A DNA stretch of 64,000 nt from Micromonospora sp. NBC_00421 (lineage in GTDB: Bacteria > Actinomycetota > Actinomycetes > Mycobacteriales > Micromonosporaceae). Positions 1 to 64,000 of the stretch are shown piece by piece. A program made the position numbers and the translations under genes. The notes beneath the pieces were generated by a model. That model was not told where the DNA came from, made no database searches, and saw nothing but the letters and a program-made list of their open reading frames with translations. The stretch's first letter is position 1; the number at the start of each line of letters is the position of its first letter. The DNA lies in contig NZ_CP107929.1 in assembly GCF_036017915.1 (NCBI RefSeq), positions 1,054,001 to 1,118,000 of the forward strand. Direction: 5' to 3'.

Positions 1-1
1 G

Positions 2-235
2 GCCCGCCGGGTCGCCCGGCAGCGGATCCTGCTCGCCGGTGACCCGCCCAGCCCGGTGAACCCGCCGTCGGGCTGCCGGTTCCGCACCCGTTGCTGGCAG
101 GCGACCGAGACCTGCGCGACCACCGAGCCGCCCCTGCTGGCGATCGGCTCCCGCCCGGCCGACGCCGACCCGCACACCCCGTCGACGTCGGCCGCCGGGC
201 ATCCGGTCGCCTGCCACTACCCGCTGGCCGCCTAG
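2..235 (+). CDS. Oligopeptide/dipeptide ABC transporter ATP-binding subunit, C-terminal end (partial)
   Basis: Only the last 77 codons are inside the window; the reading frame enters from the left edge and stops with TAG. The translated end contains [19 protein letters not shown] followed by Cys-rich spacing and a final [11 protein letters not shown]. This is the oligopeptide/dipeptide-type C-terminal extension (oligo_HPY) found on the ATPase subunits of Opp/Dpp importers, in the cytoplasm at the inner face of the membrane. The stop lies 40 bases before the dipeptidase start, so the two are probably co-transcribed: peptide import followed by intracellular cleavage. The ATPase core and Walker motifs lie outside the window. 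Confidence 0.85.
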
Positions 236-275
236 TGCGCCGGTGGCGTCGTACCCGTCCCTGAAGGAGAGAGCC

Positions 276-1478
276 GTGCTGCAAGAATCCGCGCCGAGGT
301 ACCGGGGCCACAAGTCCTACGGGTACCTGGAGCCGCACTCGGACTACCGGGTGTTCGACCTGGCGGCTGAGGTCGGCCGAGTGCCCGAGCACGACCTGGG
401 CCTCACCGAAGCGCAGCGGCAGCGGGTCACCCGGCTGCTGACCGAGCAGATCGCCATCTCGCTGCACGAGCATCCGGTGGTCCTGCCCGAGGACGTCCGG
501 GAGCTGCGCGCCTACAACCGGACCGCGCGGCAGCGCACCGGCTACGAGGGGCTGTCCCGTTCCGGGCTGACCGCCGTCTTCGACAACTTCATGGCCGGCG
601 CGTCCTGCGTCACCAGCGAGAACGGCTGGAAGTGGAACGACCTGGTCTACGCGGTCGGGATGCGCCTGAGCGACCTCTACAAGCAGGACTTCGTGGTGCT
701 GGCGACGTCGCTGGCCGACATCCACGCGGCCAAGCGGGACGGCCGGCTCGCCCTGGTCGCCGGCCTGGAGTGCAGCAGCCCGATCGAGAACGAGCTGGAC
801 CGCATCGACATCCTCTACGGCTTCGGCGTCCGGCAGCTCGGCATCGCCTACAGCCAGGCGAACATGCTCGGCGGCGGGCTCTCCGAGCGGGTCGACGGCG
901 GGTTGACCCACTTCGGGCGGCGGGCGGTGGACCGGATGAACAAGTTGGGCATCGCCATCGACGTGTCGCACTCCGGTGACCGGACGTCGTTGGAGGTGGT
1001 CGAGGCGAGTCGGGTGCCGGTCTTCATCACCCACGCGGGGGCCCGTGCGGTGTGGGACACCCCGCGGATGAAGCCGGACGAGGTGATCCGGGCCTGTGCC
1101 GAGCGGGGTGGGGTGATCGGCATCGAGGCCGCGCCGCACACCACCCTGTCGGCGGCGCATCCGCACCATTCGATCGAGTCGGTGATGGACCACTTCACCT
1201 ACTGCGTCGACCTGGTCGGCATCGACCACGTCACCTTCGGCCCGGACACCATGTTCGGTGACCACGTGGGCGTGCACAACACCTATGCCGCGAACTACGC
1301 CCACGACGCCGGCAACCGCCCCGAACACCCCCGGGTGGAGTACGTGTCCGGGGTGGAGAACCCGGGCGAGGCGTTCGGCACCATCGTCGGCTGGCTGGTC
1401 TCGCACGACTACTCCGATGACGAGATCGCCAAGGTGATCGGCGGCAACACGATGCGGGTGCTCGAACAGGTCTGGTGA
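276..1478 (+). CDS. Membrane dipeptidase family protein (peptidase M19)
   Basis: A 400-residue metal-dependent dipeptidase of the renal-dipeptidase (M19) family, expected to hydrolyse dipeptides. Visible family landmarks are the bridging Glu in GLECSS (about E165), the metal His in IDVSHSGD (H232), the second His in FITHAG (H253), and the Asp in GPDTMFGDH (D324). The usual N-terminal HxD metal pair is not evident; LHEHP (H64, H66) is the nearest candidate, which is unusual. I prefer the GTG at 276 because GAAGGAGAG ends five bases before it; an upstream in-frame GTG at 243 has no ribosome-binding site. There is no signal peptide. The gene sits between a peptide ABC transporter and a GntR regulator, which suggests a peptide-uptake operon. 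Confidence 0.85.
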   Translation: MLQESAPRYRGHKSYGYLEPHSDYRVFDLAAEVGRVPEHDLGLTEAQRQRVTRLLTEQIAISLHEHPVVLPEDVRELRAYNRTARQRTGYEGLSRSGLTAVFDNFMAGASCVTSENGWKWNDLVYAVGMRLSDLYKQDFVVLATSLADIHAAKRDGRLALVAGLECSSPIENELDRIDILYGFGVRQLGIAYSQANMLGGGLSERVDGGLTHFGRRAVDRMNKLGIAIDVSHSGDRTSLEVVEASRVPVFITHAGARAVWDTPRMKPDEVIRACAERGGVIGIEAAPHTTLSAAHPHHSIESVMDHFTYCVDLVGIDHVTFGPDTMFGDHVGVHNTYAANYAHDAGNRPEHPRVEYVSGVENPGEAFGTIVGWLVSHDYSDDEIAKVIGGNTMRVLEQVW

Positions 1479-1570
1479 GCCGTCGTCGGCCCTGGGCTGA
1501 ATGCGCGACAACAACTACTACACTCCGCGTACGCCGCGGCCGGCGGCGCGGAGCGAAGAGGTGATGGTGG

Positions 1571-2299
1571 ATGGCGCGGCGCGAGACCGCACTCCAGGCC
1601 GCGCAGGGCCGGTTGATGGAGCTGATCGGCAGCGAGTTCGGCCCCGGCGACAAGCTGCCCAACGAGCGGGAACTGGCCGATCTGCTGGAGGTCAGCCGCG
1701 CCACCGTCCGTGAGGTGCTCGGTCAGCTTGCCGCCGAGGGAGTGGTCAAGCGGACCTGGGGCATCGGCACCTTCGTACACGAGCCGGCTGGCCGGGTGCC
1801 GGTCTCGCTCGGTGACGTCACCGCCCTGCGTGACCGGATCACCGCCTCCGGTCACCGGCCCGCCCTGACCGACGCCGGGGTCAGCCGGTCGACCTGCCCG
1901 GTCGACTGCGCCGAGGTGCTCGGGCTGACCCCGGGCGATCCGGTGTGGCGGGTCGAGCGGCTCTTCACCGTCGACGGAGTGCCGGCGGTCTGGATCCGCG
2001 ATCACCTGCCGCTCCAGGTCGCCGGCCAGAACCTGGACCCGTCCGGCCTGGTGAGCATCGACCTGGATATGTTCGAGTTCCTGGCCAACGCGACCGGGAT
2101 GCCGGTGCGCCGGGCCGAGATCGAGTTCGCGGCGGTGCTCGCCGACGAGGTCGCCACGGGTCGACTCGGCGTGCCCGCCGGGCATCCGCTGATCAGCGCG
2201 ACCCAGATCGGCTACAACGCCCAGGGGGTGGCCCTCTTCCATGGCCACATCACCGTCCGTACCGACGTGTTGACCCTGCGGATCAGTCGGGTCGGCTGA
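1571..2299 (+). CDS. GntR family transcriptional regulator (HutC-like, UTRA domain)
   Basis: A 242-residue regulator. The N-terminal winged helix-turn-helix spans about residues 15-75, with the GntR signature LPNERELADLLEVSRATV followed by a wing containing GIGTFV. The C-terminal two thirds look like a UTRA effector-binding domain (conserved DPVWRVERLF and a late LISATQIGYNAQGVALFHGHI stretch). It starts about 90 bases after the dipeptidase on the same strand, so it probably controls the peptide transporter/dipeptidase unit; this is inferred from position only. A GA-rich ribosome-binding site (GAAGAGG) precedes the start. Confidence 0.85.
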   Translation: MARRETALQAAQGRLMELIGSEFGPGDKLPNERELADLLEVSRATVREVLGQLAAEGVVKRTWGIGTFVHEPAGRVPVSLGDVTALRDRITASGHRPALTDAGVSRSTCPVDCAEVLGLTPGDPVWRVERLFTVDGVPAVWIRDHLPLQVAGQNLDPSGLVSIDLDMFEFLANATGMPVRRAEIEFAAVLADEVATGRLGVPAGHPLISATQIGYNAQGVALFHGHITVRTDVLTLRISRVG

Positions 2300-2590
2300 C
2301 CGGCCGCGCGGATCCGGCACGGCGGGCGCGCCCGGCTCGCCGGTCCCGTTGCCTGAGTGTCCCTGTTCAATCGGCAGAGCGCTGACCTGCCCACTTTTGC
2401 CCGTGATCGGACTACACAATCAACTGTCCCATAGCTGACACCACTGTCGTGGCCGGCTGCCGTTTCGGCCGGTAGACGACCAGGTCACCGTGGGTGATCG
2501 GGTCGGGGAACCCGCTGTTCACCCGGCCATCTATTCCGCTTGATGGATCTCGCCTATCTTGCCACCCAGAAGTGCGTCTGAGGAGGCAGC

Positions 2591-5500
2591 ATGTCGGGAC
2601 CGCTCGACCGCCGCACCATCCGATCGAGGGTCTGGGCAGGTGCTCGGCTGCGATCCACCGCGATGCTCGCCACCCTCGTCCTGCTGCTGGCCTTCGCCGT
2701 CCGGGCAGACCTGCCGGACATGGTCCCGGCCTCCGTCTCCTGCGACTCCGTCGGCTACGCCTACGACGCCGCCGGTCAGCTGGCCGGGGTACAGGACCAG
2801 GCCGGTCGGACCGCCCGCTACCGGTACGACCCCACCGGCAACACCACCTCGGTCGCCAACGACGGCACCCCCGCCCCCGCCCTGGCCCTGCTGTCGGTGG
2901 TGCCGGCCCGCGCCGCCGTCGGTGCCGAGGTGACCCTGGAGGGCGGCTGCTTCTCCACCGTGGCGGCCGAGAACACCGTCGCGTTCAACGGCGTCCCCGC
3001 CACCGTCACCACAGCCACCGGCCGGCGTCTGGTCGCGCGGGTCCCCGCCACAGCGACCACCGGCCTGGTCACCGTCACCGTCGGCGGGGCCACCGCGACC
3101 AGCCCGCAGTCCTTCGTGGTCACCGGGCCGGACGAGTCCGCGCCCACAGTCACCGCCGTGTCCCCCTCCGTCGTGGCGCCCGGCGGCACGGTCACCGTCA
3201 CCGGCACCGGCTTCGCCACCCAGGCAGCCGAGAACGCCGTCACCCTCAACCGCACCCGGGCCTTCCCCTCGACGGTCGCCGCCGGCAGTCTGACCGTCGA
3301 GGTGCCCGCCGGAGTCGCCTCCGGCCGGATCGGCGTGCGCACCGTCCACGGCAGCGGCGACGGCGCGGCCGACGTGTTCGTCGCGCCTGCCCCGTACACC
3401 GTCGCGGACGTGACGCACACCTCCCGGACCACGCTCGGCACCACCACGGCGGTGTCGATCCCGAGCGCCGGCGACATCGCGCTTGTCGTGTTCGACCTGG
3501 CGGAGGGGCAGCGGGCGAGCGTGCAGCTCGCCGACGGCACCTTCGGCTCCTGCGGCATCTCCACCGCCAAGCTCCTCGACCCGTTCGGGCGTACCGCGGC
3601 GTCGGCCGGGTGCGTGGGGGCCACCGGCTTCATCGACACGGTGACGGCCCGCACGGCGGGCACGTACACACTGCTGTTGGCGGCGGCGAGCACGGCCACC
3701 GGCTCGGTCTCCGCGACCGTGCGGGGTGTGCCGGCCGATGCCACGGCGGGCACCACGGCGGGCGGGGAGGCGGTCACCGTCACCACCACCGTGCCGGGGC
3801 AGAACGGCGCGGTCACCTTCGCCGGCAGCACCGGCCAGCGGGTCTCGGTCAAACTCAGCGGCGGCACCTACGGCACCTACAACGCCGCGGTGACGCTGCG
3901 CAGGCCGGGCGGCGGCACTGTCGTCTCCAACGGCTCCTGCGGCACCGCCTGTTTCCTCGACACCACAGTCCTGCCGACCGAGGGCACGTACACCCTCGTC
4001 GTCGACCCGCAGTCCACCGTCACCGGGACGATCACCGTCCAGGTGTACGACGTGCCGGCCGACGCCGTGGTGGCGGCGACGCCCGGCGGCCCGCAGGTGA
4101 CGGCGACCACGACGGTGCCCGGCCAGAACAGCGTCATCTCGTTCCCCGGTACGGCCGGACAGCGGATCCTCGTCCAGTTCACCGGCGGCACGTACGGCAC
4201 CTACAACGCGTCGGCGGTGGTGCGGAAGCCGGACGGGTCGAATCTGACCGGCAGCGGTTACTGCGGCGGCTCGTGCATCTTCGACACCACGGTGCTGCCG
4301 GTCGACGGCACGTACACCATCCTGGTCAACCCCGACACCAGCTACGTCGGCGCGGTCACCGTGCAGGTCCACGACGTCCCGGCGGACGCGACGGCGACCG
4401 CCACCCCTGGGGCCGGCGCGGTCACGGTGACCACCGCCGTCGGGCAGAACGCCGTGGTCTCGTTCGCGGGCACGGCGGGGCAGCGGGTGTCGGTGCAGTT
4501 CAGCGGTGGGACGTACGGGACGTACAACGCGTCGGCGGTGGTGCGGAAGCCGGACGGGTCGAATCTGACCGGCAGCGCGTACTGCGGGGGGTCGTGCTTC
4601 TTCGACACGGTGACGCTGCCGGTCGACGGCACCTACACCATCCTGCTCAACCCCGACGGGGTCACCGTCGGCCAGGTCGCGGTGCAGGTCCACCCGGTGC
4701 CGGCGGACGCCACGGCAAGCACCAGCGCGGGCGGTGCCCCGGTCACCGTCACCACCACCGTCCCGGGGCAGAACGCCGTGGTCTCGTTCGCGGGTACGGC
4801 GGGGCAGCGGGTGTCGGTGCAGTTCAGCGGTGGGACGTACGGGACGTACAACGCGTCGGCGGTGGTGCGGAAGCCGGACGGGTCGAATCTGACCGGCAGC
4901 GCGTACTGCGGGGGGTCGTGCTTCTTCGACACGGTGGTCCTGCCGGTCGACGGCACATACACCGTCCTGCTCAACCCGGACACCACCTACCTCGGCCAGG
5001 CCACCGTCAAGGTCCACGAGGTGCCGGCCGACGCCTCGGCCACCACCAGCCCCGGCGGCGCGGCGGTGTCGGTGACCACCACCGTGCCGGGGCAGAACGC
5101 GGTCGTCTCCTTCCCCGGCGCCGCCGGGCAGGTCGTCTCGGTCACCCTGAGCGGCGGCACCTTCGGCACCTACGACGCCGGCGTGACGCTGCGCGCCCCG
5201 GACGGCACCACAGTGGTCAGCGAGAGCTACTGCGGCACCAGCTGCGCGTTCAACGCGGTCACCCTCCCGACCAGCGGCACGTACACGGTGCTGGTCAACC
5301 CGACCGGCACCACCCTCGGCGCGATCACCGCCCGGGTCTACGACCTGCCCAACGACGCGGTCGCCAACACCACCCCGGGTGGGGCGGCGGTGTCGGTGAC
5401 GACGACGGTGCCGGGGCAGAACGCGGTGGTGTCGTTCCCGGTGGCGGCGGGGCAGCGGGTGGCGGTGCAGCTCTCGGGTGGGACGTTCGGTTCGTCCGAG

Positions 5501-8500
5501 GCGGCGGTGACGTTGCGTCGTCCGGACGGGAGCACTGTCGTGTCGAACACGTCCTGTGGGACGTCGTGCTTCCTGGACACCACCACCCTGTCGGCCGCCG
5601 GCACGTACACCGTGCTGGTCGACCCGAAAGGCACTGTCGTCGGCGGCATCACGGTCAAGGTGCACGCCGTGCCCGCCGACACCACCGCGACCACCACTGC
5701 GGGTGGGGCGGCGGTGTCGGTGACGACGACGGTGCCGGGGCAGAACGCGGTGGTGTCGTTCCCGGTGGCGGCGGGGCAGCGGGTGGCGGTGCAGCTCTCG
5801 GGTGGGACGTTCGGTTCGTCCGAGGCGGCGGTGACGTTGCGTCGTCCGGACGGCAGCACTGTCGCGTCGAACACGTCCTGCGGCACCTCGTGCTTCCTGG
5901 ACACCACCACCCTGTCGGCCGCCGGCACCTACACCCTGCTGGTCGACCCGAGGACGACCGCCGTCGGGGCGCTCACCGCCCGGGTGTACGCCGTGCCCGC
6001 CGACGCCTCGGCGACCACCACCCCGGGCGGCGCGGCGGTGTCGGTGACCACCACCGTGCCGGGGCAGAACGCCGTGGTGTCGTTCCCCGGCACGGCCGGG
6101 CAGGTCGTCACCGTCAGCCTCACCGCCGGCGCGTTCGGCGGCGGCAGCGTGACCGCGACGCTGCGGGCGCCGAACGGCAGCTCGGTCAGCTCCTCGTCCT
6201 GCGCGACGAGCTGCGCGTTCAGCTCGGTGCCGCTGCCCACGGCCGGCACCTGGACGGTGCTGGTCGACCCGGCTGCGGCGGCTGTCGGCAGCCTCACCGT
6301 GCAGGTGTTCGACGTGCCGGTCGACGCTACCGTCAGCACCACCCCCGGCGGCGCCCCGGTCACCGTCACCACCGTCAGCCCCGGGCAGAACGGGGTGGTG
6401 ACGTTCCCCGGCACGGCCGGGCAGCGGATCCTGGTGCAGGGCACTGGTGGCACGTACGGGACGTACAACGCGACGGCGATCGTGCGTAAGCCGGACGGGT
6501 CGAACCTGACCAGCAGCGCGTACTGCGGGACGTCGTGCCTGTTCGACACGACGGTGCTGCCGGTCGCCGGCACGTACAGCATCCTTGTCGACCCGGCGTC
6601 CACCTACACCGGCGCGCTCACCCTCCAGGTGTCCGACGTGCCGGCCGACGTCACTGCCGGCACCGCCCCGGGCGGCGCAGGCGTCACCCTCACCACCACC
6701 GCCCCGGGGCAGAACGCGGTGTTGTCGTTCACGGGTGCGGCGGGTCAGCGGATCGTGGTGCAGGGCACCGGTGGCACGTACGGGACGTACAACGCGACGG
6801 CGATCGTGCGTAAGCCGGACGGGTCGAACCTGACCAGCAGCGGGTACTGCGGGGCGAGCTGTTTCTTCGACGTGACCACGTTGCCGGTGGCCGGCACGTA
6901 CAGCATCCTGCTCAACCCCGACGCGGCCTACACCGGCGCGGTGACCCTGCGGGTCTACGACGTGCCGGCGGACGCGGCGGTCGGTGCCACCGTCGGCGGC
7001 CCGGCCGTGCCGGTGACCACCACCGCCCCGGGGCAGAACGCGGTGTTGTCGTTCACGGGTGCGGCGGGTCAGCGGATCGTGGTGCAGGGCACCGGTGGCA
7101 CGTACGGGACGTACAACGCGACGGCGATCGTGCGTAAGCCGGACGGGTCGAACCTGACCAGCAGCGGGTACTGCGGGGCGACGTGTTTCTTCGACGTGAC
7201 CACCCTGCCGGCGGCCGGCACGTACAGCATCCTGCTGAACCCCGACGGCATGTACACCGGCACGGTCTCGCTGCGGATCTACGACGTCCCGGCCGACGTG
7301 GCCGCCGGCACGACGCCGGGCGGCAGCGCGGTCACCCTGACCACCGCAGCCCCCGGCCAGAACGCGGTCCTGTCGTTCCCCGGCACCGCCGGGCAACGCA
7401 TCTCGGTGCAGGGCAGCGCCGGCAGCTACGGCACCTACAACGCCACGGCGATCATCCGCAAGCCGGACGGGTCGAACCTGACCAGCAGCGCGTACTGCGG
7501 GGCGACGTGTTTCTTCGACGTCACCACCCTGCCGGTGGCCGGCACGTACAGCATCCTGCTGAACCCGGACGGCATGTACACCGGCACGGTCTCGTTGCAG
7601 GTGTACGACGTGCCGGCCGACGCCACCGCGGCCGTCACCCCGGGCGGTGCGGCAGCCACCCTGACCACCACCGTGCCCGGCCAGAACGCCACCCTCACCT
7701 TCCCCGGCAGCGCCGGCCAGGTGGTCACCGTGGCGATGACCGCCGGCACCTACACCCGCTACAACGCCACAGCGGTCATCCGCAAGCCGGACGGGACGAA
7801 CCTCGGCAGCAGCGTGTACTGCGGCGACACCTGCACCCTCAGCGCGGTCACCCTGCCGGTCGCCGGCACGTACACCGTCCTGGTCGACCCGTCGGTGGGC
7901 ACCGTCGGCGCCATCACCGGCGAGGTACGGCTGCCGGCCGCAGTCGCCGCCGCCGCGAAGAAGACGCCAGCGAAGAACACGCCGGTCCGGCCGGTCGGCG
8001 ACGTCACCGAAACCTGGACCCCGGACCGGTTCAACCTCGCCGGTGAGGACTGGGCGAGCCACCGCACCGGCGCGTACGGCCAACTCCAGCCGGCACTGCG
8101 GGCCGACCGTGGCGTCACCGCCCTCGCCGGGCAGGCCCTGCTGCTCGACGGCAAGCCGCTCGCCGACGTCACCCTCGCGGTGGGCCGGCGCAGCACCCGC
8201 ACCGACGCCACCGGCCGGTTCCTGCTCACCGGGCTCACCGCCGGCCACCACGTCCTGGTCATCGACGGGGCGACGGCGAGCCGTCCCGGCCGGGCGTTCG
8301 GCCGCTTCGAGACCGGGGTGGACCTGCGGGCGGGGGAGACCGTCGAGCTGTCGTACCCGATCTGGATGACCCGGCTCGACACCGCGAACAGCGTCCGCTT
8401 CCCCTCACCCACCCGCAGGCAGACAGTCATCACCACCCCGGCCATCCCCGGTTTCGAGGTGCGGCTGCCCCAGGGCTCGGTGATCCGCGACCGGGCCGGC

Positions 8501-11500
8501 AAGCGGGTCACCGAACTGTCCATCACCGCGCTGCCGGTGGACCAGCCGCCGTTCCCGCTCCCGGCCGGGGTGCGCACCCCCGTCTACTTCACCGTGCAGC
8601 CCGGCGGGTCGGTGATCCTGCCGAAGGGCGCGCAGATCATCTACCCGAACACCCAGGGCCTCGCCCCGGGCAGCCGGCTGGACTTCTGGGACTACGACCC
8701 GGGGCGCAGGCCGTGCGTCAAGACGCCGGTGAAGTCGTACCCGAAGAAGCCCGCCACGGTGGCGAAGGCCCCCGCCGTCTGCGCGGTGACCGGCGCGCAG
8801 GCCGGCTGGTACATCTACGGCCACGGCACCGTCACCCCGGACGGCCGGCAGATCGTGCCCGACCCGGACGTGCGGGTCTGGGAGTTCACCGGGGCGATGT
8901 TCAACGGCAGCGGCAAGCGTCCCGCCGGCACCGGCCCGGGTGAGGACGGCGACGCCGGCGGCGACCCGGTCGACCTGGCGAGCGGTCTCTTCGTCGACGA
9001 GCACACCGACCTGACCGTCAACGACGTGCTGCCGATCTCGATCACCCGCACCTACCGGCAGAACGACACCCAGAACCGCGAGTTCGGCATCGGGGCGAAC
9101 TTCACCTACGGCATCTTCATCAACTCCAAGCAGGAGTACGTCGAGGCCGACCTGATCTTCCCGGACAGCGGCAAGGTCCACCTCGTGCGGACCAGCCCCG
9201 GCACCGGCTGGACCGACGCGGTGTTCAAGGCCGTCGACACCACCGGTCCGTTCCGGGACGCGGTGATGAGCTGGAACGGCGACGGCTGGGACCTGGTCCG
9301 CACCGACGGCATGGTCTACGTCTTCGGGGAGAACACCCCGTTGCAGTCCATCCGCGACCGGCACGGCAACCAGATCACCCTCACCCGCGCAAGCGGCGGA
9401 CAGTCCGGCGACATCACCCAGATCACCTCGCCGAACGGACGTTGGATCAAGCTCAGCTACACCGGCGGCCGGGTCACCCGGGCGCAGGACAACGCGGGCC
9501 GGGCCGTGCAGTACGGCTACGACTCCGCCGGCCGGCTGACCACTGTCACCTCGCCGGGCGGCCGGACCACCACATACACCTACGACACCGCGCACCGGAT
9601 GACCACCGTCACCGACGCCCGGGGCGTCACCTACCTCACCAACAGCTACGACGCCGCTGGTCGGGTGTCCGCCCAGACCATGCCCGGCGGCGTCAGCTAC
9701 GGGTTCGCCTACACCACGGACGCCAACGGCCAGGTGGTGAAGACGGCGGTCACCGAACCCGACGGCAGCATCCGGGAGACCCACTTCGACGGCGACCACC
9801 GGGTGACCGCCGAGACCACCGCCGCCGGCACCGCCCACGCGCGCACCTCGACCACCACCCGGGACCCGGCCACCCACCTGCCGACCGCGCTGGTCGACCC
9901 CTACGGCCGGCGGACCACCCTCGGGTACGGCCCCAACGGGCAGCTCACCGGCCTCACCGCGCTCGCCGGCACCGCCGCCGCGCAGTCTGCCACGGTCACC
10001 TCCGGCGGGCCGTACCGGCAGCTCACCTCGGTCACCGACGACCAGGGCCGGACCACCCGGATGGAGTACGACGACGGGGGCAACCTGACCGCCGCGACCG
10101 ACGCCGCCGGCCGGACCCGACGCTACGCCTACAACGCCGCCGGACAGGTCACCTCGTTCACCGACCCGCTCGGCAACGTCACCCGCTACACCTACGACCA
10201 GGGCGACCTGGTCGCGGTGACCGACCCGCTGGGCCGGACCACCCGCAGCTTCGTCGACGCCGTCGGCCGCCCGGTGGCGGTCACCGATGCCAACGGGGTG
10301 CTGGAACGGGTCCGCTACGACCCGGACAACCAGGTCGTCACCAGCACCGACGGCCTCGGCCGGGCCACCACCTTCGGCTATGACGGCAACGGCAACCTGA
10401 CCACTGTCACCGACGCCCGGGGCAACAGCACAAGCGTCGTCTACGACAGCTCCGACCGCCCCGTCACCGTCACCGACCCGCGCGGAAAGCAGGCCCACCA
10501 GACCTACGACGTGCTCGGCCGGGTGGTCTCGGCCACCGACCGGCGCGGCAAGACCACCGTCACCGAGTACGACGTCCTCGGCCGCACCACCTTCATCGGG
10601 TACGGTGCCACCGCCGGCCCGACCTACGAGAGCACCAAACGGTTCGGCTACGACACCCTGGACCGGCTCACCACCGTCAACGACTCCGCCGGTGGCCTGC
10701 TCACCCTCGGCTGGAACGACCTCGACCAGGTGGTCAGCGTCGCCGGCCCGACCGGCACCGTCGGCTACAGCTACGACGCGGCCGGCCGACGCTCCGGGAT
10801 GACCGTGCCCGGTCAGCCGGCGATCTCCTACGGCTACGACCAGACCGGGCTGATCGCGCGGATCACCCAGGGCGGCACCACAGCCACCTGGCAGCGGGAC
10901 GCCGCCGGCCGCACCACCCGGGTCGAGCAGGCCGGCGTCACCACCCGGTACGCCTACGACGCCGCTTCCCAGCTCACCCGGCTGTCCTACGAGACCACCG
11001 GCGGGGTGCCCATCGGCGATCTCCGTTACGGCTACGACGGCACGGGTCGGGTGGCGGACCTGACCGGCAGCCTCGCCCAGGTCACCGTCCCCGCCACCGG
11101 GCCGACGGCCAGCTACGACGCGGCGAACCGGCTGACCAGCCGGGGTGCGCAGACGTTCGGCTACGACGACGAGGGCAACCTCACCGGCGACGGCGTGCGC
11201 GGCTACACCTGGAACGCCCGGGGTGAACTGACCGGGGTGACCGGGCCGGGCCTGGCCACCTCGTACGGCTACGACGCCGCCGGGCGGCTGGCCAGCCGGA
11301 CCTCCGGTGCGGCCACCACCACCTTCGGCTACGACGGCCCGAACCTGGTCCGGGAGCAGACCGGCGCGGCGGTGGCCGACCGGCTCACCGCCGGGCTGGA
11401 CCAGACGCTGGTCCGCGCCGACGCCGCCGGTGCCCGGGTGCCGGTCACCGACGCGCTCGGCAGCGTGCTCGGCCTGGCCGACTCCGCCGGCACGCTGACC

Positions 11501-12328
11501 ACCCGGTACACCTACGACCCGTTCGGTGCGGTCACCGCCAGCGGCGCGACCAGCGGTAACACCCAGGGGTTCACCGGCCGGGAACGCGACGCCGACACCG
11601 GGCTGACCTACCACCGGGCCCGCTGGTACAGCCCGGAGACGGGCCGGTTCCTCAGCCAGGACCCGGCCGGGTTCGGCGGCGGCAGCACCAACCTCTACAC
11701 GTACGCCCTCAACGACCCGGTCAACCTCTCCGATCCCAACGGCGACTGCCCGATCTGCGTGCCGATCCTGATCGGGGCGCTGATCGGCGGCGCCTCCTCG
11801 GTCGGGATCGGCGCGGGCCTGGCCGCGCTGACCGGGCGCAAGTACAGCGCGGGCGACGCGCTGAAGGACTTCGCCATCGGCGGTGCGCTGGGGGCGCTCA
11901 CCGGCGGCCTCGGGGCGTACCTCAAGGCCGGCAGTTCGGTCTGGAAGCTCAACCAGTTCGAACGCGGCCTCGCCATCGAGGCCAAGCTCGGCGGCAACCT
12001 GCCGCGCAGCTTCCCGACCATCGACCGGTTCGCCAACGGCACCGCCACCAGCATCAAGAGCGTCGACCTGACCGCGAAGAGTTACCAGAGCGCCGGCCAG
12101 CTCACCAGCCGGTTGCAGGGCTACGTCGACAAGGCGGCCGGCTTCGCCAAGAGCAACCCGGTCAAGTGGGACGGCGTCACCATCAGACCGGGCCAGGTCG
12201 CCGCCCGGGAGCTGGAGATCGCCGTCCAACGCGGCGCGGCCACCAGCGCCCAGCAGAACGCGCTCAACCAGATCGTCCAGTACGGTGCCCAGAAGGGGGT
12301 GACCGTGCGGATCATCCCGATCAGATAG
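2591..12328 (+). CDS. Giant secreted RHS-repeat polymorphic toxin with C-terminal EC869-like nuclease domain
   Basis: A 3,245-residue exported protein. GAGGAGG lies just before the ATG, and a hydrophobic signal segment spans about residues 22-38. Domains in order: a short YD-like stretch (about 53-90), two IPT/TIG beta-sandwich domains (about 95-270), fourteen tandem repeats of about 108 residues (about 272-1780), and a carboxypeptidase-regulatory-like fold (about 1835-1905). Then come a DUF6531-type RHS start (DPVDLASGLF, about 2130), a long YD-repeat shell (about 2280-2990) and the RHS core boundary (ARWYSPETGRFLSQDPAG, about 3010). A glycine-rich hydrophobic stretch (3055-3082) follows, and the toxin tip (about 3118-3245). 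The tip has FERGLAIEAK, PTIDRF and TSIKSVDL, the Glu...Asp...SxK layout of a PD-(D/E)XK nuclease, and resembles the EC869-type CDI toxin. The next gene looks like its immunity protein. Known for the class: contact-dependent killing of neighbours. The toxin family assignment is from memory of motifs. Confidence 0.85.
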   Translation: MSGPLDRRTIRSRVWAGARLRSTAMLATLVLLLAFAVRADLPDMVPASVSCDSVGYAYDAAGQLAGVQDQAGRTARYRYDPTGNTTSVANDGTPAPALALLSVVPARAAVGAEVTLEGGCFSTVAAENTVAFNGVPATVTTATGRRLVARVPATATTGLVTVTVGGATATSPQSFVVTGPDESAPTVTAVSPSVVAPGGTVTVTGTGFATQAAENAVTLNRTRAFPSTVAAGSLTVEVPAGVASGRIGVRTVHGSGDGAADVFVAPAPYTVADVTHTSRTTLGTTTAVSIPSAGDIALVVFDLAEGQRASVQLADGTFGSCGISTAKLLDPFGRTAASAGCVGATGFIDTVTARTAGTYTLLLAAASTATGSVSATVRGVPADATAGTTAGGEAVTVTTTVPGQNGAVTFAGSTGQRVSVKLSGGTYGTYNAAVTLRRPGGGTVVSNGSCGTACFLDTTVLPTEGTYTLVVDPQSTVTGTITVQVYDVPADAVVAATPGGPQVTATTTVPGQNSVISFPGTAGQRILVQFTGGTYGTYNASAVVRKPDGSNLTGSGYCGGSCIFDTTVLPVDGTYTILVNPDTSYVGAVTVQVHDVPADATATATPGAGAVTVTTAVGQNAVVSFAGTAGQRVSVQFSGGTYGTYNASAVVRKPDGSNLTGSAYCGGSCFFDTVTLPVDGTYTILLNPDGVTVGQVAVQVHPVPADATASTSAGGAPVTVTTTVPGQNAVVSFAGTAGQRVSVQFSGGTYGTYNASAVVRKPDGSNLTGSAYCGGSCFFDTVVLPVDGTYTVLLNPDTTYLGQATVKVHEVPADASATTSPGGAAVSVTTTVPGQNAVVSFPGAAGQVVSVTLSGGTFGTYDAGVTLRAPDGTTVVSESYCGTSCAFNAVTLPTSGTYTVLVNPTGTTLGAITARVYDLPNDAVANTTPGGAAVSVTTTVPGQNAVVSFPVAAGQRVAVQLSGGTFGSSEAAVTLRRPDGSTVVSNTSCGTSCFLDTTTLSAAGTYTVLVDPKGTVVGGITVKVHAVPADTTATTTAGGAAVSVTTTVPGQNAVVSFPVAAGQRVAVQLSGGTFGSSEAAVTLRRPDGSTVASNTSCGTSCFLDTTTLSAAGTYTLLVDPRTTAVGALTARVYAVPADASATTTPGGAAVSVTTTVPGQNAVVSFPGTAGQVVTVSLTAGAFGGGSVTATLRAPNGSSVSSSSCATSCAFSSVPLPTAGTWTVLVDPAAAAVGSLTVQVFDVPVDATVSTTPGGAPVTVTTVSPGQNGVVTFPGTAGQRILVQGTGGTYGTYNATAIVRKPDGSNLTSSAYCGTSCLFDTTVLPVAGTYSILVDPASTYTGALTLQVSDVPADVTAGTAPGGAGVTLTTTAPGQNAVLSFTGAAGQRIVVQGTGGTYGTYNATAIVRKPDGSNLTSSGYCGASCFFDVTTLPVAGTYSILLNPDAAYTGAVTLRVYDVPADAAVGATVGGPAVPVTTTAPGQNAVLSFTGAAGQRIVVQGTGGTYGTYNATAIVRKPDGSNLTSSGYCGATCFFDVTTLPAAGTYSILLNPDGMYTGTVSLRIYDVPADVAAGTTPGGSAVTLTTAAPGQNAVLSFPGTAGQRISVQGSAGSYGTYNATAIIRKPDGSNLTSSAYCGATCFFDVTTLPVAGTYSILLNPDGMYTGTVSLQVYDVPADATAAVTPGGAAATLTTTVPGQNATLTFPGSAGQVVTVAMTAGTYTRYNATAVIRKPDGTNLGSSVYCGDTCTLSAVTLPVAGTYTVLVDPSVGTVGAITGEVRLPAAVAAAAKKTPAKNTPVRPVGDVTETWTPDRFNLAGEDWASHRTGAYGQLQPALRADRGVTALAGQALLLDGKPLADVTLAVGRRSTRTDATGRFLLTGLTAGHHVLVIDGATASRPGRAFGRFETGVDLRAGETVELSYPIWMTRLDTANSVRFPSPTRRQTVITTPAIPGFEVRLPQGSVIRDRAGKRVTELSITALPVDQPPFPLPAGVRTPVYFTVQPGGSVILPKGAQIIYPNTQGLAPGSRLDFWDYDPGRRPCVKTPVKSYPKKPATVAKAPAVCAVTGAQAGWYIYGHGTVTPDGRQIVPDPDVRVWEFTGAMFNGSGKRPAGTGPGEDGDAGGDPVDLASGLFVDEHTDLTVNDVLPISITRTYRQNDTQNREFGIGANFTYGIFINSKQEYVEADLIFPDSGKVHLVRTSPGTGWTDAVFKAVDTTGPFRDAVMSWNGDGWDLVRTDGMVYVFGENTPLQSIRDRHGNQITLTRASGGQSGDITQITSPNGRWIKLSYTGGRVTRAQDNAGRAVQYGYDSAGRLTTVTSPGGRTTTYTYDTAHRMTTVTDARGVTYLTNSYDAAGRVSAQTMPGGVSYGFAYTTDANGQVVKTAVTEPDGSIRETHFDGDHRVTAETTAAGTAHARTSTTTRDPATHLPTALVDPYGRRTTLGYGPNGQLTGLTALAGTAAAQSATVTSGGPYRQLTSVTDDQGRTTRMEYDDGGNLTAATDAAGRTRRYAYNAAGQVTSFTDPLGNVTRYTYDQGDLVAVTDPLGRTTRSFVDAVGRPVAVTDANGVLERVRYDPDNQVVTSTDGLGRATTFGYDGNGNLTTVTDARGNSTSVVYDSSDRPVTVTDPRGKQAHQTYDVLGRVVSATDRRGKTTVTEYDVLGRTTFIGYGATAGPTYESTKRFGYDTLDRLTTVNDSAGGLLTLGWNDLDQVVSVAGPTGTVGYSYDAAGRRSGMTVPGQPAISYGYDQTGLIARITQGGTTATWQRDAAGRTTRVEQAGVTTRYAYDAASQLTRLSYETTGGVPIGDLRYGYDGTGRVADLTGSLAQVTVPATGPTASYDAANRLTSRGAQTFGYDDEGNLTGDGVRGYTWNARGELTGVTGPGLATSYGYDAAGRLASRTSGAATTTFGYDGPNLVREQTGAAVADRLTAGLDQTLVRADAAGARVPVTDALGSVLGLADSAGTLTTRYTYDPFGAVTASGATSGNTQGFTGRERDADTGLTYHRARWYSPETGRFLSQDPAGFGGGSTNLYTYALNDPVNLSDPNGDCPICVPILIGALIGGASSVGIGAGLAALTGRKYSAGDALKDFAIGGALGALTGGLGAYLKAGSSVWKLNQFERGLAIEAKLGGNLPRSFPTIDRFANGTATSIKSVDLTAKSYQSAGQLTSRLQGYVDKAAGFAKSNPVKWDGVTIRPGQVAARELEIAVQRGAATSAQQNALNQIVQYGAQKGVTVRIIPIR
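3402..7926 (+). repeat. Fourteen tandem 324-bp units inside the RHS gene
   Basis: Each unit encodes about 108 residues with the skeleton VPADA...TTTVPGQNAVVSF...GTYGTYNA...RKPDGS...CGxSCFFDT...AGTYTILxNP. Each has a conserved Cys-x3-Cys pair that could form a local disulfide. The first unit (3402-3729) is divergent and the other thirteen are close. The period is exactly 324 bases where checked. Some neighbours are almost identical at DNA level: 4442-4612 and 4766-4936 differ at one base, 5377-5529 matches 5701-5853, and 6698-6857 matches 7022-7181. This suggests recent conversion or unequal exchange. The array probably forms a long stalk carrying the RHS shell away from the cell. Confidence 0.9.
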
Positions 12329-12334
12329 ACCACC

Positions 12335-12366
12335 GGGGGCGTCCCACGGCAGCCTGGGGCGCCCCC
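12335..12366 (+). terminator. 12-bp hairpin between toxin and immunity genes
   Basis: The arms 12335-12346 and 12355-12366 pair over 12 positions with one G-T pair and an 8-base loop, starting six bases after the toxin stop. There is no T-run after it and the immunity gene follows at once. It may attenuate read-through or protect an mRNA end rather than act as a simple terminator. Confidence 0.5.
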
Positions 12367-12385
12367 CTCTCCACCGAGGACACCG

Positions 12386-12829
12386 ATGACCAGACTCGCC
12401 GCTCTCGACCTGCGCAGAGGTCGGTACGTCGCGCACTCCTCCTCGCTGACCGGCGACGGCATGTGGATCGCCAACGGCGCATTCACGCTCCTCGACGAGC
12501 CGGTCGACGACCGGGAACTGGGCGCGGCGGTGCGCCGCATGCTCGACGCCTCGCGCACCGGGGTGCCCACCCCCGACCTGCGGGGCGGGCCGTCGGCGTT
12601 CGCGCCGGTCCTCGACGCTCTCGGCCTACGCACCTACGCCAGCTACGCCAGGGGCACCCGGCAAGTCGACGTCGAGCAGGACGCCGACGTGGTGCTGGTG
12701 AGCCCCACCCGCAACGGCGGGGCCCGGGAGGGTTTCGTCGGGCTCACCGAACACACGGTGCGGCTGACCGCCCCCGGCGACGGGGAGTTGGGCGCGGCGT
12801 TGCGCGCCGCGCTCGACCGGTCGAGCTGA
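12386..12829 (+). CDS. CdiI-family immunity protein for the RHS toxin
   Basis: A 147-residue cytoplasmic protein. The pattern HSSSLTGDGMWIANGAFTLLDEP...DRELGAAVRRMLDASRTGVPTP...FAPVLDALGLRTYASY...RQVDVEQD...LVSPTRNGG...ELGAALRAAL is the layout I associate with the CdiI immunity family (DUF1436) paired with EC869-type toxins. Such proteins bind and block the toxin domain of their own cell. It starts 57 bases after the toxin stop, with GAGGA five bases before the ATG. The toxin tip and this gene independently suggest the same CDI class, which strengthens both calls. The family name is from recall of sequence patterns. Confidence 0.75.
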   Translation: MTRLAALDLRRGRYVAHSSSLTGDGMWIANGAFTLLDEPVDDRELGAAVRRMLDASRTGVPTPDLRGGPSAFAPVLDALGLRTYASYARGTRQVDVEQDADVVLVSPTRNGGAREGFVGLTEHTVRLTAPGDGELGAALRAALDRSS

Positions 12830-12832
12830 GGC

Positions 12833-14320
12833 ATGGGCGACGAGTCCCGGCTCAGCCGCCGGACCATGCTGGCCGGCGGCGCGCTGGCGATGGCCGCGTC
12901 GGCCCTCGCCGGCTGTTCGGCCGGCGGGCGTGTCCCGGCCCGCCCGGCCGCCCCCGACCCGGCGGCAGGGCTGCCCGACATCCAGTTCGACGTGGCGCGG
13001 TTCAGCGCCCCCGAGCAGTCCTCGCCCACCGGCGGCCCGTTCGTCATGCCGCCGGTGCACACCGTCTACCTGACCGCCGCGCTGTCGCGCACCCCCGGCG
13101 GCGACGACCAGCGGGAGCTGACCCGGGTGCTCGCCGCCCTGGAGTCGCGCTACCCGTTCGGCGCGGCGGACCTGATGACCTTCGTCTCCTACGGCCTGCC
13201 CTACTTTCGCCGACTACCCGGTGGTCTCACCGGTGATCTGGTCGGCGCGCACCTGCCCCGGCTGCTCGCCGACCCGACCCGGTCGGTGCTGGAGGAGGCG
13301 GTGCCCGCGCCGACCGACGTCCACCCGGACAACCCGGGGGTGACCAAGAGACGGTTCACCGTGCCGGTCCGGATCGAGGACAACGACCTGCTGTTCACCT
13401 TCCGCAGCGACCGGGCGGCGGTCATCCAGGACGTGCTGGCCTGGTTCGACGGCAACGGCACGCTCGCCGGCCGGCCGACAGCCCCGCCCGCCTTCGCCGG
13501 GCTGCTCACGGTCACCTCCAGCCGGCACATGTTCACCCAGGTCGGCCTGCCCCGCTCGGTGGCCGAGCAGAACCAGCTGCCGTACGCCAGGTTCATCCAG
13601 CCCGACTCGCCGATGTGGATGGGCTTCTCCGACCAGCAGGTCAATGCCTCCGGGCCGCCGGAGATCTGCACCTTCGCCGGCCACCCCTCGGCCCGGCTGA
13701 GCACCGCCCGCCCCGGCGACTACCTGGACAACGGCGGCATCCAGCACCTGTCGCACGTCATCCTCGACATGCTCCAGTTCTACGACATGGCCGCGCCGGG
13801 CACCCCGCCCAGCGAGAACGGCAACTTCACCAAGCGGGTGCAGTACATGTTCCACGCCCCGCCGGTGCATCCCGGCAACCCCGACCAGCTCACCGACGGC
13901 GGCGGCCCGTCCTTCCTCGCCGCCGAGAACCGTGGGCCGGACTACGCCGAGCGCACCGCCCGGGGGATCGGCCTGCCCCGGGGCGAGCGGCGGATGGGTC
14001 ACCTGTCCACCCTCCAGCGCAGCTCCCGGGCGTCGGACGGCACCCCCATGCACCTGCGGGTGGACGGGCCGGGCTTCGACCCGATGGACGTGCCCGACGG
14101 CAGCAGCCAGCCGAAGCTGCACTTCAGCGTCTTCGTGCCGACCGCGGACTTCTTCACCCGGATGCGGCGCAGCCAGGCATCGGTGGACCTGGTGCGCAAG
14201 CATCGCGTGGCCGAGCAGGACAACGGCCTGGAACGCTTCCTGACCTGCACCCGTCGACAGAACTTCCTGGTTCCGCCCCGGCGCCACCGGGCCTTCCCGC
14301 TCGTGGAGCTGGCCGGGTAG
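12833..14320 (+). CDS. Twin-arginine lipoprotein of unknown function
   Basis: A 495-residue exported protein. The N-terminus has SRRTM (R9-R10), a hydrophobic Ala/Gly stretch and a lipobox LAGC with the lipidated Cys at residue 28, so it should be Tat-exported and anchored to the outer face of the membrane. The mature part is rich in conserved-looking motifs (PMWMGFSDQQVN, DNGGIQHLSHV, a C-terminal LERFLTCTRRQNFLVPPRRHRAFPL), and the overall pattern faintly recalls the dimeric alpha/beta barrel of DyP-type peroxidases. I could not find a firm heme or catalytic signature. It begins three bases after the immunity gene stops, so it is probably translated from the same message. A link to the toxin system is inferred from that spacing only. 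Confidence 0.65.
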   Translation: MGDESRLSRRTMLAGGALAMAASALAGCSAGGRVPARPAAPDPAAGLPDIQFDVARFSAPEQSSPTGGPFVMPPVHTVYLTAALSRTPGGDDQRELTRVLAALESRYPFGAADLMTFVSYGLPYFRRLPGGLTGDLVGAHLPRLLADPTRSVLEEAVPAPTDVHPDNPGVTKRRFTVPVRIEDNDLLFTFRSDRAAVIQDVLAWFDGNGTLAGRPTAPPAFAGLLTVTSSRHMFTQVGLPRSVAEQNQLPYARFIQPDSPMWMGFSDQQVNASGPPEICTFAGHPSARLSTARPGDYLDNGGIQHLSHVILDMLQFYDMAAPGTPPSENGNFTKRVQYMFHAPPVHPGNPDQLTDGGGPSFLAAENRGPDYAERTARGIGLPRGERRMGHLSTLQRSSRASDGTPMHLRVDGPGFDPMDVPDGSSQPKLHFSVFVPTADFFTRMRRSQASVDLVRKHRVAEQDNGLERFLTCTRRQNFLVPPRRHRAFPLVELAG

Positions 14321-14669
14321 GCCATGTCCCGCGTGATGAAAGCTGCACACGCGTACGAGGTGAAGGCCGAGCGCGATGACTCGATGCCGCTGCCACGCGC
14401 AACAGGGATGATCGACATCGGGACCTCCCGTGCAAGCGGAGGATCTGGTATTCAGCCCCCGCGTTCTCCTCGACGTCCGGTCACTCTCCTCCCAGCCGCC
14501 GACCACGAGCAGGAAACCCTGTTCGCACTGTTACAGGGCCGCACGGGGAATCGCTGTACACGCAGCGGGTACCAACCCCCTCAACGTGACGACGATGGTG
14601 CGAGGAGTTGCTGGTGACCACCTACACCCTGCCGACATGCCGTACGACTATGTGCGCTGGAATGGAGGT
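14321..14669. other. Non-coding or leader stretch before the methyltransferase
   Basis: About 350 bases with no convincing gene. The methyltransferase frame stays open upstream to 14430, with in-frame starts at 14430, 14595 and 14637, but that stretch has low-complexity content unlike a folded domain. No clear promoter or hairpin was picked out. Confidence 0.4.
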
Positions 14670-15578
14670 GTGAGTTCATCGCAGCCCCTCGACGACCCTG
14701 GGTCCGAGTCGGAGCCGACCGAAGGTGTACGGGCGAACACGGCAGGCGCGGAGTCCGGGCCCCCAGTGCCGCGTACCCCCGGGTCTGCCCCGGACCGCCG
14801 CTATCTGCTCGACAACGCCCGGGTGGAGGCGGGCGAGCGGTTCACCTGGCTGGCTGAGCTGTTCGACGGTGTCACCCGGGGGCACTTCGACCGGCTCGGA
14901 GTGCAGGCGGGCTGGCGCTGCTGGGAGGTCGGTGCCGGAGGCCCCAGCATTCCGGAGGCGCTGGCCGCCGCCGTCGGACCCTCCGGTCACGTACTGGCCA
15001 CGGACATCGATCCCGCCTGGTTGGACCCGTACGGCGGGTACGAGGTTGTCCGGCACGACATCGTCGGGGATCCGCCGCCGCAGCCAGGAGCGTTCGACCT
15101 GGTGCACGCCCGGCTCGTGCTCGTCCACGTGCCCGACCGGGCCCGGGCGTTGGCGACGATGGTGGCGGCGTTGCGGCCCGGCGGCTGGCTGGTGGTCGAG
15201 GACGCGGACACCGAGCTACAGCCGCTGGCCTGCCTCGACGAGGTCGGCCCGGCGCAGCAGCGCGCCAACCGGCTACGGCGAGCCGTCCGGGAGTTGATGA
15301 CCCGTCGGGGCGCGGACCTGCGCTATGGCCGTACCCTGCCGAGGACGTTGCGTGCGGCCGGCCTGGTCGAGGTCAGCGCGACCGGCTGCTTCCCGGTCGG
15401 CGGGGTGGCCTGCGACCGGCTGGAGACCGCGACGGTGCGCATGGTCCGCGCCGACTTGCTCGCCGCCGGGCTGGCCACTGACGCCGAGATCGACGCGCAC
15501 CTGGCCGCTGTCGACGCCGGCGAGCTCGATCTCACCCTCGCGCCGCTGGTTTCGGCATGGGGACGTCGACCGGGGTAG
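14670..15578 (+). CDS. Class I SAM-dependent methyltransferase
   Basis: About 302 residues from the GTG chosen here. The SAM-binding region is clear: WRCWEVGAGGPSIPEAL (motif I, about residues 84-100), VLATDIDPAWL (acidic end of strand 2), FDLVHARLVLVHVPD (motif for strand 4), and LRPGGWLVVEDAD. The fold matches small-molecule methyltransferases of the UbiE/Methyltransf type; the substrate is not evident. The start is uncertain: GGAGG lies very close to the GTG at 14670, and longer in-frame starts exist at 14637, 14595 and 14430. The region of family similarity begins about 45 codons after 14670. It lies about 580 bases upstream of a halogenase on the same strand; a shared small-molecule pathway is possible but not shown. 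Confidence 0.75.
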   Translation: MSSSQPLDDPGSESEPTEGVRANTAGAESGPPVPRTPGSAPDRRYLLDNARVEAGERFTWLAELFDGVTRGHFDRLGVQAGWRCWEVGAGGPSIPEALAAAVGPSGHVLATDIDPAWLDPYGGYEVVRHDIVGDPPPQPGAFDLVHARLVLVHVPDRARALATMVAALRPGGWLVVEDADTELQPLACLDEVGPAQQRANRLRRAVRELMTRRGADLRYGRTLPRTLRAAGLVEVSATGCFPVGGVACDRLETATVRMVRADLLAAGLATDAEIDAHLAAVDAGELDLTLAPLVSAWGRRPG

Positions 15579-16160
15579 TCCCTGCACGTCGGTGCGGCAC
15601 GACCGGATCAGCCCCCGGTAGGGCTCCGGCCCGGTCGACCGTCGGGCCGCTCTCGCGCGGGCCCGGCGCCACCCGGGGAGCCCGGGCGGGTGTCCATCCG
15701 CCAGGGTGTGCGGCCGGGTGCTCGGATAAGTGGTTGTCGCCGCCCGTTCAATATCTTGACCCCCGTATGCCTAATTTGGTAAGGCCGACACATTCCGTCC
15801 GTGCGGTATCGGGCGAGCAGGCGGGCCTGGGACGCCTTGCGAATCTCGGATGATCGGTGAAGCGAAGCGGTGATCGATACCTCTTTCATGTACGATCGTC
15901 TATCGTTGCCGTACGAGGACGGGGGTCGCCTGTGCTGCTTCGTTCGTCATCGAGTGCGCCACATCCGGCGCACATCCGTCGGTACGGGTTTGCCGCCGGG
16001 GCGGACGGCCTGCGCCTGCGTCCTCGCCGTCATCTGCGCCAGCGGCAGCTCCGGGCTGGTACGGCTGGTCGAGCCACGGCTCGACTCCAGGAAAGTCGTC
16101 GTCACATCGTCGGCGAACCCATCCCCTTGGCTACGGCCGGAACGGCAAGGTGGCAACGAC
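15579..16160. other. Long upstream region of the halogenase
   Basis: About 580 bases without a supported gene. The halogenase frame stays open back to 15870, but the flavin-binding N-terminus begins exactly at 16161, so the extension is probably not translated. There is a locally AT-richer patch around 15745-15780, with TTGACC and TAATTT-like words at poor spacing, and a repeated GTACGA word near 15892-15917. I see no firm promoter. Confidence 0.4.
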
Positions 16161-17567
16161 ATGAAGGTTCTCGTCATCGGCGGTGGTCCGGCCGGGAGCA
16201 CTGCGGCAACGGCGATGGCCCAGGCCGGGCTCGACGTGCAGCTCATCGAGAGCGCCCATTTTCCGCGATACCACGTGGGTGAGTCGCTCACGCCGTCGTG
16301 CCGGGTGGTGCTGGACGTGATCGGTGTGTCGAAAATCCTCGATGACTATGGTTTCGTGAAAAAGAACGGAGGTGTCATCCACTGGGATGACGACCAGTGG
16401 ACGTTTGATTGGCACATGCAGTCCGGCGTGCAGTCATGGCAGGTGGATCGGAGCGAGTTCGACACGCTGCTGCTGGAGCACGCCCGCCAGAACGGCGTCA
16501 GCGTCACCACCGGCGTCACCGGTCGGTCGGTTCGGTTCGCCGACGGCAGGCCGGTGGCCGTGGAGTGCTTCCGGGACGACGGTGAGTCGTTCACTGTCGG
16601 TGATTTCGACTTTCTGATCGATGCCACCGGGCGTAACGGGCTGCTCAGCGCCCGGCACTTCGGCAACCGTGAACCCCTGAGTAACCTACGGAATGTCGGC
16701 GTCTGGGGTTACTGGACCGGTGCCAGGCTACTGCCCGAAACGCCGACCGGAGGTATTAATATCATCTCTTCGCCGGAGGGTTGGTACTGGGTTATCCCGA
16801 TGGCCGGTGGGCGAATGAGTATCGGTTACGTCACCACCAAGGACGCCTTCGCGCGTGACCGTCGCGAGCACCCGTCGTCGGATGAACTGTACCGGCACCT
16901 TGTCGCAGTCTCGCCGACCGTGGCGGGCCTGACCGCGGGGGCGGAGTTTCTTGGTGGTACGAGGGTCGAGACCGACTACTCGTACATCGCAGACCAGTTC
17001 TGCGGCCCAGGTTACGCGATCGTGGGCGACGCGGCGTGTTTTCTGGATCCGCTCCTGTCCACCGGCGTGCACCTCGCGCTCTACAGCGCGTTGACCGCAG
17101 CCGCATGTGTTGCTTCGATGGACCGTGGCGAGGTCAGCGAAACGGAGGCCCTGAGGTTCTTCGAATTCGCCTACCGTCGCGCGTACATGCGCCTCTTCGC
17201 GTTGGTGAGCATCATGTACGAGCGCTATCTCGGGAAGGACGGCTTCTTTCTCACGTCCGATCGGTTGATCGGAGACGAGCAATCGGGGAAGGCGGAGGAT
17301 GGCGTTTCCTCCCGTTCCTTCGCCGAGATCATCGGTGGTCTGTCCGACCTGCGTGAGGCGGCCCACTCGTCCACCCGTGTCATCACGGACCAACTGCGGG
17401 TGGAGGCGGTGAGAGCGCAGATGCGGTCAGTGCGTGCACCGGACTCCGTCGGGCCCGACTTCACCCCGGTGCGGGGCAACCCCCTCTCCGATGCGGAGTC
17501 GGCTGACTACCGCCTCGTCACCAGCCCGCAACTCGGCCTCGAGCGGGTGCGTGAAGCGCGCCCCTGA
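16161..17567 (+). CDS. FAD-dependent halogenase, phenolic/carrier-bound substrate type
   Basis: A 468-residue flavoprotein. The N-terminus MKVLVIGGGPAGSTAA is the FAD-binding Rossmann motif (GGGPAG, residues 7-12). HVGESL, the WxWxIP halogenase signature (W208-Y-W-V-I-P213), a Lys in FVKKNGG (K67/K68) where the catalytic Lys is expected, and GDAACFLDPLLSTGVHLAL (second FAD motif) all fit. These features resemble actinomycete halogenases acting on phenolic or carrier-bound aromatic substrates rather than tryptophan halogenases. It should use FADH2 from a partner reductase, oxygen and chloride or bromide. The start is set by the Rossmann motif, with AAGG about ten bases upstream. No flavin reductase or assembly-line gene lies nearby, so it appears orphaned apart from the methyltransferase upstream. 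Confidence 0.8.
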   Translation: MKVLVIGGGPAGSTAATAMAQAGLDVQLIESAHFPRYHVGESLTPSCRVVLDVIGVSKILDDYGFVKKNGGVIHWDDDQWTFDWHMQSGVQSWQVDRSEFDTLLLEHARQNGVSVTTGVTGRSVRFADGRPVAVECFRDDGESFTVGDFDFLIDATGRNGLLSARHFGNREPLSNLRNVGVWGYWTGARLLPETPTGGINIISSPEGWYWVIPMAGGRMSIGYVTTKDAFARDRREHPSSDELYRHLVAVSPTVAGLTAGAEFLGGTRVETDYSYIADQFCGPGYAIVGDAACFLDPLLSTGVHLALYSALTAAACVASMDRGEVSETEALRFFEFAYRRAYMRLFALVSIMYERYLGKDGFFLTSDRLIGDEQSGKAEDGVSSRSFAEIIGGLSDLREAAHSSTRVITDQLRVEAVRAQMRSVRAPDSVGPDFTPVRGNPLSDAESADYRLVTSPQLGLERVREARP

Positions 17568-17569
17568 CC

Positions 17570-17706
17570 GAGTTGGGCTGCCTGGCCAAGAGCCGCTGGC
17601 GCGTCGAGCACGACCACGGCGAACCCGAGACCGCCCTCGGGCTCGACGACCGCGCGACGCTCCTGGACCGGCTGGCACCGCCACCTCACCCCCGCCGACG
17701 GGTAGT
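17570..17706 (+). pseudogene. Remnant of IS701-like transposase C-terminus
   Basis: The + strand reads LAKSRWRVEHDHGEPETALGLD, then after a frame change SWTGWHRHLTPADG and a stop. This is the end of the DDE transposase domain seen in IS701-type elements (typically RWRIEHDYRELKTGLGLDHFEGRSWTGWHRH). Only about 45 codons remain and they are frameshifted, so it is a dead fragment. It follows the halogenase stop immediately. Confidence 0.6.
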
Positions 17707-17866
17707 CGGCCATCGTGGCACCTGCTCGGGCGTGGGGTTTGAGCGTCCGAGCAGGCCGCGCCCCTGGTCCAGGTCGACCGGGGAGGCTCGCTCTCCGCGC
17801 TGGGCACGGGCTGTTGAGGTCGCCCCGCGAGGGCATTTCCCTGTCCGTGGCGGTGGGGTTCCCTGG

Positions 17867-18548
17867 TCAGGTGAGGGGTGGCGGCGAACCCGACGAGGTC
17901 GGGACGGCCCCGGGTACGGGTGCAGCGGGTAAGGGAGGTGTTGGTGACGGGGGTGGCGGCGAGGATCGCGTCGAGGTCGGCGAACGACAGCCCTTCGAGG
18001 ACGCGACGGACGGCGACGAGCACGGCATCATGGGCCACCACCCACACCGGCGGCCGGCGTGGTGGCTGTCCAGGTCGGCCAGGACCGCGCGGACCCGGCA
18101 GGCGACGTCGTCGTACGCCTCGCCGCCCGGCGGCCGGTAGGCGTAGAGGCCGTCGGCGGTGAGCCGGGCCGCCTCGGCGGGAAGCCGATCGGCGATCATC
18201 AGCGGGGTTCAACAGCTCCAGATCGCCCATGTGCCGGTCACCCACCCGGACGTCGACCTCGGCCGGCGGGCAGGGGACGCCGAGCGAACCGGCGGTCTCG
18301 ACCACCTGTGCCCAGGTCTGCCGGGCCCGTCGGCACGGGGAGCAGAGGACACGGTCGGGACGCTCGTCGGCGGACTGGGCCGCGAGCCAGTGGCCGAGCC
18401 GGGCGGCCTGCTGCCAGCCCAGCGGCGACAGCTCGACATCGACGTCACGGCCGGTGAGCCCGTGTGCGGCGACACCACGGGCATGGGCGTCGGCGAAGGC
18501 GACGTTCTGCCCGTGGCGGACGGTGGTCCACCTCGCGACGGCGTCCAT
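17867..18548 (-). pseudogene. Histidine phosphatase (phosphoglycerate mutase-like) with two frameshifts
   Basis: Read on the minus strand from ATG 18548, the start MDAVARWTTVRHGQN carries the RHG catalytic motif, followed by LSPLGWQQAARLGHWLA, VLCSPCRRARQTW and RHMGDLELLNP. The homology then jumps frame near 18205 to MIADRLPAEAARLTADGLYAYRPPGGEAYDDV, and jumps back near 18060 to VWVVAHDAVLVAVRRVLEG with the second catalytic His. Two small indels therefore break an otherwise full-length gene of about 225 residues. The pattern of exact compensation could equally be sequencing or assembly error. Confidence 0.7.
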
Positions 18549-18618
18549 GGACCCACTTTGCACCACACAACACCACGACCCGCTGCGCGCCGCCGCCCCG
18601 GAACCGAAAGGGTCGGCC

Positions 18619-18655
18619 CCCGGCCGGCCACCTCGCGTGCGGCTGGCCGGCCGGG
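18619..18655 (-). terminator. Hairpin terminator after the GH5 cellulase
   Basis: A perfect 12-bp stem (CCCGGCCGGCCA paired with TGGCCGGCCGGG) with a 13-base loop, just downstream of the cellulase stop on the minus strand. No T-run follows, as is usual in high-GC actinomycetes. Confidence 0.65.
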
Positions 18656-18661
18656 AGAGCC

Positions 18662-20203
18662 TCAGAGGTACGGGTTCTGGGTCAGTAGGTGGGCTTTGAA
18701 GCCCTCGCCGATGCCGGGTTCCGGGGTGCCGGCCCAGTCCTTGATGAGCACGGCGCCGCTGGTGCAGCCCCAGGGGTTCCAGGTCCAGGCGAGGTAGCTC
18801 AGGTCGTGCTCGTCGGCCCAGTTCACCAGTTGCCGCATGTAGTCGAAGGCGCAGTTGTCCTGGCCGAACTCGCCGATCACGATCGGGACGTGCTGGGTGA
18901 GCGGGGCGATCTGGCTGTCCCAGCAGGATTCGGTGGCGCAGGCGTTGAAGCTGTAGGCGTGCCACGACGCGGCGATGTTGTGCAGCGGGTCGTTCGGCCT
19001 GTAGGTCAGCCACTCCCGCATGTCGTTGGCCCATTCCAGGCCGCCGATCATGAGTAGGTTGGTGGCGCCGGTGGCGCGGACCGCGTCGACGAGGTCCTGC
19101 ATGCCGGCCACCTCGTAGGGCAGGCCGGTGCAGGTGCCGCCGTCACGTAGGCACTGCCAGCCCAGGGTCTTGTCCCAGTCGGCGGGCATGTCCGGGTAGG
19201 GCTCGTTGAACAGGTCGAACACGACCGCGTCGTTGCCCTTGAACGCGTTGGCGACGCCGGTCCAGAACTGGGGGGCGTACCGCGCGTCCGGCATCGGCTT
19301 CTGGCAGGTGGCGTGTTCGTCCTTGCAGTGCCAGTCTGGGCTGTTGGGGTAGGCGCCCCAGGTCCAGTGCAGGTCGAGGATGACGTTGATGCCGTTGGCG
19401 ACGAGCAGGTTCACGTAGTCCTTGACGCCCTGTTGGTAGGTGACGCCGCTGGGCGAGCCGTTGAGGCCGAGCCAGCATTCTTCGTTCAGCGGAACCCGCA
19501 CGGCGTGGATGTTCCAGGTCTTCATCGCATCGATCGAGGCCTGGTCGACCGGTCCGGAGTCCCACAGGCCCTTGCCCTGCACGCAGGCGAACTCTCCGCT
19601 GGACCGGCTGACCCCCAGCAGCCGGTACGGCTTGCCGGCCGCGGTGACGATCTGGTTCCCGGACACCCGCAGCGCCGGTGCCGATCCGGTGGTCGGCGGC
19701 GGGGTGGTCGGCGGCGGAGTCGTCGGCGGCGGAGTGGTCGGCGGCGGAGTCGTGGGCGGCGGAGTGGTCGGGTCTGTGGTGGGGGTGGGCACCGGCCCGG
19801 TGCACGTGGTGCCGTTGAGGGCGAACGACGTGGGCACCGGGTTCGCGCCGCTCCACGAGCCGCCGAACCCGATCGACGTCGAGACGCCGGTGCCCAGCGC
19901 TCCGTTCCAACTCATGCTGGCGGCCGACACCTGGGTGCCGGCCTGGGCCCAGGTCGCACTCCAGCCCTGGGTGACGTGCTGGCCAGCGCTGGGGAAGTCG
20001 AAGGTCAACGTCCAGCCGGAGACCGCGTCGCCCAGGTTGGTGACGGCGACGTCGGCGGTGAACCCGCCCGGCCACTGGCTCTGCACCGTGTAGGTGACCG
20101 AGCAGCCTTTGGCGGCCGCCGCAGCGGGGAGGGTGGCTGTTGCGGTGCCACCCAACATCAGCACGCTGGCACCGGCGGCCAGCAGCGCATGACGGTGTTT
20201 CAT
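18662..20203 (-). CDS. Secreted cellulase: CBM2 - PT linker - GH5 endoglucanase
   Basis: A 513-residue exported enzyme. A signal peptide (KHRHALLAAGASVLMLGG...AAAAA) is followed by a CBM2 cellulose-binding module (about 32-130, with conserved Trp and flanking Cys), a PPPTT-repeat linker (about 140-165) and a GH5 catalytic domain. The acid/base is in FDLFNEPYPD (E334) and the nucleophile in IVIGEFGQDN (about residue 445). RVPLNEECWLG and the paired Cys also fit extracellular GH5 enzymes. The start at 20203 is chosen for GGAG five bases upstream and the signal peptide; the frame runs open further upstream without function. It should cleave internal beta-1,4 bonds in cellulose. A CebR-like operator lies 31 bases before the start. 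Confidence 0.93.
   Translation of the reverse strand: MKHRHALLAAGASVLMLGGTATATLPAAAAAKGCSVTYTVQSQWPGGFTADVAVTNLGDAVSGWTLTFDFPSAGQHVTQGWSATWAQAGTQVSAASMSWNGALGTGVSTSIGFGGSWSGANPVPTSFALNGTTCTGPVPTPTTDPTTPPPTTPPPTTPPPTTPPPTTPPPTTGSAPALRVSGNQIVTAAGKPYRLLGVSRSSGEFACVQGKGLWDSGPVDQASIDAMKTWNIHAVRVPLNEECWLGLNGSPSGVTYQQGVKDYVNLLVANGINVILDLHWTWGAYPNSPDWHCKDEHATCQKPMPDARYAPQFWTGVANAFKGNDAVVFDLFNEPYPDMPADWDKTLGWQCLRDGGTCTGLPYEVAGMQDLVDAVRATGATNLLMIGGLEWANDMREWLTYRPNDPLHNIAASWHAYSFNACATESCWDSQIAPLTQHVPIVIGEFGQDNCAFDYMRQLVNWADEHDLSYLAWTWNPWGCTSGAVLIKDWAGTPEPGIGEGFKAHLLTQNPYL
19689..19771 (-). repeat. 15-bp microsatellite encoding PPPTT linker
   Basis: About five copies of a 15-base unit encode the Pro-Thr linker between CBM2 and GH5. 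Such linkers are flexible, often glycosylated, and prone to length change. Confidence 0.85.
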
Positions 20204-20233
20204 CTGATCTCCAAGAGTCTGGTGAGAGATCGA

Positions 20234-20247
20234 TGGGAGCGCTTCCA
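20234..20247. promoter_or_regulatory. CebR/CelR-like operator upstream of the cellulase
   Basis: The sequence TGGGAGCGCTTCCA differs at one base from the perfect palindrome TGGGAGCGCTCCCA known as the cellobiose-responsive CebR/CelR site in actinomycetes. It sits 31 bases upstream of the cellulase ATG, where a bound LacI-family repressor would block transcription until cello-oligosaccharides appear. Confidence 0.8.
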
Positions 20248-20383
20248 TGCATCCTTTATTGCCTTGTTTACGAAAGTCAATACACCGCAGGTTCGTGTTC
20301 GGACCGTGGACGGCCGCAGCGCGGCAGGACCGGCCAGGTGGTGAGTGCAGTAGCCTGGCGAGGCGGCGAGATGGGGACGTGGC

Positions 20384-20725
20384 GGTGGCGAGCAGCCCGA
20401 TCTGGGCCGGCCGGCCGAAGACACGTGGCCTGGTGCTGCACGTGATCAGGTCGGCGCGCAGCATCAGCCGGGTGGAACTCGCGGCGGCGACGGGGTTCAA
20501 CTCGGACGCAACACCTGCGTGATCGTGGTCGTCGACCTGGCGGGCCGGCAGGTGGCCCGCGCATCGTTCCAGGGGGCGTCGATGCGCCGCAGCGGGCGTT
20601 GCCGCTGGTGGGCTCACAGGTGGGCGCGCTGCTGGCCTCGGCGGCAGTCGACCGTCACCGGGTGCTGGGAGTCGGCCTGGTCAGTTACGGGCCACAGGAT
20701 CGGCGCGCGGGTGTGCTTCTTCCTC
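20384..20725 (+). pseudogene. Broken ROK-family regulator
   Basis: A GTG at 20384 opens a frame reading GRPKTRGLVLHVIRSARSISRVELAAATGFN, the winged HTH start of ROK repressors, which then ends at a stop. Shifted fragments follow: VIVVVDLAGRQVARASF (ROK beta strand) and VGSQVGALLASAAVDRHRVLGVGLVSYGPQD, which corresponds to the conserved GvGvxxPGpvd region. The order is right for one ROK gene, but the middle is deleted and frames change, so it is not functional. ROK regulators usually control sugar use. Confidence 0.65.
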
Positions 20726-20775
20726 GGGTGGCTCACCCTCGCGACCGCGTACCGCGGAGAGTAGTTCGGCCAGTG

Positions 20776-20940
20776 GCACGCCACTGGAAGCGGGCGGCGT
20801 CGAGCTTGGCCAGGAACGTCGGCCGGCGGCGGTGTTCTGCGCGCAACGTCTCCAGGTACGCGTCGAATCGGGTGCTCTCGCCGGGGGCCGCGTACGCTTC
20901 GCGCAGGCGGGACAGCAGCGTGATCGTCTTGTCGTGGCGG
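20776..20940 (-). pseudogene. Possible C-terminal fragment of a SWIM zinc-finger protein
   Basis: On the minus strand about 50 codons read ITLLSRLREAYAAPGESTRFDAYLETLRAEHRRRPTFLAKLD. This matches the end of actinomycete SWIM zinc-finger proteins (a helical LxxARxLY...FDAYLxxLRxxHRRRPTLMxxLD pattern). The CxCx(n)CxH finger is absent and no start was found. I regard it as a leftover fragment. Confidence 0.4.
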
Positions 20941-21125
20941 CCTGTGGTTCCGGTCCGGGCTTGTTGATCACGCCTGGTGACCGAGGTGGGATCGGCAGAT
21001 ATCAAGGCCAGCCGCCGGACCAGACGGGTGACCTGCCCACCCGGTGGCTTTGTCGCCGGCTACGTGCCGTTTGCCTTAGTCACGAGGCCGGCGATCTCCC
21101 GGCTCGATGGGCTGACCACACCCGG

Positions 21126-22013
21126 TCAGGCCTTCGACCGAAACGGTGCCAGCGTGGCGCGGATCGTCTCGGCGGCACCCCAGTCGTCGTCGAACTGGGC
21201 CAGGACGGCCAAGTGTTGCCGCAACTGGATGATCGGCATGCGGGCAGGCCAGTCGGCGTCGAGACCGGTCAGCTCGGCATAGACGTCGAAGAACCGACGC
21301 GACTCCGGCGGAGGTGACGTGATCCAGAGGTGGGCCAGGTCCACCTCGGCCCACATGTATGACACTGCCGGATCGATGACCGTCGCTCGCCCGTCCGCAG
21401 TCGCCAGCACGTTCTGGGCCCACAGGTCCCCGTGCGTCAGGCAGGCCGGCCGGACCGGCAGCAGCTCGGGGAGGCGAGCACACAACCGCTCCAGCGCGGC
21501 CCGGTCGGCGGGTTCGAGCGCCGCCTCGACGCGCGGCTCGGAGAGCCAGCGGAGCAACCGGCGCTCGGCGAAGAATGCGAAGCCGTCGTCGGCCCACGCA
21601 TTCATCTGCCGACGGCGACCCAACCAGTTGTCGCGGTGCCATCCGAAGCGGGGATGGATGGTGCTCGTGTGCGCCTGGGCGAGCGCGTGGGCGAACTGCT
21701 CCCAGAAAGCTACCTCGCTTGGTCTCGGCTGTAGCAGCGACAGCACGAGCAACTCGTGGTTCGCCACGATCACCTCGGGTGTCGCCAGTCCTCCGCGCTC
21801 CCGCAGGGCCGCCAGCCCTTCGGCCTCCGCGACAAAGGCGTCACCGTCGCCGTCGGGCGCTTCGGCGAAGGCTTTGACGAAGACCGACGGCGCGTCCCTG
21901 CGGTGGGCTATTCCGGCGAGCGCGGCAAGTCCACCGCTGACCGGCGTGATGGTGACGATGTCGCGGATCCCCGTCCGCGACAACCGCTCCGCCAGCGGAT
22001 CTGTCAGGAACAT
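21126..22013 (-). CDS. Fructosamine/ketosamine-3-kinase family protein
   Basis: A 295-residue cytosolic kinase of the aminoglycoside phosphotransferase fold. Landmarks: TPVSGGLAALAGIAHRRDAPSVFVKAF (nucleotide-binding strands with Lys), HPRFGWHRDNWLG (substrate loop typical of fructosamine kinases), CLTHGDLWAQNVLA (catalytic HGDLWxxN) and VIDPAVSYMWAEVDLA (metal-binding D). These enzymes phosphorylate the ketoamine of glycated proteins or amines so that the adduct falls off. The ATG at 22013 has GGAGGAG eight bases upstream. No operon partner is evident. Confidence 0.87.
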   Translation of the reverse strand: MFLTDPLAERLSRTGIRDIVTITPVSGGLAALAGIAHRRDAPSVFVKAFAEAPDGDGDAFVAEAEGLAALRERGGLATPEVIVANHELLVLSLLQPRPSEVAFWEQFAHALAQAHTSTIHPRFGWHRDNWLGRRRQMNAWADDGFAFFAERRLLRWLSEPRVEAALEPADRAALERLCARLPELLPVRPACLTHGDLWAQNVLATADGRATVIDPAVSYMWAEVDLAHLWITSPPPESRRFFDVYAELTGLDADWPARMPIIQLRQHLAVLAQFDDDWGAAETIRATLAPFRSKA

Positions 22014-22369
22014 CGGCAGTGGTCTCCTCCGGTCGGGGGCGTGCCGGGATCTTCCGGAGTCACGGTGACCATCCCAGCACATCCGCGTTAGGACAGGCCC
22101 TTCCGGAACCTTCCGACGCACCGCAGTAGGCGGCGATGACGCCCGCCCGGGTGAGCCGTTGGTGTCGGTCGGCGTTGGGGCGGCGGTGGCCAAGGCCGTC
22201 GGCTCGGGTTGGCGGGTCGACCCGGACGGCCGTCCGTTGTGTGCACCCGCGCGGGCGGAACGGCAGGCCGGTGAACGGTTCGCGCCCGGCGTGGTCGTGC
22301 AGACCCTACGCCGGGGGTGCTCTCCATCGAACTCGTCAACTGGTAGTCCGGGGGTCAGACCGCCGCGGA
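22014..22369. other. Stretch without a supported gene
   Basis: About 350 bases between the ketosamine kinase and a P450 remnant. It contains the kinase ribosome-binding site and presumably its promoter. No reading frame here carries a recognisable domain. Confidence 0.35.
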
Positions 22370-22540
22370 GGTGGGCTGGTGCCACTCGGGCTGGCGCACG
22401 CCAACGTCGACGAGCGGTTCATCGCGGAGTCCGTCCGCTTCGATGTCGGCCGCGTCCCGAACCGGCATCTGGCCTTCGGCCACGGGCGGCACTTCTGCGC
22501 GGGCGCGCCGCTGGCCCGGCTGGAACTCCAGCACTCTTCG
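22370..22540 (+). pseudogene. Cytochrome P450 heme-binding remnant
   Basis: About 57 codons on the + strand read ANVDERF...VRFDVGRVPNRHLAFGHGRHFCAGAPLARLELQ, which is the Cys-ligand loop (FGHGRHFCAG, the FxxGxxxCxG signature) and the start of helix L of a bacterial P450. The rest of the enzyme, including the ExxR helix, is missing upstream and the frame is lost downstream. It is a decayed fragment. Confidence 0.7.
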
Positions 22541-22562
22541 TGTGTGCCGGTGACCTGGCAGC

Positions 22563-22886
22563 TCAGGGTGGCGGGATGTTGACCAGGCGGCGCAGCAGGT
22601 CGATGAACTGGGCGCGTTCGGCCACCGTGAACCGGTCGAGCAGGTCGTTCTGAGCGCCGTCGACAAGCGTGTCCATCTCCCGCATCCGGGCGGTTCCGGC
22701 GTCGGTGATGTGAACGACGTTGCGGCGCCGGTCCACCGGGTCGGGTTCCCGGCGGAGCAGGCCGTCGGCCTCCATCCCGTTCAGGGTGGTGACAGCGTCG
22801 CCCCGGTCGATGCCCAGCCGGCGGCACAGCTCTGCCTGGCTGATCCCGCCGAACTCGTCGAGCGCGGCGGGGATGCCGTACCGCAT
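22563..22886 (-). CDS. MarR family transcriptional regulator, possibly lacking its start
   Basis: From ATG 22886 the product is 107 residues, with the MarR winged helix: SQAELCRRLGIDRGDAVTTLNGMEADGLLRREPDPVDRRRNVVHITDAG. Homology continues upstream in the same frame (RLQRLTSWLLHHGAARANRVVGTHL, to about 22990), matching the normal first helix of the family. I find no start codon there, so the annotated product would lack the dimerisation helix. Either the start was lost by rearrangement or an unusual start is used. Its target is unknown. Confidence 0.6.
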   Translation of the reverse strand: MRYGIPAALDEFGGISQAELCRRLGIDRGDAVTTLNGMEADGLLRREPDPVDRRRNVVHITDAGTARMREMDTLVDGAQNDLLDRFTVAERAQFIDLLRRLVNIPPP

Positions 22887-23295
22887 CCGGTCGCCGGGGC
22901 GATCCAGGTGCGTCCCGACGACCCGGTTCGCGCGGGCTGCCCCGTGGTGGAGCAGCCAGGAGGTCAGCCGCTGGAGCCGAGCCGGTGGTGCCCCCGGCTG
23001 CAGGGCCGGTTCGTGAGCGAGCGGATGGGTCGGGTGATCGCCGTGTCCAGTGTGCCGTCCATCCTGGCCCCGGCCTTCGGCCGGCGGGATCCGGGCCGTC
23101 GAGCACCTGCGGCTGGTGATGGCGGAGTTGCACGTCGCCGGCCTGGGTCAGCGGCACGCTGACCACGGTGGACCGGCCGGGCGACAGCGGCAACAGTGGA
23201 CCTGCAAGATCATCGCGGGCTGCGGCCGCCGCGTGCGGGGGGCGTCGCCGACCTGTGCCGCTGACGCGAGTTGGCATCCTCGACGGCATGATCGT

Positions 23296-23467
23296 GCGAG
23301 GTGCCCCGCGTGCGCGGGGAGAATCGGGAAGCCGGTGTGAATCCGACACGGGCCCGCTGCGGTGACCGGGGAGCGACCGTCCATGCGCGAGGAGCGCAGC
23401 CACTGGCCATAAGGCCGGGAAGGCGGACGGGCTGGCGTTGATCCGGGAGTCCGAAGACCGGCCTCGC
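23296..23467 (+). ncRNA. Cobalamin (AdoCbl) riboswitch
   Basis: A classic B12 element. The closing stem is GCGAGG (23296-23301) with CCTCGC (23462-23467). Inside, in order, are GGGAAGCCGGTGTGAATCC, a segment with CCCGCTGCGGTGACCGG, GCCACTGG, GGGAAGGCGG and GGGAGTCCGAAGACCGGCC. These match the conserved core and B12-box order of the aptamer. It normally switches off the downstream gene when coenzyme B12 is plentiful; here that gene is a truncated bluB 51 bases later. Confidence 0.92.
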
Positions 23468-23517
23468 GTCGACCGCCCACCCCTCCGGGCTGGGCCGAGC
23501 GCAGCGGGAGCCTGCCT

Positions 23518-23757
23518 GTGGCACTCTACGACGCCATCCACCGCCGCCGGGACGTCCGGGCCCAGTTCACCGGGGCGCCGGTGCCGGCCGACACCCTGCA
23601 CCGGATTCTCGACGCCGCGCATGCCGCGCCCGGCGTCGGCTACTCGCAGCCGTGGGACTCCGTCCTGGTCCGGGACCCCGACCTCCGCCGCCGGTGCCAC
23701 CGGCACGTACAGGCCGGGCGGGCCACGTTCGCCGCCACCCTGGACGGTCCGCGCCGG
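23518..23757 (+). pseudogene. bluB: Truncated bluB-like gene (5,6-dimethylbenzimidazole synthase)
   Basis: From the GTG at 23518 the product reads ALYDAIHRRRDVRAQF, LHRILDAAHAAPGVGYSQPWD and VLVRDPDLRRRCHRHV. This is the N-terminal third of BluB, the flavin-destroying nitroreductase-fold enzyme that makes the lower ligand of B12. Similarity stops abruptly near 23757, where an unrelated low-complexity frame takes over. The B12 riboswitch directly upstream confirms the original identity. The remaining two thirds of the enzyme, needed for FMN binding and catalysis, are missing. Confidence 0.75.
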
Positions 23758-23989
23758 CACGTTCGATCACCGGCAGCTCCCAACCCGCCCGCGGCGGAGG
23801 GGACCGCGACGCCGGCCAGACGCAGCATCCGGTCGGCGATCGGGCGCAGCACCTCCAACTCGTGCCGGGTCAGTCCCACCTGGTCCGGCGTGCCCTCGGC
23901 GGGGCGGATGCACGCCGCGTGCCTGCCGACGAGCTGCCGGGTCACCTCGGGCGACGCCCAGAACCTCGATGGTCATCGGCCGTCCGGTG

Positions 23990-25387
23990 TCACGTCAGCA
24001 GTGGTAGCGCCTGTTGGCGGACATCGACGTAGCGCGCGTACACCTCGGGGGTGCCGGCGGCGGTGACCTCCTCGGCCGCGACCGGCCACGGCGGCGGCTC
24101 GGCGTCGCCGGACAGCGCCCAGGCCGCCTGCCGCGCCGAGCCGAGCGCCACGTACTCGGCAGCGCGCGGCACGGCCACCGGTACGCCGAACAACGCCGGC
24201 GCGACCGCCCGCACCGCGCGGGACCGGGCCGCGCCGCCGATCAGCAACACCCGGTCGACCGGGACGTCCTGGGCACGGAGCGCGTGGAGGGCGTCGGCGA
24301 TACCGCCGAGCATGCCCTCCACGGCGGCCCGCGCCAGGTTCGCCGCCGACGCGTTCGCCCGGGTCAGGCCGGCGAGCAGACCGCGCGCGTCGGGCAGATT
24401 GGGGGTGCGTTCCCCATCCAGGTACGGCAGCAGGGTCAGCCCGCCCGCGCCAGGTTGCGCCGAGAGCGCCAGCTCGTCCAACTCGGCCAGTGACCGGCCC
24501 AGCAGGTCGGCGACCGTGACCAGCACCCGGGCCGCGTTGAGCGTGCACACCAGTGGCAGGAACCGGCCGGTCGCGTCGGCGTACCCGGCCACCAGCCCGC
24601 TCGCGTCGGCGGTCGGCACGTCACTGAGCCCGTACACGCATCCCGAGGTGCCCAGCGAGACCACCACGTCACCCGGCCGCAGGCCGACGCCGAGCGCCCC
24701 GCCCATCGTGTCACCGGTGCCGGCCGAGAGCAGCGCGCCCGAGGTGGTCTCCCCGACCACCTCGGCCGGTCCGGCGATCCGGGGGAGTGCCACGTCCCGA
24801 CCGAAGGCGAGCCGCACCAGGTCCTGCCGGTACGCGCCGGCGGCCGGTGACCAGTAGCCGGTGCCGGACGCCTCACCCCGGTCGGTCGTCGGTTCTCCGC
24901 GGTCCGCGCGCAGCCGGTGGGTGAGCCAGTCGTGGGGTAGCAGCACCATGCTGGTGCGGGCCGCGAGCTCGGGCTCGGCACGGGAGAACCAGCGCAGCTT
25001 GGTGACCGTGAAGCTGGCCACCGGCACCAGCCCGACCGCGTCGGCCCACGCCTTCGGGCCGCCGAACTCGTCGGTCAGGTCGACGGCGGCGCGTGCCGAG
25101 CGGGTGTCGTTCCAGAGAATGGCGGGACGCAGCACCTCGCCGGCATCGTCGAGGCAGACCATGCCCTGCTGCTGTCCGCCGACGCCGATCGCGGCCACAC
25201 CGTCCAGAAGACCGGCGCTGGCCTGCTCGTACGCGGCCCACCACAACCGTGGCTCGATCTCGGTGCCATCGGGGTGCGGGGCGCGGCCCGCGCGGAGCAC
25301 CTCGCCGGTCTCCGCGTCGCAGACCACGACCTTGGTCGACTGGGTCGACGAATCGACCCCGGCAACGAGGGTCCTCGCGCCACCCAT
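23990..25387 (-). CDS. xylB: Xylulokinase
   Basis: A 465-residue FGGY carbohydrate kinase that phosphorylates D-xylulose with ATP, the second step of xylose use. Landmarks: GVDSSTQSTKVVV (phosphate loop, about residues 10-22), GVGGQQQGMVCL and ILWNDTR (sugar site), and GDTMGGALGVGLRPGDVVVSLGTSGCVYG. The C-terminal LLIGGAARSRAVRAVAPALFGVPV is the FGGY signature region. The size fits actinomycete XylB. The ATG at 25387 has GGAGG seven bases before it. No xylose isomerase or transporter adjoins it, so it is a single gene here, perhaps regulated by a ROK or XylR repressor through the inverted repeat at its promoter. Confidence 0.9.
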   Translation of the reverse strand: MGGARTLVAGVDSSTQSTKVVVCDAETGEVLRAGRAPHPDGTEIEPRLWWAAYEQASAGLLDGVAAIGVGGQQQGMVCLDDAGEVLRPAILWNDTRSARAAVDLTDEFGGPKAWADAVGLVPVASFTVTKLRWFSRAEPELAARTSMVLLPHDWLTHRLRADRGEPTTDRGEASGTGYWSPAAGAYRQDLVRLAFGRDVALPRIAGPAEVVGETTSGALLSAGTGDTMGGALGVGLRPGDVVVSLGTSGCVYGLSDVPTADASGLVAGYADATGRFLPLVCTLNAARVLVTVADLLGRSLAELDELALSAQPGAGGLTLLPYLDGERTPNLPDARGLLAGLTRANASAANLARAAVEGMLGGIADALHALRAQDVPVDRVLLIGGAARSRAVRAVAPALFGVPVAVPRAAEYVALGSARQAAWALSGDAEPPPWPVAAEEVTAAGTPEVYARYVDVRQQALPLLT

Positions 25388-25438
25388 GGCGATGCCTCCG
25401 TAGCTCGGTGGGACCCGAGCCTACGTCCAGCGACCGGA

Positions 25439-25459
25439 TTTGTTCAATGGACTTACAAA
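25439..25459. promoter_or_regulatory. xylB: Candidate operator upstream of xylulokinase
   Basis: TTTGT and ACAAA arms separated by 11 bases (TTTGT-N11-ACAAA) in a locally AT-rich patch about 52 bases before the xylB start. ROK-type xylose repressors often bind spaced repeats of this kind. Assignment is by position and symmetry only. Confidence 0.45.
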
Positions 25460-25581
25460 ATTCGACGTCGTGGCAGCGGTGCCGTGGCCTCACCCGGCCC
25501 CACGGGTTACGGGTGCGAGCGCGCCTCGTCGCGCCGACGACCCCGCGCTCCACCCCCTGACTCGCCCGACGAGCGGTCAGC

Positions 25582-26751
25582 TCACTCAGCGCCCATGGTG
25601 ATGCGCAGGAACTCCTCTGCGACGGCCATCGGCGTCTGGGTAGCCACCTGCCGGGGTGCCTGCTGCGACGCCTGATGGTATGCATCCCGGTCCGCCAGCA
25701 GATCCGCCGTCGCACGCCAGAGCCGGGCGGGCCCGCTGTCCAAGTCGATCATCTCAAGAGCCGTGCCGGTAAGCGCGGGAAGATGTCCGAAGCCGCCGAC
25801 CACATTCAAACTCACGATCCGTCCGGCCTCGCCGACCAGCACAGGAAGATGCCCGAAGCCGTAACCGACGACCGGCGTACCCATCGACAGCGCCTCGGCC
25901 GCAACGTTGCAGAACGTCTCGGGACTAGTAGACGGCACGAGCACTACCGATGCGCCCCCGAGAAACGGCTGCGCGTCGGTCCAGGAAATGGCAGGCAGGA
26001 TCTCGACGCCCGGCAGCTTCGCGGCCAGCTGCCGGCACTCCGCAATCATGTCGCGCTGCATGCCGGGCCACAACTCGAAAGCCGCCTCGCCGAGCACGAT
26101 CTCCACCTGCCGGCCGAAACCCTCCGGATATGCCTTCAACAGGTCCGCCACTCCCTTGGACGGGTCGGCTCGAGCGAGGATCCGAACCGGCCCAGTCTGT
26201 CGCAGCTGCTCACGCACGGCATGGTCGGGAGGGTCGCCCGGGCACAACAGCGCGTTGGGCAGGGAGTGCCAGCCGGCGGAGTCGAGACCGGCCCGCGCGG
26301 CCTCGTCGATCAGAAAATCGCTGATGGAGATCACGGCGTCGGGCTTGAGCGCCAGACTCTTCGCCATCGGTTCGTCGACGCGTAGGAAGTAGACCATCAG
26401 CGCCGTACGGACTCCGGTCGGCGCCGCACCGAGATATCCGAGGCCCACACCAGCATCGGTCCAGCAGGCGACATCGATCTCGTGTTCGGCCATTAGGCTC
26501 AGGACCTCCTGCCGGAGCGGATCCGGGTCGTCCGGCATGACGTTCACGTCGTCGAACACGACCGGGCGCGACAGGGTCAAAGTCTCCAGGCGCACTGTGT
26601 CCGGCCCGTCCGCGGCGGTCGGCGGACCGGCGGCGATGATGATCGCGCGGTGGCCGAGTTCGCGCAGACCGTCGGCGAGTGACGCAATCCCGCGCTCCAC
26701 GCCAGCGGGCTCGTCCGGATTGTGCGTCAACAGGACCAAGGCTACATTCAT
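25582..26751 (-). CDS. Glycosyltransferase family 4 (GT-B fold)
   Basis: A 389-residue cytosolic GT-B enzyme. The N-terminus MNVALVLLTHNPDEPAGVERGIASLADGLRELGHRAIII is the usual acceptor-domain start with a glycine-rich turn. RILARADPSKGVADLLKAYP opens the donor domain, and VVLVPSTSPETFCNVAAEALSMGTPVVGYGFGHLPVLVGEAG contains the E-x7-E nucleotide-sugar motif of GT4. The start has GAGGAG six bases upstream. It is divergent from rmlB with a 283-base shared promoter region, and close to dTDP-sugar and preQ0 genes, so it may attach a deoxyhexose or hexose to the cluster product. Acceptor and donor cannot be read from sequence. Confidence 0.85.
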   Translation of the reverse strand: MNVALVLLTHNPDEPAGVERGIASLADGLRELGHRAIIIAAGPPTAADGPDTVRLETLTLSRPVVFDDVNVMPDDPDPLRQEVLSLMAEHEIDVACWTDAGVGLGYLGAAPTGVRTALMVYFLRVDEPMAKSLALKPDAVISISDFLIDEAARAGLDSAGWHSLPNALLCPGDPPDHAVREQLRQTGPVRILARADPSKGVADLLKAYPEGFGRQVEIVLGEAAFELWPGMQRDMIAECRQLAAKLPGVEILPAISWTDAQPFLGGASVVLVPSTSPETFCNVAAEALSMGTPVVGYGFGHLPVLVGEAGRIVSLNVVGGFGHLPALTGTALEMIDLDSGPARLWRATADLLADRDAYHQASQQAPRQVATQTPMAVAEEFLRITMGAE

Positions 26752-27034
26752 GGGTTCTCCTCGTAGCAGGAACTAAGGGTCCGGCCTCGTGACGTCATCG
26801 TCGCCGCCGGTCGCTGGGCGGCGCATCACGGGCTCTGACCGAGAGATCAGCGACGCACCTCCGATAGGACGGCGCTGATAGCGGCACGGAAGTCGCGCCA
26901 TACCGGCGGGCCGAGTCTCGGTCGGAGTTGGGGCAACACTTCGGGGGCGGCCGAGATGTGGGTGGCTACGGCCGACGGCCATGATGGTCGGGACCTGACG
27001 GAAAACATCGCTGTTTCGAGGATGGTGTGCGGCT

Positions 27035-28051
27035 GTGGACAGAGTTCTGGTCACCGGTGGCGCGGGGTTCATCGGTTCGCATTTCGTTCGGCGCCTACTA
27101 CGCGACGAGAACATCTCCCGCGTGACCGTGCTGGATGCGCTGACCTACGCCGGCACCGTCTACAACCTGGACGGTGTTCTGAACCATCCGCGGCTATCGT
27201 TCATCGAGGGGGACATCCTGGACGGCACCGTGGTCGCTGACCTGGTCGCAACCCACGACGCTGTCGTCCACCTCGCCGCCGAGTCACATGTCGACCGGTC
27301 ATTCGAGACAACGGAGAAGTTCGTCGCAACCAACGTGCAGGGCACCCGTATGCTGCTCGATGCCGCAGCGCAACTGGGCGTACGGAAGTTCGTGCACGTG
27401 TCGACCGACGAGGTGTACGGACCCTTGCCGACCGGGACCGCCTGCGAGAACGACCCGCTTCGGCCGACGAATCCATACGCCGCATCCAAGGCGGCCAGTG
27501 ACATGGTCGCAAACTCGTACTTCCACACCTACGGCGTACCGGTTTGCATCACCCGGTCCACGAACAACTACGGCCCGGGTCAGCACCATGAAAAGATCGT
27601 TCCTGCCTTCGTGACGAGCCTGCTCGCCGGAGGCCGCGTCAGCATCCACGGCCATGGTGAGCACATCCGGAACTGGCTACACGTCGAGGACAACTGCCGT
27701 GGCATAGAACTGGTGCTCCACAAGGGGATCCCGGGCGAGATCTACAACATCGGCGGCGGCACGGGGCTCACCAACAACGAGTTGGCCCGGACCGTCCTGC
27801 GCGCCTGTGGCGCAGACTGGAGTTCGGTCGACTACGTTTCCGACCGCAGGTCCAACGACATCCGATACTCGATGGACTGGACCAAGGCCGCCCGAGACCT
27901 CGGTTACCGGCCGATCCGGTCGCTCATCGAGGGCCTGGCCGAGACCGTGCAGTGGTACCGCAGGCACCCCGATCGCTGGGTGACTTCACCGACAGGCTCC
28001 GCCCAGGCGGCACAGGACGCCGCCCCCGACGTGGTGTCACCGGTCCCGTGA
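27035..28051 (+). CDS. rfbB: dTDP-glucose 4,6-dehydratase
   Basis: A 338-residue extended SDR enzyme that turns dTDP-glucose into dTDP-4-keto-6-deoxyglucose. Landmarks: VLVTGGAGFIGSHF (NAD site, residues about 4-17), VHLAAESHVDRS, VSTDEVYG (catalytic D125-E126), NPYAASKA (Y148, K152) and TRSTNNYGPGQHHEKIVP. All key residues are present. The start is a GTG. The stop overlaps the next gene's GTG by four bases, so the two are translationally coupled. It is the entry enzyme to 6-deoxysugars in this cluster. Confidence 0.94.
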   Translation: MDRVLVTGGAGFIGSHFVRRLLRDENISRVTVLDALTYAGTVYNLDGVLNHPRLSFIEGDILDGTVVADLVATHDAVVHLAAESHVDRSFETTEKFVATNVQGTRMLLDAAAQLGVRKFVHVSTDEVYGPLPTGTACENDPLRPTNPYAASKAASDMVANSYFHTYGVPVCITRSTNNYGPGQHHEKIVPAFVTSLLAGGRVSIHGHGEHIRNWLHVEDNCRGIELVLHKGIPGEIYNIGGGTGLTNNELARTVLRACGADWSSVDYVSDRRSNDIRYSMDWTKAARDLGYRPIRSLIEGLAETVQWYRRHPDRWVTSPTGSAQAAQDAAPDVVSPVP

Positions 28052-28902
28052 ACGGCCGTCTGCTGATCACCGGCGGCAGCGGAACGCTCGGCCGACAGCT
28101 GTTTCGCCGAGCCGTCGCGGCGGGCTGGGACGTGGTGGGCACCTACTTCGCGACACCGACTGAGACCGCCGACCAGCAGCTGGACATCTGCGATCCGGCA
28201 GCCGTACGAGAGCTGCTGCGCCGGATCCGGCCGGACGTGGTCATCCACGCCGCGGCTGCCCGCGACCGAAACGACTGGGAAGCCACCGCCGACGGAGCAG
28301 CCAACGTAGCCGTCGCAACCGCTGGTGTTCGACTCGTGCACGTGTCCAGCGATTCGATATTCTCCGGGCGGGCGATGCACTACACCGAGGATGCCACACC
28401 CGATCCGATATACCGGTACGGTGCTGCGAAAGCAGCCGCCGAGACCGCCGTCCGAGCGGTGCACCGCAACGCCGTCGTCGTCAGGACCTCGCTCATTCTG
28501 GGCGACGGACGTGGCGACCACGAGCGGTTGACTCACGACCTGGCGGCTGGTCGTATCCATGGCGGACTGTTCACCGACGAAGTCCGCAGCGCGGTGCACG
28601 TCATCGACCTTGCCGAAGCACTGGTCGAACTAGCCGCCAGCAGCTACCGCGGAATTCTGAACGTAGCGGGCGCAGATGCCGTGAGCCGGTATGAGCTCGG
28701 CCTGCTGGTGGCGGCGCGGGACGGCCTCGACCCGGCGACAATCCGGCCGATTCGCAGCGCGAATCCCCATCGACCGGCCGAGATTCGATTGACCATCCAA
28801 CGGGCACAGACGCTACTCGGTACCCGGCTGCGAGGCGCCCATGAGTTCCTCGCCGAACCCCTCGACACACGGCCTGCGGTACTCAGAGCACGCCATACAT
28901 GA
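28048..28902 (+). CDS. dTDP-4-keto-6-deoxysugar reductase (RmlD-like)
   Basis: A 284-residue SDR. LLITGGSGTLGRQLFRRA is the nucleotide site; the core has QLDICDPAAVRELLRRIRPDVVIHAAAARDRNDWEA, HVSSDSIFSG and YRYGAAKAAAE (Y124, K128). These fit the RmlD/dTDP-4-dehydrorhamnose reductase family. No RmlC epimerase gene is present, so the likely substrate is dTDP-4-keto-6-deoxyglucose itself and the product a C4-reduced sugar such as 6-deoxyglucose or fucose rather than rhamnose. The GTG start overlaps the rmlB stop (GTGA), which fixes the start. Confidence 0.82.
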   Translation: MNGRLLITGGSGTLGRQLFRRAVAAGWDVVGTYFATPTETADQQLDICDPAAVRELLRRIRPDVVIHAAAARDRNDWEATADGAANVAVATAGVRLVHVSSDSIFSGRAMHYTEDATPDPIYRYGAAKAAAETAVRAVHRNAVVVRTSLILGDGRGDHERLTHDLAAGRIHGGLFTDEVRSAVHVIDLAEALVELAASSYRGILNVAGADAVSRYELGLLVAARDGLDPATIRPIRSANPHRPAEIRLTIQRAQTLLGTRLRGAHEFLAEPLDTRPAVLRARHT

Positions 28903-28957
28903 TCGCACGAAACCCCAGGCCGGGCTCGCGTCGCCGGTGCGCCCGGCACCACCGTGG

Positions 28958-29143
28958 TCACCGCGTTTGTTTGCGGTACCGGGCCCGGACCGCCTCGGTG
29001 TCGGCGACCGTCATCGTGGTCCCGTCGATCGCGGTCATCAGCATGCCCGCCAGCGCTCGGCGTGCTGCGCTGTGGTGACCGCCGGGCCGCGTAGCAGCTC
29101 GAACAACGCCCGCAACAGCGCCGGCCCGAGCCGCTACCGGCAC
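28958..29143 (-). pseudogene. Remnant of IS4-like transposase
   Basis: Minus-strand fragments read LFELLRGPAVTTAQHAERW and, in a shifted frame, MLMTAIDGTTMTVADTEAVRARYRKQT. The AIDGTTMxVADTxAN pattern is the first catalytic Asp region of IS4-type DDE transposases of actinomycetes. Only about 60 codons remain, frameshifted. It sits between the sugar genes and the FkbM methyltransferase. Confidence 0.55.
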
Positions 29144-29294
29144 CGGTTCCCCGTACTAACCTCGGTCTTTCGTCCGGGTGGTCTTTCATAGCTGTTGGCG
29201 GATGGCTTTGGTTCGGGGGTTGGTCGGTCGGTTCGCTGGCATGCTGATGGTCACCCTGCGGCCAACAGCGTCGCGGTGAGGCGATCGCGACCGC

Positions 29295-30041
29295 TCAGGG
29301 AGCATGGCGTACCGCAGTGACCAGGAATGTGCGGATCTCGGGTGGGATCAGCGGTGACGGTTCGACGGCCACGGTGAAGTCGTACGCCTCGAGCAGGGCG
29401 GTGACGGCGGCCAGTCGGCCATCGAGGTCCTGGACCTCCAGGAGGAACTGGTCGATGAGTTTCCAATGATGCTGATCGATGCCACGGAGGACGTCGAGTT
29501 CGGCACCTTCGACGTCGATCTTCACCAGTCCGACGTGTTCGTCGGGGGCGAGGTAGTCGGAGAGGCGGTCGACTTGCACGGACACCGGTTCAGCGCGGTA
29601 GTGGCTCCGAATGAACGCCTCGGGCGCTTCGTGGGAGAGGACTGCGATCTGCAGTTCCTTGTCAGCCGGATAGCGGGTGGAATTGCCCGGTGCCAGCGGG
29701 TAGTACTCGAACAAGGCTCGTTCCTGTTGGGTGCCGAGTGCCCTCTGGTGTACTGACACTGCGCCGAGCTGCTGTTCCTCGATGTTTCGGCGCAACGCCT
29801 GCACCAGTTGCGGCATCGGCTCGAATGCGCGTACTCGCGCGTCAGGGAACTTGCGCTTCAGGAAGAGGGTGAAGAGCCCGATGTTGGCGCCGACGTCGAT
29901 GACGATTCCGTCGGGCTCGATCTGGACGCCGTCGTAGCATCGATGGGAGAAGATCTCGTCGTACTGCCAGCGGGCTTCGGCTTCGTATGGCGCCCATACG
30001 GTCAGGCGGTCATCGAGAGTGAATGGGCGAAGCTCGGTCAC
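29295..30041 (-). CDS. FkbM family methyltransferase
   Basis: A 248-residue SAM-dependent methyltransferase. GIVIDVGANIGLFTLFLKRKFPDARVRAFEPMP is the SAM motif, and LVKIDVEGAELDVLRGIDQHHW is the diagnostic FkbM strand-4 region. FkbM-family enzymes often O-methylate sugar hydroxyls or polyketide oxygens. The GTG at 30041 has GGAGG four bases upstream. It points the same way as queC, 80 bases apart, so both may share a transcript. In this context a sugar O-methylation is a reasonable guess, not shown by the sequence. Confidence 0.88.
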   Translation of the reverse strand: MTELRPFTLDDRLTVWAPYEAEARWQYDEIFSHRCYDGVQIEPDGIVIDVGANIGLFTLFLKRKFPDARVRAFEPMPQLVQALRRNIEEQQLGAVSVHQRALGTQQERALFEYYPLAPGNSTRYPADKELQIAVLSHEAPEAFIRSHYRAEPVSVQVDRLSDYLAPDEHVGLVKIDVEGAELDVLRGIDQHHWKLIDQFLLEVQDLDGRLAAVTALLEAYDFTVAVEPSPLIPPEIRTFLVTAVRHAP

Positions 30042-30122
30042 CGTACCTCCAGGTCACACGTCCGGCCCGACGATAGGGGGACGCTTCGATGAACAGGTGC
30101 AGCACCGGCGTAACTTGGGTGG

Positions 30123-30845
30123 TCACCGTGCCGGGTGGGCGAACTGCGTGACATCGTCGAGATAGTGGGTCGGATCCGGCACACCGGCCTCACGGAACGC
30201 TTCCCGTCGCTCGTAGCACGTTCCGCACGTTCCGCAGTGCTGGTCGCCGCCCTTGTAACAGGACCAGCTCAATGACAGTGGGGCACCCAGCCGGACGCCG
30301 TGTGCCGCGACCTCCGCCTTGGTCCAGGTCATGAACGGCACCTCTACCCGGGGAGTATGGAATCCCTCGTTGGCGACGGTCACCAGCTCGCAAAGGGCCG
30401 TGACGAAGGCAGGACGGCAGTCCGGATACACGAAGTGGTCGCCGGAGTGCATGCCGAGCGCCACCACGCCGGCGCGGTGGGCGACGCCGACGGCGACCGC
30501 GACGTTGGCCAGGATCGCGTTGCGGTTCGGGACGACCGTGGCGCGCATGGACGCCTCCGCGTAATGACCGTCCGGGACGGTCATGGTGTCGTCGGTCAGT
30601 GCCGATCCAGGGAGCAGCCCGCCCAGACCACTGAGGTCGACCACTTGATGCACGGCGCCGTAGTGATCGGCGACGGCCCGAGCTGAGTCGATCTCGCGGC
30701 GATGCCGCTGACCATAGTCCACGGTGACAGCGATCAGGCTGAATCGCAATGCTGAGTAGTACGCCATGAGAGTAGTGGAGTCCATTCCACCGGAAAGGAC
30801 TATGAGGGCGGAGGAAGAGCCTGATCGATTCTCGTCGTGGGTCAT
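30123..30845 (-). CDS. queC: 7-cyano-7-deazaguanine (preQ0) synthase QueC
   Basis: A 240-residue enzyme converting 7-carboxy-7-deazaguanine to the nitrile preQ0 using ATP and ammonia. ALIVLSGGMDSTTLMAYY is the PP-loop ATP site, VTVDYGQRHRREIDSA and VVPNRNAILANVAVAVG are family blocks, and the end carries the zinc Cys cluster SCYKGGDQHCGTCGTCYERREAF. All expected residues are present. It diverges from queD, folE and queE across a 266-base region that must hold both promoters. No queF or tgt gene is nearby. Confidence 0.95.
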   Translation of the reverse strand: MTHDENRSGSSSALIVLSGGMDSTTLMAYYSALRFSLIAVTVDYGQRHRREIDSARAVADHYGAVHQVVDLSGLGGLLPGSALTDDTMTVPDGHYAEASMRATVVPNRNAILANVAVAVGVAHRAGVVALGMHSGDHFVYPDCRPAFVTALCELVTVANEGFHTPRVEVPFMTWTKAEVAAHGVRLGAPLSLSWSCYKGGDQHCGTCGTCYERREAFREAGVPDPTHYLDDVTQFAHPAR

Positions 30846-31111
30846 CGGATACCTCCAGGTGCGTCGGCACGAACAGGTGCAGTCGGCCCGAAGGGGCGGG
30901 GGCCAGAAAGGTGCTGTCCTGGATCACTGTCGTCCGGGTCGGGTCGGCATGCATCACGGCGGACGACCGAAGTTTTCGAGCCGAGCCACCGAAGCGGCCG
31001 AGCCGTCAGCGCCCCGTCGCGTTCTACGGTCGGCCGACCCTCAACCTCTCGGTCAACGCCGTGATGTAACGGGGCGCCCGGGTCGGCCATTGTTGGCGTA
31101 GGAGGTTCGAC
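30846..31111. promoter_or_regulatory. Divergent promoter region between queC and queD
   Basis: A 266-base intergenic region serving two divergent transcripts of the same pathway. I looked for the small preQ1 aptamer pattern and saw no convincing one. GGAGG lies before queC and GTAGGAGG before queD. Control of both arms from one operator, for example by the LuxR regulators of the cluster, is plausible but unproven. Confidence 0.5.
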
Positions 31112-31474
31112 ATGACATTCCGCATCAGCAAAGAGTTTCATTTCTCGGCCAGTCACTCGCTCGCCGGCCTGGCGGCAGAGCACCCGTGCGCTCGCATGCA
31201 TGGACACAATTACGTCGTGGCATTGGAGCTGACCGTTGGCCGGGACGCCTTGAGCGACGTGGGCTTCGTCCGTGACTACGGCGACCTGGCCGACTTCTCC
31301 CGATGGCTGGATCAGAAGGTCGACCACCGTCACCTGAACGACGTGGTGGACCGGAACCCGTCGGCCGAGAATCTGTCGCGCTGGATTTACGACCAGTGGC
31401 ACGAACGCTATCCGGAGTTGTCCGGGGTCCGGGTGTCCGAGACGCCTAAAACCTGGGCGGAGTACCGCCCGTGA
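31112..31474 (+). CDS. queD: 6-carboxytetrahydropterin synthase QueD
   Basis: A 120-residue member of the T-fold family that converts dihydroneopterin triphosphate to 6-carboxy-tetrahydropterin. Zinc ligands H15 (in FSASHSL), H30 and H32 (in MHGHNY), the catalytic Cys C26 (HPCARMHG) and the late HLNDVV and PSAENLSRWIYDQW blocks are intact. A strong GGAGG precedes the ATG. It is the first gene of queD-queE-folE on the + strand. Confidence 0.95.
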   Translation: MTFRISKEFHFSASHSLAGLAAEHPCARMHGHNYVVALELTVGRDALSDVGFVRDYGDLADFSRWLDQKVDHRHLNDVVDRNPSAENLSRWIYDQWHERYPELSGVRVSETPKTWAEYRP

Positions 31475-31515
31475 ACGCCGGTGTAGACGAGAACCGGGAG
31501 GCAGGTGATGCCGTG

Positions 31516-32237
31516 ATGGAGCCGATACTCGTTGTGAACGAGATTTTCGGCCCCACCTGAGCACCGTTCAAGGCGAGGGCCCGTCATCAGGTCAGCGGTG
31601 CGCCTTCCTCCGATTGGGTGGCTGCAACCTGTCGTGTCACTGGTGCGACACGCCGTACACCTGGGACTGGACCGGTGCCGCCGACTCGGGAACGGCCTAC
31701 GATCCGCGGGTCGAACTGCACCGGATGCCATGGCGCACGGTGCACGACCGGTTGGCGGCGATGGATGTGCCGCTGGTGGTCATCTCGGGCGGCGAACCGC
31801 TCAATCAACAGGCCCGGTTGCGACCGTTGATCGCGGCGTTGACGGCGGACGGCCACCGCCTGGAGATCGAGACGAACGGCACCGTGACCCCGGCCGCCGC
31901 GCTGGTCGACCTTGGTGTCCGGTTCAACGTCTCCCCCAAGCTGGCCCATGCAGGCGACCGGGAATCTCGCCGGCTGCGGCCGGAGGCGCTGGCCGCGCTG
32001 GCCGCCGTTCCCGGAACCGCCTTCAAGTTTGTTTGCCGCTCGGTGAGTGACCTGGACGAGGTGGCGACCGTGGTGGCAGCCTACGGAACCCGTCCTGTGT
32101 GGATCATGCCGGAGGGACGGACGGCGGACGGCGTTGCGCAGGGGCTGCGAGAACTCGGCGACGAAGTGGTCGCCCGAGGCTGGAATCTGACAACTCGGCT
32201 GCATATCGCCGTATGGGGCGAACGGAGAGGGAAATGA
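31516..32237 (+). CDS. queE: 7-carboxy-7-deazaguanine synthase QueE, broken by a one-base frameshift
   Basis: From ATG 31516 the frame reads MEPILVVNEIFGPT and hits TGA at 31558. Homology resumes one frame over as STVQGEGPSSGQRCAFLRLGGCNLSCHWCDTPYTWDW. This carries the radical SAM Cys-x3-Cys-x2-Cys cluster and runs on through LVVISGGEPLNQ, EIETNGTVTP, FNVSPKLAHAG, KFVCRS and WIMPEG to the stop. One missing base near 31555-31560 explains everything. In the intact frame downstream no normal start precedes the cluster. The enzyme needs the N-terminal strand, so the gene is either inactive, rescued by slippage, or a sequencing error. The rest of the pathway is intact, which favours error or very recent damage. 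The stop overlaps folE by four bases. Confidence 0.85.
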
Positions 32238-32806
32238 CAACGACGGAAAGTGCATCCGGCGCACAGGATCCGCTGGAGCACATTGCGCGGCAGTTGCTGA
32301 TCGAGATCGGAGAGGATCCGGACCGCGATGGCCTGAAGGAGACACCGGCACGCTTCGCTCGCTGGTGGCGGGAGTTCAGTAGCTTTCAGGCCGGCGACGT
32401 GGGTACGCGCTTCCCGTTGCGGACCGACGGGCAAATCGTCATGGTTTCGGATATCAAGGTGTGGTCGCTGTGTGAGCACCACCTGCTGCCGTTCTCGTGT
32501 TCGCTGACCATTGCGTACCGGCCGGACGGCGACGTGTTGGGCTTGTCGAAGTTCGCGCGCATCGCGCACCGCCACGCCCACCGACTACAGGTGCAGGAAC
32601 GCCTCGTGCAGGACATCGCCACCGAAATCACCGCGATCACGGGTTCCGTCGACATCGCCGTGATCGGTCATGGCGAGCACCTGTGCATGAGCATGCGGGG
32701 GGTGCGCACTACCGCCCAGATGACGTCTTCGGTCTTCCGAGGCGTCTTCCAGGAACACGGCCCGGCCCGGCAGGAACTGGTGGCCACGGTCTTTTCGCGG
32801 CGCTGA
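32234..32806 (+). CDS. folE: GTP cyclohydrolase I FolE
   Basis: A 190-residue enzyme making dihydroneopterin triphosphate from GTP, the first step toward preQ0. Landmarks: DPDRDGLKETPARFARWW, WSLCEHHLLPF (zinc ligands C80 and H83), GLSKFARI, RLQVQERLVQDIA and GEHLCMSMRGVR (third zinc ligand C151). The ATG overlaps the queE stop (ATGA), fixing the start. Lying inside a preQ0 operon, this copy is probably dedicated to the cluster rather than to folate. Confidence 0.95.
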   Translation: MTTTESASGAQDPLEHIARQLLIEIGEDPDRDGLKETPARFARWWREFSSFQAGDVGTRFPLRTDGQIVMVSDIKVWSLCEHHLLPFSCSLTIAYRPDGDVLGLSKFARIAHRHAHRLQVQERLVQDIATEITAITGSVDIAVIGHGEHLCMSMRGVRTTAQMTSSVFRGVFQEHGPARQELVATVFSRR

Positions 32807-32829
32807 ACCCCGCCTGGAACGGAGCGCAG

Positions 32830-34068
32830 GTGAACATCGCCGGACCACAAATCTCGGTCGTCATCCCTACGTATAACCGGGCGGACCTGTTACGGGGAAC
32901 CTTGGAGGCGTTGACCGCCCAACGGATGCCGGCGGGCACTGTTGAGGTCATTGTCGCTGATGACGGTTCCTCCGACGGCACTCGCGACGTTGTACAGGAC
33001 TTCACCCGTAGGCTTCGCCTGCGGTATCACTTCCAGCCGGACCGGGGATTCCGGGCGGCGGCGGCGCGCAACGCGGGCGCCCGGCTGGCGTCGGCACCGG
33101 TGCTCGTGTTCGTGGACAGCGGCATTCTGCCCGGCCCGGATTTCCTGTCCTCCCACCTTGAGGCCCACGCCGCGGGGTCCGCCGCAGTTATCGGATACAC
33201 CTTCGGCTACCGGCCGGGCGATCCGACGCCCGGCCTCGCCGCCGCCCTGCGGACCACACCGGTGGCGGAGGTGGTCCGGCGCTACGGCGACGCGGCGACG
33301 TTTCTCGACATCCGGCATCGAGCGTTCGAACGCTTCGCGTTCGATCTGGACCGCACCATCGTGCCGTGGCAGTGGTTCTGGTCGCTGAACTGTTCGGTGC
33401 CGGCTGACGCGTTCCGGGCCGTCGGCGGATTCGACGAGAGTTTCCGCAGCTGGGGTGGCGAGGACCTGGAACTAGGTTTCCGGCTCTTCCGGCACGGCCT
33501 GCGGTTCCAGGTCAACCGGGACGCGTGGGCGGTCGACGTGCCACACCCGAGGTCCGCCGACGTCGATCAGGCCAGCAACCTGATGAACCTGCTGACGTTC
33601 CTGCGGCGTCATCCGGAACCGGTGGTTGAACTTCTGTTCAGCTGGTTCGCCCGGGAACAGCATGGCTTCCAGATCAACCACCAATGGAACGTAGAGGACG
33701 AGTACCGGGCCCTGAACGCGGCGACCGTCGAAGCCCGGAGGCGGTCGGTCGTCGATGAACTCGACCAGGAGGTCGCCATGCTGGGGGACGCCACGCGCAT
33801 CGCGGTATTGGGTTGCGGCCCGGAGATACCGGATCGGCTGGCCGGCGCCGTCCTTTTCGATTTCGATCCGCAGGTGGTCAATGGCATAGCCGGCCGGGGT
33901 CGCCGCGTCGGCCATGCTGTCGGACTACACACACTGTTGCCGGACAAGGCCGTGGATCTGGTGATCGTCACGTCGCGGTTGAGTGGTCTGTGGGAACGCT
34001 GGCAGCGCGAGATCCGCGCCGAGGCGCACCGCATCGGCCACACGGTCCGGACCCACCTGCCCGGTTGA
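32830..34068 (+). CDS. Family 2 glycosyltransferase with GT27-like domain and extra C-terminal region
   Basis: A 412-residue GT-A enzyme. ISVVIPTYNRADLLRGTLEAL, VIVADDGSSDGT and GFRAAAARNAGARLA define the donor domain; the usual DxD appears as VDSG. VGGFDESFRSWGGEDLELGFRL is the GT27-like acceptor block. After residue about 310 a further 100 residues (EVAMLGDATRIAVLGCGPEIPDR...) look like a small Rossmann-type segment of unknown role. The start GTG has GGAG five bases upstream. It is the last gene of the queD-queE-folE transcript, 23 bases after folE, which ties glycosylation to preQ0 synthesis. Confidence 0.88.
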   Translation: MNIAGPQISVVIPTYNRADLLRGTLEALTAQRMPAGTVEVIVADDGSSDGTRDVVQDFTRRLRLRYHFQPDRGFRAAAARNAGARLASAPVLVFVDSGILPGPDFLSSHLEAHAAGSAAVIGYTFGYRPGDPTPGLAAALRTTPVAEVVRRYGDAATFLDIRHRAFERFAFDLDRTIVPWQWFWSLNCSVPADAFRAVGGFDESFRSWGGEDLELGFRLFRHGLRFQVNRDAWAVDVPHPRSADVDQASNLMNLLTFLRRHPEPVVELLFSWFAREQHGFQINHQWNVEDEYRALNAATVEARRRSVVDELDQEVAMLGDATRIAVLGCGPEIPDRLAGAVLFDFDPQVVNGIAGRGRRVGHAVGLHTLLPDKAVDLVIVTSRLSGLWERWQREIRAEAHRIGHTVRTHLPG

Positions 34069-34115
34069 TGCTGTGGCGAGGGCCGCCGGGCCACAACGGC
34101 ACGGCGGCCGGCTCG

Positions 34116-37049
34116 TCAGTTCGTCGGGCGCCCGCGCGCCGGCAGGCCATCGGCCAGCAGCGGCCAGAACGCCGGGTCGCGAAACAGTTGCGGCAGGTCG
34201 ATACGCCCGGTGATACCGAGCTTGCGGTATGCGCTCGACAGGTGCAGTTCGACCGTCCGCCGAGTGATGTGCCGCGTCTGAGCGATTCCGTTGTTGGTGG
34301 CGCCCCGGATCGCGTCGATGAGAATTTGCCGCTCCCGGCGGGTCAGTGTGAGCACGCCTCGCAGGGACATCTGCCGTGGCGCTCGCTCGTGCGCGACGAG
34401 CAGTTGTTGGCGGGAGCGCAGCGCCAAGGCGCCGGCGGCGCACCGGTCGGCGATATGCACCGCCTGCGTAAGAGCTGTGATCGCTTCCTGGCGGGTCAGC
34501 GATCCGCTCAGCGCCGAACCCAGATCGGCGAGCGCATGCGCCGCGTCCAGGCTTTCGGCGGGACTCAGCAGAGCCACTGCCTCGCGTAGCAGACGGTGTT
34601 TCTCTGCCGTCCCGCTGGCACATGCCTGGGCCCGCAGTGCCCGGCCGCGCTCCAGGGGCGACCCGACCGCGTCGGCGAACTTGAGCTGGGCACAGGCTAC
34701 CCGTACGGCCTGCCGTCGACGCCCCACCGCCACCAGCAGGTCGGCGCCGTACCGGCGCCACATGAGACTCCCCGGCAGCCGAATGCCTGCCTGGTACGCG
34801 CGGGCTCGCAGGTCGGCGAGGTCTCGGCGGGCTCCGGTGAGGTCACCGTCACCGGCCCGCATCCGGGCCCGGGCCAGCAGTAACTCGCTGTAGTGCCAAC
34901 CGGGCGGCAGCTCGTCGATCAGCCGGTAGCGACGCAGCAGAGTACGTGCGTCGTCCGGCTCGCCGCGGCTGACGTGTACGTCGGCGAGCAGTCCCACCAG
35001 GATCACGGTGATCGGATCGTGCGGTGCTTCCGGCCGCTCTCCCGGCTCCCACAGTGCGTCGTTGAGACATCTGCCGGCCTCTTCCAAGTCTCCGACGGCC
35101 AGCGCGATCCGGCCCCGGACCGAGGCCAGCCACCCCTTCGGTGACGACCGGCCCTCGGACTCCGACCGCTCGAACCGGTTCAGCCAGGAGGTTGCCTCGT
35201 GATGATCGCCGGCGTCCGCAAGCACCGCCAACGCCGCGGTCCGTGCCAGCGGGTGAAGTTGCAGCCCCGTTCCGTCCTGACCCAATGCCTGCCGGGCTTC
35301 CCGCACCGCCTCCCGCGGGTCCGAATCGACGAGATAGCGGAGGAACGCATCCAGAGCAGACCACGCGGTCTGCACGGGTCGCCGGTCGGTGTCGTCGCCC
35401 TCGAGCACCGCCATCGCGTCCGGTGGGCTCAGCAGGCCCTGAATCCGCCGGCGCACCTGCGCTGGGCGGCCAAGGAAGGGCCGGTGCAACTTCTGGTACC
35501 CCTCGGCCCAGCCCTCGAACACCGTCCCGCGGACGCTCGTATCGATGCGGTCGAGCAGGTCGTGGTGGTGTGCGCCCAGCTCCGTTTCGTACAGGACACG
35601 GCCGATCTGCCCGAGCATCCCCGCCACCACGGCGCGGTCGTTGTCCTCCGACAGCACCGCGACGGCCGCGAGCAGCCCGTTTTCCGGATCCCGCCGGATT
35701 TCGAGATGAGCGAGCCGCAGCATGGCCTCCCGGTGCTGCGTACCGGTGGCGACGCGGGCCGCCAATTCCAGACAGCGTCCTTCGACGCCGTCCGCGCCGG
35801 TCTCCCGGGCGTGATCGGCGGCCTGCAGGAGGACCTGAACCGGCCATGACCCGCTCGGTGCGACCGTCGAGGCGGTCAGGTGTGACGCGATGCGATCCGC
35901 CGGAGCGTTCAGGACGAACAGGTACTCGGCGATGCTGAGGTGCGTCGCACTGCGGGCCATCGCCGTCATCGACGCCGCGATCGCGGTGCCCAGGGCCGGG
36001 TGCCGCAGGGGAAGACTCTCGGCGTCCCCGATCAACCTCATGCGGATCAGCAGGTCCAGAGCGGTCAGCACCTCGTGGACGTCGAGGCCGGTGAGGTGGG
36101 CGACAAGCGCCGCGTCGACACCGCCGTGGCTCTGGGCCACCGCGATGGTCTCCACGATTCGCATCAGCGCGGTCCCCAGCCGGTTCAACCGCCCGCGCAC
36201 CAGTCGCAAGGCGTCGTGCAGTACGACCTCGTCGACACTATGAGGCAAACCGGAGCCGGCGGAGCGGCTGCGTAGGACCTGGGCGAGTTCCCCGATCATG
36301 TACGGGCTGCCGCCGCACCACCTGTGGACCTCGGCGACGAAGCGTCCGGCCGGCCGGGACGGCAACAGGGTGCACAACAGGTCGCCGGTCTCCGCCTCGG
36401 TCAGCCCGTCGAGTTCCATCCAGGTCGCGTCGGTCAACATCTCCGCCAAGTGCTCCGGCGCGGTGGGCGGTTCGCCGGCGCGGATCGACACCAGCAGAAG
36501 GATCGGTAGTCGCGCGCACGCCTCCAACACCTGCCGCAGCCACTGGAGTGCCGGGCGGCCGGCATACGTGATGTCGTCCACCGCGACGACCAGCGGCCCC
36601 CGCTCAGTCAGCGCGGCGACAGCCGCCCGTGCCGCGGACACCTGCCGGTCGCGGTCTGCCCAGTCGTCTGTTCCGGTGGGTTGCCAACCCAGCAGGGGTG
36701 GCCGCGTCTGGCAGGTCGACTGCCGCGCATCGGATATCGGTGAGACCTCTTCGGCGAGGCATCGAAGAAGGTCGGTGACCAGCGCGGTCGGCACCTGACG
36801 ATCCGCCAGCCGGCAGCGGACGCGTACAGCGAACCCGCCTTCCTGGCGGCAGGCTCCCACGAACTCGTCGAGCAGCGCGCTGCGGCCCACTCCGGGTCCG
36901 CCGGTGACCGCGACGCGGACGAGCCCCGCATCCGCACTCACTGCCCTTGCCTGCCTCAGCGCCCGCAAGTGGGCCAGTCGTCCCACCAACCGGGGTGGAT
37001 TGTCCCCGGGCCACAAGCCGCTTCCTCCAGTCTCTGGATCGGCGGTCAA
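34116..37049 (-). CDS. LuxR-family giant regulator (LAL type) 1
   Basis: A 977-residue ATP-binding LuxR regulator. The N-terminal AAA/STAND domain has LVGRLAHL, a Walker A GGPGVGRSALL (about residues 50-60) and PLVVAVDDITYAG (Walker B). A long helical, TPR-like middle follows. The C-terminal HTH is LTLTRRERQILIDAIRGATNNGIAQ...ITRRTVELHLSSAYRKLGI (about 905-965). LAL regulators often switch on natural-product clusters in response to a small ligand. It overlaps the upstream methyltransferase by four bases and so is translationally coupled to it. Confidence 0.92.
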   Translation of the reverse strand: MTADPETGGSGLWPGDNPPRLVGRLAHLRALRQARAVSADAGLVRVAVTGGPGVGRSALLDEFVGACRQEGGFAVRVRCRLADRQVPTALVTDLLRCLAEEVSPISDARQSTCQTRPPLLGWQPTGTDDWADRDRQVSAARAAVAALTERGPLVVAVDDITYAGRPALQWLRQVLEACARLPILLLVSIRAGEPPTAPEHLAEMLTDATWMELDGLTEAETGDLLCTLLPSRPAGRFVAEVHRWCGGSPYMIGELAQVLRSRSAGSGLPHSVDEVVLHDALRLVRGRLNRLGTALMRIVETIAVAQSHGGVDAALVAHLTGLDVHEVLTALDLLIRMRLIGDAESLPLRHPALGTAIAASMTAMARSATHLSIAEYLFVLNAPADRIASHLTASTVAPSGSWPVQVLLQAADHARETGADGVEGRCLELAARVATGTQHREAMLRLAHLEIRRDPENGLLAAVAVLSEDNDRAVVAGMLGQIGRVLYETELGAHHHDLLDRIDTSVRGTVFEGWAEGYQKLHRPFLGRPAQVRRRIQGLLSPPDAMAVLEGDDTDRRPVQTAWSALDAFLRYLVDSDPREAVREARQALGQDGTGLQLHPLARTAALAVLADAGDHHEATSWLNRFERSESEGRSSPKGWLASVRGRIALAVGDLEEAGRCLNDALWEPGERPEAPHDPITVILVGLLADVHVSRGEPDDARTLLRRYRLIDELPPGWHYSELLLARARMRAGDGDLTGARRDLADLRARAYQAGIRLPGSLMWRRYGADLLVAVGRRRQAVRVACAQLKFADAVGSPLERGRALRAQACASGTAEKHRLLREAVALLSPAESLDAAHALADLGSALSGSLTRQEAITALTQAVHIADRCAAGALALRSRQQLLVAHERAPRQMSLRGVLTLTRRERQILIDAIRGATNNGIAQTRHITRRTVELHLSSAYRKLGITGRIDLPQLFRDPAFWPLLADGLPARGRPTN

Positions 37050-38005
37050 GCGGACTCCCCAGGCCGGGCGACGAGGACCAGCCCTTGATCCCCGATGGCA
37101 TGCGGTCGTCGGGCGAAATGGCGGTTGAGGGCCGGCACGAGAGCCTCCCGCATGTCGGCGGCACGCGGATGTCCGTCGTACCAGAAATTCACCAGCAGGT
37201 CCGCGGCTGCGCGGATCCGCTCAGCCAGACTCGGTTCCGTGAAATGCAGGGCGGCTTCGGTGCGGCTCAGAGAGAGCCGGCCGAAACCATGTTCGGACAG
37301 CGTCTGGGCCGCGGTCGCGAGCAGATAGCCCTGGTGATCGTGGGATTCCCCGGCGATCGGCACGCAGACCTCGTTGAGTAGGGCTACCACCTCGTTGTCC
37401 GGCGATCCCCCGATGAGCACCACTTTGGCCTCGCCATGCGTGGGGTCGCACACCCGGGCGATCTCCCGCACGGCCTTGACCGGATTGTCGACGTAGGGCA
37501 ATACCCAGGCGGAGAACACCGCGTCGAAGGTGCCGTCCGAGAAGGGCAGAGCCTCCGCCCGTCCGGGATGGACCTCCAGTTCACCCACGTCGGTGCTGCC
37601 CAGGCCCAGTCGCAGCCGCTCGACACGGTTGACGTGCGGCTCGACGGTGACGCATCGACCGAGGTCGCCTGCGACGGCACGGGTGATCTCCCCAGTTCCA
37701 CCGCCCACGTCGAGGACCTGATGGTTACCCGTCAGGGCCGCTCGGACGACGGCCATCTCCTCCCGGCGCTCCAGCCGATCGACAAAGTTCTGCCAGCCTC
37801 CGGCGCTCAACCGATGCGGTCCCCGATAACGCTGTGGTACCCGGTCCAGGGGCCCACACCAGGGGTGTGTCCGAACCTCGGCCGCGCTGAGGGTGTTCGC
37901 TGCCGCACGTGCCCCCTGCTGAACATGCATGATCTTCTCCTCACGCGATCCGGAACCTCCGGCTTCGGCCGCGCACCCACTGACCGCCGAGTTCGGTACC
38001 TTCAC
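37046..38005 (-). CDS. Class I SAM-dependent methyltransferase between two LAL regulators
   Basis: A 319-residue enzyme from the GTG at 38005, which has GAGGAGG five bases upstream and overlaps the preceding regulator's stop (GTGA). A shorter form from ATG 37930 also has a good ribosome-binding site (GAGGAG). Motifs: HQVLDVGGGTGEITRAVAG (SAM site), CVTVEPH, FDAVFSAWVLPYVDNP and KVVLIGGSPDNEVV. The substrate is unknown. Being embedded in a regulator operon, it could tailor the cluster product (for example O-methylation of a sugar) or modify a signal. The two possible starts would give proteins differing by 25 residues. Confidence 0.85.
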   Translation of the reverse strand: MKVPNSAVSGCAAEAGGSGSREEKIMHVQQGARAAANTLSAAEVRTHPWCGPLDRVPQRYRGPHRLSAGGWQNFVDRLERREEMAVVRAALTGNHQVLDVGGGTGEITRAVAGDLGRCVTVEPHVNRVERLRLGLGSTDVGELEVHPGRAEALPFSDGTFDAVFSAWVLPYVDNPVKAVREIARVCDPTHGEAKVVLIGGSPDNEVVALLNEVCVPIAGESHDHQGYLLATAAQTLSEHGFGRLSLSRTEAALHFTEPSLAERIRAAADLLVNFWYDGHPRAADMREALVPALNRHFARRPHAIGDQGLVLVARPGESA

Positions 38006-40938
38006 GGAGCCTCCTCAGTTGGCGGTGTTGAGTCTTTCAATCCAGCAGGCGAGAGACATCTGTCAACTGACGCATCCTCCGGTGGCTCGGCGGGCTCACG
38101 CCGCCTGCTTTCCCCCGCGATCTCCGCGCGGCTTCGCAGCTCCAGCTTGGTGAGGATGTGCGATACGTGGGTCTGTACCGTGCGGGGGGAGAGAAACATG
38201 GCCCGTGCGATGTCGGCTGTCGAATGGGCCTCCGTAACCAGGTGGGCGATCTCGATCTCGGTCGGGGTCAGCGCCCCCCACCCCCGCTGCGGGCGAACAG
38301 GTCTGCGGCCACGGACACCACGGCGAATGCCGGCACCACGCAGACGCGACTCTGCCCGGCGGATGTCCCAATGGGCACCGAAACTCGCGAAAAGATCGAT
38401 CGCCTCACTGGCCGCGCGCCGGGCGCCGGTAGTGTCCCCGCACCTGGCGAGGACCACGGCGAGGTCTTCCAGAGTGCCGGCGAGCTCGATCAATGCGCCC
38501 GACGTCCGATAGTGCGACTCCGCTTCGCGCAGCGGAACGGGGTCGACCTCGGCCAGACCGCGACATCGGTCGTAGGCAGCGCCAGCCCGTGCCCTCGGCG
38601 CCTCTGCCTCCGCCTCCGATCGGCAGGCGGTGAGGGCTGCGGCGAGCGCCGCGTGGTCGTCGACGGCCAGCGAGAGCCGGACCAGATCGGGTAGCCACTG
38701 GTGGCTCAGCGTCATCTCGCCAGGCCGCCGGTCCAGCAACGCGGTGAGAAGTGACGTCGCTCGCTCCAGGTCGCCATCCTGCTCCGCCCGCAACGACTGC
38801 GCGGCGACCAGGAAATCCCTGTTCTCCCGGTCGGCAATGGTAGAGACCGGATACTTCAGCCCGGCCTGGATATGCGTCGCCGTGTCCCGCGCGTTGTGCT
38901 GGTGGGCGGCGATAAGCGCGGCGACCCCGTGGAGCAACAGGGCGGGGCCGCGCTCTCGCAGACCGTGGTAGGTGGCCGCGGCCAAGCTCCGGTCGCCCTC
39001 GCCGAGCTCAGCGAGGGCGTCGTCCCACCGACCGGTCCAGTACATCAGGACCGCTGCGGTGACGCCGGGCGCGACGTGGCCGGCTCTCTCGCCGCCCAGT
39101 TCCCGGAGGGTGGTCTCGGCCGCTGACCACCGGCTCAGGCTCTGCAGCGAGAAGATCCGTCCGTGCATCAGCAAGGCGCGCAAGTCGGCGTGTTCGTCGG
39201 AAAGCCCGAGAACCTCGATCGCTCGGTCGGCGCACGCGAGGGCGTCCGCATGCTTCCGGCGCACCGAATGGATGATCGACAAACTCGTCAGGGCGTAGGC
39301 GATCGTGAAGGCGTCGGCGGCGGCCTCGCCGACGGCCAGAGCCTCGCGGGCGGTGGCCTCAGCCAGTCCGATCGCGCCTACCCCGGCGCGCTGGAACATC
39401 GCCAGGGACGCCAGCAGCCGCCCACGCCAGACCGGTGGCAGATCGTGGCCCAGCAGTGCCTGGCTGAGGGCCGCCGCCGCGGCGTCGTTCTGCCCGCCGC
39501 TGAACCGGGAGCGGGCGAGGACCCAGAACATGCGACCCTGATCTTCGGGGTCGGGGGCGATGGCCAGTGCCTGACGTGCACATTCCTCCGCCTCCTCATG
39601 CTCGCCGAGTCTCATCAGGACCCATGCCAGGGCGACCAGCAGGGCCGGCCGCGCGCCGTCGGCGTCGACGCCGTGGCGCAGCTGTTTACGGAGAAGCTCG
39701 GCGGCGAGGCCCGGTGCCTCCACCGTCAGCGCGTTCGCCTCCCGGAACAGCCAGTTCCGAGACCACGGATCATTGGGCAGATCCGCCGTCAGCAGCTGTT
39801 GCGCCACCTGTACGGACGTGGCACCGTTCGCCGCCAGTGCCCGTGCCGCGTCGCGATGTAACGCCGTCCGTATCGCCAACGGCAGCCCATGGTAGATCGC
39901 CTGGTGAATCAGCGGATGCCGAAACGCCATCCGACGGTCCGCCGGCACAAGGATCCCGGCGTCCATGGCCCGCTCGACGTCCGCGGTCAAATCGATGGCC
40001 GGCAGGCCGACGAGCACTGCCAGATCTGTCACCGTGAACTCCGTGCCCAGCAACGCCGCCAGACGCACCAGGTCGGCCGTACCCGCAGGAACGTCAGTCA
40101 ACCGGCTGCTCAGCGCATTGCCGAGGGTGATTCCCACTGCCGCGTCCGGCACGTCGGCCGTACCGGCCGCCACCCGTATGAGCCCCTCTCGCCGTAACGC
40201 GTCGACCAGCTCACAGAGAAACAGAGGGTTACCCAGCGCCTGCGCCGTGACCTTGGTGAGGCCGCGGCCCGGTGGCGCGCCGACCATGCCTGCGACGAGG
40301 TCGGCGACCTCTGGCGCCTGCAGCGGGCCAAGCCTCAGCTCGGCCCCACGGTTGTCCCGCATCGCCGTCCGCAACTGTCGCAGCAGCGGCCGGCGGGGAT
40401 CCGGCCGACTTGCGAAGACAAGCGACAAGGGAAGTTCAGCCGCGATCGACATGAGGCGATGCATCAACATCAACGAGACGTCGTCAGCCCAGTGCAGATC
40501 GTCCAGCACCAGAACTGTGTTCTTCGCGGCGCAAGACTCCTCGACCAACTCCATGAGCAACTCGGCGGCGGCCGCTTGGGCAGTGTCCACACCGGCCATC
40601 AGGCCCGGACGGCGCAGGAGCACGAGGTCGGCGATCCGCGCCCGGCGTGGGTCTGGCGAGTTGGACCGCACCTGCAAGCAGTCCATCATCAGACGCAGCG
40701 GGAGCGACCGTCCGAGAAGATCGGCTGTAGCCCACAGGACCTCGCAACCCCGCTCTCGAGCGATATCCAGCCCCACGGCGAGCAGGGACGACTTGCCGAT
40801 CCCCGGGTCACCTTCCACCCACAGCATGCCTCCGACGCCGCCGCGCACCTGGTCGATCACGTGGTGCAGCGCCGACAACTCGGCTTTACGCCCCACCCAC
40901 ACATTCGGAGATCGAACCCGCATCGCGATTTCTCCCAA
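38002..40938 (-). CDS. LuxR-family giant regulator (LAL type) 2
   Basis: A 978-residue LAL regulator and the first gene of the three-gene minus-strand operon. VWVGRKAEL, Walker A EGDPGIGKSSLL (about 42-53) and NTVLVLDDLHWADD (Walker B) mark the ATPase. A long TPR-like middle is followed by the HTH LTPTEIEIAHLVTEAHSTADIARAMFLSPRTVQTHVSHIL. It is a distant paralogue of the 34.1-37.0 kb regulator. Its stop overlaps the methyltransferase start by four bases. Confidence 0.92.
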   Translation of the reverse strand: MGEIAMRVRSPNVWVGRKAELSALHHVIDQVRGGVGGMLWVEGDPGIGKSSLLAVGLDIARERGCEVLWATADLLGRSLPLRLMMDCLQVRSNSPDPRRARIADLVLLRRPGLMAGVDTAQAAAAELLMELVEESCAAKNTVLVLDDLHWADDVSLMLMHRLMSIAAELPLSLVFASRPDPRRPLLRQLRTAMRDNRGAELRLGPLQAPEVADLVAGMVGAPPGRGLTKVTAQALGNPLFLCELVDALRREGLIRVAAGTADVPDAAVGITLGNALSSRLTDVPAGTADLVRLAALLGTEFTVTDLAVLVGLPAIDLTADVERAMDAGILVPADRRMAFRHPLIHQAIYHGLPLAIRTALHRDAARALAANGATSVQVAQQLLTADLPNDPWSRNWLFREANALTVEAPGLAAELLRKQLRHGVDADGARPALLVALAWVLMRLGEHEEAEECARQALAIAPDPEDQGRMFWVLARSRFSGGQNDAAAAALSQALLGHDLPPVWRGRLLASLAMFQRAGVGAIGLAEATAREALAVGEAAADAFTIAYALTSLSIIHSVRRKHADALACADRAIEVLGLSDEHADLRALLMHGRIFSLQSLSRWSAAETTLRELGGERAGHVAPGVTAAVLMYWTGRWDDALAELGEGDRSLAAATYHGLRERGPALLLHGVAALIAAHQHNARDTATHIQAGLKYPVSTIADRENRDFLVAAQSLRAEQDGDLERATSLLTALLDRRPGEMTLSHQWLPDLVRLSLAVDDHAALAAALTACRSEAEAEAPRARAGAAYDRCRGLAEVDPVPLREAESHYRTSGALIELAGTLEDLAVVLARCGDTTGARRAASEAIDLFASFGAHWDIRRAESRLRGAGIRRGVRGRRPVRPQRGWGALTPTEIEIAHLVTEAHSTADIARAMFLSPRTVQTHVSHILTKLELRSRAEIAGESRRREPAEPPEDASVDRCLSPAGLKDSTPPTEEAP

Positions 40939-41400
40939 AGATAAGTTCGGTCACGGACAGCCCGGCGGAACGGCCGGTGCATTAGTCGGGCAGCCGGATC
41001 GGCGTACGCCACGGAGCAGGGAAAGGGGCGGCCCGGTTGCCGGTGATGAGCAGACAGCGGCGAGTAGCGCGCTGCGGTCCCCCGAAATCAGCCGGTGATC
41101 CGCGACAGTGGCACCTCCTTCGATTCAGGACTGTTTCAACCGTGGTTCGCCACATCACCCATTCATGTTGGTGATTTCTGCTGCAGCGTATGGGTGTCGC
41201 TGTCCCGTCCGACAAGGTGAGGGTTTCAAGATTGTGGTGTGATCCGAGGATGATGAAGGACCTGATCATGCTCCGGCTGGTCCCTCGGGTGGCTTCGGTG
41301 GTGTGACAGTGTCTGGCCAGGCGAAACGCGTAGATTGAGGTTCCCCCTCTGGGTCGGGCACCCTGAGCCCAGACAATGCTCTGGGGGAAGGACGTCCTGG
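40939..41400. other. Promoter region of the LAL operon; no gene seen
   Basis: About 460 bases upstream of LAL 2. It is somewhat less GC-rich around 41130-41250. A nested hairpin lies at its right end: TTCCCCC (41341-41347) with GGGGGAA (41383-41389), and CTGGG with CCCAG inside. This may mark the edge of the IS3 remnant that follows. Confidence 0.4.
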
Positions 41401-41990
41401 TGCCCCGTCTGTCGAAGTGCCCCGAGCAATTCTGCCGGGACGCGGTCGAGTTGGTCCGCTTGTCACCGGAACGATGGGTGAGATCGACCGAGAGCTAGGC
41501 GTGAACCATGAGGCCGTGTGTGGTTGAGTCAACGCTGCCAAGCGTGCCGAGCAGAGCAGCGCGGGCCGCCGTGACAGCAAGGAGGAGGTCGGCGCCAGCG
41601 AGCGCGAGGAGCTACGCCGGCTGCGTACGAGGGTGGCCGAACTGGAGATGGAGAAGGACATTCTCCGCAAGGCAGCCGCCTATTGTGCAAAGAGATGGGT
41701 CGCTGATCCACCGCCTACCGGTTCAGCTCTGGACGCGGCGTCGCGCGGCTGTGCCGCGTCCTGGCGGTGAAGCGTCGGCAGGGCTACTACGAGTGGCTGG
41801 CCGCCCAGCCAGCCCGAGCGCGGCGTGCCGAGGTCGACGACGAGTTGGCCGGCGAAGATCCGCGCCATCCACGCCGAGCGCCGCGGCTCGCACGGCTCAC
41901 CACTGGTGGCCGACGAGTTGCGTCGCCGTGGCCGGCGCATCAACCGCAGGCGCATCGGGCACCCGAGCGAGGAGATCCCCACCGGCAGCC
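41401..41990 (+). pseudogene. Remnant of an IS3-family element (orfA plus start of orfB)
   Basis: Fragments in changing frames read CPEQFCRDAVELVRLSP, EIDRELGVNHEAVW, then EEVGASEREELRRLRTRVAELEMEKDILRKAAAYCAK (the leucine-zipper end of IS3 OrfA). After that come VARLCRVLAVKRRQGYYEWLAAQPARARRA, KIRAIHAERRGSHGSPLVADELRRRG and INRRRI (start of the OrfB integrase). Several frameshifts and loss of most of OrfB, including its DDE core, show the element is dead. It joins directly to the decayed toxin-antitoxin locus. Confidence 0.75.
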
Positions 41991-42005
41991 TCGGCGCTGA
42001 CCGCA

Positions 42006-42460
42006 TCAGCCATCGCTTCGCCGTGAGCGTTCGTCACGATTGTCATCAGAGAAACCTCCTGTCTGATTTGCGCCGCTAATGTTATAGTCCACGATCCGCG
42101 GAGTGAGGTCTACTTCGATGTCGTGCCCGGCGATGGTGGCGACGACGCGTGGCCGATCGCCTGCGGCGGCGAGATCGCTGGCAAGCGTTGAGAGCAGCAT
42201 GTCAGGCGACTCTCGACGCGGCTGATCTCCGACTGCGCCACCCCCATGGCCTTGGCCGGCTCGACCTGAGCAAGGTCCGCTGCCTTGCGTATGGCCGCCA
42301 GGTTTTCGGCGTAAAGCCGGTCGGCTTCGGCCATCTCGGCGCGGATAGCGTCGGCCCGCTGGGCGGCGCGGCGTCGCAATCGTGGGCGTGCGATGCGCGC
42401 TCGCGCGGCGTCGGCGCCGACGAATGTGGTGGGTTCGGGCCGGGTGGACTGGCTAGTCAA
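42006..42460 (-). pseudogene. Decayed XRE (HigA-like) antitoxin
   Basis: From a TTG at 42460 the minus strand reads ADRLYAENLAAIRKAADLAQVEPAKAMGVAQSEISRVESR, the helix-turn-helix of an XRE antitoxin. One frame over it continues MLLSTLASDLAAAGDRPRVVATIAGHDIEVDL, the usual C-terminal dimerisation strand of the family. A single frameshift near 42200 separates them. The gene overlaps the toxin stop by eight bases in the toxin-first order of HigBA-like loci. Confidence 0.7.
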
Positions 42461-42874
42461 CGTCGCCTCCGTCGGTTCGCCTGAGGTAGGCCGCGATTAC
42501 CTGGTCGGCGCGGCTGCCGACGCTGTTGTAGAACACATCACCCATCTGGGCCTTGTCGTTGCCGAACAAGACGATCACCGGCGGGGCGTCGGGCGGGAAC
42601 CACACGATTCAGGCGGTCGGTCGTACCTTTCGGAACGGGTGCGAGACCTGCCAGACCAGGTACATGCGGGACTGCCGCCCACTATTGAGGGTCTGTGTCG
42701 TCCGTCGGCGACTCCTTGAGGTCTTGCAGGTAGTCCAACATCGCACTGACAGGGTCGAACTGCCCGTCTGCCCGACCATGCCCGTCGGCTGCTCGGCGTT
42801 CGAGTTCAGTCAGCTTCAGCCAGCCAACCGTCGAACTCGCTCGACCAGTCGATCAACACACGCAAATATATCAT
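42453..42874 (-). pseudogene. Decayed HigB/RelE-like toxin
   Basis: From ATG 42874 the minus strand reads MIYLRVLIDWSSEFDGWLAEAD then stops. In other frames it continues LTELERRAADGHGRADGQFDPVSAMLDYLQDLKESPTDDT, QSRMYLVWQVSHPFRKVRPTA, a TGA, and VWFPPDAPPVIVLFGNDKAQMGDVFYNSVGSRADQVIAAYLRR. Laid end to end these form one complete toxin of the WSxEFDxWL...WxVSHP...GDKAxMGDVFY type. Two frameshifts plus a nonsense codon show inactivation. Confidence 0.7.
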
Positions 42875-43039
42875 CAAAGCATGCTCTGTCACCCTCGAGC
42901 GACTGTGGTCCCTACGAGCCACCGAACCGGTTGGCGAGGCGATTCAAGCCGTTCGGGAAGCCGGTGGGTGCTCCTCGCGGACGCCGAAGGGCTGCTCGCG
43001 CCGGTTGCCGGATTGACTGAGTTCACGGACCGCTGCGTA

Positions 43040-43295
43040 ACCCAAGCATCATGCGGTCTTTGAGGACATACAGATCCTGAAGTCGGCAGCGAGTTTCATC
43101 GCGGCGGAGTTGGACCGTCCGTCGCGATGAGGGTCGACTTCGTCGACTCCCGGAAGGCCGAACACGGTGTCCAGCCGGTCCTGCGGGCGCTGCACGACAC
43201 GCCGGCGCAGATCGCACCGTCGACCTACTACGCCGCCGAGACCCGCCCCGCCAGCACCCGATCGATCCGCGACGAGGAGCTGACCGCGATGACCG
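43040..43295 (+). pseudogene. Second IS3-family remnant (orfA/orfB junction)
   Basis: The + strand reads GFEDIQILKSAASFIAAELDRPSR (end of OrfA) and, overlapping in another frame, MRVDFVDSRKAEHGVQPVLRALHDTPAQIAPSTYYAAETRPASTRSIRDEELTA (start of OrfB). This is the characteristic programmed-frameshift junction of IS3 elements. It is cut off at about 43295, where the remains of a sugar-binding protein gene on the opposite strand begin, so the IS fragment probably truncated that gene. Confidence 0.75.
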
Positions 43296-43566
43296 TTGAC
43301 CACCTTGACCTTGACGGCCGGGTACTTCTGCTCGAACAGCGCCACCTCTTGCGCGATGTCCGGAACCCGGGCCCAGAACGTCAGCCCGGTCGCGGCCGAC
43401 ATCGCCTTGTCGATGTCGGTCTGGCTCACCGCCGCGACGGCTGAGGTGCCGCGCCGCCCTTCCCGTCGCCGCCGCACGCGGCCAGCGCGGCACTCAACGA
43501 CACCGCTCCGGCCGCGGCGAGCAAGGTTCGGTGGCTTACCGGGAACTGTGGGGACGATGTGGCCAT
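43290..43566 (-). pseudogene. Truncated sugar ABC transporter solute-binding lipoprotein
   Basis: From ATG 43566 on the minus strand: PVSHRTLLAAAGAVSLSAALAACGGDG, a lipoprotein signal with lipobox LAAC. Then, after a frameshift near 43440, SQTDIDKAMSAATGLTFWARVPDIAQEVALFEQKYPAVKVKVVN, the first lobe of an extracellular solute-binding protein (family 1). It is cut at the IS3 remnant. It lies downstream of the LacI regulator on the same strand, the expected place for the transport operon that regulator would control. Confidence 0.7.
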
Positions 43567-43650
43567 GCTGAACTGCCACCCAAAGGGCAGGGGGACCGGC
43601 GCGCCGGGGACAGGGGGTATCGAGAGAGGTGCGCGTCCGCGCGGGTGCCA

Positions 43651-43670
43651 CCGCCGCTCGTCAGCGGCGG
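43651..43670 (-). terminator. Short hairpin after the LacI regulator
   Basis: CCGCCGCT and AGCGGCGG arms with a four-base loop, about 50 bases downstream of the LacI regulator stop and upstream of the broken binding-protein gene. Confidence 0.45.
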
Positions 43671-43722
43671 GCGGTGCGGGCCTCGGCTGACGTGCCGCCT
43701 TAGGGGGACAGATCGACCCTGA

Positions 43723-44853
43723 TCAGGGCTGGGTGGAGGGGACTTCGCCCCCGGCGGGCTGACCGTGCGGGCCACCGTGGGCATGGGGGATCGCTCGGCG
43801 GCCACGTCCCGGGATCGGCCGGGGCGGTGGTGGCGCCGTCGAGGCGCGGACGACGAGCTCGACCGGTTGGTCGGCCGCCGGTGGAAGCTCGACGTCCGGC
43901 TTCTCGATGACCTGTACCAGCAGCGCGAGGCCCTGCCGCGCGACCTGGTCGAACGGCTGCCGCAGGGTGGTGAGCGGGGGAGTGACGTAGGCGGCGACCG
44001 GGATGTCGTCGAACCCGACGACGCTGACGTCCTCGGGCACCCGGCGCCCGGCCTCGAGCTGCGCGCGGATGAGACCGATCGCCATGTCGTCGTTCGCGGC
44101 GAACACCGCGGTCACGGTGCCGTCGCCGGCCAGTTCCCGGCCCGCCGCGTAGCCGGACGCGGCCGACCAGTCGCCCTCGACGACCGGCGGCTCGTCCGCG
44201 CCGTGGGCTCGCAGCGCCTCGCGCCAGCCGGCGAGACGGTCCTGTGCCGAATACCACCGCTGCGGACCGGCCAGGTGATGGACGGTCGCGTGCCCCAACT
44301 CCAGCAGGTGCTCGGTCGCGGCCCGCGCGAGCCGGCCCGCGCCGACCCTGGCGGTCACCACCTGCGGCGCGGTGAAGGTGGGCGGCGCGCCGAGGACCAG
44401 GACCGGCACGTCCACGCTGATGACGCCGACGCCCTCGTCGATCGGCTCGGAGATGACGACGCCGTCCACGCCCTGGTCCAGCAGCGACGCCAGGGCGCTT
44501 GCGATGCCGCCCGGGTCGCCCTCGATCGTGGTGGCCACCCGCAGCGTGTAGCCCACCTTCCGGACCGCGCGCTCGATGCCGATGAGCCACGACGCCGGCC
44601 CGTACAAGGCGCTGCCGAGCGTCACCACGCCGATCGACCGGGTCCGCCCGGAGGCCAGCGCCCGGGCCGCCTGGTTGCGCCGGTAGCCGAGCTCCTCGGC
44701 GGCGTCCAGGACCCGCCGGCGTACGTCGGCCGAGACATACGGCTCGTCGTTGAGGACCCTGGACACCGTCTTCTGGGAGACGCCGGCCAGCCGCGCGACG
44801 TCCACGCTGCGCGGCGTCGGGGGGCTTCCACCCGGCCTCGCCAGTCGCGTCAC
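43723..44853 (-). CDS. LacI family transcriptional regulator
   Basis: A 376-residue repressor. HTH and hinge: SVDVARLAGVSQKTVSRVLNDEPYVSADVRRRVLDAAEELGYRRNQAARALASGRT (about residues 16-70). A periplasmic-binding-like effector domain follows, with GVDGVVISEP, HLLELGHATVHHLAGP, VFAANDDMAIGLIRAQLEAGRRVPEDVSVVGFDD and PPLTTLRQPFDQVARQG. The tail is a disordered Pro/Gly-rich end of about 30 residues. The GTG start has GGGAGG five bases upstream. It faces the GH2 enzyme across about 570 bases and precedes a broken sugar transporter gene, so a sugar derived from the GH2 substrate is the likely inducer. Confidence 0.92.
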   Translation of the reverse strand: MTRLARPGGSPPTPRSVDVARLAGVSQKTVSRVLNDEPYVSADVRRRVLDAAEELGYRRNQAARALASGRTRSIGVVTLGSALYGPASWLIGIERAVRKVGYTLRVATTIEGDPGGIASALASLLDQGVDGVVISEPIDEGVGVISVDVPVLVLGAPPTFTAPQVVTARVGAGRLARAATEHLLELGHATVHHLAGPQRWYSAQDRLAGWREALRAHGADEPPVVEGDWSAASGYAAGRELAGDGTVTAVFAANDDMAIGLIRAQLEAGRRVPEDVSVVGFDDIPVAAYVTPPLTTLRQPFDQVARQGLALLVQVIEKPDVELPPAADQPVELVVRASTAPPPPRPIPGRGRRAIPHAHGGPHGQPAGGEVPSTQP

Positions 44854-44884
44854 GGCACCTCCCGTCGCCGGCCATAGTCCTGTA

Positions 44885-44912
44885 TGATTGCGCTGTCATG
44901 TCTACGCAATCA
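44885..44912. promoter_or_regulatory. Inverted repeat upstream of the LacI regulator
   Basis: TGATTGCG and CGCAATCA, perfect 8-base arms separated by 12 bases, centred about 45 bases before the LacI start in an AT-richer patch. It may be an autoregulatory operator. LacI-type operators are usually more compact, so this is tentative. Confidence 0.5.
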
Positions 44913-45244
44913 GACAATCGCCACCAAGGTCTCGCAACCCGCCCCTGAGGCTGGCGAAGCGCGTTCCTCGCCACACCCTAACCCCACTTTCGAACCGAAC
45001 AAGTCAGGCCGGGCCGCCCGCCGACTTCGCCGAGGACCGCAGCGCTGTCCATGCCTACGACGTGCCCACGAGGTCGGGCGCCGTAGCGGCGAATCGGTTC
45101 GCTGCCCGACCGGTGCAGCGTCGGTGGGCCGGCGACACGGAATGCCCTGAGCGCGATGCCCTGGCACTCCGGAAGGGTCGCACTCACCGGCGGCCGGTCG
45201 ACACCTGCATGGCGTCAGGAGCAGGAAGTAACCGTCTTGAAACC

Positions 45245-45287
45245 TTGACTTCACGCCCGCTACACGCATTAATACATATCTATGTAT
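45245..45287 (+). promoter_or_regulatory. Promoter-like region and palindrome upstream of the GH2 enzyme
   Basis: TTGACT at 45245-45250 and TTAATA at 45269-45274 are spaced 18 bases apart. They are followed by a near-symmetric ATACATA-TC-TATGTAT at 45272-45287, the most AT-rich spot in the region. This would place transcription start about 130 bases before the GH2 gene, with the palindrome as a possible repressor site. Confidence 0.5.
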
Positions 45288-45419
45288 CCGGGCTGCAGCC
45301 ATCCCTCCCGGGTGGTCGGCGACGCCGGCAGATTTGTCGAATCGGTTCGAGTATCGGCCTTGAAGGCTGCGCCCTGAACCGGTGTTGCGTAGCGGGCGGA
45401 TGAGTCACAGGAGGTTACC

Positions 45420-48128
45420 GTGCATCGTAAGAACGTCCACTGGGGTGGCCGGTTGTCGGCGTCGGCCAGGGGGCTTGCCGCGACCGTGGCGCTCGGCCTG
45501 ACCCTGACGCTGGGCGGCCTGCCCCTGGCGAACCCCCGGCCTGCCCTGGCCGCGCCGGGCGCGCCGGGGGCCGTGGCGGCCGCCGGTGCTGACGGTGTGG
45601 CGGCCGGGAACGCCGCGATCGCCTCGGTCGACCTGAGCGGGACCTGGGGCTTCACGCCCGCGGGTCGGGCGGCGACCACGATCGCGGTGCCCGGTGGCGG
45701 CTGGTACAAACAGGGCTTCACCACCGTGAACGAGGCGGTGTACTCGCGCAGCATCACCGTGCCGGACTCGGGGCAGCCGCAGTCGGCCTGGATCGAGTTC
45801 GGCGCCGTCAACCACCAGGCGACCTTGTCGGTCGACGGCCGGGTGGTCGCCACCCAGACGACGGCGTTCACCCCGTCGAACTTCGACATCAGCGCCTACG
45901 CGGCGCCCGGCACCACCCACACGATCACGGTGAACGTGAAGGGCCGCGGCGCGTTGAAGGCATCCAACGGCCGGTACCTGGTGCCCGACGCCGCCACGTG
46001 GTCCGAGGCGGTCCCCCAGGGGATCTTCGGGTCCGCGTTCCTTCGGGTGTACCCGGCCGTGTACGTCAGCGACACGTTCGTGCGTACGTCGGTGGCGAAC
46101 AAGACGCTGACCTACGACGTGACGGTGCGGAACACGTCGGGCAGTTCCCGGTCGGTGACGCTGACCGGGTCGCTGGCGTCCAAGAACGGAACGGCTTTCA
46201 GCTACCCGGAACTGCCCAGCCGTACGGTCACCGTGGCGGCCCGCTCGACCGCGACCGTGACCGTCGGGCCGGTCGCGTGGAACCTCGACAGCACCTCGTA
46301 CTGGTGGCCCAACGTGCCGTACCGGTCGGGGTACCGGGCGCAGCTGCACGGGCTGACGGTGCATGCCGTCACCGACGACGGCCGGACGAGCGACGCCGAG
46401 TACCGGTTCGGGTTCCGGGAGGCCACCCAGAACGGTGACTACTACTACCTCAACGGCGTGCGCGTGAACTTCCGCGGCGACAACCTCCAGGGTGCCGACT
46501 ATGACCGGATCAACAACGGCGGCAAGGGCGACGCGTACCACACCCTGCCCGGCTTCCTGCCCCCGTCGTCCGGCAACGGCGGCTGGCCGCAGGCGGTGGA
46601 CAACTACCAGCGGCTGAACTACAACGTGGTGCGCATCCACCAGGAGCCCGGAAGCCCGTACATGTTGGATGTCGCCGACGAGATGGGCCTGATGATCATC
46701 GACGAGGTCGCGATTCGCGGCTCCCAATCCTCGCAGGAGTGGAAGGAGCCCGTCGGGCACGACAACATGGTCAACCACGCCCGTGCGCTGGTCCTGCGCG
46801 ACCGCAACCACCCCGCGATCATCCGCTGGAGTCAGAACAACGAGCCGAACCAGAGCGGCCAGGATTCCGAACAGTTCGAGAAGGAGCTGTACGCGGCAAT
46901 GAACGGCGCCGACGGAACCCGGCCGATCATCGCCGAGGTGGGTGTCGGCGGGAATGTCAGCCTGTATCCCGGGATGACGTACGCCAACTTCGCGGTGATC
47001 CCGCACTACGTCGACGGCTTCGGCAGGTACGGGGAGGGCCTGATCACCGTGAACGGGCGGCCCGACGGCGAGGGCGAGTACATCTGGCCGGCATGCAACA
47101 ACAAGCAGGGCTTCGAGTGGTTCGCCACGGCAACCCTGGCCAAGCGCGGCAAGGGCGCCACCGACCTGCGTCCGTACACGCTGCTGTCCGCCTGGGCCAG
47201 CGTCGTGCCCGGCGTGCGGAGCACCGACTTCACCCCGGAGGAGGGCGGTCACCCCATCTACGGCGCGGACAACCTGCCCGACCCCTGGAGCAACCCGCAG
47301 ATCCAGCGCGTGCAGGCGGCGTTCAACCCGGTGGCCGCGGTCGACCTCCCCTTCTGGTCGGCCTCCGGCAATTCGGACTCGAACGGCACCTTCCCGCTGC
47401 CGCAGGCGGTGCCCAGCTATGCCCGCAACGCCACGGTGACCCGCAACATCACCGTGTTCAACGACGACTTCGTCGACACGTCGGTGGGCTTCACCTGGAC
47501 CGCCCGGCTCGACAGCCCGACCGGCGCGGTCGTCGCGTCCGGCAGCACGACCCTGACCGTCCCGCTCGGCTCACGGGTCACCCAGCCGGTGTCCTTCACC
47601 ACCCCCGCCACCGGCAGCCGCGTGTACCTGCAGCTGTCGACCACGAAGTCCGGTAGCCCCGTCTTCACCGACGCGGTGGAGTACTTCAACCTCGCCGGAG
47701 GCAGCGGGACCGGGCCCGCACCGGGCACCTACCGCATCGTCAACCGCAACAGCGGCAAACCCCTGGCCATCGTCGGTAACTCCACCGCCGACGGCGCCAA
47801 GACCGTCCAGCAGAGCGGCACCCCCACCTGGACGATCAGCACCACACAGGACGCCTACACGCTGCGCTACACCACCTCCGGAAAGATGCTCGACGTCAAC
47901 GGTGGCAGCAGCACGCAGGGCCTGCAACTGCAGCAGTGGTCGGCGAACGGCGGCACCAACCAGATGTGGTACCTGCGGCCCACCGGTGACGGCTACTACA
48001 CCATCGTCAGCCGCAGCAGCGGACTGGCAGCCGACGTCTCCGGCGCCTCGACCAGTGACGGAGCGCAGGTCGTGCAGTGGACCGCCAACGGCGGCACCAA
48101 CCAGCAGTGGCAGTTCGTGCCCGCCTGA
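45420..48128 (+). CDS. Secreted glycoside hydrolase family 2 protein with C-terminal ricin-type (CBM13) domain
   Basis: A 902-residue exported enzyme. A signal peptide ends near LANPRPALAAPG. The GH2 sugar-binding beta-sandwich (about 68-210: DLSGTWGFTP, YSRSITVP, FGAVNHQATLSVDG) is followed by an Ig-like domain (about 220-330) and a TIM barrel with DYYYLNGVRVNFRGDNLQG, YNVVRIHQEP and IIRWSQNNEPNQSG (acid/base E475). An all-beta domain follows, then a ricin-type trefoil (about 766-902, with repeated QxW: LQLQQWSANGGTNQMW and VVQWTANGGTNQQW). AGGAGG precedes the GTG by five bases. It probably removes terminal sugars from a plant or fungal glycan; the specificity cannot be read. It faces a LacI regulator. 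Confidence 0.88.
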   Translation: MHRKNVHWGGRLSASARGLAATVALGLTLTLGGLPLANPRPALAAPGAPGAVAAAGADGVAAGNAAIASVDLSGTWGFTPAGRAATTIAVPGGGWYKQGFTTVNEAVYSRSITVPDSGQPQSAWIEFGAVNHQATLSVDGRVVATQTTAFTPSNFDISAYAAPGTTHTITVNVKGRGALKASNGRYLVPDAATWSEAVPQGIFGSAFLRVYPAVYVSDTFVRTSVANKTLTYDVTVRNTSGSSRSVTLTGSLASKNGTAFSYPELPSRTVTVAARSTATVTVGPVAWNLDSTSYWWPNVPYRSGYRAQLHGLTVHAVTDDGRTSDAEYRFGFREATQNGDYYYLNGVRVNFRGDNLQGADYDRINNGGKGDAYHTLPGFLPPSSGNGGWPQAVDNYQRLNYNVVRIHQEPGSPYMLDVADEMGLMIIDEVAIRGSQSSQEWKEPVGHDNMVNHARALVLRDRNHPAIIRWSQNNEPNQSGQDSEQFEKELYAAMNGADGTRPIIAEVGVGGNVSLYPGMTYANFAVIPHYVDGFGRYGEGLITVNGRPDGEGEYIWPACNNKQGFEWFATATLAKRGKGATDLRPYTLLSAWASVVPGVRSTDFTPEEGGHPIYGADNLPDPWSNPQIQRVQAAFNPVAAVDLPFWSASGNSDSNGTFPLPQAVPSYARNATVTRNITVFNDDFVDTSVGFTWTARLDSPTGAVVASGSTTLTVPLGSRVTQPVSFTTPATGSRVYLQLSTTKSGSPVFTDAVEYFNLAGGSGTGPAPGTYRIVNRNSGKPLAIVGNSTADGAKTVQQSGTPTWTISTTQDAYTLRYTTSGKMLDVNGGSSTQGLQLQQWSANGGTNQMWYLRPTGDGYYTIVSRSSGLAADVSGASTSDGAQVVQWTANGGTNQQWQFVPA

Positions 48129-48185
48129 CAGAGAACAGAGGTGGATGTCAAGCCCGACCGGCGGTAACGGGCTGCCGATCGTTGC

Positions 48186-48222
48186 GCCGACTCGGGGGTG
48201 CGGTTCGTACGCCCGAGTCGGC
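48186..48222 (+). terminator. Hairpin after the GH2 gene
   Basis: An 11-bp perfect stem (GCCGACTCGGG with CCCGAGTCGGC) and 15-base loop, 58 bases after the stop. No T-run. Confidence 0.6.
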
Positions 48223-48320
48223 CACGATCCGATCGCGGTGGGACACGAGCCACCGATCCGGACAGACGCCAGCCTGGTCCGCTCGCTACCCGTACGTGAG
48301 CCAGGCCCAGGGCGTCGCGG

Positions 48321-48530
48321 CTGAGCCTCGCCGCCGCTGCTACCCCGGCCCTCGCCGCCGCCCCGGCACCCTCCTGCGAGTCCGGTGCCTCGCAGTTCTA
48401 CTGCGAGGGCAGCACCGGCACGACGACCTGGGGCATCACCTGGTACTCCGGCAGCGTCGGCACCTTCACGACCGCCGGGTCGACCCTCTTCGCCCCCTGC
48501 CCGGCCAGTAACTCAGGACCGCGATCGTGA
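48321..48530 (+). pseudogene. Fragment of a small secreted protein
   Basis: A frame of 69 codons reads LSLAAAATPALAAAPAPSCESG (end of a signal peptide) then ASQFYCEGSTGTTTWGITWYSGSVGTFTTAGSTLFAPC, a small Cys-containing domain, and stops. An in-frame TGA lies just upstream and no start codon precedes the signal, so the N-terminal 10-15 residues are lost. The domain is not one I can name. Confidence 0.45.
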
Positions 48531-48707
48531 CCTGGATCGAACGGGCCTACCACCACCGCCGACGACGCCGACGACGCCGACGATCCCTGTCCCGGTTGAC
48601 CCCTATCGAGTACGAGATCATCATGACCCCACCGGCCAGTCAGGCCGCGTGACTGCAACTGTCACCTACCGGTGCAGCAGACCCCGACGACCGGAAGGGC
48701 TTGTCGT

Positions 48708-49271
48708 TCACTGTCCGAGGGGGCGGTAGCGGAGGTGTACGACGCCGTTTCGGAACCGGCGCTCCTCGATGAGCTCAAGCTCGGCGCGCATGCCGGTCGG
48801 CAGCCCTGGTCTACCCCCACCGACGACGATGGGCAGGATGAACAGTTCGCACTCGTCGATCAGCCCGGCATCGAAGGCCTGTGCCGCGAGGTTGGCGCCT
48901 CCGACCATCAGGTCGCTGCTGGCTGCGGCCTTCAGTCCGCGGACGGCGGACGGGTCGAAACGGCGTTCGATTCGGGTGTCGGCAGTCGACACCGCGGTGA
49001 GGGTGGTGGAGTAGACGATTTTGCTCGCCGCCTGCCAGGCGCTGGCGAAGCCGGCCATGAGGTCCGACTTCGCCGCCAGAGCGGGGTCGGTCTCCCAGAC
49101 AGCCATCGCCTCGTACAGGCGCCGCCCGTAGAGAAACGTGCCTACAGGCCGTACGAGTTCGGTTTGGAACGCGAACACTTCGTCGTCGATGGGGAACCAG
49201 GCGAAGGCGCCACGTTCGTCCTCCATGTAGCCATCGAGCGACATGTTGTTCATGTAGATCAGCTTTGCCAT
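48708..49271 (-). CDS. Dihydrofolate reductase family protein (RibD C-terminal-like)
   Basis: A 187-residue protein of the RibD_C/dihydrofolate reductase fold: MAKLIYMNNMSLDGYMEDERGAFAWF, FLYGRRLYEAMAVW, KIVYSTTL, LMVGGANLAAQAFDAGLIDECELFILPIVVGGGRPG. Members are NADPH-dependent reductases of mostly unknown substrate; it is not a housekeeping folate enzyme. It is the third gene of an ArsR-SRPBCC-RibD minus-strand operon, four bases after the SRPBCC gene. Confidence 0.9.
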   Translation of the reverse strand: MAKLIYMNNMSLDGYMEDERGAFAWFPIDDEVFAFQTELVRPVGTFLYGRRLYEAMAVWETDPALAAKSDLMAGFASAWQAASKIVYSTTLTAVSTADTRIERRFDPSAVRGLKAAASSDLMVGGANLAAQAFDAGLIDECELFILPIVVGGGRPGLPTGMRAELELIEERRFRNGVVHLRYRPLGQ

Positions 49272-49275
49272 ACCT

Positions 49276-49755
49276 CTACCTCTCAGGGATCAGCTGCACA
49301 TTCAGCAGGTCGGCGTCCAGCTTGGTGAACGCTTGACGCCAGCCCTCCTCGCTCGGCCGCGCCAGATGTTCGGGGAGCCACTGGCGGATCGCGAGTCGCG
49401 TCCGACCGTCCGCCTCGTCGTGGAACTCGATCCGCAGTCTCGTCTCGAACGGCTCGACGCCCTCCTGCAGCCGCCCGCTGACGCGCATGATCCCGTCGAT
49501 CAACTCGCCGTCGACGACGTCGGTGAGGTCGACGTGGACGTGGACGCGAAGGCCGGGGTCGGAGGCGTTGACCTCGGTCCACCGTTGAAAGCCGCCGGGG
49601 CGCACGTCGAACTCGATCTCGTCGCGCGGCAGTGAGTTCCCGATCGGGCCCCACCACGCCGCCAGGTGCTCGGGATCGGTGAAGGCGCGGTAGACGAGCT
49701 TCCGCGGCGCGTCGAACACACGCGAGATCGCCAGCTGCGGTGTCGTCGTTCTCAT
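49276..49755 (-). CDS. SRPBCC (AHSA1-like) domain protein
   Basis: A 159-residue START-like protein: LAISRVFDAPRKLVYRAFTDPEHLAAWWGP is the AHSA1 opening, and GFQRWTEV, TRLRIEFHDEADGRTRLAIRQ and EEGWRQAFTKLDADL complete the helix-grip fold. Such proteins bind small hydrophobic ligands and are often co-transcribed with an ArsR regulator. Its ATG overlaps the ArsR stop by four bases. Confidence 0.9.
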   Translation of the reverse strand: MRTTTPQLAISRVFDAPRKLVYRAFTDPEHLAAWWGPIGNSLPRDEIEFDVRPGGFQRWTEVNASDPGLRVHVHVDLTDVVDGELIDGIMRVSGRLQEGVEPFETRLRIEFHDEADGRTRLAIRQWLPEHLARPSEEGWRQAFTKLDADLLNVQLIPER

Positions 49756-50126
49756 TCCATCTCCTTATGGTCGTCGGCCGTCCGGTCCGTCGCCCGCTCA
49801 GCGGCCTGCACAGCAGCGAGGTGGGCGTCGAGGCGGGTGAGGGACGAGTCCCACAAACGCCGGTAGCGCTCGATCCAGTCGGCCGCCTCGCGCAGCGGGG
49901 CAGCCTCGAGGTGGCTCGCGCGCCACTTACCCGACCGCGACCGCGAGATGAGCGCGGCGCGCTCAAGGACCTTCAGGTGCCGGGACACCGCCGGCATCGA
50001 GATCGACAGAGGAGCGGTGAGCTCGGTGACCGTGGCGTCGCGTGCGGCCAACTCGGCGATGATCGCCCGTCGGGTGGGATCGGCGAGCGCCGAGAACACC
50101 GCGCTGAGTTGATCGGTGGCTACCAT
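49752..50126 (-). CDS. ArsR family transcriptional regulator
   Basis: A 124-residue winged-helix repressor: LSAVFSALADPTRRAIIAELAARDATVTELTAPLSISMPAVSRHLKVLERAALISRSRSGKWRASHL. It lacks the CxC metal-binding motif of arsenic sensors, as is typical of the ArsR proteins paired with SRPBCC genes. ATG 50126 is preferred, with GAGAGGG about seven bases upstream; a GTG at 50141 is an alternative. It probably represses its own operon through the palindrome just upstream. Confidence 0.9.
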   Translation of the reverse strand: MVATDQLSAVFSALADPTRRAIIAELAARDATVTELTAPLSISMPAVSRHLKVLERAALISRSRSGKWRASHLEAAPLREAADWIERYRRLWDSSLTRLDAHLAAVQAAERATDRTADDHKEME

Positions 50127-50141
50127 CGAAAGCCCTCTCAC

Positions 50142-50157
50142 TTAACCAACATGTTAA
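50142..50157. promoter_or_regulatory. Probable ArsR operator
   Basis: TTAAC and GTTAA arms six bases apart (TTAACCAACATGTTAA), 16 bases upstream of the ArsR start. A symmetric AT-rich site in this position is typical of ArsR autoregulation. Confidence 0.6.
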
Positions 50158-50203
50158 ACGTATGGCGTCGCGAACGATACTGTCAACGGAGGAGTCGACC
50201 GCC

Positions 50204-50677
50204 ATGCGCGCTCGCCTGTCCGACATCGCCCTGCAGGTCGAAGTCGGCGAGGCCACGGTGTCGCGGGTGCTCAACGACCGCCCCGGCGTGGCCACGGAGA
50301 CCCGAGGGGCCGTCCTGACCGCCCTCGACGTACTCGGCTACGAGCGCCCCGCCCGGCTACGCAAGCGCAGCGCCGGCCCTGTCGGCCTGGTGGTGCCGGA
50401 GCCCAAGAACCCGATCTTCCCCGCCTTCACGCAGGTCATCGAGTCGAACCTGGCGCAGAGCGGGTTCACCCCAGTGCCCTGCACCCAGACCGCAGGCGAA
50501 ATCACCCAGGACGAGTACGTCGAGATGCTGGCCGTGGCGCACCTGGTGGCGCTCGGCCACCGGCGGATCGGGCTGATCACCGGTCCGGTCCCGCAGGACG
50601 GCGAGATAGCCTGCCGGGCGGGTGTGCGTCGTCCCTGGGCGTGGCCCGGCGACGACCCGGCGTCCCACCGCCGGTGA
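50204..50677 (+). pseudogene. LacI family regulator with internal deletion and lost C-terminus
   Basis: From ATG 50204 (GGAGGAG eight bases upstream) the HTH is intact: RLSDIALQVEVGEATVSRVLNDRPGVATETRGAVLTALDVLGYERPARLRKR. The effector domain starts normally (VGLVVPEPKNPIFPAFTQVIESNL) but DEYVEML runs straight into AVAHLVALGHRRIGLITGP. In full-length relatives about 55-60 residues lie between these blocks. The frame then ends within 40 codons. A protein could be made and might still bind DNA, but it cannot sense a sugar. Confidence 0.75.
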
Positions 50678-50703
50678 CTGATCAGGATCAACATCGGAGC
50701 CGT

Positions 50704-51087
50704 TTACGTCAACGTGGCCAGGAGATAGACGGCCTGAAAGGTGACAAGCCGGGAAGTGTCGACGATCATCCCGGCGATGAGCCCGCCCAGACCGAGACCG
50801 AGATTGAGCAACGCGAATTCCAGGCCGAAGACGCGCTGCCTTTGCCCGCCGTCCGTGACTGAGGTGAGGAGGGTGGCCTGCCCCGCCCGGATCGCCGAAC
50901 TGCCCAGCGCGATCCCCGAGACGGCCAGCAGTGTGGAAACAAACGAGTCGACGAATGCCAGCGAGCCGACGACGGTGGCTTCCACCAGGTAGAAGACAAT
51001 CAGGGACCGGCGGGAGCCGAGGCGGTCGATCAGGATTCCGCCGACTGGCGCGAGGCAGAGAACGATTGCGCCGTACCAGCCCACCAC
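50704..51087 (-). pseudogene. Fragment of an MFS transporter
   Basis: About 128 residues with four membrane segments: GWYGAIVLCLAPVGGILIDRLGSRRSLIVFYLVEA (the MFS loop G-x3-DRxGxRR is clear), LAFVDSFVSTLLAVSGIALGSSA and LEFALLNLGLGLGGLIAG. Similarity extends a little upstream (LSATHVGLV) to a stop near 51118. A full transporter has about 400 residues and 12 segments, so both ends are missing. Confidence 0.7.
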
Positions 51088-51238
51088 CAGACCGACGTGG
51101 GTGGCCGAGAGACGTGCTTACCCGCCTGCGCTTGGCGTTTACCACTCCTGACTCATGCGCCGACAGCCGAGGACGGAGTTTTCCCCGACCGGGGACATCG
51201 TGGATGCGGGCCTGTGCACGGGAGTGTTCGACGCCCAG

Positions 51239-51389
51239 GGCGTGTCTGACAGAGGTTCAGTGTTCTGGCTTGAACTCTGGCCCCGTCGTTTTTCAGTTGC
51301 TCTCGGATGCCCAGTGGGCGTCGTTCGAGGGGATGCTCCTGAAACCGGCGGGACGCTCGGGCCGGAAGGGATTGGTCGGCGACGTATGA
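51239..51389 (+). pseudogene. Remnant of an IS5-like transposase N-terminus
   Basis: The + strand reads LLSDAQWASFEGMLLKPAGRSGRKG then a stop, matching the LTDAQWxxIEPLLPxPxGRRGRP opening of IS5-family transposases. GGGCGTGTCTGACAGAGG at about 51239-51256 resembles the terminal repeat of such elements. Only the first 25 codons or so remain. Confidence 0.55.
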
Positions 51390-51432
51390 TCGCGGTGGTG
51401 GCGAAGCGTCAGGCTGAGATTCCGGCACCGGT

Positions 51433-51888
51433 GTGGGGGAGTGGGTCAGGGTGTTCGGTTGGAAGAAGAAGCTCGACGATATGATGGGGCAGCTCAGGCC
51501 CGACCTGAGTCGGGAGTCGCTCGGCGTCGGGCCCGACTTCCCCGGCGTCGCCCCGAACCCGCTCCTGAGCGGCGATGCACGGAAGCGCAATGCGGAACTG
51601 CGTACGGGGGCGCTTGCGCTCGGTGTTCTCGTCGACTGGCGGGAGGTGAACAGCAACCCTCGCGTGGTCCTGATGTTCGACGTGGAGACCGCCGACGGCA
51701 TCTCGTTCCGCGGTATCGCCGACGAAGACCTCACGATCACCGAGCTCACCCGACTCGCCCCGGGACAGACGTTGCCCGTGCGCTACCGGCCGGCCGTCAT
51801 GGACCACTACGTCGCCCTTGCCCGGGACGCGGACCCGGCCCGTGTACAGCAACTCGCTGACGAGATCGCGAGCCGCAAGCGGACCTGA
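51433..51888 (+). CDS. Hypothetical protein
   Basis: Up to 151 residues, soluble, no signal peptide or membrane segment. The N-terminal third is charged (KKKLDDMMGQLRPDLSRESLG) and the rest is a strand-rich domain: ALGVLVDWREVNSNPRVVLMFDVETADG, LTITELTRLAPGQTLPVRYRP. This pattern recalls small actinomycete proteins with the plan 'A-V-L-V-...-N-x-P-V-V-x-L-x-x-x-V-...-V-R-Y-D-P', function unknown. The start may instead be GTG 51451, which has GGGGAG about nine bases upstream. It lies between two IS fragments, and looks intact. Confidence 0.55.
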   Translation: MGEWVRVFGWKKKLDDMMGQLRPDLSRESLGVGPDFPGVAPNPLLSGDARKRNAELRTGALALGVLVDWREVNSNPRVVLMFDVETADGISFRGIADEDLTITELTRLAPGQTLPVRYRPAVMDHYVALARDADPARVQQLADEIASRKRT

Positions 51889-51995
51889 CCCGAAGCCCCT
51901 GGCCGGGTGCGGCTGTGCCGTGACCAGAAACGTTCACGGTGGTGGTTGACCCGCCGTCCGGCGTGTCGGTCGGGCGGCGTCGTGTCGGTCAGGCT

Positions 51996-52245
51996 GTGAC
52001 GGTGGCGGATCTTGTACGCGTGCGGCGGCTTGGTGATCAAGAAGGTCAGCAGCTGCTCAGAGTCACCCGCCGGGGAACCGGCTCACCGATCCGACCGAGG
52101 CGGGCGATGGTCGTGCTCGCCTCGGCCGGCGGGAACACTGTGCCGTCCATCGCCCGTCTCGTGCAGGCCGACGAGGACACGGTCCGGCAGGTCGTCCACC
52201 GGTTCAACGAGATGGGGATGGCCAGCCTTGGCCGGCCGAACGCGT
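51996..52245 (+). pseudogene. N-terminal fragment of an IS630-like transposase
   Basis: The frame reads VADLVRVRRLGDQEGQQLLRVTRRGTGSPIRPRRAMVVLASAGGNTVPSIARLVQADEDTVRQVVHRFNEMGMASL, the paired HTH that opens IS630-family transposases. After about 52245 similarity ends and the frame runs into unrelated sequence. The DDE catalytic domain is missing. Confidence 0.75.
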
Positions 52246-52294
52246 CCACCCTCGACCCGGCTCGGGTGAAGTGTCTGCCCCAGAGCCGGGTCGT

Positions 52295-52852
52295 TCAGGT
52301 GGGCGATGTCGGGGAGGGCGACAGGTGGGCGCGTTCGCCCTGGGCGCCGAAGAGCGTGAGCAGCTCCGCGGCCTGAGCGCCGGCGCTGCCGATCTGGTGC
52401 GGGATACGGGTGTCGAACTCTGCGGCTTCGCCGGGGCCCAGCTGGTATTCCTGGTCACCGAGGACGAGCCTGACGTATCCGTTGAGTACGTAGAACCATT
52501 CGTACCCCTCGTGGGTCTGCAAAGTCGTCGTAGCCGACTTCCCGGCCGGCGGATAGATCACTTTGTAGGCCTGGATGCCTCCGGGACGTCTGGTCAGCGG
52601 CACGACGGTGAAGCCGGATCGCCGTACCGGCCGTAGGTGGATACGTGGATCGCCGGTGGGCGGGGCCGCGACCAGTTCGTCGAGCGGGACGTCGTGCGCC
52701 CACGCCAGCGGCAGCAGTTGCTCCAGTGTCGGGCGCAGTTTCCCGTTCTCTAGACGCGACAGCGTGCTTGCGGTCAGGCCGGTCTCTGCCGCCAGGGCGG
52801 CCAGTGAGATGTTCCGGGCCTGGCGTAGTGCGCGCAGGCGCAGTACCTGCAC
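52295..52852 (-). CDS. XRE family regulator with C-terminal cupin sensor domain
   Basis: From GTG 52852 the product is 185 residues. The HTH is LRALRQARNISLAALAAETGLTASTLSRLENGKLRPTLEQLLPLA (about 5-60). The cupin domain follows (GYEWFYVLNGYVRLVLGDQEYQLGPGEAAEFDTRIPHQIG, about 115-160). The frame stays open to a GTG at 52939, but that extension is antisense to a methyltransferase fragment, so it is probably not native. In relatives about 5-15 residues precede the HTH, so the regulator may have lost its very N-terminus at that junction. Such regulators typically respond to small metabolites. Confidence 0.75.
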   Translation of the reverse strand: MQVLRLRALRQARNISLAALAAETGLTASTLSRLENGKLRPTLEQLLPLAWAHDVPLDELVAAPPTGDPRIHLRPVRRSGFTVVPLTRRPGGIQAYKVIYPPAGKSATTTLQTHEGYEWFYVLNGYVRLVLGDQEYQLGPGEAAEFDTRIPHQIGSAGAQAAELLTLFGAQGERAHLSPSPTSPT

Positions 52853-52861
52853 ACCCCCTTC

Positions 52862-53113
52862 GCGCTGGATCGCGCGCGAGCACTGCGTACCGCGGCGCAC
52901 GCACTGCGCCCCGGCGGTCATCTCCTGATCGTCGACCACGGCTCGACCGCACCCTGGTCGTGGGACAAAGATCCCGACACCCGTTACCCCTCACCCGGCG
53001 AGACCGCAGCCGAGCTCGCCCTCGACCCGGCCCGGTGGTCCGTCGTACGCGCCGCGATGGCGGCAGCCGGACCGCTATCCGGGCAAGGACTCCGACGCGA
53101 GAAGGGCGAGTAG
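52862..53113 (+). pseudogene. C-terminal fragment of a SAM-dependent methyltransferase
   Basis: The + strand reads TAAHALRPGGHLLIVDHGSTAPWSWDKDPDTRYPSPGETAAELALDPARWSVVRAAM and stops at 53113. LRPGGHLLIVDHGSTAPWSW is the strand-5 region of a class I methyltransferase family common in actinomycetes. The SAM-binding half is absent and the end overlaps the neighbouring regulator gene, so it is a leftover. Confidence 0.65.
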
Positions 53114-56100
53114 CTTTTCGATTCGCTCCGTGCCCGGCTGGTGGCCGGTCAGGGCGTGCGACTGTGCCGCCAGCCGCGCGCTGCGCCAGGCGGCGGTCAC
53201 GTCACCAGCCGAGTACTCGGCTGCGGCGCGGGCGGCGAGCGTCCGGCCTTCGAGCAGCAGATAGCCGCACTGCCGCGTGATGGACAGCGCCGCATGGCAC
53301 CAGGAAGGTGCCGCAGGCTCGTCGATTTCGGCGAGGCTGACGGTGATATCGGCCTCGATATAACGATCCGCAGTGGTGCGCGCAGTTCTCAAGGCATCCA
53401 ACAGGATTCCGGTTCTCCCCTCGACGATGCCCAGGACGTGGAGAGCGAGCGCTTCGACCCGGGGCTCGCCCGGGGTACGCGCCATGTCGAGCGCCTGCCG
53501 GGCGAGGCTGGCCGCGTGCGGACCGTCGCCACGATCGCAGTGGACCCGAGCCAGCGCACACAGGGTTGTGGCACGGCCCCGGCTGCCCATCTGCTCATGT
53601 AGTTCCAGTGCCTCGGTCAGCGTCCGTAGTGCATCGTCGGACCGGCCGAGTAGGTGGTGGACGACGCCCAGGTTACTCAGGATGAGTGCCCGACTGGAGG
53701 CTGCCCCGCCCTGGTGTGCCAGGGTGAGCGCCGCGTGATGATGGTCCGCGGCTTCGCGGAGCCGTCCGAGGTCGGCGCAGACCAAACCGAGATTGTTGTG
53801 GTTGACGGCGACGCCCGCGGTCCGGCCGTTGCGCCTGTTGAACTCCAACGCCTGCTCCATGACCCGCAGGGCTTCACCCGGCTGGCCGGTCATGCGAAAG
53901 ACCGGGCCCAGGTTGCCCAGCGCGGCTGCTTCGCCATCGCGCCATCCTGAACGGTTCGCGGAGACCAGCGCCAGCTGATAGTCGTCGATCGCCTCGGGGA
54001 ACCGTTCCAGCCGCCAGTGCAGGGCGGCGAGACTCAGCCGGGCCGCCGCCTCGGCCTGCTCGTGTCGGTCGGCCCGGGCCGCGGAAAGACCGATCCTCGC
54101 GACCTCGGACCATTCCGTGGTGTGCATTCCCAGCCACAGGTATCCGCGCAGCGCGTCCGCCAGCGACCAGGCGACGGTGTGCAGTTCCTGGTGCGCCGCA
54201 TGGCGTGTAACGGCGACGAGGTTGTGCCGGTGCGCGTCGAGCCAGGCGAGAGCGTCGACATGGGTGGCGAATCGCATCGGTGGCCCAGCGGGCGCGGGTA
54301 GCTGCGTGGGCACGCGTAACACTTGTGGATACAGTCGGTCGGCTGCGGCGTACACGCTGAAGAGGTACCAGGACAGCAGGTCACCCAGGCTTTCCCGATT
54401 GTCCTCGATCTTCGCCAGCTCGGTCACGTACCGGCCGAGCAGGTCGTGTGTGCCGTAATGACCCGGCGTCCGCTCCTGCGCCAGGTGCGCATCGGCGATA
54501 CGAGAGAGCATGTCCGCCGCCTCGCCGGCTCCGCATCGCAGCATCGCGGCGGCCGACTCCGCTGTCACGTCGCAGCCGGGCACCAGGCCGAACAGCCGGA
54601 AAAGCCGCTGGAGTCGCGGTGGCAGAGTCTGGTACGAAGCGGCGAACGCCGAACGCACCGCAATCTGTTCGTCGTCACGGACGGTCAGCACGGTCAGCGG
54701 GTCGCCCGCGCGAAGCCGCGCCAGGTACCCACTGACCATCTCGTGTGGGCGGCCGTGCAGGTCCGCTGCGGCGATACGCAGGGCCAGCGGCAGATGTGCG
54801 CAGTCATGGGCCAGTTCCGCGAGAGCGTCCCGCTGCTCGGCGACCCGTTCCGCGCCGATGACGCGGGTCAACAACTCGGTGGCCTCCTGCGGCGCGAGCA
54901 CGTCCAACGACAGCCGTTGCGCGTCGTGCCGAGCGGCCAGCCCACCGAGGCGGTCACGGCTGGTCACGATCACCAGGCAGCCGGCGCCGCCGGGCAACAG
55001 CGGCCGGACGTGCGCGGTGTCGCGGGCGTTGTCGAGCAGGATCAGCACCCGCCGGTCGGCGAGCACGCTGCGGTAGAGATCCGTTGCCTCGTCGACGTCG
55101 TCTGGCACCCGTGCGGGCGGCACACCGAGCGCGCGAAGGCAGCGCGACAACGCGTCCAGCGGGGCTATCGCCGCTCCGGGCGAGTAACCGCGCAGGTCCA
55201 GGAAGAGCTGACCATCGTCGAAGAGCGGCCGTACCCGGTGCGCCCACCGGATCGCCAGCGCCGTCTTGCCCACCCCGGCCGTCCCGATGATCGCGACGAC
55301 CGCCAGGGCGCCGCTTTCCCGAGCCTGGCTCAGCATCGTGTCCATCGCGGCGAGTGCGTTGCCACGGCCGGTGAAGGTGGACAGGCCGGCGGGCAGTTGG
55401 GCGGGACGCAGAGCAGATCCGGGTTCCCGGACCGGTGGCGCGGGCCTGTTCGGCGGAAACTGTTGCCGCAGCACCCGGACGTGGGCCTCCGCGAGCCGCG
55501 CTCCCGGCCCGATGCCCAGCTCGTCGGCGAGTAGGCGGCGGATCCGCTCGAACACCCGCAGCGCCTCGGCCTGGTGCCCCGATCCGGCCAGCGCCGTCAT
55601 CAGCCGCACGGCGAGACCCTCGTGCCACGGGTTCCCGGTGACCAACTCGCGCAACGGCGCCACCACGGCGGCGTGCCGACCGAGCGCGAACTCGGCGTCG
55701 AACAGGTCCTCGGACGCGGCAAGCCGCTTGTCGTGCAGGCTAGCGGCGGCCGCCGGTACGAACGCGGCGGACGCGCCCGCGAGTGCCGGGCCACGCCACA
55801 ACGCCAACGCCTGCCGCAACAGGGTGGTGGCCCGCTCGTGCTCGCCGGAGTCGGCGTACCGACGCGCAGCTTCGGTCAGTCCGGAGAAGACCACCACATC
55901 CAGGTCGTCGCCGGTCAACTCAAGGCGATATCCCCCAGAATCCGAGTAGATTGTTTCGGGCATACCGGCCGCACGGGTCAGTTGTCGCAACCGGGAGACG
56001 CAGACCTGGACCTGTGCTCGTGCGCGGGTGGGGAGAGCTCCGCCCCACAGCGCCTCGGTCAACTGCTCCGCCGACACCACCACGTTGGCATTGAGCAACA

Positions 56101-56194
56101 GATACGCCAGCACAGCGCGTTGTTGGGGTCGCCCCAGCGGCACTCGCTCGCCCCGCACCACGGCCTCAACCGGGCCGAGTAAGCGCCATGTCAT
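53075..56194 (-). CDS. AfsR/SARP-type regulator with NB-ARC ATPase and TPR domains
   Basis: A 1,039-residue regulator. The N-terminal OmpR-like DNA-binding domain (MTWRLLGPVEAVVRGERVPLGRPQQRAVLAYLLLNANVVVS...LTEALWG) is followed by a bacterial transcriptional activator domain (about 95-245). The NB-ARC domain has Walker A GTAGVGKTALAIRW (about 300-315), RVLILLDNARD and CLVIVTSRDRL. At least five TPRs lie in the C-terminal third (GNLGPVFRMTGQPGEALRVMEQALE, NNLGLVCADLGRLREAADHHHAAL and so on). This is the AfsR plan: ATP-dependent activation of secondary-metabolite or developmental genes. It diverges from the secreted three-repeat protein, its most likely target. Confidence 0.92.
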   Translation of the reverse strand: MTWRLLGPVEAVVRGERVPLGRPQQRAVLAYLLLNANVVVSAEQLTEALWGGALPTRARAQVQVCVSRLRQLTRAAGMPETIYSDSGGYRLELTGDDLDVVVFSGLTEAARRYADSGEHERATTLLRQALALWRGPALAGASAAFVPAAAASLHDKRLAASEDLFDAEFALGRHAAVVAPLRELVTGNPWHEGLAVRLMTALAGSGHQAEALRVFERIRRLLADELGIGPGARLAEAHVRVLRQQFPPNRPAPPVREPGSALRPAQLPAGLSTFTGRGNALAAMDTMLSQARESGALAVVAIIGTAGVGKTALAIRWAHRVRPLFDDGQLFLDLRGYSPGAAIAPLDALSRCLRALGVPPARVPDDVDEATDLYRSVLADRRVLILLDNARDTAHVRPLLPGGAGCLVIVTSRDRLGGLAARHDAQRLSLDVLAPQEATELLTRVIGAERVAEQRDALAELAHDCAHLPLALRIAAADLHGRPHEMVSGYLARLRAGDPLTVLTVRDDEQIAVRSAFAASYQTLPPRLQRLFRLFGLVPGCDVTAESAAAMLRCGAGEAADMLSRIADAHLAQERTPGHYGTHDLLGRYVTELAKIEDNRESLGDLLSWYLFSVYAAADRLYPQVLRVPTQLPAPAGPPMRFATHVDALAWLDAHRHNLVAVTRHAAHQELHTVAWSLADALRGYLWLGMHTTEWSEVARIGLSAARADRHEQAEAAARLSLAALHWRLERFPEAIDDYQLALVSANRSGWRDGEAAALGNLGPVFRMTGQPGEALRVMEQALEFNRRNGRTAGVAVNHNNLGLVCADLGRLREAADHHHAALTLAHQGGAASSRALILSNLGVVHHLLGRSDDALRTLTEALELHEQMGSRGRATTLCALARVHCDRGDGPHAASLARQALDMARTPGEPRVEALALHVLGIVEGRTGILLDALRTARTTADRYIEADITVSLAEIDEPAAPSWCHAALSITRQCGYLLLEGRTLAARAAAEYSAGDVTAAWRSARLAAQSHALTGHQPGTERIEKLLALLASESLPG

Positions 56195-56336
56195 CCGGCC
56201 CCCACATCGATGTATCGAACTTTATTCTATGTGTCGCCGCCAGGGCGGCTATCGGATGGCTAGCCGATGGCAAGCCGGGCAACGCAGCCTGATGGAGCCG
56301 GGCGGATGGCCCGGGAACATGGGTAAAGGAGCTTCA

Positions 56337-57296
56337 ATGAGACGAAGAATCCGCGCGGCTCTCCTCGCGGTGACGACGCTCAGCATGGTCGTCGCGTCGG
56401 TCGGGGTCGCGCAGGCCGACGAGTCGTCGCAGCCATCGCAGTCGTCACTGCGCGACGCACGGGCCGCCGCAGCGGCGTCGGGCGGACTGAGCCATGCCGC
56501 GAAGGGCGGGATCGGCATCGCCGCGACGTGGTTCACCGGCACCCTCTCGGCCGGCGGCACACAGGGCTGGACCTGGACCAACGCCCCAGCCGACGCCGCC
56601 TATGTGGTCGGCTACAACCCGGCCGGCGCCACCACCTCGGCCACGTGCCAGTTCGAGACGATCAACAGCCGGTATGTTCAACTGCCCAGTGGGGAGCGGC
56701 AGTACCAGTTCACCCTCAAGAATGTCGGTTCGATCGCCTGTGGTGCGACGGTGCAACTCACGGCGGTGACCAGTTCGGTCCTTGCCTCGACCGGCGGCGT
56801 CAGCCCGGGTGGCACCCAGACAAGCCTCTGGAACGTCCCCTGGAACACCATCTGGGTGGCCGCTCTCAATCCGAGCGGCGCCACGAGTTCGGCAGCCTGC
56901 CAGTTCCAGGTGACACGCGTCTGGACCGTGCAGCCGGGCAGTTCGCTCCGGCAGATCTGGGTGGAGGTGAAGAACGTGGGGACAATCACCTGCCAGGCCG
57001 ACATCCGGCTCGGCTCCACCACCATCGGTTCGCAGTTCTCCATGGCAACAGTGGGCCCCGGTGGCACCTGGTCCACGACCTGGAACAACGCGAATCCCGT
57101 CACCTCGGCCTACGTGATCGGCCCGTCACCCCAGGGCAGCTTCCCCACCTACTGCCAGTTCGAGGTCACCCGCGTGGTCTACATCCAGCGCATCAACAGT
57201 GACGGATCATCTCAGCGCCAGCTCGCGATGTGGTTCAAGAACCTCAGCACGCTGTCCTGTGGAGGGACCGCCTACCTGCAAACCATCGCGGCCTGA
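56337..57296 (+). CDS. Secreted protein made of three Cys-containing repeats
   Basis: A 319-residue exported protein of unrecognised family. AAAGGAG lies five bases before the ATG. The signal peptide is MRRRIRAALLAVTTLSMVVASVGVAQA. After a Ser/Ala-rich propeptide-like stretch come three repeats (about 68-141, 153-226, 237-319). Each has the plan GGTxxxxWxN...YVxxxxPxGxxxSxxCQFExx...QxxxxxKNVGxxxCxAxxxL. The Cys in CQF and the Cys near the end of each repeat could pair. The repeats look like small beta-sandwiches. There is no catalytic motif. It faces the AfsR-type regulator. Confidence 0.75.
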   Translation: MRRRIRAALLAVTTLSMVVASVGVAQADESSQPSQSSLRDARAAAAASGGLSHAAKGGIGIAATWFTGTLSAGGTQGWTWTNAPADAAYVVGYNPAGATTSATCQFETINSRYVQLPSGERQYQFTLKNVGSIACGATVQLTAVTSSVLASTGGVSPGGTQTSLWNVPWNTIWVAALNPSGATSSAACQFQVTRVWTVQPGSSLRQIWVEVKNVGTITCQADIRLGSTTIGSQFSMATVGPGGTWSTTWNNANPVTSAYVIGPSPQGSFPTYCQFEVTRVVYIQRINSDGSSQRQLAMWFKNLSTLSCGGTAYLQTIAA

Positions 57297-57319
57297 TCCG
57301 CACCCGTCCCCGCGGTCAT

Positions 57320-57345
57320 CGCGCGACAACCATCGTTGTCGCGCG
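57320..57345 (+). terminator. Intrinsic terminator after the three-repeat protein
   Basis: A perfect 11-bp stem (CGCGCGACAAC with GTTGTCGCGCG) with a four-base loop, an outer CGCGG/CCGCG stem, and CCCTTTT just beyond, 24 bases after the stop. Confidence 0.8.
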
Positions 57346-57465
57346 GTGGCCGCGCCCTTTTCGCCGCCACTCTTCCCCGGGACCGCATAGAGATTTCGAC
57401 ACCCTCCCGTGCGAGTGCAATGCGGCGACCGCGCCCGATCGGCCGAGAACCAGGAATTCGCGATA

Positions 57466-57687
57466 TTACGAAATCGCTCCGGATCTCGAATGGCCAGGTT
57501 CGTTCGATGTGGTGGGGCGCTGGCCGGCGGCGACGTATTCACGGACCGCGGTCCGGGCTTGGGCTGGGGTCACTCGTGCAATGTCGGCGGCGATGTCCAC
57601 CAAGCCTGCGCCGGGTGACCCGTACACGGTGATGGGTGTGTCTGCTTCCCTTTCGGCGGCGTTAATCCGCCTGCCCAAACCACGCAT
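57466..57687 (-). CDS. Small hypothetical protein (uncertain)
   Basis: 73 codons on the minus strand: RRINAAEREADTPITVYGSPGAGLVDIAADIARVTPAQARTAVREYVAAGQRPTTS. It looks helical and could be a small DNA-binding or structural protein, but I recognise no family. It overlaps the end of the VOC gene by 26 bases on the same strand, with no clear ribosome-binding site. It may be chance. Confidence 0.3.
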   Translation of the reverse strand: MRGLGRRINAAEREADTPITVYGSPGAGLVDIAADIARVTPAQARTAVREYVAAGQRPTTSNEPGHSRSGAIS

Positions 57688-58123
57688 CGTGGACAGCGCG
57701 CAAGCCGTCGTCCGAGGAGTCGGTCAACCGGAAGAACTTCCACGCATACCCGTACGGGTCCTCAAACTCGACGTACCTTTCCCCCCACGGTGCGTCCATC
57801 GGACCGGCACTGATGACGCAGCCAGCAGCCCGGCACCGTAGGGCCGCCTCGTCGATGTCTTCAACTTCGAGCCCGATGACAACGCCAAGCCCACGCGGAC
57901 CGGCCTTCGTCCGACGTTCCCGCACGCTGTCCGGGAACGGGATGCCTACCAACGCGTCGACCAGCAACTGCACCGGACCCCTGCGGAGGATTGCCATCAC
58001 GACACCACCATCCGCGCCAGGCACCGTGCCCACCGGGACAAAACCGAAGCTCCGATACAACGTCGTCGCCGCAGTCACGTCACCGACCCGCAACCCCACC
58101 CGAACCGACGGCTCACCGCTCAT
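57662..58123 (-). CDS. VOC family (glyoxalase/bleomycin-resistance-like) protein
   Basis: A 153-residue protein with two beta-alpha-beta-beta-beta modules: VGLRVGDVTAATTLYRSFGFVPVG...MAILRRGPVQLLVD, and LGVVIGLEVEDIDEAALRCRAAGCVISAGPMDAPWGERYVEFEDPYGYAWKFF. The end (FEDPYGYAWKF) is the typical VOC metal/ligand strand. Function ranges from small-molecule resistance to isomerases; none can be chosen here. ATG 58123 is preferred as family similarity begins there. Confidence 0.85.
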   Translation of the reverse strand: MSGEPSVRVGLRVGDVTAATTLYRSFGFVPVGTVPGADGGVVMAILRRGPVQLLVDALVGIPFPDSVRERRTKAGPRGLGVVIGLEVEDIDEAALRCRAAGCVISAGPMDAPWGERYVEFEDPYGYAWKFFRLTDSSDDGLRAVHDAWFGQAD

Positions 58124-58757
58124 ACAGCGACGGTAGCTAATCACCACACCGCATGAGCGCCTCACTCAACCCGTCCCTTCAACCTCTGTATGAAGTGCGC
58201 CTCACCCACCTCGCCGGTCGCTCCCGGGGGCGGGCGGCACTCGCGCCTGGAACCGTTCGTACTCCTCGCTGCGGGGTGGCCCGCCGCAGCCGCTCTCGAA
58301 TCGCGCGGTGCGGTCGGGGGATACCTACCACGCGACTCTCTGATCAGGGAGTTGGCCACAGGCTGCCGCGCTTTCCACGGGCCGGACGCAGACGCGCGCT
58401 GGCGGAGGATTCGGCAGACGGATCGAACACCTCGGCGAGGTCGCCGTCCGGCTCTCCGGGATGGCGACGGTCCAGCAGTCACTCCAGGACACACCGGACG
58501 AGGTCCCGGAACAGTGGGCGGCCTGCCTGTCGAAGCGGGTGGCCCGGGCCCCGCCCCCACCGGCGACCCCGGGGTGTCCGGCAGGTCCACCGCACTCAGC
58601 CGGGCGGCCTGACCGGTGCGGTGCCTGCGGGCGGGGCTCGGTGTGCCCACCGCTCCGCCGTGCAGCAGCACCGACACGCCCTACCAGTTCTTAAAGGACA
58701 AAATAGACGAAGATGGTGTGACCCTTGCCTCATCATCGACCAGCCTCTATGGTCGAT
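58124..58757. other. Stretch without a supported gene
   Basis: About 630 bases upstream of the pectate lyase. Frames on both strands stay open through base composition only and none shows a domain. It ends in the lyase promoter and operator. Confidence 0.4.
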
Positions 58758-58771
58758 GGAAAGCGCTTTCC
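58758..58771. promoter_or_regulatory. LacI-type operator upstream of the pectate lyase
   Basis: GGAAAGCGCTTTCC, a perfect 14-base palindrome with the CG-centred GCGC core typical of LacI-family operators, 36 bases before the lyase ATG. It differs from the CebR-type box at the cellulase in its outer bases, suggesting a different but related repressor. Confidence 0.75.
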
Positions 58772-58807
58772 CGTACAAGGTGCTTATGCTCGAAAGGGTG
58801 AAATCAG

Positions 58808-60019
58808 ATGAGACGCAAAGTCGCCTCGCGGTGGCTGGCCGGCGGTGCCACCGTGGTCGCCGGTGCCGTCATCGCGCTCGCGCTGCAGATGCCCAGCGCC
58901 TCCGCCGCCACGAACCTGAGCCTCGGCGCCGGCGCCGACGGCTCCAGCAAGGCCAGCGGTACCAGCTACGGCAACGTCATCGACGGCAACGCCAGCACCT
59001 ACTGGTCGCCGAGCGGCTCGACCGGCACGGTCTCGGTCAAGTGGGGCAGCGCCACCACGGTGTCCTCGGCCGTCATCGTGCAGGCCTCGGGCGGCGGCTC
59101 GATCAGCGGCTGGCAGCTCAAGAACAACGACACGGGCTCCGTCCTGGCCAGCGGCAGCAGCGCGCCGAGCACCGTCAACTTCTCCTCCACGTCGCTGAAG
59201 AAGGTCTCCTTCGTCATCACCAGCGCGTCCGGCACTCCGCGGATCGCCGAGTTCGAGACGTACTCCAGCGGCGGTCCGACCCCGACCACCGGTCCGACCA
59301 CCGGTCCCACCAGCGGCCCCACGTCCAGCCCGACCAGCAACCCGGGCACGCCGACCGGCGCGTGGCCGTCGTCGGCCGGCTCGGTCAGCATCTCCGGCAC
59401 GGTCAACGTCTCCGGCACCTTCGACGGCGGGATGAAGACCTACTGCTGCATCGGTGACGGTGGGCAGAGCGAGTCGCAGGACCCGATGTTCAAGATCGCC
59501 AACGGTGGCACGCTGCAGAACGTCATCCTCGGCTCGCCCGCCGGCGACGGCGTGCACTGCGAAGGCACCTGCACCCTGCGCAACGTGTGGTGGAACGACA
59601 TCGGTGAGGACGCCGCCACCTTCAAGCAGACCAACGGCGGTACCTCGTACGTCATCGGTGGTGGCGCGCGTAGCGGCAGCGACAAGACCTTCCAGCACAA
59701 CGGCAACGGCACGGTCAACATCTCCGGCTTCTACCTGAAGGGGTCCGGCAAGCTGTACCGCGGCTGCGGCAACTGCACCACCTCGTACACCCGCCATGTG
59801 CGTATCGACAACGTCCTGGTCGACGACATCGACATGCTCGCCGGCATCAACAGCAACTGGAACGACACCGCGACGATCACCCGCGTGGTCGTGATCGGCT
59901 CGGCCACCATCTGCGGCAAGTACAAGGGTGTGCCCAAGGGCAGCGAACCCAGCTACCTCGGTGAGGGCTGGAACGACGCCAACTGCAAGGTCAACAGGAG
60001 CGACGTCACCTTCCGGTAG
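58808..60019 (+). CDS. Secreted pectate lyase (PL3) with N-terminal F5/8-type carbohydrate-binding module
   Basis: A 403-residue exported enzyme. A signal peptide (to PSASA) is followed by a discoidin-like CBM (about 35-155: NLSLGAGADGSSKASGTSYGNVIDGNASTYW), a Gly-Pro-Thr-Ser linker (about 158-180) and a PL3 parallel beta-helix. In that helix FDGGMKTYCCIGDGGQSESQDPMFKIANGGTLQNVILGSPAGDGVHCEGTCTLRNVWWNDIGEDAATFK is the family hallmark, with paired Cys. PL3 enzymes cleave polygalacturonate by beta-elimination, with calcium. AAAGGG lies about nine bases before the ATG. A LacI-type operator and a strong terminator flank it, so it is a single-gene unit. Confidence 0.93.
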   Translation: MRRKVASRWLAGGATVVAGAVIALALQMPSASAATNLSLGAGADGSSKASGTSYGNVIDGNASTYWSPSGSTGTVSVKWGSATTVSSAVIVQASGGGSISGWQLKNNDTGSVLASGSSAPSTVNFSSTSLKKVSFVITSASGTPRIAEFETYSSGGPTPTTGPTTGPTSGPTSSPTSNPGTPTGAWPSSAGSVSISGTVNVSGTFDGGMKTYCCIGDGGQSESQDPMFKIANGGTLQNVILGSPAGDGVHCEGTCTLRNVWWNDIGEDAATFKQTNGGTSYVIGGGARSGSDKTFQHNGNGTVNISGFYLKGSGKLYRGCGNCTTSYTRHVRIDNVLVDDIDMLAGINSNWNDTATITRVVVIGSATICGKYKGVPKGSEPSYLGEGWNDANCKVNRSDVTFR

Positions 60020-60039
60020 TCACCCCGGACGGGTTCCTT

Positions 60040-60079
60040 CCCGGAGGGGCACCCGCCGCCGGGCGGGTGCCCCTCCGGG
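60040..60079 (+). terminator. Strong hairpin terminator after the pectate lyase
   Basis: A perfect 18-bp GC-rich stem (60040-60057 with 60062-60079) and four-base loop, 21 bases after the stop. Confidence 0.85.
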
Positions 60080-60308
60080 CTGCAGCCGCCCGACGGCTGT
60101 CACACCCGGGGCGACAAACCCGAGCGCCGGTGAGAGGCGTCGCGCCGACGTTTCGATGTGGAACGGCCAGCTCAACGAGTGGAAATCGGCGGCACGTGGT
60201 CCCCGACCCGGGTCTGCGTAAACTCCACGGGCGGTTCGGCACCGCGGCGCGGTGCCAGTGAATGGCGCTCACCACGGCGACGCCCTTGCATTCCTGAGCG
60301 TTGACGAG

Positions 60309-60336
60309 TTGACTCGACATTGACGGTGAATAATAT
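60309..60336 (+). promoter_or_regulatory. Sigma-70-like promoter of the GH44 gene
   Basis: TTGACT (60309-60314) and TAATAT (60331-60336) with a 16-base spacer, both near consensus and unusual in so GC-rich a window. Transcription would start about 40 bases before the chosen GH44 ATG. TTGAC occurs three times between 60301 and 60325. Confidence 0.65.
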
Positions 60337-60385
60337 GTGGGCGGGTTCGGTCCGTCCTGGGCCGATCGACGGCGGGAGTCTTCTG

Positions 60386-62041
60386 ATGGTGCAACGACGG
60401 CGCGAGCCACGTTCGGCCACGGTGATCGGGGTGGCCGGATCTCTCGTGGTGGGGCTGTTGACCACCCAGGCGGGCGTCGGTCCGGCGGCAGCCGCCGCCG
60501 ACGGGCTCACCCTGGCTGTGGACGTGTCCGCCGCCCGGCACCGGATCAGTCCCGACATCTACGGCATGAACGGCGGCGACCCCGCGCTCGTCGCCGAACT
60601 CGGCACACCGGTGGCCCGGTGGGGCGGTAACGCGAGCAGTCGCTACAACTTCAAGAACCACACCTACAACACGGGCAGCGACTGGTACTTCGAGAACATC
60701 GTGGCCGGCCCCGACAACACGGTCGAGGCGTTCGTCCAGCGCAACCGGGACCAGGGGACCAAACAGGTGGTCGCCGTGCCCTTGATCGGCTGGGTGGCGA
60801 AGGACTCGCCCTCGTCGCACCCGTTCGCCTGCGGCTTCCCGGCCACCCGCTTCCCGGAGCAGGACTCGTTCGACCAGTGGGACCCCAACTGCGGCAACGG
60901 CCGGCACGCCGACACGAACCTGACCGGGGCGGTCCCCACGGACACCTCGATCCCGGCCGGCGCGTCGTTCGCGGGCGAGATGGTGTCCCATCTCGTGGAC
61001 CAGTTCGGCCCGGCGGCACGCGGCGGCGTGTCGATCTACGAACTCGACAACGAGCCGGTGCTGTGGAGCTCCACCCACCGCGACGTGCATCCCGACCCGG
61101 TGGGCTACGACGAACTGGGCGGCAAGGGCACGGCGACCGCTGCGGCCATCAAGGCCGCCGACCCGCGTGCGGCGGTGCTCGGCCCGTCCGGCTGGGGTTA
61201 CTGCGAATGGGTGGCGTCGGGTGTGGACGGATGCGCGCCGGGCGCGGACGCGGCGGCGCACGGCGGGCTCAACCTGTCCCAGTGGTACCTGAAGAACATG
61301 AAGGACTTCAGTGACGCCCACCGTGGGAAGCGCTTCCTCGACTACTTCGACCAGCACTACTACCCGCAGATCAGCGGGGGTAAGGACCCGGACGCCAACG
61401 CGCTGCGGCTGCGGTCCACCCGGTCGTTGTGGGATCCGACGTACGTGGACGAGTCGTGGATCGGTCCCGGTGGGGTGAACGCGCCGCCATTGCAGTTCAT
61501 CCGCCAGATGAAGGCGTGGGTCGCGCAGTACTACCCTGGCACGAAGATCGCCATCACCGAATACAACTGGGGTGCGCTGGACGACATCAACGGCGCACTC
61601 GCGCAGGCCGACGTGCTCGGCATCTTCGGGCGTGAGGGTCTGGACCTGGCCACCATCTGGGGCGAACCGAAACCGACCGACCCCGGCGCGTACGCGTTCC
61701 GGATGTACCGGAACTACGACGGAGCCGGGAGCAGGTTCGGGGACGTGAGCGTGTCGGCGGCCAGCAGCGACCAGGGACAGCTCGCGGTCTACGCCGCACA
61801 ACGCTCGTCCGACAAGGCACTCACCGTCATGGTGGTCAACAAGACGGGCCAGGATCTGACGTCACGGATGGCACTCGCCGGATTCCACGGCAGGGACAAG
61901 GCGCAGCGGTTCACCTACGGACCGGCCGACCTCACCTCGATCGTCCGGGGTGAGGATCTCCCGGTGACCCGGGGCGGCGTCAGCGCGACGTACCCGGCGA
62001 ACTCCGTGACGCTGCTCGTCCTGCCGCAACGCCGGCACTGA
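60386..62041 (+). CDS. Secreted glycoside hydrolase family 44 enzyme
   Basis: A 551-residue exported enzyme. After a signal peptide (VIGVAGSLVVGLLTT...AAAAA) the GH44 TIM barrel begins with RISPDIYGMNGGDPALVAELGTPVARWGGNASSRYNF. SIYELDNEPVLWSSTHRDVHP holds the acid/base (E223) and KIAITEYNWGA the nucleophile (E392). A C-terminal beta-sandwich follows (about 460-551). Family members are endoglucanases or xyloglucanases. GGGAG lies seven bases before ATG 60386; an upstream TTG at 60320 overlaps the promoter and is rejected. No CBM is attached, unlike many relatives. Confidence 0.92.
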   Translation: MVQRRREPRSATVIGVAGSLVVGLLTTQAGVGPAAAAADGLTLAVDVSAARHRISPDIYGMNGGDPALVAELGTPVARWGGNASSRYNFKNHTYNTGSDWYFENIVAGPDNTVEAFVQRNRDQGTKQVVAVPLIGWVAKDSPSSHPFACGFPATRFPEQDSFDQWDPNCGNGRHADTNLTGAVPTDTSIPAGASFAGEMVSHLVDQFGPAARGGVSIYELDNEPVLWSSTHRDVHPDPVGYDELGGKGTATAAAIKAADPRAAVLGPSGWGYCEWVASGVDGCAPGADAAAHGGLNLSQWYLKNMKDFSDAHRGKRFLDYFDQHYYPQISGGKDPDANALRLRSTRSLWDPTYVDESWIGPGGVNAPPLQFIRQMKAWVAQYYPGTKIAITEYNWGALDDINGALAQADVLGIFGREGLDLATIWGEPKPTDPGAYAFRMYRNYDGAGSRFGDVSVSAASSDQGQLAVYAAQRSSDKALTVMVVNKTGQDLTSRMALAGFHGRDKAQRFTYGPADLTSIVRGEDLPVTRGGVSATYPANSVTLLVLPQRRH

Positions 62042-62201
62042 GCGGTCGGCGGGGGCGGCCGGGGACGGAGGCGTGGCGGGCTGCCGTGCTGCCGTCCCGG
62101 GCCGGACTGCTGCGGTCCGCCGGGCCGGAGGTGGACGACCTCGTGGTCACGCTGCACGACAAGGGCACCGGACCGGACGACAGTTGCGACCTGGGTCGGA
62201 C

Positions 62202-62234
62202 GTGCCCCCGCTGCCGGTCCGACAGCGGGGGCAC
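62202..62234. terminator. Bidirectional terminator between convergent genes
   Basis: A perfect 12-bp stem (GTGCCCCCGCTG with CAGCGGGGGCAC) and nine-base loop, lying between the GH44 stop and the convergent ThuA-domain gene stop. Confidence 0.75.
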
Positions 62235-62249
62235 TGCCTGCCTACCGGG

Positions 62250-64000
62250 TTACGGCAGGGTCCATTTCTGGTTGGCGGCGGCCAGGCAGGTCCACAGGTG
62301 GACGGCTTGGCCGTCGGTGGCGCTGTTGTTCGACACGTCCAGGCATTTGTTCGACTGTGGGTTGCGGAGGGTGCCGTCGGCCTGGGCGGACCAGTTCTGT
62401 GCGCCGCTGCCGTTGCAGGTCCAGAGTTGGATCTTCGTGCCGTCGGTGGAGCCTCCGCCGGAGATGTCCAGGCATTTGCCCAGTGCCTTCACAGTGCTGT
62501 TCGGGGTGACCGACCAGGTCTGGGCGGCGGTGCCGTTGCAGGTGTAGATCTGGATCTGGGTGCCGTCGTCGGTCGCCGCGTTGCGCACGTCCAGGCACTT
62601 GCCGCCGAGCCCGACGACCGGCCCGGTGCCCGGGGTACCGGGGATGCCGCCGCCCCGCACCAGGGTGAAGTCGTCCAGGTCGAACAGGCCGGTCCCGGAG
62701 CCGGTGAAGGTCAGGTACACGGTCTGCGTACCGGTGGGCACCCCGGCCAGGGCGGCGCTGACGTCGGCGTACGTGGTCCAGCTTCCGGTGTTGGGCACCG
62801 CCACCTGGCCGAGCAGCGGGCCGGTGGCCGAGCCGGTCCGGATGCCGATGGTGCCGCCCGATCCACCGGACACCACCCGGGCCCGCAACGAGGTGACCCC
62901 GGTCAGGTCGAGACCCGGGTACGCGGCCCAGTCGCCCGGGTCGACGTAGCCGAGGGTCTGCCCGCCGTTGGCCCCGGCCTTGGTGAACGCGCTGACCCCG
63001 TTGGCCGAGCTGAACGCCTCGGCCTGCACGGTGGTGGTGCCGCCCGGTGGCGGGGTACCGCCCAACTCCTTGATCCGGACGTTGCGGAACGACACGTCGT
63101 CGCCCGTGCCGTGGTTCTGGAGCCCGACGTGGCCGGCGAGCGAGCGGGCCGGGTCGGTGTTGGTGAAGTCGTTGATCTTCCGCCCGTTGAGGAAGACCTG
63201 GAGACGTTCCCCCTCGACCAGCAACTCGTAGCTGTTCCACTCTCCTGGCGGGTTCAGGGCGGCGTCCCGGGCGGCCAGGTCGGCTGACTGGAAGGTGTAG
63301 ACCGCACCGGTGGTGCGGTCGGCCGCGTCGGTGGCGTCGATCTGGATCTCGTACCCGTTGTCCACCGCCGACCAGGGGTCGGTCGACGGTGGGAAGCCGA
63401 TGAAGACGCCCGAGTTGTCGTCGCCGGGCATCCGCCAGTCCAGTTTGAGGGAGTAGTTGGTGAACTGCTTGGCGCTGTACCAGTACAGGCCCATGCCACC
63501 GGCGGAGGTGAGGGTGGCGTCGGAGTTGCTGAAGCTGCCCGGACCGGCCTGCGACCAGCCGGTGGTGGACCCGTTGTAGAGGTTGCTGTAGCCGGTCTCC
63601 GGACGGCAGTCGGCCTTCGCCCGACCGGCCGCGTAGCGGATGCCGCCGAGCAGGTGGCTGCGGAACGCTGCCTCCGCGTACGACCCCTGGGTGTGCCCCA
63701 GGCCGGTGTAGAACGACCGACCGGAGCTGACCGTCTTGCACCAGGAGATCGGATGGTCACCGCCCATCGAGCCGCCCGAGTACGACGACTCGTCCAGGGT
63801 GGCGAGGACCCGGGTGCCCGCGCGCGGGTTGGTCTGGTAGTTGTACCACTCGTCGGTGCGGGTCCAGGTCTGCGGCAGCTGCCCGGTGGCCGGGTGCGCC
63901 CGGTTCTCGATGCGGATGTTCGCCTGCTGGATGGCCGGGTGCGAGGCGAAGTAGCCACCCACCAGGCTGCCGTAGTACGACCAGCCGTACTCGGTGTCGG
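62250..64000 (-). CDS. Secreted multidomain protein: ThuA - DUF1080 - CBM6 - ricin-type lectin (partial, 5' end outside window)
   Basis: The minus-strand frame is open to the right edge, so the start lies outside. Domains in reading order: a ThuA-like region (TEYGWSYYGSLVGGYFASHP, RTDEWYNYQTNPR, VLATLDESSY, HPISWCK, FYTGLGHTQGSYAEAAFRSHLLGGIRYAAG); then DUF1080 (FSNSDATLTSAGGMGLYWYSAKQFTNYSLKLDWRMPGDDNSGVFIGFP, DVSFRNVRIKEL). A CBM6 follows (VQAEAFSSANGVS, YVDPGDWAAYPGLDL, FDLDDFTLVRG), and last a ricin-type trefoil with three QxW units. ThuA and DUF1080 domains are linked to unusual disaccharide metabolism (the latter now known as 3-keto-disaccharide hydrolase). It is probably an extracellular glycan-acting enzyme. 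Confidence 0.88.
   Translation of the reverse strand, partial: DTEYGWSYYGSLVGGYFASHPAIQQANIRIENRAHPATGQLPQTWTRTDEWYNYQTNPRAGTRVLATLDESSYSGGSMGGDHPISWCKTVSSGRSFYTGLGHTQGSYAEAAFRSHLLGGIRYAAGRAKADCRPETGYSNLYNGSTTGWSQAGPGSFSNSDATLTSAGGMGLYWYSAKQFTNYSLKLDWRMPGDDNSGVFIGFPPSTDPWSAVDNGYEIQIDATDAADRTTGAVYTFQSADLAARDAALNPPGEWNSYELLVEGERLQVFLNGRKINDFTNTDPARSLAGHVGLQNHGTGDDVSFRNVRIKELGGTPPPGGTTTVQAEAFSSANGVSAFTKAGANGGQTLGYVDPGDWAAYPGLDLTGVTSLRARVVSGGSGGTIGIRTGSATGPLLGQVAVPNTGSWTTYADVSAALAGVPTGTQTVYLTFTGSGTGLFDLDDFTLVRGGGIPGTPGTGPVVGLGGKCLDVRNAATDDGTQIQIYTCNGTAAQTWSVTPNSTVKALGKCLDISGGGSTDGTKIQLWTCNGSGAQNWSAQADGTLRNPQSNKCLDVSNNSATDGQAVHLWTCLAAANQKWTLP

What the first reader, a model, noticed from the sequence alone, without database searches (positions are those of the whole stretch)
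25582..40938. preQ0 plus 6-deoxysugar plus glycosyltransferase cluster: candidate dapiramicin-like 7-deazapurine glycoside pathway
Seen: folE, queD, queE and queC (all steps from GTP to preQ0), a coupled dTDP-glucose 4,6-dehydratase and 4-ketoreductase with no RmlC epimerase, two glycosyltransferases, two methyltransferases and two LAL activators, with no queF, tgt or dpd genes. Known (recalled, to be verified): dapiramicins, reported from a Micromonospora strain, have a pyrrolopyrimidine-carbonitrile base carrying 6-deoxyglucose and a 4-O-methylated glucose. Inference: preQ0 supplies the nitrile base, RmlB plus the reductase give 6-deoxyglucose, two glycosyltransferases build a disaccharide, and FkbM or the class I enzyme methylates it. 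A gap in the match is that no PurA/PurB-like gene for C4 amination is present.
Basis: partly seen in the sequence, partly recalled or inferred. Interest (0 to 1): 0.82.

Follow-up and report, generated by a model that had tools for sequence, protein, structure and literature searches.

The report
Antibiotic cluster with interrupted queE gene
A Micromonospora gene cluster looks like the missing recipe for the antifungal dapiramicin, and one of its essential genes is cut by a stop codon in the same way in related bacteria, as if the ribosome jumps over a few letters to finish the protein.

Summary
Each structural element has a candidate gene: class I methyltransferase for the base, RmlB plus an RmlD-like reductase for 6-deoxyglucose, two glycosyltransferases, FkbM for 4-O-methylation. 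The block 25562-38107 is conserved at 93-94% DNA identity in M. wenchangensis; the second LAL lies outside it. The product is inferred; no chemistry was tested.

Its normal start (..LVVNEIFGPT) ends at a TGA; the enzyme body (VQGEGPS..) resumes 8 nt after the Thr codon in another frame. Of 22 interrupted queE genes found (Micromonospora, Streptomyces, Streptomonospora), 21 have a stop (TGA, TAG or TAA) directly after that Thr codon; gaps are 5-8 nt. In 21 of them the upstream codons vary almost only at third positions, and gap length changed at least 8 times on the tree. Tubercidin- and toyocamycin-type clusters are among them; the same clade also holds 13 uninterrupted genes. Best reading: a short forward ribosome hop from the Thr codon to a near-cognate triplet. 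The evidence is comparative, not experimental.

The parts
25582..26751 (-). GT4-type glycosyltransferase, proposed to attach the first (6-deoxyhexose) sugar to the base
   Evidence: Pfam Glyco_trans_1_4 40.4 bits; homologues at 51-63% in Streptomyces clusters that also hold the class I methyltransferase and QueC
27035..28051 (+). dTDP-glucose 4,6-dehydratase RmlB
   Evidence: TIGR01181 374.5 bits, over cut-off
28048..28902 (+). RmlD-like 4-ketoreductase, proposed to give dTDP-6-deoxyglucose
   Evidence: Pfam RmlD_sub_bind 144.5 bits for the longer ORF, below the RmlD equivalog cut-off; proposed start overlaps the rmlB stop
29295..30041 (-). FkbM-family methyltransferase, proposed sugar 4-O-methyltransferase
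   Evidence: TIGR01444 121.5 bits, over cut-off
30123..30845 (-). QueC, preQ0 synthase
   Evidence: Pfam QueC 191.4 bits; TIGR00364 166.3 bits, over cut-off
31112..31474 (+). QueD, 6-carboxytetrahydropterin synthase
   Evidence: Pfam PTPS 106.5 bits; TIGR03367 81.4 bits, just under its cut-off of 89.25
31516..31557 (+). 5' coding segment of queE (MEPILVVNEIFGPT); last codon ACC 31555-31557 is the proposed take-off codon. Start ATG 31516 or GTG 31513 is inferred
   Evidence: N-terminal frame conserved at protein level in 21 interrupted genes
31558..31562 (+). proposed coding gap TGAGC, beginning with the in-frame stop TGA 31558-31560
   Evidence: identical in M. wenchangensis
31563..31565 (+). 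proposed landing triplet ACC
   Evidence: identical to the take-off codon; pairing tally
31566..32237 (+). QueE body (VQGEGPSSG.., radical SAM, CDG synthase)
   Evidence: Radical_SAM 38.1 bits and QueE models below their equivalog cut-offs; dN/dS about 0.13 against M. wenchangensis
32234..32806 (+). FolE, GTP cyclohydrolase I
   Evidence: Pfam GTP_cyclohydroI 173.1 bits
32830..34068 (+). GT2-type glycosyltransferase, proposed to add the second sugar
   Evidence: Pfam Glycos_transf_2 85.5 bits for the longer ORF
34116..37049 (-). LAL regulator 1 (AAA_16 + LuxR HTH)
   Evidence: in the block shared with M. wenchangensis
37046..38005 (-). class I SAM methyltransferase, proposed O6-methyltransferase of preQ0 (HuiC role)
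   Evidence: Pfam Methyltransf_11 62.6 bits; 51-60% homologues in related preQ0 clusters
38002..40938 (-). LAL regulator 2, adjacent but outside the conserved block
   Evidence: only 33 residues match in M. wenchangensis and DNA synteny ends at 38107

Best explanation
Window 25562-38107 is a compact gene block for an O6-methyl-preQ0 N2-disaccharide of the dapiramicin type. FolE, QueD, QueE and QueC make preQ0. The class I methyltransferase makes m6preQ0. RmlB and the RmlD-like reductase make dTDP-6-deoxyglucose from dTDP-glucose supplied elsewhere in the genome. The two glycosyltransferases (GT4 first, GT2 second, by inference) attach 6-deoxyglucose and then glucose, and the FkbM enzyme 4-O-methylates the glucose. 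Within it, QueE is made by discontinuous decoding: ribosomes translate the 5' segment to ..F-G-P-T, meet a stop codon in the A site, and the peptidyl-tRNA-Thr lets go of ACC (ACC, ACT or ACA in relatives). It re-pairs after a gap of 2-5 nt at an ACC/GCC-type triplet and continues with V-Q-G-E-G, giving the ordinary QueE sequence. Shown here: gene content, conservation, the interruption and its conservation, and protein-level selection on both segments. Inferred: the product, the enzyme order, the hop itself, and any regulatory purpose (a throttle or physiological gate on antibiotic synthesis).
For: Cluster: gene calls (6-8, 27, 28); dapiramicin A structure and the HuiC role (passages); block conserved at 93-94% DNA in M. 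wenchangensis; methyltransferase, GT4 and preQ0 genes recur together in Streptomyces, with FkbM and GT2 also in L128. QueE: same break in M. wenchangensis; 21 interrupted of 46 QueE rows on the tree, plus one on an S. chartreusis plasmid. Stop directly after the Thr codon in 21 of 22: TGA 11, TAG 8, TAA 2. In the 10 upstream codons of 21 interrupted genes, 97.6% of differences are at third positions and none at second positions. At least 8 gap-length changes on the tree, covering all three frame relations (5, 6, 7, 8 nt). In 10 of 21 no ATG, GTG, TTG or CTG lies in the body frame between the last upstream stop and the third body codon. The triplet before the V codon can pair with the take-off tRNA-Thr, allowing G.U, in 19 of 21. 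ACT is the take-off codon in 7 of 21 against 3.6% of Thr codons in the bodies, and ACG in 0 of 21 against 30.5%. The interruption sits in a tubercidin-type cluster (L151: GMP reductase, phosphoribosyltransferase, UbiD and Nudix) and a toyocamycin-type cluster (L127). The published tubercidin cluster makes tubercidin in S. coelicolor M1154 although its radical SAM protein TubB is annotated at only 139 aa (passages); a GTG giving 139 aa exists in L145, whose QueE is close to that of L151.
Against: No protein or metabolite data. HuiC and HuiG sequences could not be fetched, so homology to them is untested; by position GT2 matches HuiG, by co-occurrence GT4 is the constant GT, so which one acts first is open. 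The landing triplets also encode T, A or S in the body frame, so their conservation could be coding rather than pairing. Two of 22 landing triplets (TCC) mismatch, and L061 has AGA rather than a stop. The lenient pairing rule also lets 11 of 21 pair one codon later. 11 of 21 do have an ATG/GTG/TTG/CTG-type codon in the body frame near the junction, CTG in the window. No conserved stem-loop: a helix of 4 bp or more encloses the site in only 8 of 22; folding z-scores are -1.71 (interrupted) against -0.48 (uninterrupted) in one stretch but no lower in two others. For the window and M. wenchangensis alone, 2 of 3 changes in the upstream 14 codons are non-synonymous, and body dN/dS reaches 0.53 in one of 8 pairs. 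13 relatives inside the same clade have an uninterrupted queE, and of 7 further loci read, 6 gave a junction, all uninterrupted. The counts are not corrected for shared descent. The genome has another QueE at 5.96 Mb that could supply the step. RmlD-like stereochemistry is untested.
Confidence: 0.6

Rival explanations
1. queE is joined by conventional recoding that differs by lineage: -1 frameshifting where the gap is 5 or 8 nt, +1 where it is 7 nt, stop-codon readthrough where it is 6 nt.
For: In the window the run GGC CCC ACC TGA would allow a -1 slip on C CCC. Six-nt gaps keep the frame, with one stop.
Against: It needs three mechanisms at one homologous site. L129 (GGT CCT ACT TGA CC) has no such run. 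Gap length changed at least 8 times on the tree. Products would carry extra residues, whereas the uninterrupted clade members read have none between GPT and the V/I codon.
Confidence: 0.14
2. The upstream segment is a leader peptide and the body starts independently at a codon near or after the stop (reinitiation).
For: 11 of 21 members have GTG, TTG or CTG in the body frame near the junction. PGAP annotates the S. chartreusis gene from the GTG at VQGEG.
Against: 10 of 21 (L131, L141, L144, L145, L147, L148, L150-L152, L061) have no ATG/GTG/TTG/CTG there. The upstream segment corresponds to the N-terminus of uninterrupted QueE, which aligns to solved QueE chains (LVVSEIFGPTVQGEG against IPVLEIFGPTIQGEG). 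It is under protein-level selection.
Confidence: 0.12
3. queE is a dead gene here and the second QueE locus, or a paralogue, supplies the step.
For: The genome has another QueC, QueE and QueD set at 5.96 Mb. G782, G794, G990 and G1109 carry both interrupted and uninterrupted QueE.
Against: The body evolves under purifying selection (dN/dS about 0.13 against M. wenchangensis; 0.13-0.53 in 8 pairs) and stays open to its stop. The interruption persists across genera. Of 16 interrupted genomes, 11 have only that one match at E <= 1e-40; a more distant QueE could be missed at that threshold.
Confidence: 0.1
4. The cluster makes another m6preQ0 or preQ0 glycoside, not dapiramicin itself (other sugars, linkage or methylation site).
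For: GT specificity, reductase stereochemistry and FkbM position are not determined by sequence. Related clusters lack the RmlB/RmlD pair.
Against: Each element of dapiramicin A has one candidate gene among the identified enzymes of the conserved block. Dapiramicins come from a Micromonospora (passage).
Confidence: 0.3

Closest known systems
Huimycin cluster (huiA-G, Kutzneria albida; PMC7439116, passages and one part of the text seen)
   Same: QueC, QueD, QueE and FolE plus a SAM methyltransferase and a glycosyltransferase; the queD-queE-folE-GT order matches the window
   Different: One GT and N-acetylglucosamine; no RmlB/RmlD or FkbM in the seven listed genes; hui sequences could not be compared here, and no queE interruption is mentioned in what I saw
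Dapiramicins A and B (Micromonospora sp. SF-1917; passages)
   Same: Predicted aglycone and disaccharide match the gene inventory
   Different: PMC7439116 (2020) states that its gene cluster was not yet known; product untested here
Translational bypass of phage T4 gene 60 (passages in PMC5009743 and PMC11194080)
   Same: Take-off codon followed by a stop, peptidyl-tRNA landing on a matched or near-matched codon, product from two disjoint frames
   Different: Gap of 2-5 nt rather than 50; a chromosomal enzyme gene shared by several genera; landing codon often only near-cognate; no conserved stem-loop found
Short stop hops seen with synthetic constructs (reviewed in PMC5009743, passages)
   Same: Matched codons flanking a stop, distance of a few nt
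   Different: Natural and conserved here; the 2016 review says no occurrences of in-frame stop hopping are known
Mitochondrial bypass elements of Magnusiomyces (review passages)
   Same: Insert tolerated in translation, imperfect take-off/landing match in several cases
   Different: Bacterial, one gene family here, with a stop codon retained

Membership tests
m6preQ0 N2-glycoside (huimycin/dapiramicin) cluster | Full preQ0 gene set | tested here: met
   FolE, QueD, QueE body and QueC by profiles; queE is interrupted
m6preQ0 N2-glycoside (huimycin/dapiramicin) cluster | O6-methyltransferase homologous to HuiC | tested here: inconclusive
   A class I methyltransferase recurs in related clusters, but no HuiC sequence was available for comparison
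m6preQ0 N2-glycoside (huimycin/dapiramicin) cluster | Genes for 6-deoxyglucose, second sugar and 4-O-methyl (dapiramicin) | tested here: inconclusive
   RmlB met its cut-off; RmlD-like, GT4, GT2 and FkbM present but their specificity cannot be read from sequence
m6preQ0 N2-glycoside (huimycin/dapiramicin) cluster | Product isolated | not testable with these tools
   No metabolite data
Toyocamycin/tubercidin-type nucleoside cluster | GMP reductase, phosphoribosyltransferase, PurA/PurB or UbiD genes | tested here: not met
   No such gene among the window genes scanned; they are found in relatives L127 and L151
Queuosine tRNA pathway | QueF and Tgt using this preQ0 | tested here: not met
   No QueF hit in the genome; the one TGT homologue lies at 5.97 Mb near another QueC/D/E set
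Programmed translational bypass | Stop codon directly after the take-off codon | tested here: met
   21 of 22 interrupted genes; L061 has AGA
Programmed translational bypass | Landing codon matched to take-off codon | tested here: inconclusive
   Thr codon in 8 of 22; pairing possible with G.U in 19 of 21, plus L178 by inspection
Programmed translational bypass | Take-off stem-loop | tested here: inconclusive
   4 bp or more in 8 of 22; not in the window
Programmed translational bypass | Nascent-peptide signal | not testable with these tools
   VVNE.FGPT is constant in the 21 but nearly as constant in uninterrupted clade members
Programmed translational bypass | Fused protein product detected | not testable with these tools
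   Needs proteomics or a reporter

The most novel reading that the evidence does not exclude
Actinomycete 7-deazapurine antibiotic clusters (dapiramicin-, toyocamycin- and tubercidin-type) share a naturally conserved short forward ribosome hop in queE. A stop codon is retained by selection and skipped by peptidyl-tRNA-Thr, perhaps as a translational gate that ties antibiotic synthesis to the state of the translation machinery. This would be a conserved stop hop in a bacterial chromosomal gene.
Probability: 0.55. Interest if true: 0.95.

Novelty: new variant of a known kind. Interest (0 to 1): 0.86.

Why it matters
A candidate dapiramicin cluster would fill a gap stated in print in 2020 and make the antifungal's pathway testable. 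More widely, the review PMC5009743 (passages) speaks of a paucity of known uses of bypassing, says it would broaden interest to find a regulatory one, and says no occurrences of in-frame stop hopping are known. A conserved hop in queE of cluster types that already express in laboratory Streptomyces would make that question directly testable. It also suggests that annotation can mis-start or truncate this enzyme (TubB listed at 139 aa; the S. chartreusis gene begun after the stop).

Tried and rejected
Sequencing error as the cause of the queE break: rejected, since the break is identical in M. wenchangensis and interruptions occur in other genera. A slippery-run -1 frameshift as the general mechanism: rejected, because gap lengths vary and L129 has no run. 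A conserved hairpin: not supported. C4 amination as a missing step: not needed given the aglycone. HuiC/HuiG homology: could not be tested, as no hui sequence was reached; searches gave no locus that I could identify as Kutzneria albida. Phylum-wide sampling for the methyltransferase found only the window's own genome (1 of 396). GT2 alone is a poor marker: of 20 loci fetched around GT2 hits (one of them the own genome's second copy), one (G298) has the cluster. The paper search for queE and frameshift was uninformative because the term also matched 'queen'.

Rows dropped or not read: L155 and L156 (same bodies as L110 and L111) before the tree. In one search, 37 of 57 listed matches were read at the junction (loci, three of them, and four further contexts); the 20 unread ones are at 52% identity or less, apart from one partial match at 68%. 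QueE loci whose junction does not fit the pattern (for example L100, L102, L104, L114, L116-L119, L122) were not among the 48 rows; they show no interruption. Seven further loci (L160-L166) were read: six matched, none interrupted; they are not in the tree as such (L165 and L166 are the same places as L146 and L149). L178 was found after the tree and is in the 22 but not the 21. Of 18 plasmid hits two were opened; H1 was judged by its annotated length only.

Full report
OBSERVATION. The window is G000:C1:1054001-1118000 of a 7.23-Mb single-contig genome; the tool puts it in the genus of G298, which I identify below as Micromonospora wenchangensis. The radical SAM gene queE is there too, but not as one frame. 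QueD ends at 31474. A frame with a Shine-Dalgarno-like stretch (by eye) and ATG 31516 reads MEPILVVNEIFGPT and then TGA (31558-31560). The enzyme body [28 protein letters not shown].. runs from 31566 to 32237 in another frame, with no ATG, GTG or TTG before residue 17 of the body; a CTG lies just before it.

CLUSTER UNIT. Of 354 genomes of the same family, 118 match the GT2 protein at E <= 1e-20. I fetched 20 kb around 20 of the hits, one of them the own genome's second copy, and one, G298, has the whole cluster. DNA synteny covers 25562-28906 and 29274-38107 at 93-94% and ends at both sides there; only 33 residues of LAL2 match. So the unit is GT4 to the class I methyltransferase.

CO-OCCURRENCE. 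In 42 contexts examined, the class I methyltransferase sits with QueC in the window, L056, L057, L058/L131 (the same S. iranensis contig by length), L059, L061, L128, L129, L130 and L152. GT4 is also present in all of these except L061 and L152. FkbM and GT2 are added in the window, L056 and L128. RmlB plus the RmlD-like reductase at over 90% identity occur only in the window and L056. The methyltransferase is therefore the constant partner of these clusters and the sugar genes vary, as expected for one aglycone with different sugars. By position GT2 corresponds to HuiG, while by co-occurrence GT4 is the constant GT; the order of the two is open.

PRODUCT. In PMC8450960 (passages) dapiramicin A is m6preQ0 with the 2-NH2 linked to 4'-(4''-O-methyl-glucopyranosyl)-6'-deoxy-glucopyranosyl. 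PMC7439116 (passages and one part) reports that huiC deletion abolishes huimycin, proposes methylation of preQ0 by HuiC and glycosylation by HuiG, and says the dapiramicin cluster was undiscovered. A search for dapiramicin listed 7 papers, of which I saw passages of three; none of the seven titles reports the cluster. The window's genes cover each step. dTDP-glucose would come from an RmlA homologue elsewhere (1915368, below its cut-off); RmlC homologues also lie elsewhere. I infer a dapiramicin-type product and have no chemistry.

TRNA ROLE. No QueF hit in the genome. One TGT homologue, closest to archaeosine TgtA models but under their cut-off, lies at 5.974 Mb, about 15 kb from a second QueC, a Cx14CxxC-type QueE and a QueD. 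That stretch also encodes a PKS-NRPS with an aminotransferase and a carbamoyltransferase. The window's preQ0 genes are not needed to explain it.

THE INTERRUPTED QUEE. The break is identical in M. wenchangensis and recurs in S. iranensis, S. acidiscabies and Streptomonospora nanhaiensis with different letters. I searched with the QueE body: 392 genomes of genus g50 (49 with a hit at E <= 1e-40; g50 is Streptomyces, since the S. iranensis contig lies in G1109), 394 of the class (19), 35 and 100 of two families (4 and 6 at E <= 1e-60) and 296 relatives (13 at E <= 1e-70; largely genomes already seen among the hits). Contexts were fetched for 35 loci. With a fixed junction pattern, 48 rows were read, 46 distinct: 21 interrupted and 25 not. 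One more, on an S. chartreusis plasmid, makes 22. Seven loci read later gave six junctions, none interrupted. All interrupted rows fall in one supported clade of 34 that also holds 13 uninterrupted ones; at least 4 gains or losses are needed.

WHAT IS CONSTANT AND WHAT VARIES. Between the Thr codon and the V codon the interruption is 5 nt in 3 genes, 6 in 5, 7 in 10 and 8 in 4. A stop follows the Thr codon in 21 of 22: TGA 11, TAG 8, TAA 2; L061 has AGA, which from general knowledge is a rare codon in such genomes. Gap length changed at least 8 times and stop type at least 6 times among the 21 on the tree. Yet the 10 codons upstream (LVVNEIFGPT) differ almost only at third positions: 97.6% of pairwise differences, none at second positions, 21 genes. 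In the window/M. wenchangensis pair alone there are only 3 changes in 14 codons and 2 are non-synonymous, so the signal comes from the wider set. Body dN/dS is 0.13-0.53 in 8 pairs. Both pieces therefore look translated and needed, while the gap is not read in one fixed frame. The upstream piece is the normal QueE N-terminus: an uninterrupted relative aligns it to solved QueE chains.

WHY A HOP. Frameshifting and readthrough would need a different trick for each gap length. Reinitiation lacks ATG, GTG, TTG or CTG in the body frame in 10 of 21, though 11 of 21 have one. A hop needs one rule: peptidyl-tRNA-Thr leaves ACC/ACT/ACA and re-pairs with the triplet just before the V codon. That triplet is ACC in 8, GCC in 9, GCT in 2, GCG in 1 and TCC in 2 of 22. 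With G.U allowed it can pair in 19 of 21 (anticodon assignments recalled); the same lenient rule lets 11 of 21 pair one codon later. With ACC or ACT take-off its third base is always a pyrimidine (20 of 20 against 55% of comparable codons), and the one G-ending triplet goes with the one ACA. ACT is over-used (7 of 21 against 3.6%) and ACG unused (0 of 21 against 30.5%) as take-off codon. These tallies ignore shared descent. Against this, the triplets also encode T, A or S in the body frame, and no common stem-loop was found: 4 bp or more in 8 of 22; mean folding z -1.71 against -0.48 for 13 uninterrupted genes from -50 to +50, but 0.27 against -0.15 and -0.26 against -0.69 in two other stretches.

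FUNCTION OF INTERRUPTED GENES. L151 (GMP reductase, phosphoribosyltransferase, UbiD, Nudix) and L141 (GMP reductase, UbiD) look tubercidin-type, and L127 (GMP reductase, PurA, PurB, phosphoribosyltransferase, QueC) toyocamycin-type. In the tubercidin paper PMC6112128 (passages) the cluster gives tubercidin in S. coelicolor M1154 while its radical SAM protein TubB is listed at 139 aa, far short of QueE; in L145, whose QueE groups with that of L151, a GTG gives exactly 139 aa. I did not see the tub sequence itself, nor test whether S. coelicolor has a QueE of its own. The toy cluster of S. diastatochromogenes is active in S. albus (PMC7492574, passages); its toyC sequence was not seen.

LITERATURE. 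PMC5009743 (passages) describes stop hops in synthetic constructs, says no occurrences of in-frame stop hopping are known, and would welcome regulatory bypassing. PMC11194080 (passages) describes gene 60. Searches listed no paper whose title or shown abstract start reports recoding of queE or of 7-deazapurine clusters; one search was uninformative. Only open-licence papers were searched, and most listed papers were not opened.

VERDICT. Cluster: a dapiramicin-type member of a known kind, likely but unproven. queE: a conserved interruption that is hard to explain without discontinuous decoding, most simply a short forward hop.

Noticed in passing
G000:C1:5957859-5986000 (L004, L005): A second QueC/QueE(Cx14CxxC)/QueD set lies near an archaeosine-type TGT homologue, a carbamoyltransferase and a PKS-NRPS with an internal aminotransferase: possibly a natural-product cluster that uses a TGT-like enzyme.
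   Followed up: partly
window 23282-23480 (+): Strong cobalamin riboswitch (99.7 bits); the gene it controls was not identified.
   Followed up: no
L131 and L058 (S. iranensis): Beside the full cluster lie pieces that look like a broken second copy (QueC and class I methyltransferase in parts, another LAL).
   Followed up: no
L126/L146, L127/L149, L148/L130, L131/L138: Four genomes (G794, G782, G990, G1109) carry both an interrupted and an uninterrupted queE (interrupted named first).
   Followed up: partly
L128 (G1025): A Streptomyces cluster with the methyltransferase, LAL, QueC, FkbM, GT2, GT4, FolE, QueE and QueD but no RmlB/RmlD match within the 20 kb fetched: a relative with a possibly different first sugar.
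   Followed up: partly
L177 (S. angustmyceticus plasmid p1): A preQ0 cluster with a queE annotated at full length, a class I methyltransferase, an Asp/Asn hydroxylase-domain protein and a 2OG-Fe oxygenase; product not looked up.
   Followed up: no
G000:C1:3220267-3221484 (L044): A second GT2 homologue (55%) of the window's own genome without preQ0 genes within the 20 kb fetched; similar GTs occur in other genomes of the family.
   Followed up: partly
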